Below are positions 1-64,000 of a DNA stretch of 64,000 nucleotides, piece after piece. The notes beneath the pieces were generated by a model. It was not told the origin of the DNA. It was given only the letters and a program-made list of their open reading frames with translations, and did no database searches. Position 1 is the first letter of the stretch, and every line of letters begins with the position of its first letter. The translations under genes were made by a program, and so were the position numbers. This DNA comes from Rhodamnia argentea. Taxonomy: Eukaryota > Streptophyta > Magnoliopsida > Myrtales > Myrtaceae. The DNA lies in the NCBI RefSeq assembly GCF_020921035.1, contig NC_063155.1, forward strand, positions 22,747,294-22,811,293. The letters are read 5' to 3'.

Positions 1-189
1 TTGGTTGACACGTGGCACGGCGGCCAGACAGAGATACGGAGGGGGAAATCCAGGTGAGAAGGACAAAGGGCCAGGACAACTTCGACGTCCCTTCTATAAA
101 AAAGGTTTATCTCCTTTCTTAATTCCCTCTAATTACTTATGAACATGTCTGCAAGCCCGGCCCAGCTTGCCCACGGGCCTGCATGAGCT

Positions 190-1168
190 TAGGAGGTACA
201 AGCATTCTATTTCTTTATTTTTATTTCAAATCTATTTGAAAATAGGTTTGGAGTAGAAACTTGTTTGATAACGTAATTCTATTTTTCTATCTCTGAAATA
301 AAAATATATTCCAAAAATAGATTTGGAAGAGAAATTAGAAATAAAAATTTATTTCTTAAATAGATTTGGAATGGAAATTAGAAACAAAACATTTAGGCGA
401 TCGGAGAAATAGAAATTAAAAATAATAACCTCTTACATTTTCTCAAGTGCCTACCGCCGCCGACCACCACCAGCCTCCGGCCGCTGTCCCTCCCTCACCC
501 GCCTCACCGCCAGCCGCCGGCGCCCACCACCGACCTCCGCCGGCCACCTCAACCATGCCCGACCGCCGCCGACCTTTGCCGGTGGCCGCCGCCGATTACC
601 ACTTGCCACCCCCGCCGTCGACCCCCACCTCACCATCGGGCGCCACTGCTAATCGCCAACCTCCATCGGCCGCTGCTGCCCACAACCGTGACCACCGCCA
701 CCAACAATCGCCTACCGCCGACCTTCGTTGTCGCTAATCGCCTGCAATCGGCCGCTTCCTACCACCACTTGCCACCGCCCCTTGCCTCACTGTTAGTTGC
801 CGCCGATCCTGCCGCCACGGACTATCGCGTGCCGCTAACCATCGCCCACCGCCAACTTCTGCCACCCTTTGCTTGTCGCCGCAACCATCGTCGCCCATCA
901 TCGACCACTGTTGACCTCCGCCGGCCGCCATTGCTGCATTTGGAGTAAAAAATAGATAATAATTTTTTATTTTTAAATAGTAAATAATAATTTATAGAAG
1001 TATAAATTTTTTATCGTTGTCAAACGAACTTTTGTTCTAGGATAAAAAAATTTATGTCGTTATCAAACATTTTTTTTTTCAAAAAATCATCCGGAAATAG
1101 AAATAAAAAAATATATTTCTATCCGTAAATCTATTTACGGAACAAAATGGTTGTCATGCACCCCCTTA
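190..1168. repeat. Foldback MITE-like element, family D copy 1
   Basis: The two ends are imperfect inverted repeats: the left end reads TTAGGAGGTACAAGC and the reverse complement of the right end reads TTAAGGGGGTGCATGAC. AT-rich arms contain runs such as 'aaatctatttgaaaatag' that recur inverted near 1090-1140. Between the arms, about 450-945, lies a GC-rich core of imperfect CCACCGCC-type triplets. The core gives open frames rich in Pro, His and Arg, but these have no domain, and the same core recurs inside two other family members (about 21.05-21.23 kb and 52.78-53.15 kb). I therefore treat it as element sequence, not a gene. No transposase was seen, so it is non-autonomous. Confidence 0.6.
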
Positions 1169-1299
1169 ATTTGAATTGCATTGGTGGGTTTGAACATGAA
1201 TTCTCGAGCTTAATTAGGCATGGCTTCACCACTGCCTAAAAGATTTCCTCCTCTTATGTATTTTGTTCCCTATAAAAAAAAAAATTATCCCACATAATA

Positions 1300-2179
1300 T
1301 TTGGGGAATTAAAAAAAAAAGCCCAAAATGCCTTTATTTTTTCAAATAAGGACATGAAGTTGACTTTATTTCAAATAATAGTCCGAAATGCCTTCATTGT
1401 CTCAAATAAGGCCATGAAGTGACCTTATCGGTCTTAAAAAAAAGGACCCGACTCATTAATAATAAGGGCATTTTGGTCGTTTAGTACTATTTATTTATTT
1501 ATTTCAATTTTCCAATTTTTTTAAAAATTAAAAAAAAAAAGATATAGGCGAGAAGGCAAGGCCTGTGGCCATTGCCCCATTACCGTTAGGGCGACGGCCA
1601 TGGTCGGCAGGGTCTCCAGTGCCTCAAGAAGGACCGACAACCCCGTCGACTAAAGACAAGAAGCAACAGTCTGTCGCTACAACCGGGACGGGGCCGCGAC
1701 CTTGGTTGGCGGGCCGCAGCCCTCATTCGTCTCCCGGGTCCTCGCCCAAATTTGAGAAAGGGTCCTAGTCCTCACACAACCGTAGCGAGGGTTTGCTAGC
1801 TCTCGTCAAGGCATCGGCAACCCCATCGGCCATGGTTGCCGCCCCACCGGTAGTGGAGCAACACCCATAGGCGAGACGGTAGCCCCCTTCCATCTATTAT
1901 CCTTTTTTTTTTTACTTTTAATTTTTTTAGTTTTTAATATAATTTAACTAAAAATTAGGTTAAATTGATTTTTTGACGAAAATTCCATTGATTGGCTGGA
2001 ATATTTAGCCGACCAACCTGTTAACGAGATCAAACCCTTATTTGAAACAAGCATTGCTACTTTAAGCAATTATTTGAGACAAATAGAGCACTTTGGACCA
2101 TTCTTTGAAACAAGAACCACTTCAAACTCTTATTTGAGAAAATTAGAGCACTTGAAACCCTTATTTGAAATTTTTTCTA
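1300..2179. repeat. Foldback MITE-like element, family C copy 1
   Basis: Left arm phrases such as 'tttcaaataaggacatgaag' return inverted in the right arm as 'cccttatttgaaacaag' and 'cttgaaacccttatttgaa'. The marker phrase 'gggcattttggtcgttta' sits at the inner edge of the left arm. The middle (about 1555-1890) is GC-rich with no recognisable protein. The second family member is at about 25.18-25.89 kb, in the same orientation. No coding capacity for transposition was seen. Confidence 0.55.
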
Positions 2180-2598
2180 ATATTTATAGATTGCAAGACT
2201 CATAATTAATTTCCTCAGAGAGAGAATAGATAAAAATCTACTTAGTGAAGAAGAGGGTCAGATCCGACCAAAAAAAAAGAAGAGGGTCAGAGGCTATCGA
2301 CCAGTAAACTTCAAAAGAACAGAGTCAAGTGTTTTCCTATGATAGTCTTCTACCTAAAGTACGGAAACACAGTGAAGCTTTTTCGCTTCTACATATACAA
2401 AACCAAGTTTTCTGTACAAGTGTTGAGATGCAGTGCAGATGTGCAATTGGGCTGGGTTATCTTCAGGTGTTGAAGATAGACCTTAGAAATGGAACAGTAA
2501 AATATTCGTCTGCAGAAAAGATCTATCGCCCATAGCTCGAAAGTAGCTCGACTAACTGCGTTTTCCTGTTGGCACCGGATCGCGTTGTTGCAAATGTA
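2180..2598. other. Intergenic, probable 3' flank of the plastid-protein gene
   Basis: The stretch lies just downstream of the stop codon of the minus-strand gene at 2599. It probably holds that gene's 3' UTR and polyadenylation region. Short open frames have no recognisable motif. Confidence 0.3.
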
Positions 2599-4561
2599 TT
2601 AAGGAATTTCGAGCAGAGGTGGCGATGACTGGGGAGAATCCACAGCTTCTGAAGCTTGTGTTGTGATGGAACCTTTCGGGGGAGAGTCTGGTCCGTCTAT
2701 GGAGGGTTTGATGACGCCGTAGAACAACAGGTTATAGAGGAAGGTGAAGAGCAGGAGACCACCAGCTGCATTCGATAGGAAAGACTCCGAAATCTCCATC
2801 CCGACTTGTCCTGTCATTTGGTCGCTCGTCAGCTTCACATCCGAAGCTGCGATGTTCAAGTACACACAAAAGAAAAATCACGTTAGAGAGTCAAAATTCA
2901 TAAAATCCCTCCCTAAAAGATGGCGAAGGGCTCACGGCAACAAAACCAGAGGCAATGGAACACCACCACACCCCACCACATAAATCAGACGCGACAGACT
3001 GTTCGGCTACAATCAGAGTCCATTGGCCATGTCTTGCATGTGCTAAAACCTAGTATTTCCCATGGTTCCATATTGCGGATTTGCGATGAGAGAACAAAAC
3101 ATATCATGAAGCAAGAGCAAGTGCAAGAAGTGTCGGCAACGACACGATACAGTGAAGCAATCCAATTTTCCCCAAGGACAGATTGCAGTAATAGACTTTG
3201 CACTCTTGAAACTCATTTCACAGATGCCCGGTGACAACAAGAACGCAATTGGTGATAGTCCAAGATTTAAAACTCCAACACCAGACTCAAGTTTCGACCA
3301 GCTACTGTAGGAAACTTAATTGTCTTGCTACACTCTATCACTGTGCGACCACAAAGCAGTGCTGAGGGCAGAAGCTTAAATTGGGTTGCTAAACTATATT
3401 GCAGTCAAACACGACACTTAAATGATGGTGCACCATGATTCAAATTTCTTCGTCATCATCCCCACAAAAAGTCTATGTAATGCGTATCCTTGACACACTT
3501 ATAGCATTGTAAATGAAGCTACAAATACGAAACACGCAGCTTGACCAGAGCCCACTCGAGACAGAAAAGACACAGGAACAAGAATTGATACTACACAATG
3601 GGCAGTCACGGGCAATAAGTAAACAGGTCGTGGAGGTCGCGGTGAGAATTCTTTTAAAAGGTTCATAATTTACCCAGAACTGACATATTTGTCAATTTTG
3701 GCTTAAATCTACGACAATCTGTCTTTCATTGACATTATGTGAACTTTATATTGTTCGGGAATAACTTTTCCTTGGTTGACTAATTAACATGTCCGAAGAC
3801 AAATCAAAGTATAATAGCCTTCAAGGCATTTTAAGCTTTGAAGAAAGTATCAAAAATTTCTTTGGGTCCAAAACCATGGACGACTATACTTCTCCATCCT
3901 ATAGGCCATAGAAATAACTTTGTGAATAAGTGCAAGAAGCCCCAGCGTACCCCAAATCTCCAATGTCCCCTGTCCTCTATGATGGTGGAAGAACCAGTCA
4001 GTTACCGGTGAGAATTCTCTTAGCGCCGCCTCTAGCGGTATACTGGCGGCGGTACCGTTAAGAAACGGCCTATATGCACCGCGTTTTAACTCCTTTCAAC
4101 TTGTGATTATCTATCCAACAAGAAAAGACGGCAAGTTTTGAACTTTTCGTTATTTAATTCACGCGATATGGTTCTAACCATCTTTCACAGGCTCAACATC
4201 AAGCATCTTCATGAAACCCGGAATCGATTACGCAATAAAACCCCACCAACAAAAGTTCCCACCGCAAACTCGGAAAAGAAAACCAGACAGAGGAGAGTTC
4301 TTCACAAACAGACAAGATGCATAATTTCAGACTAGAACAGGACATACCCTTCACTTTTGGAGGAGGGGTTCGTTTCTGGGACAGAGACTGAAGCTGCTGG
4401 TCGAGCTGTTGAAGGGCTTCCCGCGCCTTGTCTTGGTCTACCTCGAATTGCTTCGAATCTTTCTCAACCGCACGTACCACCGCGAAATGGGGTCTTCTCT
4501 TGAAAATTTCGGGCCGTTCGCGGGCTAAGAGCTGAGGAGACGCAACTCGCAGCGAAAGCAT
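2599..4561 (-). CDS. Small predicted plastid membrane protein of unknown function, two exons
   Basis: I do not recognise a named family. Exon 1 is 4348-4561 and exon 2 is 2599-2846. Joining at GT-AG gives 153 residues with the reading frame kept (phase 1 intron of about 1.5 kb). I chose the ATG at 4561 because the N-terminus then reads MLSLRVASPQLLARERPEI, rich in Arg and Ser and poor in acidic residues, as in a transit peptide. An upstream in-frame ATG at 4672 would extend it, but the duplicated exon at 15.7-15.9 kb begins at the same MLSLR. After the presumed transit peptide comes a charged, Gln-rich, probably helical region (DQDKAREALQQLDQQLQSLS), then one hydrophobic segment (GGLLLFTFLYNLLFYGVI) about 45 residues from the end, and a Pro/Ser-rich tail. 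A single-pass plastid membrane protein is the inference. The 5' part of this gene is duplicated at 15.4-16.0 kb. Confidence 0.7.
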
Positions 4562-4689
4562 CTGAACGAGAAAAATGGGTATAAAGAGGTGCGTCGACGA
4601 AGTATTGCAGATGATTCCCGAGCTTGAGGATGAACCGTAGGCGCGAGGGAAAAGGGTATGTAAGATAAGCACCTCCGGCCTGCGTCCGC

Positions 4690-5350
4690 TAGTGGCATAA
4701 AATTTAGGATATTATTCCGTATTTGGTGCCTATTTAAAATAAAATATAATAAGGTATAAAAAAATATAATCTAGATAAAATTATTTCATGAAAGAGGTAG
4801 AATAAAGGCGAATAAAATTTTTAATGGTAATTTTTTAACTAATAAAATTAAAATAGTATCAAAATATAAATAATATTTGATTTTTACCATAAAAATTTCA
4901 AAATGACGAAAAAAAAAATTCATGATTATTTATTCCCATTTTTATTTATCTTATAATATAAATTCTGTATATATAAATTTTTTATATTAATTAAATATTT
5001 TAGGTATTTTAGTAATTTAGGAATATTAGTATAGTTTACTATTTAGTAAAATGTTATTAGAGAATGATGGAAGGGAAAAAATAGATAAAAAAATAAAAAA
5101 ATAGCAATAAAAATGAAGTAGCAAGAGTGTTACGAGGGATTCTTATCATTTTCTTTTATGCAACTTTTAAGTTCGTTCACACTAAAATATATCATTCATA
5201 CCAAACAATAGATAAAGTAAGATATGAAAATATCCCGCTTTATTATTGCCGATCACCAAATAATAGATAGAATATGACAAAATTTCTAGATTTTATACCA
5301 TATCCTATTCATTCTCTAAAAATCCCGACGATCAAACGTAATTCCGGAAG
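4690..5350. repeat. AT-rich foldback element, family E
   Basis: The segment is strongly AT-rich. The left part 'aggatattattccgtatttg' and right part 'ccaaataatagatagaatat' look like inverted partners, as do 'tttggtgcctatt' and 'gatcaccaaataat'. It lies between the 5' end of the plastid-protein gene and the DEAH-helicase fragment. No coding potential was seen, and the ends are approximate. Confidence 0.4.
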
Positions 5351-6134
5351 ATATAGGTATTTTTGGTAAATATGAATAATGATTTCAGGGGAAAATTTTA
5401 AATAAGCATTGGAAATATTTTTATTTTTTAAAATAAATATTTGAAATGGATATTATTTTTAAAAAATTAAAAAATAAAAATTTTAAATGAATATTATTTT
5501 AAGTACGGACCTGGCTATATTAATCTTAAAAAAAGATGTGATTTTTTTTATGATATTAGCCTATTAGGGTCCCACACCCAGACCTTTTGACACGTATTAA
5601 TTAGCCTAGACTAGACATAACCCCTTTCTCTCTCTTCCTTTGTCTCCTTGCGAAGAAAGAAGACCCGACCCGACCCAACCCAACCCGACCCGACCCTCCT
5701 CCCCCACTCCGTCTCCTTTGAAATTTTGGCTCCTCGTCTTCGCTCTCTGCTCCGCTCGTTCGCTCCTTGGCGCTCGTTCGGTCTTTTGCTCCGGCGCTCC
5801 TTCGCTCTCTGCTCTCTGCTCTGGCGATCGCTCGCTCTCGCTCGTCGCTCTTTGGGTCTTGCTCGGTTGCCACCGCCAGCTTCGGGCAACGCCCCGCCAC
5901 GCAATTGCAAAGTGTGCATGAATTTTTTTAAGGAACAATCTTTTTGTTCTCTCTTTTTTTTTTGGGGGGGTGGGGTGTTGCCGGGGTCGAAATAAGGAGT
6001 CGTCTAGGTTTGCCTATATTAGCTCAAAATCACTTTGAAAAGTGTTCCGTATCAGGTGGCTGCTGATGTAATCATCGATGTCCCTATATTATTGCAGACT
6101 CCTACATATCTCGTAACCATCACTGCATTTGGCC
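5351..6134. other. Upstream region of the DEAH fragment with an ACCCG minisatellite and pyrimidine-rich stretch
   Basis: Positions 5663-5697 hold an imperfect tandem ACCCG/ACCCA repeat. About 5700-5880 is rich in CTC, GCTC and TTCG runs and is open in several frames on both strands, which reflects base composition rather than protein. The region lies directly upstream of the first exon of the helicase fragment and may be its old promoter and 5' UTR, copied together with it. Confidence 0.35.
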
Positions 6135-8581
6135 ATGGGAAGTGAGAGCAATCTCATGACCTGGGTCTCAGACAAGTTGATGTCACTATTGGGGTATTCC
6201 CAACCCACTATTGTCCTGTATTTTACTGAACTAGGTTAGCTATCTCTCCATCCATTTTATGTTCAGCATTCCTGTTTTCAAGAAGACAGGCATCATGCAT
6301 AATTTCTGCGCAATAAAAATGGTGAATTTGTGGCTGCAGCTAAGCAGGCGTAGAGCTCAAGTGGTGGACAAGCTGGTGGAGTTTGGACTATCATCGTCAA
6401 GTGAAACCCGTGCTTTTGCGGAAGAAGTCTTTGCCAGAGTACCCCATAAAGCTGCTGGTTTGAATGTGAGTTGCTGTAGAAGCAGTATTGATTTACTCTG
6501 CATTTCAGCAAGCTTTTTTATTGTCATCTTTTGCTCTTAACCCGCCTAGTTTACTTTTCTTTTTGTCCGTATCAGCTCTATCAAAAGCAAGAAAGGGAAG
6601 CTCCTTTTTTAGCGAGGAACCAGAGGACTTATTCAATTCTGGATGACGACGACGATAGCAAACATAACATCAGTCAAGGACGCATTGACAATGAGTCTTC
6701 TAGGAACGCGACTTCAGAGACTGGCAAAGTAGCTTCTCGTGAGAAATAGTTTAGGAAAAAGAGCGGAAGTCATGAAGATGAGGATGAGGATGAGGAGGTA
6801 GGTGGACAAGTTGATCTTGGTTATCTCTTGATATTTAACCGTTATGTCTGCGTAAATCAATTATATTGTCTAAATGCAATGCTGCAGTCTGTTGCTCATG
6901 TTGATGAAGAAAGAATGGTCAAGAGACGGACTTCTCACGACGAAGATGGTGGCTCCGAGGTACATTTATTTTTGGAGTCTGTTTCGATTCCTTTGTCTAC
7001 CTTAGCAGTCTTTATTTTGAAGGATGAGGAAACTTTGATTGTTGTGTTAATTGGTCTTATAGACCCACTGCGCAATCTTTGGCTCGCCTTTTTATGTACT
7101 AGTATTTGAGTAATGATGCGGTGTTCGGTTAGAATATTTCACCTTAACGTTTTCACGTTGTCGATATCCAAATAATTTTGTTAGTGATATCTGGTAACCT
7201 GCCTTCTTTTTTTGTTTATGTTAGACAAAGTATTTCTCCATATGATTCTTGTTCTTTGGTTTATCCAGCTTGAAACATTCCATGTTTATGTCCTCTCATC
7301 TAGTTTTCACAATGGTTTTCTCTTCAAGAAGTTAAGATATGTTTTCTCCCTTTATCGTTATGCAGTCAGAGGAAGAGAGATCACGCGATCAAAGAGAAAG
7401 GGAAGAACGGAACGACATCTAAAAGCACGAGATGCAGCGGCAACTCGGAAGGTACATATATACCACTGAAAACGAAAAACAGTGTTAGGATTTTCTTTTT
7501 GGTTACCTATTTCACGTCAGGGTGATGACACAATAGATTTGATTAAACTTGGGTTCACTTTGTTAAAAAATCCATGCAAATACACGGATACATGCCCAAG
7601 TGTGCGCAAATAGAGAAAGAGAGTGTTTGCTGTATTTTGTTTTGTTGGTGTGTGTGTGTGCGGTTTTTTTTTTTGGTTGGGGGGGGATGGTTGGGGGAGG
7701 GAGAGGGCAGGGGGAACAATGGAAATGGAGACGTTCCTTGGACACATGTGCATTAAGTAGCTTTATATGTTGATTCCTACAATGCACCAAGGAAAAATTT
7801 GGGTGCTGTGTGTGTTGCAAATGAATTTTCTCGCAATCATTGATTTAATTGGCACAAGCAACTAACTTTGTTCACAAGTACTGTGATTGCTCCTGAGAGC
7901 ATCTTTCTTGATATAGGTAATTTGTGATAGAACATAGAAGTCCTTTCTTTCCCCTGCGATCTCCTTTTTTTTTTCTGTCATTTTGGGTGTGCCTGGTGAA
8001 GTGCTTTCCTAGGAATGGTGTGCAGAGTGACTCCTTTAGGAAGCTGTTGCTGACAGAACACAGAAGTAAGGTGCAGTAGACAAGGGAAGAGCTTGGGTGT
8101 TATATTCTATAATATAGAGAAGAGTTCACATGCTGAAAATTAAATGAGCTGCATCACATAGAGAAGATGGGATGCTTTTCTGAGCTCACCTCATTAAATT
8201 GGTTCTTTTATGAACTTGTGCATTTGAACTAATTAAAGTTTTCTGGACGAGTTCACAAGTGAGCATCTGTCGCTGCATAGATGGCTAATGTGAAAGCTGG
8301 GGTTGTTTATGTGTGTGCAACCCAAGATTGGCTAGAGTAAATTGAATATATGGACGGCTCTGAAGTGTGAAAACTCTGGGATTTCTTTTTTCAGATTTGG
8401 CCGTCATGTTCATTATATTTTCTATTTGTTATTTTTACTTTACAGCAGTTTATTGGTATAATTCTCACCAATTGCTCGTATTTTTTGTTTCAGTGTTTTT
8501 CTTCTTTCACATTCTGACTTCTCGTAACTCTTTGATTTGTTTAACAGCTAACATTGCCGAAATTGACACGAAGGGAAGAAG
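6135..8581 (+). pseudogene. 5' fragment of a DEAH-box pre-mRNA-splicing helicase (plant DEAH1-like), broken
   Basis: Six exon-like blocks encode the N-terminal extension of plant DEAH splicing helicases: 6135-6234 (MGSESNLMTWVSDKLMSLLG), 6340-6465 (DKLVEFGLSSSSETRAFAEE), 6576-6797 (LYQKQEREAPFLARNQRTY), 6888-6959 (VKRRTSHDEDGGSE), 7366-7451 (SEEERSRDQREREERN) and 8548-8581 (LTLPKLTRREE). Each block has GT and AG at its borders, so introns were kept and the copy arose from DNA, not RNA. The sequence then stops. The helicase core (Walker A, DEAH box, SAT motif, HA2 and OB domains), normally several hundred residues further on, is absent. At least three lesions are visible: a frame shift just after AKQA in block 2, a TAG stop in block 3 between VASREK and FRKKSG, and a frame shift in block 5 after ERN. 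The family acts in spliceosome remodelling; this copy cannot. Confidence 0.8.
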
Positions 8582-9602
8582 GTAATGCATCTCACCATTA
8601 AATTTCTTGTTATAATGATGTTTGATCATGCATGTGTTTCCTTGGATATTTGGAGCGCTAAGCTTTTAGCATTGATTGCTCGATCACTCGGACCGTAGAG
8701 AGAGAGAAAACATCTGGAGTGGGATAGACGTAAATGAGGTAGAGAGCTCTTCTATTTATATAAGAAGTGTCTCATTGACTATCGTTTATTGACTCTAGAT
8801 TTACTAGTGAAGATTGCACCTAGCGTCTCAATGATAACGGTTGATTGACTCTAGATTTAATAGTAGATATTGCACTTCCCTATCTACCATTGAGAGTGCA
8901 GCTCTTCTCTACCAATCACATTGCAAGAATTACTCTAGAGTATGGTACATTTACAGTATCACCCGCTCTTAAGAATATTCTAGAGGATTCAAAAAAATCT
9001 CTCTCTCCGCACCTCCCATACCCTAGTCGCCAATAGCATTTCTTGAGGGCTCCCTCCCCCTCTCCCTCTTCCTTTTCCTATCTCTCTATCTCACTACTAG
9101 CCCCATCTTTAAGATTTCTACTCGTTTTCGGTCAGATTCAAGCGCCGGACTTTTAGGATCTTCTATGAGGAAAGTTGAACCTAGACGCGCACCGCAAGCT
9201 GTTGCAAATGGAGTGTGCTTATCACATAATCTGGTGATTGGCCGCCTCTAATCATTAACGACGACGGATATATTCTTAAGAGATGAGAGTGCTTTTAATT
9301 GCGGTGCGTGTTTTGTCATTGACTTTCTAGGATTTGTTTTGTTCTGTAGTTATTTGAGGCTTGCGAGGCTTAAAAGCCTTCTTTATAATTCTCATTCTGC
9401 TTAATGAATCAAATCCTCCCCGTCTTCAAGTTCCAGTGGGAGCTTCAGCCTCATCCTCGAACGAACCTTAACTCAAAATTCTACCTAGATAACAGGACAC
9501 TCATAGGATTCTTACGTTAAAAAGGGCAAAAGCCAAGGATCGATCCGTTCCATGAAGAAACCTCGGAAATCACCTTCAAGTTCAACTTTTGCCTATCGAA
9601 AC
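8582..9602. other. Intergenic, unassigned repeat-like DNA
   Basis: A near-repeat 'gactctagattta(c/a)tagt' occurs at about 8789-8808 and 8846-8866 beside similar 'gcacctagcg' and 'gcacttccct' phrases, so a local duplication is likely. The last part (about 9300-9420) is T-rich and reads like the 3' end of an untranslated or repeat transcript, ending with 'cttaatgaatcaaatcctcc'. No conserved protein was found. Confidence 0.25.
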
Positions 9603-10499
9603 TTCTTTTCGACTAAACAAGCGAATAGAAGTAAATCAATGACCGAAATTGCGATCCCGTGTTTGTTCTTGGCGACCTTTGCCAGTGGTAGTGATGGCAT
9701 TTCTAGGAGCCGTCGCTATAGCCGCTGTTGTCGTCCCTGTTATCGCCATCAAGGACCCTCTTCACGCATGAAAATCATCCGGACAACCATCCAACTCCAG
9801 CGACATGAAAATCATCCGGACAAGTTGGATGTTTATGGACAGGTTCTCTAGGGCTACTGCACTGTCACGTCCCAAGACAAGTTTTATTCTACTTTTCTCG
9901 CGTGCGGGCATCATAGAGAGAGCTTCGAACTACTACATGCCTGTCATTTTTGTTAACATATGATCGACGTACGTGTGCCCGTAATTTACTTGGCCAAATG
10001 ACACGTGGCGATCGAGACTCCCCAACAGATCAAGCCAGTCCGGATGCCGGCAGCATAATTCCCAATCCCCACGGGATAAGCTCTAGCGGATTGAGCAAAT
10101 AGCAAAGTGACCATCTCTAGAATCTAATTCTAAGTTAATCTATAAATTGTAATCACGGTTTACTTATGAAAAGGGCAGATACTAACAATTTATTCAAGTA
10201 TTTAAAAAGCTTTTTCTCCTGTGGATGAGCTCCTGGCCTGGAGAAAAGCATAATCAGGAGCCAGCATCCAACTCACTCGGCCTCCTGGATTTCTTTAGTG
10301 CTTCAGCAATAGCATATGCTAAACCACAGATAGGGACACAAAAATTGCTTACTTCAAGGCCAAAACTGACGCACGCTTTCTCCATGCAAAAGGAAAAACT
10401 TAACCCTGACCTGAACAGGCCTTGAAAGGAAATTTCAAACATTACAGTGCAGCCAATAATCTTATCAGTCGCAAAGTAGCATGCGAACTAAGGAAAGAG

Positions 10500-12533
10500 T
10501 CACCGTCCCCTTGGAAACCGCTTCATCCAACTCCTCAGTGCTTGCAATGAACAACTCGATATACCGACTCCCCAGTGTCATCCTGTCCACAACCATAACG
10601 GCTCTAGATTCTTCTGCGCTCGCAAACTCGACACACGCTTCCCCAAAAGCCCTCCCCTCGGAGTTGACGACAATGTGAATGGAATCTTCAGAAGTCTTTG
10701 AAAAATTCCAATACAGTCATCCTTGCCAGCTGATAATCGGCAACCCCTTCAGTCGCAGTGTTCCCCATGTGCTCTCCAGAGTCCTTCCTCTCATTAGAGG
10801 ACTTTCCTTGGGTTATGCTCCCGTGAGGAGATCCGCCACGAGCTTCTCAAACCTCATTCGCTATCGCCTAATAGTAGTCTTGCCTCTTACTTCTGAAGTC
10901 TTCGACATATCTATGACCCATGCTTTGCCTGTTTCTTTGAAGGGCAAAATCGACTTGAAGAGGATAACCCAAACCACAGAAGGCTCCTCCCATGAACTTC
11001 CCATCATTGTGAACAAACATAACATCAACGATGTCCAGGCCATGGAAGAACTCAGCAACGTCAACTTCAGTACAATTAAAAGGAAGACTGCGAAGCCGCA
11101 CCAGCGGGAAAGGTGGAGACTGAACAGTGAAAGCATAAGGTGAAGCATTGTACATGTAGCTCAAACGAGGAGAAGCGCTGTGGAACGAAGAGTCCTTTTC
11201 GAATAGGCATGGTCATTTTGGACCCATTTCACAAACGTCATCAAAATAATCAAACATACCGAAATTTCTAGTAGAAGCTGTTAATTGTTCTTTTTTTAAT
11301 CAGATGGTAGAAGCTGTTAACGGGGCTAAATTTTGTACTTCAAAAATGGAGAGACTACAACTTTTCATGGGCTTCCTCCATTCAATTGTTAAATTATCAC
11401 AAACGAGGAATAAACTTTAAATTCAAGCTGAAAAACTTAAAAGCATATTAATAAAACTTTCAAAGCCTTCAAGCTGTAAAATCCATTTTTCATGAACTAT
11501 CAAAACATGCACTGAATATGGGAAAGGAAAGCCATATTGCCCCATGCACTTCTTAATGGGTGGACTAAAACATCTATCTCCGAATACAAAAGCTTCTTCT
11601 TTTCCTATTACTTTTCCAAATATGTGGGCGATGCATCAAGCCAGAGGTGAGTGATCAGTATATATGAACACTTGCTGTTTTATTCTTTGCAACTAATCTG
11701 GAATAAACCTGGCACATTGAACAAAAATAGCTCGGTGAGAAGAAAAGTATACATAAAACTATGCAAGGCAACAAAGTTCGTGCCAGCAGAACATCTAAGA
11801 TGATGGCACTCACTTGATATATCCCTTGTCACAGTGAACGCACAAAGCCCATTCCCTGCACAAAAAATTATATGATAACACCAAAACCATTACAATAAAT
11901 CAAAACAAACAGTTACTATTGATTATACTACACATGACATTCATAAACCTCTACATATTTGTTGAATGTGATGATGCCCTTGAGCCGGAATTATCAAAAT
12001 TAGGCCATTAGGCCAAACAAAACGGCTTCTTTGTAGGATAACCCCAGCCATTGCATCTAAATTATCAAATGCATATTCACCAGAATTTAGCACAATAAGG
12101 GACTTCCAAGAACTCGTGTTTCGCAGCTAACTTTAACCAGCTGGACCTTGCAATTCCAAATCAAATCTGCCATCAACACAGAATCCAAAACTAGCAACAA
12201 AAAAAGGGGAAAACGAATTCCCAAAATGGGTTCAAGTTCCACACTTGGAGACACAAATTGGAATAATTTACGAATGCAAGAAGGAACCCACACTCCGGCG
12301 GGACTAAAATAAAAATTAAAAAACCTATAGGAGATACTATGCGCACTGGAGAACAACAGCCCAATCATTCACAGAAAAAAGGACAGACATCAAATTCACG
12401 AAAGCGCATAGAAAATGAGCTAATTAGACATAATCATTGAGGAGTGTATGCAATATCGACAAGAACCTAAGCACGAGAGAAAGAGAAATAAAATGATGTG
12501 AAATCGACTTTACCCTCTGTAGTACATCGACAT
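10500..12533 (-). pseudogene. Broken copy of the double-RRM hnRNP F/H-like gene
   Basis: This is the arm A counterpart of the intact gene at 28475-30760. The tiny first exon (MSMYYR then GT) is still visible at about 12514-12533. The intron is conserved in outline, including 'taaaatgatgtgaaatcgac' next to the donor. Exon 2 still encodes SYMYNASPYAFTVQSPPFPL and LPFNCTEVDVAEFFHGLDIV in one frame. Further on it is broken: compared with arm B it has extra bases in the segment 'ccaatacagtcatcc' (where arm B has 'ccaatacgtcatcc') and in 'gataatcggcaa', and a small deletion in 'cttcagaagtctttg'. RRM2 therefore cannot be read in frame. The initial part of exon 2 also shows substitutions in conserved RRM1 positions (GEAFCVLGYP has become GGAFCGLGYP). 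Confidence 0.85.
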
Positions 12534-12711
12534 GTTTGGCTGTGTGAAAGTCAACTGTTTCGAATGGGTTGAATCAATGACTCCGATCTTCTTTGCAGAG
12601 AAGCTCAAAGCTCTCTGTAATTGATTGTGGTGGTGAACAGCAACAAGGGAGACCGGAGACTTTGAATGTTTAACAGCTCATCGATGTGCAACAGATCCTC
12701 TGAATGTGTAC

Positions 12712-15294
12712 CTAACTCTCTTCATCAAGCAGTATCCATTGGATATCAGAAACATATCCAGCGTCCTTGATGGAGCACGACAAAGAACTTAAAATTGCAT
12801 AAATCAAATCCGTCTGGGGATGTGACTGATCTCTGGCAGTGAAAACATGAGCTTGATTTCTTATAACAATCCAACTAATTCCTGGAGGTTTTCTTAGACC
12901 TTTCTCTTTCAGCCATGCCCTTATAAGCCGGACGTCTGACCAAACGCCAGCGGCAGCATAGATATTTGAGAGCAAAACATAATTTCCCTCATTTGTAGGC
13001 TCCAATTCAACAATTTTCTCAAAGACAAGCTTGACAAGCTTGGTATTAGAATGGACTTGACAAGCGCTAAGCAGAGCTCTCCACACTAAAGCATCAGCTT
13101 CAATAGGCATTGAATTGACAAAATTTAGAGCTTCATCTAAGTGGCCACCACGCCCAAGAAGATCAACCACACAACCATAGTGAATAAGTTCAGGCTTCAC
13201 CTTAAACTTGCGAAACATTGAATTGTAAAGAAGCAACCCCTCCTCTATCAATCCACAATGGCTGCAAGCAGATAAAATAGATACGAAAGTTGCACTGTTT
13301 GGTTTCATACCATCTTCCAGCATCTGTCGAAAGGTAGATATAGCGCCTTCTCCCTGACCATGCATTCCATAGCCAATTATCATAGCATTCCATGAGATAA
13401 CATCCTTTTGCCAAATCAAATTAAAAACTTTTTCGCCATTGTGCAGACTGCCACATTTTGCATACATAGTTATCAGCGCATTTGCAAGGGATGCATCAGA
13501 ACCAATAGATGACTCCCTCCGGGTTATGTAAGCATGAATGCACTGGCCTAGATGAAGATCAGCTAGGTGGATACATGACGATAGAACATTTATAAGCGTG
13601 ACTGAGTTAGGTTCAGTTTCTGAGATCAAACGTCTAAAGAGTAGCAGAGCCTTGTGAGTCTGGTTGTTTCTAATGTAACTGGCAATCAAAGAATTCCATG
13701 AGACTATATCTTTGTTGGAGCAGCAGTCAAACAAATTCCGCGCTGTCACTTCATCACCACAGTCCATGTACATCTCTGTCAGTGCAGTGTTCAAGGGTAT
13801 ATTAATATCAATGCCCTGCTTAATTACATAGCCATGGATAGATCGGCCAATGTTGAGTGAAGGTGCATCATCACAGGAAGCAAGAATTGATATAATTGTG
13901 TAAGAGTTGGGCTTGATTTCGGACTCATGCATCCTTAGAAAGATTTCCAATGCTTCAACTTTTGAGTTGCTATTGGCCAATGCTGCAATTAAAGTGTTCC
14001 AAGATACTACGTCAACGGCTGGCAGATGAGTAAAAGCCTTCTTAACAGCTTCGATACAATTGGTCTCTTCGTACATATTCAAAAGTGCATTACCGAGAGA
14101 TACATCAATAAGCATACCAGCCTTAATCACATGCGCATGTAAACTTCTACCAAATCTCATCCCATCTGCTAAGTCTGCACATGAAGACAACATGAGAATA
14201 ATAGTTCTTTCGTCTGCCTCGACATCCTCAGTTAGCATTCTCAAGAACAAACTCTGAGCTTCTTCAGGACAGCTGAAATCAATGTATGTAGACAGCATCG
14301 AATTCCACAGCACAACATCACAGGTAGGAACAGATTTAAATACTTCATATGCAAACTCTGGTTTCTGTAGCTTACTATACATATGCAGTAATGCATTTGC
14401 CAAGTAGACATCACAACTTAGTTCAGACTTAATAGCCATTTGATGAATTTGCATTGCCAGACCAAGAGATCCATGCTCTGTGCAGGCCTGAATCACTATC
14501 AACATGGTGACCTCATCAACTTCGCCCCCATTCTCTAGAATCCTCACAAAAAGCTTTAAAACCATTAAGTAGTCGCCAGCTTCAAAATAACCCATTATAT
14601 TTGCATTCCAACTCACCATGTTCTTCACCTCCATCGTGTCAAACACATTGTGTGAAACCTTCACGTTAAACTTCGCATAAAACCCTATTAAAGCAGTTCC
14701 AACATGAGGGTATTCATGAAATAGCCCACTCCTCAAAGAATAACAATGTAATTCCTGCCCCATTCTCAACTCCATCGCTTCCCCGCAGGCCAAAAGCAAT
14801 GCCACAACAGTACGAGAACTCGGTTTCACACTCTGCCTCCCCATTTCCAGGAACACTGAAATCGCCTCCTCGTGATCATCCACACCCACGTACCCATTTA
14901 TCATCGTATTCCACGAAACAACATCTCTCTCAGTCATTCTATCAAACACATACCAAGCATCCTCAACGAGTCCGCACTTGCAATAAAAGTCGACAAGAGA
15001 AGTAGCCACTCGCACATCCTCCATCAAACCTGTACCCAGAATGCTCGAATGAATTCTCTTGCCTAGTTCGACATCATTCAACCTCCAGCAGGCCTTGAGC
15101 ACCAGAGGCAACGTAGCCTTGTCCGGGGATATGCGTAAAGACAGCATGTGGGCATAGGTCGAGAGGATCGCATTGTCGTTCTTGAGCTTGGCATGGCGCT
15201 TGATGAGTGCGTTCCAATCCTTCAGGTCCTTGCTTGGTGTGTTGGGTTGTGCAGGTGAAGGTGGGAGCTTGACATAGCTAGAGCTCAGTGACAT
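12712..15294 (-). CDS. Pentatricopeptide repeat protein, PLS class with E/E+ tail, 860 aa
   Basis: The gene is one uninterrupted exon with ATG at 15294, as is typical of plant PPR genes. The protein is a chain of PPR units of about 31-36 residues; clear units carry VRVATSLVDFYCKCGLVEDA, NALLHMYSKLQKPEFAYEVF and ANALITMYAKCGSLHNGEKV, each followed by the 'DVVSWN' phrase typical of L/S motifs. The C-terminus (GLRKPPGISWIVIRNQAHVF, then the DQSHPQTDLIYAIL phrase) is the E/E+ region; there is no DYW deaminase ending. Proteins of this class bind organelle RNA and often specify C-to-U editing sites, supplying the deaminase in trans. The N-terminus is Ser/Pro-rich, and plastid or mitochondrial targeting cannot be decided by eye. 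A truncated, broken copy lies at 36.76-37.96 kb. This copy is therefore the functional one of the pair. Confidence 0.92.
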   Translation of the reverse strand: MSLSSSYVKLPPSPAQPNTPSKDLKDWNALIKRHAKLKNDNAILSTYAHMLSLRISPDKATLPLVLKACWRLNDVELGKRIHSSILGTGLMEDVRVATSLVDFYCKCGLVEDAWYVFDRMTERDVVSWNTMINGYVGVDDHEEAISVFLEMGRQSVKPSSRTVVALLLACGEAMELRMGQELHCYSLRSGLFHEYPHVGTALIGFYAKFNVKVSHNVFDTMEVKNMVSWNANIMGYFEAGDYLMVLKLFVRILENGGEVDEVTMLIVIQACTEHGSLGLAMQIHQMAIKSELSCDVYLANALLHMYSKLQKPEFAYEVFKSVPTCDVVLWNSMLSTYIDFSCPEEAQSLFLRMLTEDVEADERTIILMLSSCADLADGMRFGRSLHAHVIKAGMLIDVSLGNALLNMYEETNCIEAVKKAFTHLPAVDVVSWNTLIAALANSNSKVEALEIFLRMHESEIKPNSYTIISILASCDDAPSLNIGRSIHGYVIKQGIDINIPLNTALTEMYMDCGDEVTARNLFDCCSNKDIVSWNSLIASYIRNNQTHKALLLFRRLISETEPNSVTLINVLSSCIHLADLHLGQCIHAYITRRESSIGSDASLANALITMYAKCGSLHNGEKVFNLIWQKDVISWNAMIIGYGMHGQGEGAISTFRQMLEDGMKPNSATFVSILSACSHCGLIEEGLLLYNSMFRKFKVKPELIHYGCVVDLLGRGGHLDEALNFVNSMPIEADALVWRALLSACQVHSNTKLVKLVFEKIVELEPTNEGNYVLLSNIYAAAGVWSDVRLIRAWLKEKGLRKPPGISWIVIRNQAHVFTARDQSHPQTDLIYAILSSLSCSIKDAGYVSDIQWILLDEES

Positions 15295-15414
15295 CTCCGT
15301 TTGAAGGACACGTCTCTCCGCGTCAAGGCAACTATGGTCAATGCGGTTATGTTTTCTCCAAGTTGGGGATGCTAATTGGGCCCGACCAAGCTTGGGCGGG
15401 CAACCTGTTTGTTG

Positions 15415-16028
15415 CCGGCGAGAACTCTTTTAGCGCCTCCAGTAGCGGTGTCTGCTGGCGGCCGCATACTTAAGAAAGGGCCTGTTCGCGCCATTTGTTA
15501 ATTCCTTTCAAGTTGTGATTATCTAAAGAGAAAAAAAAACGGCAAGATTTTCCCTTTCAATTATTCAATTCACGTGAAACAGTTCTAATCATCTTTCACA
15601 GGCTCAATATCAAGCATCTTCATGAAACTCCGAATCGACCATTTAATAAAACTCCACCGAAAGTTCTCACTGCAAACTTAGCCAAAGTAAACGAGAAAGA
15701 AGAGAATTCACAAACAAACAAGATACAACAGCATCACATTAGAACAGGACATACCCTTTCTGGTACAGAGACTGAAGCTGCTGGTCGAGCTGTCGAAAGG
15801 CTTCACGAGCCTCCGTCTTGGTCTACCTCGAATTGCTTCGAATCTTTTCTCCACCGGACGAGCCACCGCGGAATGAGTTCTTCCCTTGAGAATTCGGAGC
15901 CTTCGTGGGGCTAAGAGCTGAGGAGACACAGCTCGCAGCGAAAGCATCTGAGTGAGAAAGAAAGGGATAAATTGGCGCGTCGCTTAAGAATCGCAGGTTG
16001 GTTCCCAAGCTTGAAGATGAACAACAGG
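15415..16028 (-). pseudogene. Duplicated 5' part of the plastid membrane-protein gene (exon 1 plus intron start), broken
   Basis: Positions 15415-16028 align with 4009-4672: 'cctttcaa(g/c)ttgtgattatct', 'catcttcatgaaac' and the exon phrase MLSLR..VSPQLLA match. The exon 1 start corresponds to 15947. Reading stays similar for about 35 residues (to ARPVEK), then a frame shift puts the Gln-rich helix out of frame. Exon 2 is absent nearby, because the neighbouring sequence to the left is the PPR gene. The fragment sits head to tail behind the PPR gene 5' end, so this junction was created by rearrangement. Confidence 0.75.
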
Positions 16029-16941
16029 CGAGAGTGTTACATCTCGAAAATTGTAAGTAGGAGGCCCAAAGATGGGCCGGGTCCAGCCCGCCCTGGAAAG
16101 GCCGCATGTCACACTGGGCGGTCAAGAAAAAGGGGCCGGTCCAGCACTTAATTTGGGTCGGGTCGGCCCATTCGACATCTCAAATTTAATCCGGAATTCA
16201 CCAATGCACATTGGGCATGCTAAATTAAGCAATTTTAACCTCGAAAAAGTTCCCGCCAACGTTAAGAAACTACTTGTAGTGCCAATCCATGGGGTTTGAC
16301 TAGTCAAATAATTTTGATTTATGTTTAGGAAGGGGGAAAAAATGAGTCTAAGGCCCCCGTTTATTTCATGAGAAACAAATGATTTTGACAATATTTACCT
16401 AAAAATAATGCTTGTATCGTCTAAAATAATTAGTTAATCGACAAATATTTATGTTTAAATCTTCCCGTGAATGATAAAGATATTCTCTAGCGTTAATACC
16501 ATAAAAAAAAAACTCCAAAAATTACATACCCGTGACAAATTTATCTCAAACAAATTATTTCGATAATCGACAATCACATAAGCATTTTATCTAATATGAT
16601 AATCGAAGGGGTAATTAAAATAAATCTCGATAGACTTGCGTAAAGAGGAAATTCAAATAAGTGAGAAGAATAGTTAAAGAATAGCAAGAAGATGGCATGG
16701 CCCTTTAATTTCTTAACCCCTGTTTACCCCCTCAGGTCCTCCCTATTCCCTAGCCACGCCGCAGTTCCTCCTCCGGAGGTCAAATGAGAAATGCCTTTCA
16801 GCATGCGGGCTGATCGAATGCATTTGGCTAAGGAATCATTGGGAACCATAAATGGGTCGAAAGGGAGTATTCAAATCAACTATGAGATCTTCAATGCCCA
16901 TACGGTATTGAAATTGGACCCGCGATATTCTATTCTAAACT
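16029..16941. other. Intergenic, no gene recognised
   Basis: The stretch is mixed AT-rich sequence. Short open frames such as the one at about 16072-16299 have no domain or codon pattern of a gene. The left part, up to about 16.3 kb, carries 'gggccggtccagcac' and 'ggtcgggtcggccc' phrases that are common in plant intergenic repeats. Confidence 0.25.
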
Positions 16942-17551
16942 GAAAATTGTCCAAAAAGTTTTAAATCTATTGCACGGTAGCCAATCCAGTCCTAAATTTT
17001 TCAATTGTGCCAAATTGGTTCTATACTCCTTAACGATTTATCAATTTCTTTCTCCCGGTCAATTTTGATCGGAAATCACCGATGTGTGCATCGATCATCC
17101 TATGTTGCATGGCCGGCACTAACGTGGATCAATTTTTGCAATCTTGTTTAAATTTTCTAGAATTTTTTTTCTTTAGTTTTTATTTTCTTTCTTCCTCCAT
17201 TGGTTGCCATGGTTTGCCATCGAATTTGGTGAGGGCCAGCCTTGCTCGAGGCTCAACCTCTCTGGCCCTTGCATGTAGCTAGTCGCTAGCCATTGCCAAG
17301 GCTTCACAACCGGTAGAGGAAAAAGGAAAAAAGAAAAAAAGTCAAAAGAATTTTAAAAATAAAAAAATGCAAATAATTGTCCATGTAAGCACCAACCGGG
17401 CCACATAAGAGATCTGTCTCCCATGTGAGCTAAAATTGGCTCAAAGAACTATATTAGCAAATTATCGAAAGGTTTAGGATTAAATTGGCTAAATTGATAG
17501 GTTTAAAATGTATTTGTATAATAGGTTTAGGATTTCTTTTGATAATTTTCC
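16942..17551. repeat. Foldback MITE-like element, family A copy 1
   Basis: The left end 'gaaaattgtccaaaaagttt' pairs with the inverted right end 'gataattttcccc', and the arm phrase 'caattgtgccaaattggt' returns as 'attggctaaattgatagg'. The core holds a GC-rich 'ggccagccttgctcgagg' segment. The family arms read like 'xx-taaacctattgcaattgtgcc-aat-tcggtcctaaac' and recur at five other places in this window. Confidence 0.6.
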
Positions 17552-17591
17552 CCTTTTTTAAGAGGTTGGTGTGTATTACATTCTATAGTAT

Positions 17592-18033
17592 TAAGGAAAA
17601 ATTACCAAAAATATCATAAACATATTGTAATTGTGCCAAATTAAGTCCTAAACTTTTTGTTGCCGATTTAGTCTCAAACCTTTTATAATTGTGCCAATTC
17701 GGTCTATCCGATAAATTATGGTCGGCGGGCGCCTTGCCTCACGACGGCGAGATTGAGCCTCACCCGGCCATGGCAAGGCCGGCCTCGCCTAGAGGCCACA
17801 GCAAGGTCGGGCTTGGGCCGTCCCTATGAAGAAGAGGGAAGAGAAGGGAAAGGAAAAAGAAAATTAGAAAATACAAAATACTATTAGAATATTAGGTTGT
17901 CGGTCAAAATTTACCGGATGGACAAAATTGGCATAATTGCAAAAGTTTTAGGACTAAATCGGCAAAAAAAAAAGTTTAGGACTAAATTCGCACAATTGTA
18001 ATAGATTTATGACTTTTTTGGTAATTTTCCTTA
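17592..18033. repeat. Foldback MITE-like element, family A copy 2 (best preserved ends)
   Basis: The left end TAAGGAAAAATTACCAAAAA and the reverse complement of the right end TAAGGAAAATTACCAAAAAA differ by a single-base indel. The inverted arms continue with 'gtaattgtgccaaattaag' against the inverse of 'actaaattcgcacaattgta'. The core (about 17720-17830) is GC-rich and contains 'ggcctcgcctagaggcc'. This copy defines the family ends best. Confidence 0.75.
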
Positions 18034-19103
18034 GCATTAGAGACCGAGCATCTAGCAACCCATATGGTTCAATTGCAATCATGCTGGTTCTTTGAGAGGG
18101 TTGGGGGGACAACCTCCAAATTGCTCTTGATTATTTCTTATGCCGTGCATGATTGGATTTCTTAAGGAATGAGAATCCAATTTGTACAATTTCCATGTTT
18201 AGGAAGATACGAAATGTCGGATATGGTTCCACATAGTATAGGGTTTCCCAGAAAGTGCAAAATTGGATTGCCTAGCAATAATTTGGATTTGGGATTCCAA
18301 TGCTGCATTCCTAACACAATAAAATTACTAAAAACCCCACTTTATCGCTACCGCCATAGCCGGTCCCGCTGACACATTAGGAAGGTGACAAATATTCTTT
18401 CTTTGAAGTCCTAAACTTTTTACAATCCAAACAAAGTAGAAAGAAATCTTCTTCCTAGAAATGGGATCACTTGAGGTGAGAGTTCATTAGAGAATTCCTT
18501 ATAAATAAGGCCTCGATCCAAACTCAATTATTATAGAGTGATCATCCAAACAATTCTATCTGTGTAGCACTGGCCTTTTGCACCGTTAGCAGCGGGATCC
18601 GAATTTCGGACTCGATTCATAAATTCCCATCTTTTGGTGACAATTCAAACTTGTTGGAATCGAATCTGCTTAATTACTTAGATTTTCCTTTTAGACGTAC
18701 CATCTTCAGTTTCATCCCCCCTTTTTGGCCAAAGCCTAGGATGCTCGAGTCCTTCTAGGAACTAGCAAAAAACAGCTAAAGTCTCCTCGTTCCTTAAGGC
18801 GCTAACAAACCTCGTCTTAAAAGGTGAGCGTCCAACGCATGGCTCCGTACTAATGCTATCCCGACAAGAGTGTATGGCCAAACACCATCTTTAACCCTCT
18901 TTAATTAACATTAACACTCTTTTTCATGATCTGAATGAGAATGACCCGTGTGAACTTTGCCACATGCTTTCAAATGTGCTCGATTATATAGAGGTCCACT
19001 CAGCTAAATATTCTCTATTCTGCAACCAAAGAAAGTATATAGAACATTATTGAATAGAAGTCAAATATTAAATGCTATAAAACTAAAAGTCATGAAGACC
19101 CCA
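18034..19103. other. Intergenic, unassigned; promoter-like segment near 18.5 kb
   Basis: A TATAAATAAG segment at about 18501-18510 is followed by C/A-rich DNA and a GC-richer stretch 'gcaccgttagcagcgggatc'. This layout resembles either a promoter or the control part of an old long terminal repeat. I could not find paired ends or any internal protein, so no call is made. A polypurine and splice-free stretch follows to 19.1 kb. Confidence 0.2.
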
Positions 19104-19723
19104 GCAAAAGGACACCTAGAACGCCAATATTTGTGTATGACACTCACTTTGGTGTCAATATATTTTTTTGAATCACTTAAGTATCAAATTAGAAAATAAA
19201 CGATCATTTTAGTTCGAATGACGAGAAATTCGGCCAACTCATTACATGCTATTTATTTTTAATTTTTTAACATTACGTGGCTTTTTTTTTTTTTAAAAAA
19301 TCAACCCATGTGGCATCCACATAGACTTTAAAACTTAAAAATAAGTTAATTTTTTTTATAAATTAAAATTAAGAAAAAAAATCCTAAAAAGTAAAAAAAA
19401 ATAAAAAAAATTTTGCGGTGGCGAGGGCTTGCACAGCCCTCTCACAGCCCTCGTCGCAGCAAATCTTTTATTTTTGTTTACTTTTAGCTTATTTTTGGTT
19501 TTCCTTTATTTTTAATTTTTTATATGTTGATTTTTTTTTATTGATTTTTAACTTTTTTTTCTAACTAGTATCCTCCGGCGAGGCACATATGATTTCGTGT
19601 GAAATTCACCAGAGTTGGCACTGAAATAATTATCTTTAAAAAATATTGGCACTTAAGTGATATATATATTGACACCAAAGTGAGCGCTGTACACAAATAT
19701 TGATACTCCAGGTGTCCTTTTGC
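19104..19723. repeat. Foldback MITE-like element, family F, long near-perfect terminal inverted repeats
   Basis: The left end starts GCAAAAGGACACCTAGAACG, and the right end read inverted starts GCAAAAGGACACCTGGAGTA. Pairing continues for about 60 bases through 'tcactttggtgtcaatatat' at both ends. The interior is AT-rich with poly-T and poly-A blocks and a short 'cagccctctcacagccctcg' tandem. There is no open frame of note. The close agreement of the ends suggests a younger insertion than its neighbours. Confidence 0.8.
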
Positions 19724-19795
19724 CTAAAACCCCATATCATATTGTTTGTAAAGAAACTGCTCAACACCCTTTTAGTATGAAGTAAGAAAGATCAA

Positions 19796-20071
19796 ATTTC
19801 AAAGAAGAAGGGAAGAAAAACAGAAAGAAAGAAAAAGAAAGAAAAGGCAAAAAGAAAATTTTAAATATTATTTAAATTTATTTACATCAGCGTCGACCTT
19901 GCCGTGTAGGACAACCATCATCCGCATCAGCGATTTTCGTTTAAAATTGGTCGGATGGACTCAACTAACTAAAGGTGAAAATATTTAGGACTCTATTAGC
20001 ATGATTAAAATGGTTAGGACTAAATTGACAAAAATTCAATAGATTTATGACTTTTTGGACAATTTTTCCAA
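19796..20071. repeat. Right-hand part of a family A foldback element
   Basis: The right arm phrases 'ggactaaattgacaaaaatt' and 'tagatttatgactttttgga' match the right arms of the complete family A copies. The corresponding left arm was not found, so the element is truncated or its left end was replaced. Confidence 0.45.
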
Positions 20072-20769
20072 AGTAGAACTACTAAAAGGTATAGTTTTAT
20101 TTTTTCGTATTGCACCAATTAAACGTATGCTCTTAAATAGAACCGCGATTGCACCATTGGATAGCATCAAGAAATGTGATTTGATCTAATTTGATCTTGT
20201 TAACCCGGGGGTGTTTTATTTCAACAATATCCACCACACCCGTTTGACCCAAAAGTAAAAGGAGATTGAGAACCTTTGTGAAAGAAATGGGGGCAACCTC
20301 GGATTCTAGAAAAGTTAGCAAGGCGTGGAACGTAGCAAAATCAACTGAAAACGAAGGAAAAACCACCATATGTCTTGATCTGTCGGACATTTCAAGTCGC
20401 AATTCACTGTAAATAAAGTCGGTCCTCACTTGAGGACAAGCATCAATCCAAACTCGGCTTCTTCGCCGTTTAATTCGCACATATTTTCCTCATTCCGAGA
20501 TGATTCTGAAACCCTAATTATATTTTTTTTCCTCATGCACACGCACGTACAGTACTCAAGCGATTCCATCATACCTCGATGGAGCAACACGAATCTATCC
20601 ATCGCCACGATCAAGATCACACACACACACACACACATAAAAGAAACGAGGGTTTGAGTTTCGCGGTCTCTTGCATGTGAAACATAAAACAAGATGTCAC
20701 ATGCATCCTCATCTCGAACGTTGTATTTTCACGTTCATGCCGAGCATCAAGTGCGAAGCAAGGGTTACT
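20072..20769. other. Intergenic with an (AC)n microsatellite
   Basis: An (AC) run lies at about 20620-20637. Open frames on the minus strand (about 20133-20480 and 20426-20692) show no conserved motif, and one is partly made of the microsatellite, so I do not call genes. Confidence 0.3.
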
Positions 20770-21470
20770 TAAGGCATGCATGGTAACACTTCTCCTTCAG
20801 AAATTAATTTCTGATCAAAAATTGATTTTATTTTTTTGCGAAGTTGTTTTTCTATTTCTACTCCAAAAGTTATTTCTGATCGGAGAAATTCGTTTGGTAA
20901 TAGTTGAAAATTTTTACTTCTAAAACATTATTAAAACAAAATATTATATGAAAAATTATTATCGGGGGTCGAAAAATTTCTACTTCATTTTTTAAACTTT
21001 TTAAATTTCTTTAAAAATAATTATTATTATTTGTTTTTTTACTTTGACGGCTAGAAATAGTGACTCGGCGGTGGCGATCGGCACGGCGGTTAATGGTTGG
21101 AGGCGGTCGCGACCGGCGATGATTGGCGTGGCGAAAGGTTGGTGGTGGGCAATGGTTGGTGGCCGGTTGGTGGCTGGTGGGCGTGGTGGCGGCGTGGGAC
21201 GTGGCCCGAAAGTTGGCGGATGTGGGTAAAGAGGGTGAGAACGTAATAAAAAGAGAATGATGCGAGAAGTACTACTTGAATTAGAGAAATTATTTTTTTT
21301 TAACTTCTCAAATTGGAGGGAAAAAAAACCTTAGAAGTGGAAATTTCTTTCAGAAGTAAAAATTTTTATCAAACGAATTTCCACTTTAAAAGTTACATTA
21401 CCAAACGAACTTCGTTAAGCACTTATGGAATATAAATTCACTTCTAGAAGTGTTATCATGTGCCTCCTTA
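20770..21470. repeat. Foldback MITE-like element, family D copy 2 (inverted relative to copy 1)
   Basis: The left end TAAGGCATGCATGGTAACAC and the inverted right end TAAGGAGGCACATGATAACA are matching terminal repeats. Phrases such as 'accaaacgaacttcgtt' near the right end echo 'caaacgaacttttgtt' of copy 1. The GC-rich core at about 21050-21230 is the reverse-complement type (GGCGGTGG) of the cores in copies 1 and 3. Confidence 0.7.
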
Positions 21471-23929
21471 GAAACCCTAGTTAATTCTGAAGATGATGAA
21501 GATGCAAAAGACGATCATCGTGCCCGAAAAAGGTTTTGGGTCCACACGAATTTGAATAAAGTGAGAGAAGGGGGAAAAAAAAAGTAGGGGGGACTCAATG
21601 ATTGAAGAAGCTAGGGGAGGCTTGCAATGAATGCGAATTTCCCTCACACGTATTCCTTGTTCAATTATGAACTCCGGAAAGCTGAGCGCAAAAGATGGAC
21701 GTTCAAAGCTGAAAGCTTTTCATCCACTACACAAACCGGCCCCTTTTAAGATCATCTCATCATCTGTTGGGAGGAGTGATGATGACTATCGCTTCATAAA
21801 TAACAATTTGTCGGCCCAAAAAAGGAGAGACTTTGTTGGCCAACTTTGCTCTATTTGCCTTCGTCTCTACGATCATTTTATTTTCTAACACGGGTTACAG
21901 TTGCCTCGAGTTCAAAGATATTAGAAGGCAAATTATGATTGTTGGGTCTCCTTATCTTTGTTAAGATTTATACAGGTGCTATTTGACGACGCGCTTATAC
22001 TCATGACAAAGGTCGTAAATCGTCAAATAACTGCTGTCTACCCGCTAATCTCCTCAAGTTTCATTGGAGTAGGGCTAGCTACTTTGTTTTCTTTCTTCAC
22101 ACGGGCAGAACATAGTAAAGTACAGTGGGAAAGAATCCCATGTGTCTTGTTTGTGCGTGTGTGTAAAAGAATGGCCAAAGAAGTAATGCCGAGAGTTGAA
22201 GATTTAGACCACGGGTGTCGTCCGTTTCTTGAACCGAGTGCTTGTGAATGTTGTGCGGGGGGGAGTAAAATTTTGATGAAAGTAAAGAATGATCGACGGA
22301 TGAACAGTGGGGAAATGGGTGATGAGTGGAATTTCTTGAGATTCTCCAAGGCTTTGGCTTTAGATTTATCAGCAACCCGCACGAGTCCTCTCCTCGGATT
22401 CCCTTCACCTTTTACTCTCTCTCTCTCTCTCTCTCTGTGGATTTGATTGTAGTTGTAAATTCTTCTTGATTGTTTCAATTCCAAGAGCTGGCCTATTTGA
22501 TCACCCTTCAAGATCCCCAGAAGATTTTATAAATATGTAAACTTGATTCTTTCTCAAGAAACCTATTGATTATGGACTCCAACATCTATTAAAACTCTCT
22601 CTCTCTCTTGATTGCTTGATTGATTTGATGAAATTGTTTGTCAAGTGTAAAAGCATCATCTCCTAGATTGACCACCTTTTCCACTACCTTTCTCTCGTGT
22701 CCATGCCGTTTGTTTCTTGAATATTACACTTTGCTTCTTTTACTAACAGAGTAAACATAGCAAGAAGATTAGTATCTCCACATCTCTTGTTACTCCTCCA
22801 TCTTGAGGCACCATTATCCTAACTATTGTGAATCCTTTTAACATGAAACCGAAACATTAAAAAAAAAAAAGTTGAGAAAAATGAGTTGGAACCATTCAAA
22901 CTTCTGTCGGCAAATTTCAATTAAATCTAATGAAACTTTATTCCAAAAAAAAATAGTGAAAGTAATTTGACTCTAATCTATACACTCAGGAGCCTTATTT
23001 ACTCTTGAAATTTCATTTTGGATTCAATTGTTTATCCATTCAATTTAACATCTTTTTTAAAATTTCATGAATATAAACGATAAGGCTATATAATTCGAAC
23101 AGTTGTATTCAATTTACGAAGAGCACTGTTTATCGAAACTTAATTACTCAAGGTTAAAATGATTTTCGAGAAGACTAATTACTATCAAGTTGGTTCATTC
23201 CATGCGTAGAACAACTATGCCTATTCGTAGAATATCCAATAAAAGAATGAATTTGAGTGAAGGAGAGCATAGCCTAGGCCATAAAATTTGTCTTGAATTA
23301 AACTAGTCGTAGTGGCAGACATTGACATTGTCATACTGAGTGGCCCTCTTAAAACAAGCACTTAATCATGAGGTCACCACATATAATTCAAGAAGGTCCT
23401 CTGCTCTGCAAATTCGAAATAAGACACAGAAAAGCAAAGAAGAAAAACCTTTTCTTTTGCTTTATCAGATTAACTTTTGACAATCAAGGAAGATCACAAC
23501 ACTAAAATCACACTCACTCATCTCCCTAACCACCCACTACAGCTTCCACTTTCCTCAATCCCAAAAGGTCAGAGATAACATTACATTAGCCCAAGAAAAA
23601 AAAAGGAAAAGTTCTGCAGTAAACACTGGAATTCAGCTGGACCTCCCAGCTAAATCCAGGTGGTTTGATTAGTCATTCCCTACAGATTTTCGAAGGCCAG
23701 GAATTAGCATTGGCCCGAGGGAAAGCAAAGCAAAGCGAATCGAGAGCTTAAAAGGTGCCTAACCCTATTGCTCAGAATCTTCAAATTCTCACACTGTGTC
23801 ACACTACTACTATAACCTTCAAACGCCTAATCTAAAAGGGGATCCATAAAGATGACCAAATTCTAAAAAAACCAATAAGACGTGGTCATCTTTTAGCTTT
23901 ACATGGAAAAACCCACGCACTCACAAGCT
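21471..23929. other. Intergenic, no gene recognised, (CT)n at 22415-22437
   Basis: An open minus-strand frame at 22038-22511 (157 codons) and a plus-strand frame at 21958-22446 overlap each other. Neither shows a conserved motif, and both run through the CT microsatellite, so they are probably chance. The rest is AT-rich. The last 400 bases lie downstream of the SMR gene stop and probably include its 3' UTR. Confidence 0.3.
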
Positions 23930-24310
23930 TCAAATCGAAATACCGCGAAGGGCGAAGAAGAAGAAGAGCTCTATATCCGGAGGAGCGAAGAACGCGATCG
24001 GCCTCCTCTGCAGGCAGCAGCTCGACATTACTCTCCGCTTCTTCGGCGCTGGGGGGCACGTCTCGATCTTGGGTATCCGGAATCTCTGCGCCTTCGGAGT
24101 GGAGCAGTTGCTTCCGGAGATTTTTTCGCCTCCCGATTCTGCGCCGGTTAGTGCAGTGCTGGTCTCGGAGGTACTGTCAGAGCAGATTGTAGAGGATGAA
24201 GTGGAGCTTTCTTGATTCTTCACTTGCAGAGACCTTTTCTCGTAATGGGTCGGCCTCGGTTTTGCGGTTGATCTTCTTTTTCTCCCTCTTCTGCTACCCT
24301 TTGACGCCAT
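23930..24310 (-). CDS. SIAMESE-related cyclin-dependent kinase inhibitor, 126 aa
   Basis: The gene is a single exon with ATG at 24310. The N-terminal half is basic then Ser/Thr-rich. The family signature is at residues 79-93 (IPKIETCPPAPKKRR), where plant SIM/SMR proteins carry I-P-x-x-x-x-CPPAP-[RK]-[KR]. The C-terminal block FFAPPDIELFF (107-117) corresponds to the F-x-x-PPDLE-x-x-F motif at the end of family members. These small nuclear proteins bind CDK-cyclin complexes, stop mitosis and promote endoreduplication, often in response to stress. Length and intronless structure fit the family. Odd point: the run of four Phe near the end comes from a short GAA/TTC triplet repeat, followed by a short tail (ALRGISI). 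Which SMR subgroup this is cannot be decided by eye. Confidence 0.85.
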   Translation of the reverse strand: MASKGSRRGRKRRSTAKPRPTHYEKRSLQVKNQESSTSSSTICSDSTSETSTALTGAESGGEKISGSNCSTPKAQRFRIPKIETCPPAPKKRRVMSSCCLQRRPIAFFAPPDIELFFFFALRGISI

Positions 24311-24911
24311 TTGGCTAGAACAGAACTTTAACTCTTGTAAATATTGGATTCTTGAAGATGAGCGAACCTGGGGAATTCACTAAGAAAGTGAGAAACTTTA
24401 CTAAGTTCGGAGAAAGAAAACTCTCTCAGAATGCTAAGTTCGAACCCGCCACTACTTGTGTGCTTTAAAGCTACTAAATTTGACCCAAAAGTGATCAAGA
24501 AAAAGCTCTAGGTGGGTGGTGACCGCATCTTTGGAAACAAACCTTTATGAGGCTCAGAAAGAACTCCTGATAAAAGAAGAGAATTATCCCACCAAGAACA
24601 CAGAATTTGCAGTGCACTCGAGTCTTCCTCTACAAGATATTGCGCTTTGCTCAAATGAAGAAACTTTCTGAGAGACCGAGACTGGGCGACTGACTTCTAG
24701 CTTTCACAGAGGCCCATATGCGATCATCAACAAACTTTTGCAGAATCTTCCACTCACATCAAGCAAAGCAACTGTCGTGACAGCAACTTGTGTCACCTTG
24801 GGAGCACTTAAAAGCTCTCCATTAAACCCACCAAAAGGTTCGTCATCAATTGAAGGATCCTGAGGCAAATCAGGATCTGTCCATACCTAAGAAATCAAAC
24901 GCAGGGGGAGG

Positions 24912-24945
<34 letters not shown>

Positions 24946-25176
24946 GAGAGAGAGAAACACACACCCACTTCCCAGTGAGGAAGGCTTGAAAAACCCTGAT
25001 CAAGAAGCATAAACCCTGGGGATGAGAATGCGGCAGAGAGTGATTTCACCGTTCGATTTGCGGCTTGGGACATTATAGGACTTCGTGTTGAGCGAGGATG
25101 GCGATAATCAGGGCAGGCCTGCCCGCTGCCCATGTAGACTTTTTTTTTTTATAAGGATGATTGCATCTAAAATTTT
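24311..25176. other. 5' flank of the SMR gene, a possible orphan exon and an (AG)n microsatellite
   Basis: Minus strand 24791-24880 reads VWTDPDLPQDPSIDDEPFGG followed by FNGELLSAPK, preceded by an AG (at the left of GTATGGACAG) and followed by GTGACA. It reads like protein but I do not recognise it. An (AG)n run occupies 24912-24942. The minus-strand frame 24870-25133 is dominated by that run and is not called. Confidence 0.3.
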
Positions 25177-25887
25177 GGGAAAATTCTAAAAAAGGACTGT
25201 AAGTGCTTTCATTTTCTTAAATAAGGGCCTGAAGTGGACATTATTTCAAATAAGAGTCTGAAGTACTCTCATTGTGTCAAAGAAAGGCCTGAAGTACATA
25301 TTATTTCAAATAAGAGCATGGAGTACTTATATTAATCTCAAAAAAGGGCACGAGTCTCTTTAGTTATGGGCATTTTGGTCATTTACTATTTTAATTTATT
25401 TTTTCCTTTTTCTATTTTTTAGAGATTTTTAAAAAAAAGTAAAAATAAAAAACAAAGAAATGCACGAGCAGGTGGTCATGGTCGACACCCCACCGGTCCG
25501 ACCGCAGGCGTGGGCTAGCAAATCCTCGCCGAAGAGCCGGCGAACCCGACGGCCATAGACGCCGGCCCACCGGTGGTGGGGTGATGGCCACAGGTGGAGG
25601 TCGATCCTCCCTCCTCTGTTTTTTTTTTTTTCTCTTTTTTCTTTTTGTTTTATTTTTTATTTTAATTTAATTTAACAAAAAATTATATTAATTTATACTT
25701 TTACAAAAATACCCTTTCTTCGCCCGGAAAATTTGGCCGGCCGGCTAATTTGAAACAACCATACCTACTTTATACCCTTCTTTGAAATAATGATAGCACT
25801 TCAATCCCTTATTTGAAACATAGTCCACTTCAGCCCCTTATTTGAAAAAATAAGGGTACTTGGAGCCATTTTTTGAAATTTGTCCTA
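25177..25887. repeat. Foldback MITE-like element, family C copy 2
   Basis: Left arm phrases 'ttaaataagggcctgaagtg' and 'gggcattttggtcattta' match copy 1 at 1.3-2.2 kb, and the right arm 'cccttatttgaaacatag' is their inverse. The core (about 25470-25610) is GC-rich ('gccggcgaacccgacggcc') without a recognisable protein. Confidence 0.6.
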
Positions 25888-26432
25888 AAATTTTTCGCGA
25901 AATCACAATTTTAAAATTCGCAAAAGTATAATTAATTCTTATGATTTATCAAAATGATTGCATCAATTTTCTTTCCTAGTTTCATACGATTTAATTAATC
26001 GAGATGGCATTTTATCATTCCTTCCTCTTCTCTATATGGATGTTCATGTTAACTATATGGATGTTAAAACCGTAAAAGAGGCTTAAAAGAAAATGAAAAA
26101 TAAAAAAAACACACACACACACAATGACTAAGGGCCGAGGGGTGGGGTTTAGAGGGGTAGTAGCGCCGCCAACGTGCCTCACCGATAAAGAAAAAAAAAA
26201 TATCATTGAGTAATTATTCCAAGCGATATAACCGATACTTTTTGATTTATATTTTTCAAGTCACTCTTTTAATGTGAAATAAACGTTACCTTAATATTTC
26301 TTTTGCTGGTTTTGAGCTAAGATCTTGAATTAGTCCTTGCTAAAAATGGCCAAGTTAGATCTTGTGGTCCCACAGCACCAAAACAAGAAAACAGTCCACA
26401 TTAGCTATGTCCAAGCACAGGATCAAAATGTC
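25888..26432. other. Intergenic, nothing recognised
   Basis: AT-rich sequence with a short (AC) run at about 26110-26124. No gene, RNA or paired ends were seen. Confidence 0.2.
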
Positions 26433-26907
26433 TTTTTCGACTAAACAAGAAAATAGAAGTAAAAAGGAATCGACAACTGAAATCGGGACATTCCATGATT
26501 TCACTTAGTGACCTTTCCACCAGTGCCGTCGCTATAACCACCGTCGCCGTCCGTGTTGCCATCAAAGGATCATCTCCACGCGAGTTTTCGTAAACCTTTC
26601 ATGGAACGTGACCAACCAACTCCTGCGACTTGGAAAATCATCCGGACAAGTTAGATTTTCATGGACAGATTCTCCAGGGCTACCACATGTTGTTAATGGT
26701 ATAAGCTCTAGTGGAATGACCCGCCGGATCAACCAAAGTCGGCCACAAGAGAAGATAGCAAATTAAGTGAACACACCTGAAATTCCATTGGAAGTTCATC
26801 TATACGATGAAATTATGATTGACTCAAGTATTAAAAAAGGGCTTATTGTAATGATTGGAGGAAGTCTCCGATTAGTGGCTCACTAGTATATATATAGAGA
26901 TCGGGAC

Positions 26908-27370
26908 ATTATAAAAAAAAAGTCTTAAACCTATTGCAGTTTTGCCAATTCGGTTATAAATCTTTTTTTTTAGGTCAATTGAGTCCTAAACCTTTTGCAT
27001 TTTTTCTAATCCAGTCCATCCGACCAACTTTAGCAGGCCAAATGACGTAATTATGCCGTGGTAATTTTTATTATTACATAAATGTTTTTTTTCAAAATAT
27101 ATTTTCCCATTTTTTGCATTACTTTCTTTTTCTTTTTTTTTCTCCTAAAAAAGAAAAAGAAAGAAAAGGAAAATGAATGAATAAATAATTAATTCAAAAA
27201 ATATTAAAGCATTATTAAAAATTATCCTCGTCATTACCGGCTAGGCAAAGTTGGTCGAATGGAATAAATTGGCATGAATGCAATAGGTTTACGAGTCAAT
27301 TGACAAAAAAAAGGCTTAAGACTAAATTGACATAATTACAATAGGCTTAAGATTATTTTGGTAATTTTCT
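26908..27370. repeat. Foldback MITE-like element, family A copy 4
   Basis: The left arm 'gtcttaaacctattgcagtt' pairs with the inverted right arm 'cataattacaataggcttaa'. The inner phrases 'tccgaccaactttagcagg' and 'caaagttggtcgaatgg' pair as well. No coding capacity. Confidence 0.65.
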
Positions 27371-27517
27371 CAATAGAGATAGCAAGAGATGGTTCAACTT
27401 TTCATAAAATTTGCTGATAAATATTCAAGGTTCGACTTCCTTTTGAGTTTATGTTATTGTATAGAGAGATGGTTCTATCAATTTTGATGGCAACAAAGTT
27501 GTGTATCAATGATCCCC

Positions 27518-27890
27518 ACATTTTAGCCTAATGTATAATTTTGTCTTTGAACTTTTAATTAGTTTAATGTGATCCTTGAATTTCATCTTAATGTATAATA
27601 TCGTCCATGAACTTTTAATTTGTTTAGCATTGTCCTTGAACTTTTAAAAAGATTTCAATCTAGTCCCTAACCTATATGAAAATATCCAATGTTATCCTTC
27701 CATTAAGTCAAGTTCAAAGAAATTATTGAATATTTCTTTATAGTTTATAGACTAAATTAAACATGTATCAAAAGTGTAAGGACCAAATTGAACAAATTAT
27801 AAATTTAGGGACGATATTGTCTATCGAACTAAAGTTCGAGCATTACATTACATATTAAAAGTTCAAGAATTATTTGTGTCATTTTCCCTT
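27518..27890. repeat. Foldback MITE-like element, family B copy 1
   Basis: The arms consist of short direct subrepeats of the type 'gtccttgaacttttaattt', which return inverted on the right as 'aaaagttcaagaattat'. The right terminus is 'gtcattttccctt'. The same architecture recurs at 38627-39006. Confidence 0.6.
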
Positions 27891-28474
27891 AAAAATACGG
27901 AGACATGATGCAAAAGAACTAAATTGCCCGAAATGGTCCAATGAGGGAAATGTTTTGAATCCTTCCATTTACACAAAGGAAACAGAGCGAAGCAAGCCAA
28001 AGTAGTGGGCTTTGAAGTTTTATCTTTGGAAAAAAATCACACATACAATGAACTCTTCGATTGGTGGGCCTCGCCGCAATATACCTCGACATACAATTTC
28101 ATTTTATTATTTTCCTTCAGGCAAGTTTTAGATAGATGCAAGCATGTTTGACGTATTTGGGACTTCATTCAAAGATATTTAAAAAGCTTTTTCTCATGTG
28201 GTCGGGCTTTTGGCTTGGAGAAACGCTTAATCAGGAGCCAGCATCCAACTCACTTGGCCCTTGGCTTTCTTTAATGCTTCTGCAAATGCTGAACCACGTA
28301 TGGAAACACAAAAGTTGCATACTTCAAGGCCAAAACCGACACATGCTTTCTCCATGCAGATTAAGAAACTCAAATCTAAACCGAGCAGGCCTGAAAAGGA
28401 AATTTCAAGCATCACAGTGCAGCCAAATAATCTTATCAGTCGCAAAGTAGCATACAGGCGAACCAAGAAAAGAG
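27891..28474. other. Probable 3' UTR and downstream flank of the RRM gene
   Basis: From about 28180 to 28474 the sequence matches 10.20-10.50 kb in arm A, so conservation continues well past the stop codon. That agrees with a 3' untranslated region. No independent gene was seen. Confidence 0.4.
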
Positions 28475-30760
28475 TCACCGTCCCCTCGAAACCGCTTCAT
28501 CCAGCTCCTCAGGGGTTGAAACGAACAATTCGATATACCGACTCCCCAGCGTCATCCTGTCCTTGGCCATAGCGGCTCTAGAATCTTCTGCATTCGCAAA
28601 CTCAACATAAGCTTCCCCAGAAGGCCTCCCCTCAGAGTTGAAGACAATATGAATAGAATCTTCAGACAACTCAAAGTCTTTGAAAAATTCCAATACGTCA
28701 TCCTTGCCAGCTGAAAATGGCAATCCCCTCAATCGCAGTATTCCCGTGTGCTCTGCAGAGTCCTTCCTCTCATTAGAAGACTTTCCTCGGGATATGCTCC
28801 GGTGAGGAGATCCTCCACGAGCTTCTGAAACTTCATTCGCTATCGCCTTATAGTAGTCTTGCCTCTTACTCCTGAAGACTTCAACATATCTACGACCCAT
28901 GCTTTGCCTGTTCCTTTGAAGGGCAAAATCGACTTGAAGAGGATAACCCAAAACACAGAAGGCTTCTCCCGTGAACTTCCCATCGTTGTGAACAAACAGA
29001 ACATCAACGATGTCCAGACCGTGAAAGAACTCAGCAACGTCAGCTTCAGTACAATTAAAAGGAAGGCCGCGAAGCCGCACCAGTGGGAAAGGTGGAGACT
29101 GACCAGTGCAAGGATAAGGTGAAGCATTGTACATGTAGCTCGAACCAGGAGAAGCCCCGTAAAACGAAGAGCCCTGATCAAATAGGCGTTGTCGTTTTGG
29201 ACCCATTTCACGCCCGTCATCAAAATAATCAAACCTACCAAAATTTCTGATGGAAGGGAAACAGAGCAACAATATCACGTTACTTGTTCTGTAAGCAATG
29301 CTACAGCAATAAAAAAAGCCCAAACTACAGTTTTAAGCTATTCTTTACTTTAATAAAAAAATGATCCTTCAAACAACTAAAGCAAACAGAACTCTGCTTG
29401 CGTTCTTCCAGGCATCCAAAACAATCGTCCTCAATAAAATTAGTAGCCAATATGTATCTGATGATTGTTTTTACCAGAATTTCAAAGAAAATATCCAACT
29501 TGTGGTCATGCTTTTATAAGTGAAACTACTTCTCTTTCGCCATGCAAATGAAAAAGACCTATTGTCTCCCGTACAAACTAATGTAACTAGCTCTTAACAG
29601 AGCTAAATTTTATACTTCAAAAATGGGGAGACTACATCTTTTCATGGGCTTCCACCGCTCAAATGTTCAATCATCACAAACGAGGAACAAACTTCAAATT
29701 CAAGCTGAAAACTTAAGAGCATATTCAAAGGACATTTCAAAGCCTTCAAGCTGTAAAATCCATTTCTCATGAACTATCAAAACAGGCACTGACGATGGGA
29801 AAGGAAAGCAGTATTGCCCCAATGCACTTCTTAATGGGTGGCATAAAACATCTATATAGGAATACAATAGCTTCTTCTTCCCCGATAACTTCTTCAAAAT
29901 TGTGGGCAATGCACCAAACCAGAGGTGAGCGATTGGTATATATGAACACTTACTGTTATAATCAACACAGCTAGCCAGGAATGAATTTGAGACGATGAAT
30001 AAAAATAGCTCGGTGAGAAGTTCTATATATTTAAAAAAATGCCAAGGCAGCAAAGGTTGTGCCAGCAGAACATCTAAAATGATAGCACTGAATTGATCTA
30101 CCACTTGTCGCAGTGAACGGACAAAGCAAATTCTCCGTATGGAAAAGAATATGATAACACCTAAACCAGTACAGTAAATCAAAACAAACAGCTACTACTG
30201 ATTGGAGTTAGGCCATTGGGCCAAACAAAATGGCCTATGTTTAGGATAACCCCAGCCATTGCATCTATATCGTCAAATGCATATTTACCAGAATTTGAGC
30301 ACAATAACGGACTCCAAGAACTCATATTTTGCAGCTAATTTTAAATAGATGAACTTTGCAAATCCAACTAAATCCGCCATCACCACAGAAACCGACATTA
30401 GCGACAAACAAAGGGGAAAAGGAATTCCCAAGATGGGTTCAAGTTCCATACTTGGAGACACAAATTGGGATCATTTGCGAGTGCAAGAAGGAACACAAAC
30501 TCCGGCGGCACTCGAAAAAAAGGAAAAGAAAACCCTACAGAATCCAATTGCAAGGGAAGATACTATGTCCGCTAGAGAATCACGGCCAAATCACTCAGAG
30601 AAAAGGAGGAAAGACATCGAATCTACCAAAGCACATACGAGATGAGATAAGCAATCGTCATTATTGAGGAGCGAAGGCGAAATCGGCGACACCTGAGCAC
30701 GAGAGAAAGAGAAATAAAATGATGTGAAATCGACATTTACCCTCGGTAGTACATCGACAT
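28475..30760 (-). CDS. hnRNP F/H-like protein with two RNA-recognition motifs, 259 aa
   Basis: Exon 1 is only 20 bases (30741-30760, MSMYYR plus two bases). A 1.5-kb intron follows, and exon 2 is 29234 down to the stop at 28475. The joined frame is exact. A second ATG two codons on (30754) would give MYYRG, the more usual start of relatives. RRM1 covers about residues 58-128 (RNP-like VRLRGLPF and GEAFCVLG), and RRM2 about 172-245 (LRLRGLPF and GEAYVEFA). This pairing of quasi-RRM motifs is typical of hnRNP F/H and GRSF-like proteins, which bind G-rich RNA and affect splicing. A linker rich in Ser and Arg (145-165) separates the two. The first exon sits next to a region conserved with arm A (12.5-12.64 kb), which probably includes the 5' UTR. 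A broken paralogue is at 10500-12533, so this is the surviving copy. Confidence 0.9.
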
Positions 30761-31162
30761 GTCTGGCTGGGCGAAGGTCAACTGTTTCGAATGTGTCGGA
30801 TCAATCGCTCTGGTCTTCTTCCCGGAGAGGCTCGAAGCTCTCTGCAATTGATAGCGGTGGCGGACGGCGACGAGTGGAGAGGGGGAGACCCGGTTCTGGA
30901 GCGCGAGAAGGTGAATGCAGGAAGCTTCTGGCGAGGGGAGGGCGAGATGGTGACGTGGCATCTGTGTTTCTTCTCCGACTCGAGCCGAAACGGCGACGTC
31001 CCCGAGTGTGGGCTGATCGATGTAACTGGGCTTTTTCAGTTGACTTTGACATGGGCTTTTTGACTTTTTTTTTTTTTTCCTCTGAGTGCGCACGAGAAAG
31101 CCCGGTAAGGTTTATGTTCGCGCCCAAAGGTATTCTTGTGATGAGCGGAGGGGGGTAAGAAA

Positions 31163-31680
31163 GCCGTAGAAAATTTCAATTAACCCCCTGTGTTGATTGC
31201 CTTTTCTCAATTTGCCCCCTGTTGGATCCCAACGTTCCAAACAGCCCCAAAAGAGGTGCGCGTGAGCCTTGAGGGACTAGCACTCTCTGCCTCACGTGAC
31301 ATTTTTTGCGCCAAGAGACGGGCAATTTTTCCCTCGACATCACACCGTACCGGTTCTTATCCCTAACTCTCGAGTCCCCGCCCCGCGCATCGATCTCCGC
31401 CGCCTTATCCTCAGGCCCTCCTCCCTCATCGTCTACGCCGCCCTCACCAGCAACCTCACATTCGTCAACCAGGAACGCGGGCATCATCCTCGTACGAGGA
31501 GGCGTGGCACTTCTTTATGTAAGCCCTTTCATGTGGTGTAAGTCCATAGTCCACTCCCGTGCGGTTTCGAGAAAAGGATCAGGTGAATTTTGGGGCTGTT
31601 TGGAATGTTCGTATCCAATACGAGCAAGGGGCAAACTGACCAAAAAAGGGCCGGCCTCTCTATGGGGCGTTTTTAAAAAA
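31163..31680. repeat. Foldback element, family H
   Basis: The left arm 'ttccaaacagccccaaaag' returns inverted on the right as 'ttttggggctgtttggaa', and 'caatttgccccctgttgga' pairs with 'caaggggcaaactg'. The interior is GC-rich (31.25-31.55 kb) and open in several frames on both strands, with no recognisable protein. It lies just upstream of the RRM gene's first exon. Confidence 0.65.
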
Positions 31681-32378
31681 GGAGGATCAACATGAGGGGA
31701 TGATGGGAAATTCATTATCTGATAATTTTAATAGTAGTCTACTCGGTCGGTGTACTCGGCATAGTTTTCAAATTAACATTGTTATGCCTCCGTTTCATAC
31801 GATACGAACCATGAACTCTATTTCTAGGGAACAATTTCGTTTCTTATGCTCAGCACGTACGTTCTGTCCCATTCAAATTAGCTTACAATCGGAGAATTTA
31901 AATAAGGAGGTCTAAACAAGCGATTTCTTTTTTGAGTACGACGCATTCACTCTAAGTTGTGTAAGCCCGCTCACACCTAACGGTACCGTATAAAATGAGT
32001 TGATACTTTGTTTTTTTCCTGATTATATGAGTTTGACCCCCCAAACCAAAAAAAAAAAAAAAAAAAAACGTTTTAAGGTCTTCGGTCGTGCTGCATGCAT
32101 TTGTTGACTCATGCGAGTGGGTGGCAGGAGGAGGCAAAGTTGGATTATGACTCTTTGTGAACCAATTCAGCACGTTCCCGCAAAGCAAGGGATCCCACCA
32201 TATTTAAGGAACCGACCACTTGGAAAATTATGGACCTCAAACATCGTCTGGTTAACGTTCACACATTTCGACCAAAAAAAAAAAAAAACGTTCACACACC
32301 TTAAATTTTTTTTTTTTTTTAAATTACTGAGATTGCCCCAAATCCTCCCTTTGCAGAGAAGAGAGAAGGAAACGCCGA
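31681..32378. other. Intergenic, poly-A/T rich, nothing recognised
   Basis: Long A or T runs occur at about 32048-32068, 32274-32288 and 32307-32320. The phrase 'cgttcacacatttcgacc' is followed at once by 'acgttcacacacctt', a small duplication around a poly-A run. No gene was seen. Confidence 0.2.
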
Positions 32379-33477
32379 AAAAATTGTCAAAAAAGTCATA
32401 AATCTTTTGTACTTTTACCAATTCGATCCTAAACTTTTTAATTTTGTCAATTCAGTATATCCGACCAAATTTTGACGATCAACACTGATGTGGATGCCGC
32501 CCAGTACTAATGTGAATGTCGGCGATGACGTAGACAATTTTAAATAATATTTTAATATTTTTAAAATTATTTCTCTTTCCTTCTCCTTTAATTTTTCATT
32601 TGTTCTACCTTCAATCGATTGCGGGTGGCAATTGGCCAGTGCTCGACCTCGCTGGCCTCAAGCGAAGCTCGCCACCGTCGACCATCGGCCGGGGCAAACC
32701 TCCCCGGCATAGGGAGAGTGCCGATTTGGGCGAGGCTCGCCGAAGTTGATAGCGAACACTGGAATGGAAATTAGGGATCTGTAGCAACTCCGGATCTCCA
32801 CCCATTGAGGAGAAGACCCAAAAATTCCAGACCATTTGATCAATCGGAATTGCCATCCCCACGCGATATCTGTTTCCTTCTCATTTTCCATCTTCGGCAT
32901 ATCTTTTCCTAGAAAATCTTTCCCGACCTTTTTCGTTTTTTCCCCTTCCTTTTCCAGAGCTCGCACCGATTTTTCTCCTATTCACACACGGTCCACCGCT
33001 TTCCTTCTGTTTCTTGCTCGTCTTGGTCTTCGTCTCTATCTACCGCACGCATTCTCTTCTTCTACGCCTTTTTTTTTTCTTTTTACTTTTTTTATTTTGG
33101 CTCTTCCACTGTATGGGAGACCTCGCTCAGATCGGCACTTCTGCCTAGCGCCGGTGAGGCTCACCAGCGCCAATGTGCGGCGACCGGCCGGCTAGAGGAA
33201 GAAGGTAGGAATAAAAAAAGAAAAAGAAAGGAAGAAAAAGAGAAAAAATAATTCGAAAAGTATTAAGACATTAATAAGAAAGAGTCCACATCATCGTCGA
33301 ATTCCTCGTGAGCGTCGGCAGGCATCCATGTCAACACCGACCAATCAAAATTGACCGGATGGACTAAATCGACATAAATACAAAAAGATTTAGGATTGAA
33401 TTGGTAAAACTAAAGGTTTAGGATCGAATCGGTACAAATACGATAGTTTTTAAGATTTTTTTTTTATAATTTTTCAA
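32379..33477. repeat. Foldback MITE-like element, family A copy 5 (long core)
   Basis: The left arm 'tcataaatcttttgtactt' with 'accaattcgatcctaaac' pairs with the inverted right arm 'tttaggatcgaatcggta' and 'caaatacgatagtttttaag'. 'tatccgaccaaattttgacg' pairs with 'caaaattgaccggatgg'. The core of about 0.8 kb is longer than in other copies and contains pyrimidine-rich and GC-rich DNA (32.6-33.2 kb) without a clear protein, so it may hold captured host sequence. Confidence 0.6.
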
Positions 33478-33708
33478 GAAAACACCTCTTCTCTTCGAAG
33501 ATTCTCTTTGTGGTCAATCACCCGATTCATGAATCTTTGACTGCTTTTCTGCTTTGATCTCTTATATTATGTGAATTGGAAATACCCATTTGCAATTTGC
33601 TCGGAATTCTCTCGTGGTGGCAACCCTCGTTGCGTAGATACTTCTGATAAAAAAAAAGCCTAACATTGATCTCCCACATACTAAAAAAGAACAGGCGAGA
33701 GGGAGGAT

Positions 33709-35240
33709 ATGGTGGGGGCTCTATCCGCCGTGGGCTCGTCGGTTGTGGAATCACACACGTCCCCATTTCTGTGCCTCGACTCACTTCCCACGAGCGCGAG
33801 TCTCAAGAGCGGCGGAGATGTGGTCGGTCTGCGTAGAAGCCCCTGGGGAAGGGAGCAACTCTGGAGGCCCGGGTCGTTGGAGCTGGGGAGCTCGTTCCTC
33901 GATTCGTGGAACCATCGGCGGCTCCACGCCAAGTCGGTGCCCAGGAACATGAGCCGTCGCTTCTCGAACAAGCCGCGGAAGCACCGGAGCTTCAAGATCG
34001 CGAGCGAGGTGGCCGGGCAGTATGAAGACAGCTTCGAGGATGTCAAGACGGTGAGCATCCTCCGTCCGGCATGCATCATAGATTAACGGTTCCGTGCTCA
34101 CGTAATCCGCAGGCTTTTCGCTATTTCGGTTCGATCATGTCCTCCCGTCGTTACAAAGGCGCGAGAACTGGGGACACAGCCAGGAAAATAAGAGAGGCAA
34201 TCGGTATATTCTGCGATTCATTTTCTATTAAGCACCTTCTTATGTGGAAAACTGTTCACGCCTGCAGCAAATACTCAATTACTTCACGTATAAAGCCGTG
34301 AGGACGGTTCTCAACCAGCTGTACGAGATGAACCCGACGCAGTACAGGTGGCTTTACGAGTAAGTTTCCATCTTCACCTATCATGCGAGACAGCTTGATC
34401 TGTTATCTGCTGAATTACCTGCAACAAAACAGATGGTTCGATGGCTTATTTTACTCACCAAGATTTTGCTTTTCCTCCAGTTTATTGTGTGAACTAGTCA
34501 GAAGACCCTCTGGTTCTCTACAAAGAATAGTCGATCCTATATTTTAGCTTTCCAAGTCAACTTTAGATTCTATGGCGAAAAATTAATAACTGCAGATTTT
34601 GATAAAAGCTTGTATCAAAACAAGGGGAGATTTCTCCAACCTTAGAATTGTCCAGCCAAGCTATAACTTCAAAGGCGGACTCTCCAGCTCATGCTTGTTT
34701 TCACCGTCATCTGTGTGTGCGATTTTTCGTAATCAATCGTCATGTCTAAGTGTCACTGCTTCATATCTGTTGGCCAGATTTGTTGCGACAAACAAGCCTG
34801 GAGATGGAAAGCGTTTCATCAGCATACTGGGAAAGGTATTCTTCAGAACTCTGTAATACCATTTTTGTTAGGGCATCATGCGAAAAGAATGACCAACCCT
34901 GCATTCAAAAGCTTTTGCAACATTAGGGCGTAAATTCTTGATGTGCTAGGGTCACACTAGCAGAAGAAATAGAAGTTACAGTTAAAGACTTTTTTCAATG
35001 GACTTGATACGAAAGAAGCAGTAGTAACTTTGCATATCCTCCCTCCCTCTCTGATCTTAGGAGAAGCACGATCTTGCGGAGAGAGTAATGATCACACGTC
35101 TTCACCTTTATGGCAAATGGATCAAGGTAACAAAAGTCAAGAGATCAGTAGTTTCTTTGTGTATGTGTAATCCAGCTAAATTCTTGTCATTGTTGTATAG
35201 AAATGCAATCATGCTGAAATATACCAAGAGATATCTGACG

Positions 35241-35283
<43 letters not shown>

Positions 35284-35323
35284 TTGGCCATCAGATGATA
35301 CAAACACAGAGAAGATTGGCTAA
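33709..35323 (+). CDS. RBCX: Chloroplast RbcX, Rubisco assembly chaperone, 226 aa
   Basis: Five exons join in frame: 33709-34050, 34268-34359, 34778-34835, 35061-35126 and 35201-35323. The start is ATG at 33709, giving MVGALSAVGSSVVESHTSP, a Ser-rich N-terminus that includes the transit peptide. The RbcX domain begins near EVAGQYEDSFEDVKT and continues with LNYFTYKAVRTVLNQLYEMN, FVATNKPGDGKRF, AERVMITRLHLYGKW and the C-terminal MRERLMETVIWPSDDTNTEK, all conserved in plant RbcX. The protein forms dimers in the stroma that clamp the C-terminal tail of the Rubisco large subunit and help assemble the L8 core. I skipped an open stretch inside intron 1 (see findings) because its 91 bases would break the frame. 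The gene sits inside segmental-duplication arm B; no copy was seen in arm A. Whether it is RBCX1 or RBCX2 is left open. Confidence 0.93.
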
Positions 35324-36754
35324 GATGTTGCATCTTCACATTCCATTCGTTTGGTTATACGTCTGTCAGTTGTTAGCTTACTTCACCCTTACTGAGCTTC
35401 AATCTTAATTTTCCCTTGCCTACAATGTGTAAATAGTTCCTAGATACTTTACAGAAGCAATTATTAGATAGTGATAATTTCCCCTTTCATCAACAATGTT
35501 ACTATCTCAAAAGTTGGAACTTTCACCTCTTTTATAAAACAATTCCCATTTAATAAGCTCGAACTTTCACCTCTTCACTTGACAATGGAAAAATGTTTGA
35601 CTGCCAGTTGCAAAAACCCCTAAACCAGACTAACAGATTTGAAAGGACCATACATGCAGAGTTCTCTGTAGTACGCCCTGATAGAAACTGAATACGTCAC
35701 GTTGCAGTATAAGCCACTCAAGAAATTGAAAATCTGATCAAGTCAGGTTGTAGGGCTTACCGACAGAGAGAGCTCCACATAGTGCTGAGCTAAGTAATTG
35801 GTGCTGGAAATGTGTTGAATTTCTGCTCTTATTTCGTGGCAAAAGGTTTCGTCAGTGATTTATCATTGATGTGTATATCTAATTTTGCTGTATGACGAAT
35901 GTACTGCCAAGAGGATGAAGGCCAAGGAATGCTTCTGTATGGAGTCATCTGAAATAAGTTTCTAGCTATGCAACTTCCTAGGATTATATCTTCCACATTT
36001 GGAGCCAAATTAGGGCGATTATTCACCTGGTATACTTCCCCAAATCTCCAAGTGGGTAATTTAAGCACATTACCACAATAGAAAAGTCGCTCCAAAATTA
36101 AGAATCCGACCTGATGTAGAAGAGATATTGACTATGTAAAAGCCAACCTGGATGTCTCTTGTACTAGCTGTCACCTCATGCAGTGAAATTATATACGCTT
36201 GACATACATTGTCTATCCATGTCCAAATATTTGAAGCTTTTGAGATGGAAAATGCTTAACATGTTATCTGAGTTCCACCTCCTTGTTTCTGCGCCCCGGC
36301 ATCCTCTTCTCCTTGTTATCTCGATGGTCCATCTAAGCACAAGTTTTCTACGTCATTTAGCTTGATGTGCTTCCAGCTCGCATCCTGCCTTTTATGGGGG
36401 AGCTTGCACTCACGTGCCTAAAATACATTGCTGCCAGCTTCTTTGTAGTTTAAACTCTTACGACATATTCCCACTGGAAAGTAGGAATGAAATGAGACTA
36501 AACTAGGAGTGGACCGACCCATTTGGTGGATCTAGGCAGCAAGTTGGTGCCTTTAATGGTTGAGATGGATGATTTTGGAAGCTCTCTTTCCTCTTTTATG
36601 TACGGCGTGGGCACGTTCCCATTAGAGACCATATCCACGATCAAAGGTATGATTTACACTTGAGCTTTCATTTGTGGTTTAGAGACCAGCCCACCGCCTA
36701 CTTTATTCCTTTCTCCGCTTCTCAATGGTTCTGTCAGAGGTACGTGAGATAACA
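35324..36754. other. 3' flank of RbcX and intergenic DNA
   Basis: The first 150-200 bases are probably RbcX 3' UTR. The remainder has no conserved protein; small frames at 35829-36095 (minus) and 36183-36365 (plus) lack motifs. Confidence 0.3.
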
Positions 36755-37960
36755 TCTGTAGAAAGGTAGATACGAAAGTTGCACTGTTTGGTTTCGTACC
36801 ATCTTCCAGCATCAGAGAAAGGTAGATATAGCGACTTCTCCCTGACCATGCATTTCAGAGCCAGTTATCAAAGCATTTCATGAGATAACATCCCTTCGCC
36901 AAGTCAAGCTATAAACTTTCTCACCATTTGCAGACTGCCACATTTTACATACATAGTTTTCAGAGCATTCGTAAGAGATGCGTCAGAACCAATAGACGCG
37001 CATGAAATATGCCAACTCTGGTTTCTGTAGCTTACTATACGTATGCAGCAATGCATTAGACATAACAACTTAGATCAGACTTAATAGCCATTTCATAAAA
37101 ATTTGCAGTTCCAGACCAACAGATCCATGCTCTCTGAGCAGGCCTGAATGACAATCAACATGGTGACCTCATCAAGTTCGCCCCATCCTCTAGAATCCTC
37201 ACAAAAAACTCCAAAACCATTAAGCAGCCACTAGCTTCAAAATAACCCATGACTATTGCATTCCAACTCCCCATATTCTTCACCTCCATCATGTCAAACA
37301 CATTGTGCAAAACCTTCAGGTAAAAACTTCGCATAAAACCCTATCAAAGCAGTTCCAACATGTGGGTATTCATGAAATAGCCCAATCCTTAGAGAACAAC
37401 AATGTAATTCCTGCCCCAGTCTCAACTCCATCGCTTCCCCACAGGCCAAAAGTAATGCCACAACAGTAAGAGAACTCGGTCTCACACTCTGCCTCCCGAT
37501 TTCCACAAACACCGAAATCGCCTCCTCATGATCACCCACACCCAGATACCCATTTATCATCGCGTTCCACAAATCACCATTTCTCTCAGCCATTCTACCG
37601 AACACATACCGAGCATCCTCAACGACTCCACACTGGCAATCGAAATCGACGAGAGAAGTAGCCACTCGCACATCCTCCATCAAATCCGTACCCAGAATAC
37701 TCGAACGAACTCTCTTTCCTAGCTCCACATCATTCAGCCTCGGGCAGGCCTTGAGCACCAGAGGCAACGTGGCGTTGTCGGGCAATACGCGTAAACCCAG
37801 CATGTGGGCATAGGCCGACAGTATCGCATTGTCGTTCTCGAGCTTCGCCTGGCGCTTGATGAGTGCGTTCCAGTCCTTGGGGTCCTTGCTTGGTGGGGTT
37901 GGGTTGTGCAGGTGAAGGTGGGAGCTTGAGATAGCTGCTAGAGCTCGATGACATCTCCGT
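36755..37960 (-). pseudogene. Truncated, broken copy of the PPR gene
   Basis: Sequence matches the intact gene at 12712-15294 in three parts: 36755-37000 (to 13.27-13.50 kb), 37010-37320 (to 14.34-14.66 kb) and 37290-37960 (to 14.64-15.30 kb). About 840 bases are missing between the first two parts, and the 3' part coding roughly the last 185 residues is absent. An open stretch still reads DWNALIKRQAKLENDNAILS and DVRVATSLVDFDCQCGVVED, with the first Tyr and Lys of the repeat replaced. A frame shift near the start separates the original N-terminus from this frame. The copy cannot make a full PPR protein. Confidence 0.9.
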
Positions 37961-38194
37961 TTGAAAGACGCGTGTCTCCGTGTCGCGGCGACGACCGTCA
38001 ATACGGTTATGCTTTCTTCAAGTTGGGGATGCTAATTGGGCTAGTTAGGCCCATTTATTTTTCGGGCTAATATTGGGCCCGACCAAGCTTGGACGGGCCT
38101 AGCGGGCTTTGAGGCCCATTGAATTGTCGTGTTATATTGCGCCCACGTAAAGTAAAATAAATAAATAAATTTTTAACTGAGTCTCACTGACTTA

Positions 38195-38276
38195 GTCGCT
38201 TTGGCCGAGTGGTTAAGGCGTGTGCCTGCTAAGTACATGGGGTTTCCCCGCGAGAGTTCGAATCTCTCAGGCGACG
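38195..38276 (+). tRNA. tRNA-Ser (anticodon GCT)
   Basis: The cloverleaf can be folded by hand. The acceptor stem GTCGCTT pairs with AGGCGAC (one T-G pair). The D region is GGCCGAGTGGTTAAGGC. The anticodon arm TGTGC-CTGCTAA-GTACA carries GCT at 38228-38230. There is a long variable arm (TGGGGTTTCCCCGC, a serine hallmark) and the T arm GAGAGTTCGAATCTCTC. The discriminator is G at 38276, as expected for serine. No intron and no encoded CCA. Internal A and B boxes (TGGCCGAGTGG, GTTCGAATC) are intact, so it is probably transcribed. Confidence 0.97.
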
Positions 38277-38283
38277 CAAGCTA

Positions 38284-38289
38284 TTTTTT
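38284..38289 (+). terminator. RNA polymerase III terminator of tRNA-Ser
   Basis: A run of six T residues begins eight bases after the tRNA 3' end, as expected for pol III termination. A second, longer T run at about 38300-38317 could act as backup. Confidence 0.75.
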
Positions 38290-38626
38290 ATCCTCCCTTG
38301 TTTTTTTTTTTTTTTTTGTCAATGGTGTCTGTGATAATCTCTGAGTGGGAACTCTTTCTGCATCTGTCAAATGAGGTAAAAAAAAAAGAAAAAGTCAAAA
38401 TAACCCATCATGCATCTGAAGCTCCAAGCCAAAGAGGAAAAGTTCGTTTGCACGTCCCTTTCCAAGAAGCCCCTCCTTGGATTGGCCATTTCCTCTTTTG
38501 CCAATCTCTTAATAGTTAATACCTAACCCCCCTTTCTTTTCCGGACGTCAATAAGATAAAAGCTACGATGATTTGAGTTTTTCAAGCTCAAATCCGCTCC
38601 ATTGGCTATAAACGTAGGGTCAATCG

Positions 38627-39006
38627 AAGGGAAAATGACAAAATGGTATCTAAACTTTGGCCCGATGTGCAACGTGGTCCTTGAACTTTTAATTTAACAA
38701 TTTTTGGTCTCTGAACTTTAGTCCGTTGTGCAACATAGTCTCTGAACTTTTGGAACATGTTCAGCTTAGTCCATGAATTATAAGAAAATATCCAATGTCG
38801 TTTTGAACTTGAATTAATGGAAAGGCTGCGTTGAACATTTTCCTATAGTTCAGGGACTAAGTTGAGTATGTTCTAAAAGTTCGGGGACAACATCGAACAA
38901 ACTAAAGGTTAATGGATCACATTACACATTAGATTAAAGTTTAGGGACTTTATTGGTTAAATTAAAAGTTGAGGGATCACATTACATATTTGACTAAGGT
39001 ATCCCT
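38627..39006. repeat. Foldback MITE-like element, family B copy 2
   Basis: The left end AAGGGAAAATGACAAAATGG and the right end 'taaggtatccctt' are inverted partners. Arms contain repeated phrases such as 'gtccttgaacttttaattt' and 'ctgaactttagtcc', inverted on the right as 'attaaagtttagggac'. Same family as 27518-27890. Confidence 0.65.
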
Positions 39007-39334
39007 TAATTGAATGATGATTCGACACGCGCGCACTTTAATTTACTAGAATTAGAACCTCCAGAACCCAATTTATCTTTTCTAGAACTGCAGCGCCTTG
39101 AGGTTTAACAGAAGCTCTCGTGATGAAACTCTGCTTAACAGGGATGCCTGGGTTGCTTACTTAGCTAATCAGTTAATGGCAAATGGATGGATAAGCCTAA
39201 GGGTTAGCTTAAAAAAAAAAAAAAATCTCGACGTTCCCATCGAACCCTTAGAAATCTACGTGATTTATCCATTGGCTTTTCTTCGATGGCTGGCCGAGCA
39301 AGTTCGACTTCATCAGTGCCATCTAAATCCGGGA

Positions 39335-40016
39335 GAATTATAAAAAAAAGTCTCAAACCTATTGAAATTGTGTCGGTTCGGTCCCAAATCTCTTTTTTTT
39401 GGTCAATTGAATTTTAAAATTTTTACATTTGTGTCAATTCAGTCCATATAGCTAACTTTAACCAACCGGTGCTGACGTGGATGATTTCAAAAATGTTTTA
39501 ATATTTTTTCAATTTTTTTATTTTTTTTTCTTTTTCCAATTTTTTCTCTCTTTTTTTTTTTTTTTTTTGTCTTTCCTTTCTTCTTCTTTCTCTAGCCGGT
39601 CGTCGAAAATGTCCAATTGATTTCATGACGGGGGATTGCCTCCTTATTCCTTATGCAGTGCCCTAGATTTAGCCGTTGGAGTCCTGCTATTGATGAGGCT
39701 GTTGTGGGACTCGCTTTCCTTGGCTCGGCTGGTCTCACTGGAACTGTTTTCGGGGTTGGAGGAAGAAGGGCTACTATAAATCAATTCAGAGCTCGATTTC
39801 GTTGAGAAAAAAAGAAAAAAAAATTAATTCAAGATAATATAAAAATATTATTAAAAATTATCCACATCAACGCCGGTTGGACAAAATTAGCCATATGAAT
39901 TGAATCGACACAAATGGAAAAAGTTTACAACTCAATTAAAAAAAAAATTTAGAAGCGAATTGGCATAATTGTAATATATTTCGGACCTTTTTTTTTTTTT
40001 TGGTCGAGAATTTTCC
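39335..40016. repeat. Foldback MITE-like element, family A copy 6
   Basis: The left arm 'gtctcaaacctattgaaatt' pairs with the inverted right arm 'cataattgtaatatatttcg'. The core holds pyrimidine runs and a GC-richer stretch (39.6-39.8 kb) without a recognised protein. Confidence 0.6.
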
Positions 40017-40531
40017 ATCTAAATCCCGTGGACCGAAACTGATACGCATCTTGACGATTAGTTGCGTCTCTAGGAAGCGTAGCAACTAACGAGTGGTATC
40101 TCTTCTCGTACAAGGGCCTTTCAAATCAACGTTGAAAAATTTTACCCATTGGCTCTGCCTCGAGTTAAAACGTCCTTGTCTGCATGGACCATGCACTGAA
40201 CACTTGAATGTGCTGGGGAAATCGTCATATCGAGGTCACATATATTTCTCCAAAGATTGCTTGTATCGTTCGCCCCTTTTCAACACAGGTGGCTTTAGGT
40301 GTCCATTCTTCCTCGATGCAGTGATTATGAGAGCCATAATTACAATTAGAAGTTAACCATCGAGGATAATCGAACGGACCAGATACAACACTATTGGATG
40401 ATATGAGCAAGAAATGAGAGCAAAGCTGACTTAGTATTCTTAAAAGTGTCCATTCTTCTACCAAGTGGACTGTACAACTAACTGATTTAACTCCATTATT
40501 GAGCACACTCATCTTCCTTCCTATGAAGTCT

Positions 40532-40572
<41 letters not shown>

Positions 40573-41271
40573 GAGAGAGAGAGAGGGAGATTTTCTGTCT
40601 CCTCCATCAAAAGCTTATGATTTCACTTTACATGAGATAACTCTCTCCACTGATAACAACTTCCACCACCCGGACTTTGGATTTGTACATGACATGGTAA
40701 TCACAAATTTTTGCAGACCTACCAAACATGATGTTTTCCCTCGACTTTTATTCTCTATCCACATCCATCTCAACATGTGTACATCGATCCATTATTCCGG
40801 AGCTTCACATGATCGCAAAGTAACGAGACAAAAGCGACCTCACCAATCTACTCACAAGCAAGAGCGCAATCGAACATGCCGGGAGTGCCTTGGGCACCGT
40901 CCAATTCGCGCCCTAATTACACTTCAGTTCGATGCTCCACCTTCCAAATCCGAGTGCCCATGCTCACTTTTATGGGTTGAAAAAAACAAAAAGGGATATA
41001 GGTACACTATAGACTACATTAGTCACGTGGGCGGCCGTCGCGAAATTAAGCTAAAACAAGATGGGAAACCTAGGGAAATTATTTTTGTTGTGGAGTCATA
41101 TGTGACAATAACAGACGGGTTTCCTAAATCGATGAAGGTATATTTTCTAGGGTTCTTGCTCTTTTCTTAATCCAAGGTGAGAATGGTTTTACTACTTAGA
41201 GTGGGGGGCAGAGAAGCAAAGGGGTAAAAAAAAAAGAACTGCTGACGATTTTGGGAGAGAGCTATGACCAC
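40017..41271. other. Intergenic and 3' flank of the MYB gene; (AG)n at 40533-40567
   Basis: An (AG)n microsatellite is followed after a short break by more AG repeats up to about 40585. Open frames at 40093-40356 and 40694-41170 (plus) lack any domain. The last 100-200 bases before 41272 are probably the MYB 3' UTR. Confidence 0.3.
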
Positions 41272-43129
41272 CTATTGAATAACCTGGAAATCAGCAGAAG
41301 CAAATGAAGAAACATCTTTCATCAACTCCTCCAAGTCCCATTCACCCACTTTCATCTCCTCCCCTCCATTCCACAAGTTCCCTAAACCAGCCATGCTTTC
41401 TATTCTGCCGTAGTTGTTTAAGTTGCCTACGTTATCAACGACATCATCATTGGTATAGTTGAAGTTATTAAGGTTCTTGCTACTATTGTGTTCACTATCG
41501 TACGTGTTCTCAGTTTTCACATTTTCTTCAATGCTTGTGCTATCCAGTGGAGGAGCATAGAACTGATCTCCATTAATCCCACAACCGACGATACCTCCGA
41601 ATCTCCCGAAGTCACCGCTAACTCCGCCTTGCAGCGTGCAGTAATTAGGGTTCGCATCGCAGTATCCGCTCAAACCGGGGAGGTCGAGGCCTTGGTTGAG
41701 CGGATCGATGATCTGGTGAAGAGCCAAAGCCTGGACGGACGAAAACGAGTCCATAGAAAGCGGCATGAGTCCTTGTCCCTGGAGGGAGATGAGACCTCCC
41801 ATGATATCTTTAGGGTCCGACGACAAGGAGGAATCGCTCGTGTTCGGCGAGTGTCTAGAAGAAGACGCGGACGACGAGTTCTTGAGCCTCTTCTTTATGG
41901 TCGAGTTCCAAAAGTTCTTTATCTCGTTGTCGGTCCGTCCGGGCAAGCGAGCCGCTATCTGCGACCACCTTTGAAGAAGAAGCAGAAGGCATGATGCAAT
42001 ATAAGACTCATTGTCTGCTGATATAAAAGTAAGAATAGATAAAATCTAGTTGCTCCCATGACTTCCTTAAAACATTCATGTTAATTATGCAAGGCATTGA
42101 ATAATACTCGGTGTGATAATTCTGATGTGGAGTATCTTCAACTCAAAGGCCAGAAGATGGCACCAGAGCATGCCGGTGTCCTTTTCCGCTTTTTAGTCCT
42201 TTTGGTTAGGTTTGTTATAAATACAGGAGCATTCAACAACCTTCCTAGGTTTCATGGTATTTTTATGTTGACTGGATGCATGGTTCCTCATGGAAACCTA
42301 CTTCAGAATATTGTCTTGGCGCAATTTATTTTCCACGTACAACCAAATTCCAGCAGCGAAGCAGCACGTAAGATTAACAAATAATTAGTCAGAGACTTAT
42401 TGTTCTAAAAGTCCTTTTAACCCTTCTAAATTCCAGAGAGGTTGCTCTTGTGTCTTTTGCATGTATGCATGCAAGATTTGTTCTATAATTTCTAACTTTA
42501 TAGCTTGCTCACACTTGGCCGTACGTATTGCTTTGCTTCTCGTGTCATTTTTCCAATCCAAGAGAGCATCATACTTTAGCAGGATATCCACTCTTCTCAC
42601 TTGGGAAGAGGGAGGTAGGAGGTTCGAATCGGGTGGAGACATGTGAGGAGAGGGCAGGTTTCCTAACCTACGCACATATATAGCACACACGGTGGCTTGA
42701 AAAATAGAATAGAATAGGACCGGACCGGACCAAAAAAAAAAAAAGAGAAGAAAGGGGGAGATGGAATATGAAAAATGATTTTGATTGCGTACAAATTAAA
42801 AAATTTTATGGTACTGTTAATGGGGAAAGAATGTTATACATGTACTAAATCTAATGATGATATAACTAGTGGTTGACTGTGTCTAGCAAATCACTTAGTA
42901 CCCACACACCTCACCTCTTCCTTTTTTCCAGATAAGTCATTATCAAATTTGGCTACACAATGTTATAGGTTGATGCGAATGCGACATAGTGACCAAATAG
43001 GAATATTTGTCTAATCGATGGGCATCGAAAGGTCCATTATTTTAGCTGCCTTCAATGATTAAATGGGACGAGAATGTCCTCTTGATCAGACACAAAGGAG
43101 AATATCCACTGTACGCTAATTACCAGAAA

Positions 43130-43170
<41 letters not shown>

Positions 43171-43454
43171 CTGTTGCCAAGGATGGTATGCAGGTGGATG
43201 ATGAGCTCTTCCTCTTGCGGGGAGAAAGCGCCTCTCTTGAGGTCGGGGCGCAGGTAATTGATCCACCGGAGGCGGCAGCTCTTGCCGCACCGCTGCAGGC
43301 CGGCGTTCCGGGCCACATCGCTCCAGCAGCCCTGGCCATTGCTGAGCATGTAGCTCATCAGCTTGTCGTCTTCTTCGGGCGACCAGAGTCCTTTTCTCAG
43401 CTTGCTGGCGTTGCTATTGGAGCTGTTCCTCCCAGAGGAATCAGGCTTCCTCAT
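41272..43454 (-). CDS. MYB46: R2R3 MYB transcription factor, MYB46/MYB83 type (secondary wall)
   Basis: Exon 1 is 43171-43454 and exon 2 is 41272-41968; they join in frame (AG + G = Arg95) to 326 residues. The start MRKP is the usual one for MYB46/83. R2 has Trp24, Trp44 and Trp64 at the regular 20-residue spacing; R3 has Phe77, Trp96 and Trp115. Diagnostic phrases are [40 protein letters not shown] and [20 protein letters not shown]. The C-terminal part is Ser/Asn-rich and ends [15 protein letters not shown], an acidic presumed activation motif. It resembles EgMYB2 of Eucalyptus as I remember it. MYB46/83 are master switches that bind SMRE/AC-type promoter sites and turn on cellulose, xylan and lignin genes downstream of NAC factors. 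The 1.2-kb intron starts with a long CT tract only two bases after the GT donor. Confidence 0.92.
43134..43168. repeat. (AG)n microsatellite inside the MYB intron, next to the donor site
   Basis: On the gene strand this reads as a CT tract starting right after GTA of the 5' splice site. It is about 34 bases long. Confidence 0.9.
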
Positions 43455-43565
43455 TTCGAGAGACACAAGATCCCAAAAAAACAAAAGGGGGTAGCGGAAG
43501 CTTGTTCACTCTCTCTATCTCTCTCTCTCTCACTCTCCCCCAACTTGGATCAAGAACGACGGTCG

Positions 43566-43572
43566 TTTTATA
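43566..43572 (-). promoter_or_regulatory. Candidate TATA box of the MYB gene
   Basis: The minus strand reads CTTTATAAAACG, with TATAAAA about 112-118 bases upstream of the MYB start codon, a usual distance allowing for a short 5' UTR. GA/CT tracts at about 43500-43540 and 43790-43802 surround it. Confidence 0.5.
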
Positions 43573-43920
43573 AAGGGAGAAAACCGAAAAGAAAGGCAGA
43601 GAAAAGGCTACGAGGGTTCATGATCATAATGATGGAGATGGTGGTGGGTTTTGCTTGAAACATAGGGAAGAGAGAGAGAGAGATTATGTGAAGTGGAAGC
43701 AAAAATTGTTGGCTTGGTTAGAAAACAAAGGGGGGGGGTGGTGTTGTTTCTTTCTTTCTTTTTTTGTTTTTGGATGGGTTTCATTTCACTCTCTCTCTCT
43801 CTCCCCCCTCTCCATGATACACAAATGATCATTCCCTTGAGATTGAAGAAAATGCATTAAGAGCTAGAGAGAGAGAAACAAAGGACAAAAGTTGTGTATG
43901 GAGTCAAAGACAAGACGACC

Positions 43921-43923
<3 letters not shown>

Positions 43924-43972
<49 letters not shown>
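43924..43972. repeat. (CT)n microsatellite upstream of the MYB gene
   Basis: A nearly pure CT run of about 48 bases lies some 470 bases upstream of the MYB start. On the gene strand it is a GA tract, the kind bound by plant BASIC PENTACYSTEINE (GAGA-binding) proteins; a role here is inference. Confidence 0.8.
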
Positions 43973-43975
<3 letters not shown>

Positions 43976-46900
43976 CCTGTCTAAACCGTTTTCTACTTAG
44001 ACCCATCAACCAACTCTCTCTCTCTCTCTTACACACGTGTGCTTTAAGATAGGGGCAGGATCAACGAGAAAGAAATTCGGAACATGCTATTTCACGTGTT
44101 CATTTCGATACGTATGTATGCATTCATAGAATACTTAAATATTAAATCACGTGTTCAACTTAAGCTTTGAGAACATCTAGCATAGTATCATATCAGCAGG
44201 AGAACCCAAGTTTTATTCTTCCAAAAAACTTTATTTGCCTCCTCAATTGAATATGCCCACACATGGCACTAGGCAAAAGACTAGACCAAACACGAGGGGA
44301 ATACTTAAATACTAAACCATACATTCATCTAACCGATGCGTTCCCTGTAAAGGTAACAAGCTCTCGTTACTTGGCCTCTCTTCGATCAGGACGATCTACA
44401 ACCACATGCATGGGATTTTGGTCGTTTCCCGTGCAATAATTATGTAGATATAATACAAGAAATGTGGAGCTTTCTCATCTACCTCCGCTAGTTTGTCATT
44501 TATGCCAAAACCAGACAATCCCATAACGAGTCTATCTCGTAAAAATTAGTTATATAGTTCGTTGCTTGCACATGTGAAATCGAAAATCGTTCAAGAGCCG
44601 CGTCGTGTTATGAAACAATGAATAATCTAATGAGCGGTCTAGAGAAAAATTAGTAACATATGATTTGTTGGTATTCCTCCTTATAAATCTTTGTATAAGG
44701 ACACGTTGCACGAGAAATTTTTGTGATAGCGAAATCATTCACGAGGCGTATCATAATCACTTAGTAGTGGGACAAACCCTAGCGGCGAAAGCAGTTCAGG
44801 CAGAGTTGCTCCGGGGCTGCCTCTTGTTTTTATTCCATAATACATATAAAATATGTACTGTGGAATGGAATAACCTAGAATAAGATTGTTAATACATGAC
44901 TTGTTTCGTTTTCCTCCTTAATTATCTTATAGGACGTGGTTCACGAGAGCCAATCTTTTCCATGACGGACTGTGTAGTGTGTGTCACAAGCAAGGGAGAG
45001 GGAGAGAGAGAGGAAGAAAAATTGGGCGATGAATTGATTTCAAAGTAAACAGGACAAAAAAATGGGCGATAATAATCCACAGCTGCATTTTTCTGTCTAT
45101 ATATGTGCATTGTTTAATCCACAAGTAATATAGTAAGAACCGTTATGAGGAAAAGATGAAAGGAATTGAGCATCCAAATCATTGACTTTTGTTCCCCGTG
45201 GCAACCTTTGGAAGCAAAATCCTCCCCCCCTCGGTCCGAATTTTTCTTTCGCCGACAGGCAACGGGCGCACGTCAAAAAACCCTAAAACCTATTCACTGA
45301 TGCACGACGGGATGTTTACCTACATTAAGGAGCATTTCTTGGGACGAAATCGCATCCTATGAAGAGCTACCGATCGATCATCTCGATCACGGGTGGGTCG
45401 GTTTCGTTACGCGCCCGTTTTTTCACCGGATATCAGCAAGAATCGATCAGCGGTCCCTCTCAATGTTTAAGAACCCGAGGAATGTACGTACGTGACGAAA
45501 TGTCATCCTCTATTAACCAAGCTTCGGCATTCTCTCCATCTCCTTCTTTCTCGTCGCTTAACGAGTAAAGGGTCACACCCAAAAAAAAAAAAAAAAGGAG
45601 TTTCCATGCCGGTGCCTGAATTGCATCTTGTCAAGTTAGTTGAGGCGACGATGGGGACGTTTCGAAATTTCGTTGGCAATTTGACAAAACCTGGGCAGTG
45701 AGGGCTTATACAATTGGCGGTTACAGCGCACGGGCCTTGCTGAATTCTAGAATGAACAGTTCCTCAGGTAGTACCAAACTCAATAAACCACTAAAATGGG
45801 TCCGACTCCAAGGAAGATTTTCTTACAATCCTCGTCCAAGATCTGACAAAAGAAACATAGGACCGGGTGACGGGTGCAGCCCAATGCGATCGTGCCACAA
45901 TTTGTCTTTTGCTCTTTTGTATCCTTTCTCGCCCCCTCTCTTCCTCTTTTCTATATTCTCCATTTGTTTCGCTAAAAATGAATAAATATCTTTTATTAAT
46001 TAATTATTACAAGCAATGCAAGAGATCATTTTTAAGAAAATATTTTTCAAATCACTCCTCTTCCTCGAAACAAACAAAGCCTAAATTTCCACAAAAAAAA
46101 AAAAATCTCAAAAGGGAGGTCCAAAAAGCTTCGGAAACGCTATAATGTTGGGAGATAAAAAAAAAAAAAAGGTGGGGGGCAATCGATTGTCGGAGTATTA
46201 TGCCTGGTGAGCCCCAAGGAGGAAACGCTGTGGATGGAGCAGGATGATGAACTGAGTAGGGGGAGGAGCGCACGTGGCCAGTTGAGATTTGTTCCAAGTT
46301 AATTAATAAGGGATTTTCACATGGCCGGACCGGACGCCTTGATGTTTTTTTTAGGTTGACTTCGAAGACTTTCATGATTGCTGTGGATTTTGGAAGCCGG
46401 TGCGGCGTTCGAAGTCACAGCGGAGCACGGAAGATCCTCGTCGTAGAACGAAAGAGCAATGCTTCATGACACTAGGATTAGCAGAGTCCTACGTTGTTCG
46501 TCTTTGCCAGACGTCGAGATAAGTCAGGTCGCGATACGAATTCTCAAACTATTAAATGAGAACACGGAGAAACTCCGCGAGAGATTTTTCCCAACTGGGT
46601 TTTTCTTGATTATGAAGTTTTCGCACTCGCCAAATCCGCCACGGCTCTAGCCAAAACGGAAGTAAAACTCCTCACAATTTCGCAAGCGTAGCCACCGAAA
46701 GAATTTGCTCATCTTGGTCCCATTTTTCGTTATTTGCGTCGAATCTTAAATTACCCTGTTCTCGATTATGTTCTACTTGAGACCCCCAAAAAGACAAAAA
46801 AAATCATGTTCTACTGAAACTTGCTCGTACAATACTAGGATGGATTTCAAGGGGGGCGGCGGAACAAGACGCAAGGGAAACCTTGGAAAGCATATTCGCC

Positions 46901-47664
46901 TTTTCAAATCTTTCTGTGCACTGTTGTCCCCACCAAGCTTCGAGTCCTCCTCCTCTTTGCTGGGATAAATAAATAAAGCATAAAATATTGACCAAAGAAA
47001 AATTAAAAAATAATAATAATGACAACACCCATCTGTTTTTGGTTGCCTTAGGAACAAGCAAACCACTGCTAAAATTTAGGTTGCCTTAGAAATGAGCGAA
47101 TCATTTATGGTTTCTAGTACTTTTGCCCGAACGTTGGAAAAATTGTCCCTTTTCTTTTCTTTCCCTTTTTTTTTTTTGGGTTTTGTCTAATTCAGAAGTG
47201 TCCATCTACATTTTAGGGAAGTGTCGCCAATGACCCAAATTGTAGACGTGGCAGTTAATGACATTATTGAATAGTTGCCGACGTAGGTTTTCCTTTTCTT
47301 TTTTTGCAAGACCAAAGTTGGAAATCTTGCCCATCTGGTTTTGTTTTTTTCTTTCTTTTGCGAATCAAAGTTGACTTGATTGCTCCGAGTACTAATTTCC
47401 CCATCAACCTTCTTCCCTCCGCCTCTGTACTCTTGCCTCTCATCTGGACTATAACCCAATGGCAGCGTCGGTGGCCAGCTGGCCACAAGCCCACTCCAAG
47501 CGTTCCTACTGCAATTCATGCTTTCCTTGAGTGAGTAGGTGGAGCCTTGGAGGTGAAGTTACAGAGGATTACACCATCACCCACATTTGCAAAGTTAGGA
47601 CCTTGAGAGCCCAAGCTACTTGAACAAGAAGCCCGGCCCTGTTCCTGCACAGTCATGACCACCA
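43973..47664. other. Long gene-poor stretch upstream of the MYB gene
   Basis: No conserved protein, tRNA or clear foldback element was found. Open frames such as 45359-45568, 45698-45985, 46052-46375 and 47187-47519 lack motifs and often overlap frames on the other strand. The first 1-2 kb may hold MYB promoter elements. Short homopolymer runs (45580-45597, 46155-46169, 46095-46107) mark low-complexity DNA. Confidence 0.25.
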
Positions 47665-47960
47665 CTCGCAGCCACGAGCTCGAGATTTGGCATCCATAGC
47701 TGTGAGCTCAAGCTCGAGCAGCCATGGCTGCTGGGAGCTCAAAGCTTGGGCATCCACAACCACGAGCTCAAGCGGTCATGTCCATGATGCCATGAACTCG
47801 AAGCTCGAGTGGTGACGGCCGCGGCAAGCTCAAATCAAGCGGCCTGCCAAGCCCAAATCGAGCGGCTATCCCCAAGAGCTCTAGATTTGGCCATGAAGGT
47901 CACGAGCTCGAGCTCGAAGAACATGGTCACCGGCGAGCTTGCAGCTTGAACTCACGGCAA
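47665..47960. repeat. Degenerate minisatellite built on GAGCTCGAGCT-like units
   Basis: Phrases such as 'cacgagctcgagatttgg', 'gtgagctcaagctcgagca', 'cacgagctcaagcggtcatg' and 'cacgagctcgagctcgaag' recur at irregular spacings of roughly 30-50 bases. Most units contain the palindromes GAGCTC or CTCGAG. No unit is exactly repeated, so the array is old. No open frame spans it. Confidence 0.6.
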
Positions 47961-49387
47961 TGGCAGTTTTGGCGGACAACCTCTCTATCTCTGTCCCTCT
48001 CTCAATTTTGCACTACATAATAATTTTGAGCGTACCATAACATGACACGTGCATTTTGTTTAAACAACCGGTGGGAGAGAAAGGTATGATCTGAGAATTA
48101 ACAGTGACACTTCATAAAAAAAATAGAGGGATGCTTTCGGGTAAAGAAAGAAAAAACAAAGTGGGGTTACTGTTTCAATATCCAGGCAAAAGTACATAGA
48201 CCAAGACCACCAATGATATTGACCCTTATAATATATCTACTTGAAAACGCACTAAAACAGCATCTAAAATGGGCAACATGCAAGAAGCTCTTATCCGTTT
48301 TCAAAAAGCTTCTCCACTTTGACCCTTCTCAGGAATGGAAGATTGCAACTCTGAGGGACATCAGAAAGCAAGTGATTGAATGTCATGGCCAGCAATGACC
48401 CTGCATTAGTTTGTAGCTCATGGACCATGCAGACGATGCCCGAAAAACCATCCCCAAGTTCCTTGTTCACCATAGATGGGAAACCATAATGAGTATGATC
48501 GGATTCCGATCAGGACACTACTGGACAGGACGAGAGAGGAATTGAACTGAAGAGATCCTCAAGAAGCACATAAAAAGTGATGACGATAAATGAAGACCAA
48601 TCCCATGGTGGGGAATCCACTACCCTGAAACTCTTTACCAAGTAACCTGAAGAACCCAGAAGAACATCCATTCCGACGAAGCAGCTGACAACAGACGCCA
48701 AGCGCTTCCCAAGAGAAGACCTTGAGAATCTCTCCCTGAAAGATCCTTATTGCATTTTGCTGAGAATACACACATCCGTTCGAAAGGAAAATGAAACATT
48801 AACAACAGGAAGAATCTGTCTCCACTTGTGCCATTAACCAAAAATAACGATTGGCATCTCATTGCTAACAATAAACAAGAGATCCGCAGTAGTGACCTGA
48901 TTAAATTAGCAGGTGGATAGGCAAGATGTAGAAAACACGAACTGATCTTCAGAAAATGCATAATGCAGGAAGCATTAGATTAATCTTAGAACTAAAGTCT
49001 AAATGTACATTGGACCAAAAAAAAAAAAGTCTAAATGTACATCAGTATAAAATACCTAAAACTTTTATCATTTTTGGATCTTTCCAATTGAGCATTTGCC
49101 GGAGAAGAAGTGTTCTGGTTTGAGGGAAGGAATAACTCTGCCTTTCCCCGACAAGCATCATTGTTTCTCTTTTTCACACACTTCTTCGCAAGCTTTAAAA
49201 AGCGTTTCCCTTTAACCGGAATCCTTGAGAGCCGGTACCGGCATAACTAAATCCAGCACCCTTTCCACTTTCCAGAGGTATAGTAAAGAACCTTGACCAG
49301 AACCTCGTTCCAACTTCTTTTTGCACTGGTCTAAGTCCACATCCATAGTCCCTCCACCATCATCCGTTCTAGATAAACCAAACCAAG
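47961..49387. other. Unassigned region next to the NOG1 fragment
   Basis: Sequence composition is more balanced than in the neighbouring AT-rich DNA, and several minus-strand frames exist (48291-48473, 48559-48771, 48635-48961), but none shows a motif I recognise. A small duplication 'gtctaaatgtacat' flanks a poly-A run at about 48998-49040. It may be decayed transcribed sequence. Confidence 0.25.
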
Positions 49388-49830
49388 AAGTGAAAGTATA
49401 AGGCTGCACATCAAAATCAGCCCTTGTGATCTTATTCATAAAAGAGCTCTTCCCAACATTTGGGTACCCACAAATCAGGATAGTCCGAGTATTTGGATCT
49501 ACTGAAGGCACCCTCTAATCTGTTCTAGATAAGCCAAACTAAGACTAAGCCGCTTAATCACAGTATACATTCTCCAAGAGCAGCGGCCTTTAGAAAACTT
49601 GCATCGGTAGAGTGAGTCACAATACTTCCAACAGCTGAACATTGCATTTAGCAACCTTTCTAATACGTTTCCTTGCTGTGTTAATTTGCCCAAAAGCAAG
49701 CCTGTAGTGATCCTCGTTGCTCAGCACGTGGAGAAGATCACCATAGAAAGAATAGATATCGCTCAGTCGTGAAACTTCTCGATGATACTTCAGAGCTTCT
49801 CATGTAAATTCTGTTGGGCAAACAACTTCA
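49388..49830 (-). pseudogene. Fragment of nucleolar GTP-binding protein NOG1
   Basis: The minus strand encodes, in pieces, the part of NOG1 around the first GTPase motif: FYGDLLHVLSNEDHY, then AFGQINTARKRIRKVAK, then [19 protein letters not shown], then [20 protein letters not shown] with the P-loop GYPNVGKSS, ending at [10 protein letters not shown]. After that point the sequence no longer resembles NOG1, so the switch region, DTPG motif and NKxD motif are missing. The pieces lie in different frames and at least one stop interrupts them. NOG1 acts in 60S ribosome subunit maturation. As no intron was seen in the covered part, the route of copying (RNA or DNA) cannot be told. Confidence 0.8.
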
Positions 49831-50511
49831 AGGATGCATAGTTTTATCATCACGCGGGAAATTGCCTGATGAAACTGGAGCGCTAGGCAAAAGGAAAAAC
49901 AAACAGAGACAGGGAACGAAACTATAAAAATTAAAGCGAAGAGCAATTAGACTTATACGTTAACAAACCAACCTAGAATCTTTTTTCTCGAAAAGGGTGC
50001 TTTTTTGCGAATTAAGTGCGTACCAACATACATTTCCAAATAGGTTCAGATTCTTCAAAAGATGATACACGACGTTTTGGTTGTTTCACATGCATGTATG
50101 TGTCATCCCCCACAGTTTCCATTTCTCAAATTTTCTTGATTTCAACTACAAGCCCTGAGAAACAGCCACATGCGAAGCCGACGCATTGCTGGGCTTACTG
50201 GATTACGAAACCCGCCTTGCACGGTCATATGATTTTTGGGTCGTCTCGAAATTCCGACGACATACTGCCAGACGCGACCAGCCGTCTAATCCTACGGAAC
50301 CAAAGCGACATGCAGAGCTCAATCATGACCATTGATCAGCCGGAACTTAGCCGGAAATGTGCCGGCGAAGTAAAACTCGCTATGGTCCGGACTAAAAGCT
50401 TGAAACTTCAACAACAGAACCTCCGAAATCAACATAACCAAGGCTGAAATTGTCTTACCCGGTGGTCGGATGTGGACATTTCCGCCGCGCTTCAAGCCAC
50501 CGGCCACCGCG

Positions 50512-50556
<45 letters not shown>

Positions 50557-50744
50557 GGCTTGAAGGTTGGTGGGTCGGTGCGAACGGGCTGGAGTCCGCA
50601 GGGCAATTCTAGCAGGGCCGTCTACGCGTGCTGTCTAATTGCCCATTGAAATATTCAAGTTCAATTGCGGAAATTAACACCTCTGTGGAATCAGTCCGTA
50701 ATTATCATAATACATATTGGCAAATGTCACGAGCATTTCATGAA
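49831..50744. other. Intergenic with (CT)n at 50513-50553
   Basis: Frames on both strands at 50016-50447 and 50319-50606 overlap and lack motifs; the second consists partly of the microsatellite (Arg-Glu repeats). The segment may be the former 5' flank of the NOG1 copy. Confidence 0.25.
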
Positions 50745-51225
50745 ACTTAAGGATTAAAAATTGAGTTAAGTGCAGATTTAATTCTTTAAGTTTTAGCATT
50801 CGTACGATTTGATCCTCTAAACTTTATTTCCTTGAATTAAGTCCTTTAACTTTTTGAATTCGAACAATATGGTTGAAGAACTTTTTCAACTCGTGCAATC
50901 AAATCTTCCGACCAATCCATCTAACTTAACCATCGAATTAAGTAACGTCTTGTTATTTCTTACGCGACGTCAAATGACCAGAGAACAAGTGGCAAATATA
51001 TATATGAGAAAAGAAATCTAATTTAACAATACCAATCAATGAGGGTAAACAAAGCAATTACATGCACAAACCAATAAAAGTTGAGGATTTGATTGCACAA
51101 AATGAAATAAATAGGATCAAGTTGAAGTAATTCACAATGTTAGAAACCTTGATTGTACAAAATAAAGTTTTGAAGATCAAATTTCATAAACGCTAAAATT
51201 TAGAGTACTAAATATGTATTTACGC
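50745..51225. repeat. Foldback MITE-like element, family G
   Basis: The left arm phrases 'attctttaagttttagcatt' and 'cgatttgatcctctaaac' return inverted on the right as 'aaacgctaaaatttagagt' and 'gaagatcaaatttcat'. 'gtgcaatcaaatcttcc' pairs with 'gaggatttgattgcac'. No coding capacity; ends are approximate. Confidence 0.5.
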
Positions 51226-51535
51226 AATAAAAGCTTGAGATTGAAATATCGAGTTTGCTTTCTATAAAATACAGATGAATGGGTATAGGTACCTTCAATA
51301 ATTGTTGAACGTATAAGTAATATGCAATTTACCTAACGTTAGCAACTTTGAAAATGTGGTTTGTAAATCTACATTAGCGGTTTTCCAATTTTAATTTGTT
51401 TGGAATAGCTTTAAATTTTTATTTTCGACACGGGCTTTGTGAAAAATATTTTTTTTTATTTGGAAATTTTTCCGAAATCAATAAACTCGAAATTTCAGAA
51501 AATTTTTTAGAATAAGATTTAAATTTGAGTAATAT

Positions 51536-51936
51536 TAGGGTGCGCATGCTTCTAGAGCAGAAATTCATTTGGTAACTTTTTCTGGAGCAGAAATTCATTT
51601 GAATAGGTAATTTTGTTTACTTATGAAATTTTTTTCCTTCAAAAATAATTTTAGAGCCACTTAAATAGAGGTGTACAACCGAATCGGGTTTACTCGGAAT
51701 TCGGATTAGACTACCTCAAAAATAGAGTTGAGAATCGATTCCTGTTTAAACCGATCCGGGAAACCGGTTCCACTTTTTGGGAACCAGTTAAAACCGATGC
51801 GGTTCTCTGTTCTAAGTGGAGACCTATTCGGACCGGTTTTAGAACCGATTTTTAGCTACTTTTTTTAGAAAAGAAACCATAACCTCACTTTCCAACCTTG
51901 CCTCCCCTCCTCTGATTCCATTTCCAATCTTATTGT

Positions 51937-51973
<37 letters not shown>

Positions 51974-52506
51974 GTCGCCACCATCAGCTCTCCTCTCCAT
52001 TGTTGCCATCATCGGCGCCGCAAAGATGCAACACAGCTCGTTGTCGCCTTTTGTCTCATTATTGCCGGATTAGCCACCATAGCGTCTCGCTATCACCTCT
52101 TTTTTGCATCTTACCGACATTGACGCGGCTATCCAAAGTAAGTTAAGCTCATCAATACTCATATTATTTTGATGGAAAAAATAAAATCAAAAAAAGAAAC
52201 AAAAGAAAAACAGGTTCTCGGGTAGACCTTTGAACTGGATCGAAAAACAGGATTGGTTCCAAAATTGGTTCTAGGACAAACATGATCGGTTCTAGGTTCT
52301 AAAAATTGAGAACCATTATAACATGACCAGTTTCGGGGTCTAGATCTGGACCCTACCCACTCGACCAATGCTCGCCCCTACACTTTAAGAAGTAAAAAAT
52401 ATTATTTATCTCTAAAAGTAGAAAAATCAACTAGAAGCAAAAATAAATAAAATAATTTTCTATAAAAGTTTATTTTTAAAATAGAAATGTTGCTATGTGC
52501 ACATAA
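51536..52506. repeat. Family D foldback element, copy 4, split by a nested insertion
   Basis: The left end TAGGGTGCGCATGCTTCTAG and the right end 'atgttgctatgtgcacataa' (read inverted) match the family D pattern. Arms carry 'gcagaaattcatttggtaac'. The GC-rich core typical of this family is absent; instead the middle is occupied by the element at 51666-52380. Confidence 0.5.
51666..52380. mobile_element. hAT-like non-autonomous element nested in a family D foldback element
   Basis: The left end is TAGAGGTGTACA and the inverted right end is TAGGGGCGAGCA, fitting the TAGGGGTG-type ends of hAT-related MITEs. Flanks are cacttaaa on the left and cactttaa on the right, an 8-base target duplication with one mismatch, as hAT elements make. 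The inner part has repeated 'gaaccggtt' and 'aaccgattt' phrases and a CT microsatellite at 51939-51970. No transposase was seen. Confidence 0.6.
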
Positions 52507-52528
52507 AAAGAAAAACTTCTCGAGTGTG

Positions 52529-53395
52529 TAAGGGTACGCATTGTAACATTTCTAGAAGTGGATTTATGCTCCAGAGTACTTCTAGAGTAGAAATCCGTCT
52601 AGTAATTTAACTTTTGAAGTAGAAATACATTTCGTAAAAATTTTTACTTTTGAAGTGAATTTTCACTTCTAAAGTAGTTTTTTCCCCAATTTAAGAAGTT
52701 AAAAAAAATTATTTTTCAACTCGAAAAATATTTCTCGTCTCATCTTTTTTCATTACGCAATCACCCTCTTTTCAATCACGCCCGCCGCCGACCTCCACCT
52801 CCACTCACCACTAACCATCGCCCACCACCGCCCACTACCACCCATCGCCCCCTGCCGCTAATCGCCAACCACCACCGCCGCCGATCGTCCCACATCGCCG
52901 ACCTCCACTAGTCGCCGCCGACGCCCCTCACCACCAACCACTTGCCGACTTCCATCGGTTGCGATCCATAGCTGCCCACGACCATCGCCCACCCTTGACC
53001 TTTGCCGACCGCCCCCCTCCCCGTTGCCAACCATTGATCACCACCTCGCCCTCCACTTTAACCGCCGATGCCTCGCCGTTGAATCACCACCGTGACCACC
53101 ACCACTCGTCACCGCCGTCGAGTTGCCGTCGTCGGGCCTCCGGCCACCCGAAGTAAAAAATTGATAATAATTTTTTTATTTTTAAAAAAGTAAATAATAT
53201 TTTTTAATAATAAAAATTATTTTTTAAAAGAAAATTTAAAAAATTTAAAAATGAAGTAGAAATTTTTCGACTTTATAGAAAATTTTGTGTTAATGATTTT
53301 CTAAAAGTGAAAATTTTTAATCATTATTAAATGAATTTTTTGATTAAAAATTAATTTCTGAAGTAACTTCTACTTTTGAGAAAAAGTAGAAAAAT
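52529..53395. repeat. Foldback MITE-like element, family D copy 3, with GC-rich core
   Basis: The left end TAAGGGTACGCATTGTAACA matches family D ends. The core at about 52775-53155 consists of CCACCGCC-like triplets similar to copy 1. The right arm 'ttttgattaaaaattaattt' matches the inverse of copy 2's left arm, but the outermost right terminus appears lost. It lies directly in front of the thiouridylase gene and may overlap its promoter. Confidence 0.6.
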
Positions 53396-53571
53396 CCAGG
53401 AGAATTTTTTTTTTTGTCGGACAGCAGAAGTTGTTTTGTTTTTCTGAAGGAAAGCGTTGCCCCGCGCGGGCGCGCCCTAAACAACCGAGGCCTTATCCAC
53501 CTCTCCTTCTTGTTGTCTGCTGCAGAAACCCAAAACCCAGCAAAACAGCCCTCTCATCTCACCCTTCAACA

Positions 53572-57235
<3,664 letters not shown>

Positions 57236-59360
57236 TTTTATGGGAAAAGTTCAATTTGAACAGCAATGCCTTATGGCACGAAGCCCTTTCCATGCTGATT
57301 TGGCTGGAAAAATGAAGTTGGAATTTGCTGAAAACCAGCTATAAGACCAGAGGATGGTGGAGATTAGCTAATTCTGGCTAGTGGATGGTGGAGAAATCAC
57401 AAGATACTGCCTTTCATATATTGTATGTAGCAAAAAGATCTTTCGGGGTTGAAAGGCGATGAGTTATCCGATACACTAAGTTCATCTTGCAGTATTTCAG
57501 CTCTGCTTTGATTTTGTGTCCAAGAAAAGTTATATTTTTCCCCAAGGCTTTCTTTTGGGCATATTTTCAAGCCGAAAGCTAGCAAGAAGTGCCTGATTGT
57601 GTAGAGTACTCTGCAATCATTTCATGTAATAGTCTGAAGATGTGTTAAAACATGGGGCCGAGTGTTGGCTTATGAAGTTTGTTGGCTCCATCAAAGGGCC
57701 TTGTCTCTGCTGCACCTTCCTTTTTCTCTTTGGCCTAAAGGTCTCTCCTATCCTTTGTGCGTGCGTACTCTACTGTCGAGGTTGCCACTTACATGGGGAA
57801 AACCACTCAAAAGATTTTGTCATGAGCAGTTTCATTAGATGGAAATTGGACCTGATTTTTTTTTTTTTAATATGACCAGTTTCAAGGAATAACCAGCAAG
57901 CTATGTCATTCAACAAATCATCCAACCCTGAAACTAATCTGTCATGCCTAAGTTTCTGTTTGATCTTTTTTGTTTACCTCTTGTTGATGTTTTGTTTGAA
58001 ATTTGTTTGTGATTACTATGTCTCTCTCTAATGAGCCTTTCTCATTTGATTTTGTCAAAACCCGATGATTTCACGAGTGACTTTAATAGATAATTGACCG
58101 TCGTCTTTCATGGGATTAATCATAGGATATCCTAATCATTGTCTTCATGATTCTTTCCTATGTTCATCACTATTGTATGCCTAGAAACACTCAGCAGAAG
58201 AATGAAACATACTCCAAACACTGCTTTAGTTCGACCCCGAAAAAAAAAAAAGGCAAATTTGGTTTTTATGTGTTTTGTGGAATAATCTTCTTACCAGATG
58301 CAACGCATGTGACGGTGTACTACTGAAATTAAAAATATCCGTTAGCTTTTTATTGTTCTTTTAAGTGATTCTCAGATATGGGGTCGTATGGTTGGAGGAT
58401 GGGGGATTCCTGTAATCAATCCACCGAAAGCAACTGCAATCCAAGAACTCCAGGCTTCGTGTACCGAATCATTTAAGATCTTGGTCCGCAACTCCAACCT
58501 AATCCATGTCCTCGGCTCTTGAATTCGATGTGGACCTGTAAGGATCATGGACCGAGCTGTTATATGGATTAGTTATATTTAATAAACGGATCATAATGGA
58601 TCATAAATGGGCCATAATCGGATTTGTAATTTATTTAGACCCAAATAATCTCTACTACTCTCTCTTCACTGTCTTGCCGTTACTCCACACTCTTATCTCA
58701 CTTTAACTATGAGTTTTCATGGGTATATGGAAGTGCTTTAAGAATATGGATCGATACGAGTCACCAGATTTTCGTTGCAATAAATAGGTTAAGTGGATGA
58801 CCCGACCGAGGGGTCTAGCCTGATGTCTGCGTAGCTTTGAGTCTGAAAAGGATTGAAAGCAGCGGTGTACCTCTCGATCCTATCTTCTGGGGAATTCTCC
58901 TGTATGACTATGACCGTGACTTTCTTCAAAGAAACTCGTGCATACCATGCAAAGAAGATTACACAGCACGGTCTTTACTCCGCTGAACCAAGTCAATCGT
59001 AGGAACGATCCCCGGAGCCATTCCTGGCAAACGGACAAAGAGCACACAATCTTGGAACTCCTTTTACCGGAGACAGACACATTGTCTCGTAGGAAGAGTT
59101 ACCGAGTTTGCTCAAGCTCTCAGTGAACCACAACTTGACCACCAATAAAAGTAATTGTTTCACTTGGATCGTGCGAGAGGGTGTAGACAACCTCACATAC
59201 GCATAGCACGGTTACGGTCGAACTCCGGTGCTTTAAATGACAGGAGCAACCAGTAACCAACCAGGAAAATAAATGAGAGGCTGGTCGATAACTTGATATG
59301 GAAGATTAGAAGCACCCTGAAGAGCAGAGCAAACTGTTGGGCATCGCCTTCTTCGCTGCC
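57236..59360. other. Intergenic between thiouridylase and aldehyde dehydrogenase genes
   Basis: The first few hundred bases are probably thiouridylase 3' UTR; the last few hundred are probably the ALDH promoter. The frame 58880-59080 (minus) has no motif. Nothing else was recognised. Confidence 0.3.
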
Positions 59361-62127
<2,767 letters not shown>

Positions 62128-64000
62128 GGCTCTTCAGTTCACAGGGGTTCATCGTTACGTCAATACATCCAGGGGGCCTAGTTGCTTTTATTGAAAGAAT
62201 GTAAAGAGCTTGCGTGCTTTATTTCAAGCCTGTATTTCCCTTTCCGTTCAGCCTTTTGTATTGTTTGATTGGCTAATTTGGAGATGCATCCTTTTACCTC
62301 AATAATAGCTTTTCCTCGTCGAGTGGAGATGTGACTTGGTATGGTCCAAAGAGTAATTGTTCATGACACAGTATCCTGTTAGCATGAAATCATCGTTCAT
62401 GACAAGGAAATTGCTATTATAAGAATCCCGCCTCAAGGATGTGAGGTTCAACAGAAACCAGACCACTCGATGAGAAACAGAACTAGCTGAGCGCTTCAGT
62501 TTCGCGACCTCCTGCTTAAAAAACCAATTACTAGATGAAAAATGTGGACTCATGAAGGCGGGAACAAAAGGAGACTGCAGAATTTCTTTACATAACCCAT
62601 CCTTGACCTGCTTGAAGAGGACAGAGTGCGGCTATGGAGCATTCTGATAGTGTTCGCCTAGCCAAAGGAAAGAAGTAAAACATCGCATGGTAGTCAACAT
62701 GCTTCTCTGAGTTGGCCAAGAAAGAGCTCCTCTGCTAATGAGAAACAAGAACCTTTTCTATACCACCATATGATTCTTCTGTATAATTATCACGTGCCAT
62801 GTACAAAAGAGCAAGCACATTTAACGGTCATACTGACACATGGTGGACTCTACATTGAACTTCCTGGAGATTTTTGCTGCTTCTTTGAATCGTGAATTGG
62901 GATAAAGATGAAGAATCTCTGACTCTGTCCTGAGATTTTTACTGAAACTGGCTTCACTATTGTACCATAGCAGGCTCCAATCACTGTAATGCTAATGACC
63001 TTCACAGACAATAGACTTAATTTGGCACAAGAATCGGGTCGGAGTCACTTGACTTGGGAGTCATGTAGCAAGGTCAAAAGCACTTGATCGTAGATATGCA
63101 GAGCCAAACCCTTTAAACTTTGCGAACTTATCATTACAAGAGTAACCATTAAATCTGCATAGCTATAGTTGAATCTCAATAATTAATCAGAACAAGTGCC
63201 CACTTCCTCTTTCCCGGCTCTGTGTCCTTTTGCTCTTTTGACCTCGATTAATGGTTTTGTTGATTACTTCAGTTCCTTTTGCTATGTTTATGCCTTGACA
63301 AATTCTCCTGTTGGAGGATATTAGGATCTTATTATGTGCTCATCAGAAGGTTCTGATCTATTCTACTTGTTATTTGACTGAATCATAGCCTGGTCAGGTG
63401 GTAAAACCTTATCTAACGGGAATATCCTTGGCTGGATCCAAGTTTGTCGATTTCTCTCTTTTTCAGGGGAAGCGTTCAAAGATCGCTTGCTCTTCATTGC
63501 TAATATTTTGAATTTTCCAGTCCTGGCAAGTCTTTCTTCCCTTCACACAACACCCCCCTCCTCCCCCCTCCTCAATCTTGTCAAAACTTGTGGCGGTCAT
63601 GGTTCTCAACCACACAGCACAAAGTCTTGCCTTCTCAGCACGACATAAATTTGTTAATATACGACGTTGTCAGCTGACTTTGTGAGCATGATTGTTTAAT
63701 GGAAAAGTCCAAAGACTAGGGTCGGGAGTGACAAAACTGTTTAATGGACAGTGTGAAGACTCAGGCCAGTAGAGACGATCATACTATTTACGTACTTCAC
63801 TCAGCAAATGATCTGATCCTCGGACTCTCTGTACTGCAAGAGATCATTGTGCTGATGGTGGAGATATAATCTGGGGCTATATAGTAGTGTGACTATAATG
63901 TGTTCCTAGTGCATTCATCCGTATGATGATGCACTAGGTTATTTCCAAAGAACCAGGTTGCTTTTCCAGCGATAATGTGAATAGTTGCGGAATCCGTCAA
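62128..64000. other. 3' flank of the ALDH gene and intergenic DNA
   Basis: ALDH 3' UTR probably runs to about 62.35 kb. No conserved protein follows; a frame at 62299-62553 (minus) has no motif. A C-rich stretch 'caccccccctcctcccccct' lies at about 63551-63570. Confidence 0.3.

Follow-up and report, generated by a model that had tools for sequence, protein, structure and literature searches.

Fractionation after genome or segmental duplication leaves complementary loss of duplicated neighbours between the two copies. For mitochondrial genomes, duplication-random loss is a well-documented model: after a segment has been copied in tandem, each gene loses one of its copies, gene order changes and pseudogenes may persist as traces (PMC5745709). 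In rice, different species lose opposite copies of the unlinked duplicates DGS1 and DGS2 on chromosomes 4 and 7, and this reciprocal loss is described as a cause of hybrid sterility (PMC5555463). A literature search for nuclear tandem duplication-random loss with a change in gene order showed no matching case by title or opening of the abstract among the papers listed; such a case may still be in print.

Here we describe a locus in which an RRM gene and a PPR gene were copied in tandem and then lost from opposite copies. We regard it as a clear instance of an already known process, in which complementary loss follows tandem duplication. With the mitochondrial cases it shares the tandem copy, the per-gene loss and the leftover pseudogenes, and probably the change in order, as deduced from the copies. 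It differs from them in lying in what seems to be a plant nuclear genome, in the extensive turnover between its genes and in a junction that cuts into the sequence upstream of one of them. It differs from fractionation in that the two copies are adjacent on one chromosome, rather than on homoeologous chromosomes. As in rice, one working copy of each duplicated gene is left, but the rice sites lie on different chromosomes and vary between species (PMC5555463), whereas the sites at this locus are linked within one genome.

The window, meaning the whole stretch of 64,000 nucleotides that was analyzed, corresponds to positions 22747294-22811293 of contig C6. Genome searches covered 346.7 Mb in 74 contigs. 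An R2R3 MYB gene is also among the genes of the window; together with the PPR E motif and RbcX, it marks the DNA as that of a plant. Features of the locus are listed in the table below.

Table. Features of the tandemly duplicated RRM-PPR locus (window coordinates)
Feature	Position	Strand	Remarks
Gene X, candidate later exon	2602..2877	-	open frame; outside the duplication; assignment to gene X putative
Duplication unit 1 (with arm A)	3992..15401	.	left edge is start of X repeat; right edge is end of A/B homology at 15401 / 38098
Gene X, putative first exon	4347..4561	-	open frame; ATG at 4561; GTATGT donor near 4347; putative exon model
RRM-A pseudogene	10189..12652	-	exon 1 remnant 12514-12533; exon 2 remnant about 10500-11267
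PPR-A, presumed working copy, E-type	12715..15294	-	860 codons open from first ATG; stop 12712-12714
Duplication unit 2 (with arm B)	15402..38098	.	same boundaries; larger than unit 1
X', partial copy of 5' part of gene X	15402..16034	-	76% identity; reading frame shifted; splice donor retained; immediately upstream of PPR-A
RRM-B exon 2, presumed working copy	28478..29246	-	stop 28475-28477; two RRM domains
RRM-B exon 1	30741..30760	-	ATG and donor; first 20 coding bases
Block unique to arm B	30881..36766 (5.9 kb)	.	between RRM-B and PPR-B
Probable DNA transposon with long inverted repeats	about 32377..33475	.	inverted arms; many genome matches; inside the B-only block
RbcX gene	33709..35320	+	several exons; first exon assigned via collinear match on C8
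PPR-B pseudogene remnant	36767..38041	-	aligns with A 13278-13509 and 14347-15381; reading frame broken
Presumed native PPR upstream region	38037..38118	.	beside PPR-B; four TGGGCY (site II) motifs; putative promoter

Comparison of the window with itself aligned arm A (10189-15381) with arm B (28164-38041) in five collinear, same-strand blocks of 80-89% identity, in agreement with the proposal of a sequence-only reading that the arms are duplicates carrying the RRM and PPR genes in the same order and strand. Comparison of the arms added a weak block on the left (9595-9857 and 26422-26683, 68% identity) and a short block on the right (15375-15401 and 38072-38098). Each arm has the two genes on the minus strand, PPR first and RRM downstream; ~18 kb separates the two RRM copies and ~23 kb the two PPR copies. 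The duplicated unit had been taken to start at 9603; its actual start lies near 3992, since 3992-4647 recurs as a direct repeat at 15402-16034 (76% identity; JC divergence 0.226 without gaps). A search of the whole genome placed this X repeat at these two sites and nowhere else. Because homology between the arms ends at 15401 and the X repeat begins there, the tandem junction is at 15401|15402, ~107 bp upstream of the start of PPR-A. The copies thus lie in direct tandem with a definable junction, as expected under tandem duplication-random loss. Homology continues through the intron and flanks, as had been claimed, but not through the rest of the units: the middle of unit 1 (4648-9594) shows almost no homology to 16035-26421 of unit 2, with short weak matches only. 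The unit middles were either turned over or never part of the duplication event; for close to half of the proposed unit 1, support comes only from its two ends, and that portion is unproven.

The X repeat resembles the 5' end of a minus-strand gene, with a first exon and the sequence upstream of it; the other exons would lie to the left of the duplication, which would place the left edge of the duplication in the first intron of this putative gene. Pfam searches found no family above cut-off for either the putative first exon or the candidate later exon, and the latter had no solved-structure relative of note.

The state of the four gene copies agrees with what had been read from the sequence, namely a broken RRM beside a whole PPR in arm A and the converse in arm B. 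RRM-B has a complete two-exon frame of 263 codons with a GT donor and an AG acceptor. Pfam detected RRM_1 in two stretches (5.2e-15), and the closest solved chain was hnRNP H (1.6e-34), which identifies the gene as hnRNP F/H-like. Read in the frame of RRM-B, RRM-A contains three stop codons and at least four frame-breaking indels. Its intron is also ~300 bp short at the 3' end; the RRM-B intron stretch opposite this gap is single-copy in the genome, so loss from RRM-A is likelier than insertion in RRM-B. In PPR-A the open frame encodes a PPR array followed by an E motif (PPR_2, 2e-74; E motif, 6.5e-21; E+ below its cut-off), the arrangement of an E-type PPR protein. PPR-B carries several frame-breaking indels and one stop; an 837-bp stretch corresponding to A 13510-14346 is gone, and so is all sequence beyond the equivalent of A 13278 on the 3' side. 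The block unique to arm B was searched for this lost 3' end (A 12653-13277), and the two matches obtained (25 and 30 bases; E 0.9 and 2.6) were not of note. The surviving PPR copy is the one with the cut upstream region, and the copy beside the presumed native upstream region is the one that died.

Searching the genome with RRM-B recovered RRM-B itself, the broken RRM-A, an open paralogue on contig C8 (52%) and two neighboring C8 pieces (46-48%, one with a stop). For PPR-A, the next match among the best 53 of 683 candidates was 35% identical; the PPR-B remnant was absent from those 53. The 347-Mb genome thus yielded no further intact close copy of RRM or, among those best 53 of 683, of PPR, and RRM-B and PPR-A seem to be the sole close intact copies, again for PPR among the matches listed.

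Synonymous divergence was estimated by NG86. The sequence-only reading had held that very different dS values would speak for separate events; they were 0.205 for RRM (95% bootstrap interval 0.134-0.292; 251 codons) and 0.194 for PPR (0.141-0.265; 384 codons), with overlapping intervals, leaving a single duplication unrefuted. Six mostly non-coding segments (X, which includes the putative exon, two intron parts, the RRM 3' flank, the RRM 5' flank and the PPR upstream region) gave divergences of 0.168-0.266, the highest being that of the 125-bp RRM 5' flank. Since both genes and all six segments are similarly diverged, one event explains all of them, and the duplicated parts show the equal age expected under tandem duplication-random loss. 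The RbcX gene of the window and its paralogue on C8 differ with dS 1.15 and dN 0.068 over 112 codons, so that the tandem event is about 1/6 as old as their divergence. At substitution rates of 5-7e-9, the tandem event would date very roughly to 14-20 million years ago.

The dN/dS ratios were 0.445 (0.284-0.749) for RRM and 0.485 (0.324-0.718) for PPR. Values of about half are the expectation for one free and one strongly constrained copy per pair; the intervals also permit some delay before loss. In order to assign substitutions to copies, differing sites were polarized using paralogues, all of them distant (52% for RRM, 31-35% for PPR); nearly half of the differing RRM sites and half or more of the PPR sites were uninformative. 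With paralogue L011 as the RRM outgroup, 19 sites agreed with copy B, 4 with copy A and 21 with neither (binomial p 0.003). In the 5' part of PPR, agreement with A against B across four outgroups was 17:5, 16:4, 15:3 and 12:6 (neither: 35, 30, 41 and 41), with binomial p values of 0.017, 0.012, 0.008 and 0.24, the last of the four being non-significant. The 3' part gave 4:1, 8:0, 6:0 and 3:2 (neither: 11, 8, 10 and 11). Informative substitutions thus fall mainly in the broken copies.

Indels were counted as a further gauge of when decay began. RRM-A has 5 in 770 bp (6.5 per kb), one of which, a 14-base gap where the exon stops, could reflect an edge effect of the alignment, and PPR-B has 9 in 1154 bp (7.8 per kb). 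As a neutral reference, introns, flanks and X contain 25 in 2168 bp over two lineages, or ~5.8 per kb per lineage. Densities in the dead copies slightly above the neutral rate point, from small counts, to an early onset of decay, and RRM-A and PPR-B seem to have lacked constraint over most of the period after they were duplicated. By a rough calculation, the chance of survival free of lesions and without selection is ~3e-10 for PPR-A and 0.002 for exon 2 of RRM-B. Both frames are open, and these values indicate that they have been kept by selection. One apparently working copy of each gene is therefore left, split over two places as had been proposed.

Arm contents are not restricted to two genes. 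RRM and PPR are present in both arms, as the sequence-only reading had it, but arm B has an extra 5.9-kb block that is absent from arm A and includes an RbcX gene. This block has no significant match in arm A or in 4600-10250 and, outside the transposon and the RbcX exons, no other genome match among the best 40 of 3640 candidates. One 39-aa exon of RbcX matched PF02341 (5.8e-9; 36.6 bits against a cut-off of 27), which establishes the RbcX domain; four other pieces tried singly had no Pfam match. RbcX has a collinear paralogue on contig C8 at 25.88 Mb, and the MYB gene of the window has one on contig C5 at 0.22 Mb (85%). With the two paralogues on different contigs, and C8 neighbors checked within 5 kb, no paralogous block that could show RbcX to be ancestral here was found.

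We consider it highly probable that a single tandem duplication was followed by early complementary loss, with RRM kept in arm B and PPR in arm A. The unduplicated state and ancestral order, as deduced from the copies, suggest that a block of ~11 kb or more was copied in tandem once, running from inside gene X through RRM, and probably RbcX, to ~107 bp upstream of PPR. Redundant copies would then have decayed in complementary fashion soon after the duplication. The RRM copy of arm A would have died, probably through one deletion that took RbcX and the RRM promoter, and the PPR copy of arm B through frameshifts and the removal of 837 bp and of its 3' end; which copy survived may have been decided by chance. 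PPR-A and RRM-B have been retained by selection since. The working gene order would thereby have changed locally from X-RRM-PPR to X-PPR-RRM.

Other accounts of the duplication were weighed against this history. The large unmatched blocks break collinearity and could suggest that the RRM and PPR copies came from separate duplications lying side by side, but the shared order and strand and the homology through intron and flanks make this very unlikely, and it was rejected on the equal dS. Still less credible is an assembly artefact in which two haplotypes were set in tandem: this error is common in plant assemblies, but the five main blocks diverge by 11-20%, lesions are many, part of a gene is copied at the junction and the contig is 32 Mb long. 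All this speaks against an artefact, the divergence and the gene fragment at the junction being what make it unlikely. A further alternative concerns the block unique to arm B. RbcX may not be ancestral here, a 5.9-kb piece carrying it having been inserted into arm B and having destroyed the 3' end of PPR-B. The block sits exactly where PPR-B homology ends, an RbcX paralogue is present on C8, and the split of the RbcX and MYB paralogues between contigs leaves no paralogous block to show RbcX ancestral; on these grounds the insertion is a possibility to be taken seriously, though a doubtful one. Against it, arm A has 178 bp between the PPR stop and the RRM start, a spacing that is very tight for plant genes, and three TGGGCY motifs upstream of RRM-B (31009-31052) belong to the block, which likely carries the RRM-B promoter. 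No donor copy outside the transposon and the RbcX exons was seen among the matches listed. A single deletion from arm A would also account for the death of RRM-A, since it would remove RbcX and disable RRM-A at once. For these reasons RbcX was probably deleted from arm A along with the RRM promoter, which we prefer over insertion into arm B.

The pattern had also been linked to hybrid incompatibility, a claim that we do not retain. Had other lineages kept the opposite copies, hybrids could segregate progeny without PPR or without RRM. Reciprocal loss of duplicates causes hybrid sterility in the described rice case (PMC5555463), and no close copy besides PPR-A and RRM-B seems to be left (for PPR, among the matches listed). 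The rice duplicates are unlinked, whereas both copies here are on contig C6, 18 kb (RRM) and 23 kb (PPR) apart, and doubly null gametes would arise only through a crossover within the locus. Both dead copies have indel densities that imply early loss, making later opposite losses in relatives less likely. The analysis covers one genome, and both losses are in that genome; moreover, random loss acting on two genes would leave them in different arms half the time. Given these three points together (both losses in one genome, close linkage and the split expected by chance), hybrid incompatibility does not follow, and a species barrier is extremely improbable. The locus by itself is not supported as evidence for one.

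Returning to the single duplication with complementary loss, the junction raises the matter of how PPR-A is expressed. Site II motifs play a role for PPR genes. The region at 38037-38118 is the sole place in the window with four TGGGCY motifs within 90 bases (41 motifs in the window). Such motifs are described in promoters of genes for cytochrome c oxidase components (PMC5877523). PPR-A keeps ~107 bp of its own upstream region, with one of the four TGGGCY motifs (15377), followed by X' and two more motifs just past X' (16063 and 16073). The duplication may have swapped the PPR promoter, such that the promoter of gene X drives PPR-A or supplies its 5' leader via the same-strand X'; we offer this tentatively and think it on balance improbable.

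The locus is an unusually readable nuclear case, in that the junction, the two dead copies and the two survivors are all still visible. If a promoter exchange took place, the locus is also a natural experiment on the ability of a borrowed promoter to keep a gene alive. Under the preferred history, the locus shows neighboring genes changing order without translocation.

The arms of the tandem duplication differ in that the RbcX gene, a member of the Rubisco assembly chaperone family, is present in arm B and was found to be absent from arm A when the two were compared. A collinear paralogue of the arm-B gene is carried on C8, another contig of the same assembly. The same contig has an open RRM paralogue at C8:4092240. 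About 120 kb from it lies a relative of this paralogue (C8:4216010-4216823; neighbouring pieces L012 and L014, matched in the genome search with RRM-B, the working arm-B gene), and this relative is divided between two frames and contains a stop.

The duplication boundary is closely adjoined on its outside by an R2R3-type MYB gene, whose best paralogue among the matches listed in the genome search is at C5:222295 (85%), on a further contig. The open frame in which a tRNA methyl transferase HUP domain begins is probably a first exon. Self-comparison showed pieces related to the palindrome-like element elsewhere in the window (17.6-18, 33.3-33.5 and 39.3-40 kb). The repeats found in both orientations are likely a mobile element.

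Genes and repeats in the window
Feature	Position	Strand	Remarks
RbcX gene	33709-35320	+	between RRM-B and PPR-B remnant (arm-B PPR pseudogene)
tRNA-Ser (GCT) gene	38195-38277	+	immediately right of duplication
R2R3-type MYB gene	41275-43505	-	PF00249
Open frame, start of tRNA methyl transferase HUP domain	53380-53952	+	PF03054, 1.2e-8
Palindrome-like element	26916-27359		halves match in reverse, 71% (window self-comparison)
Repeats, both orientations	1284-2186 (window left); 25157-25894 (~25 kb)		sequence comparison within window
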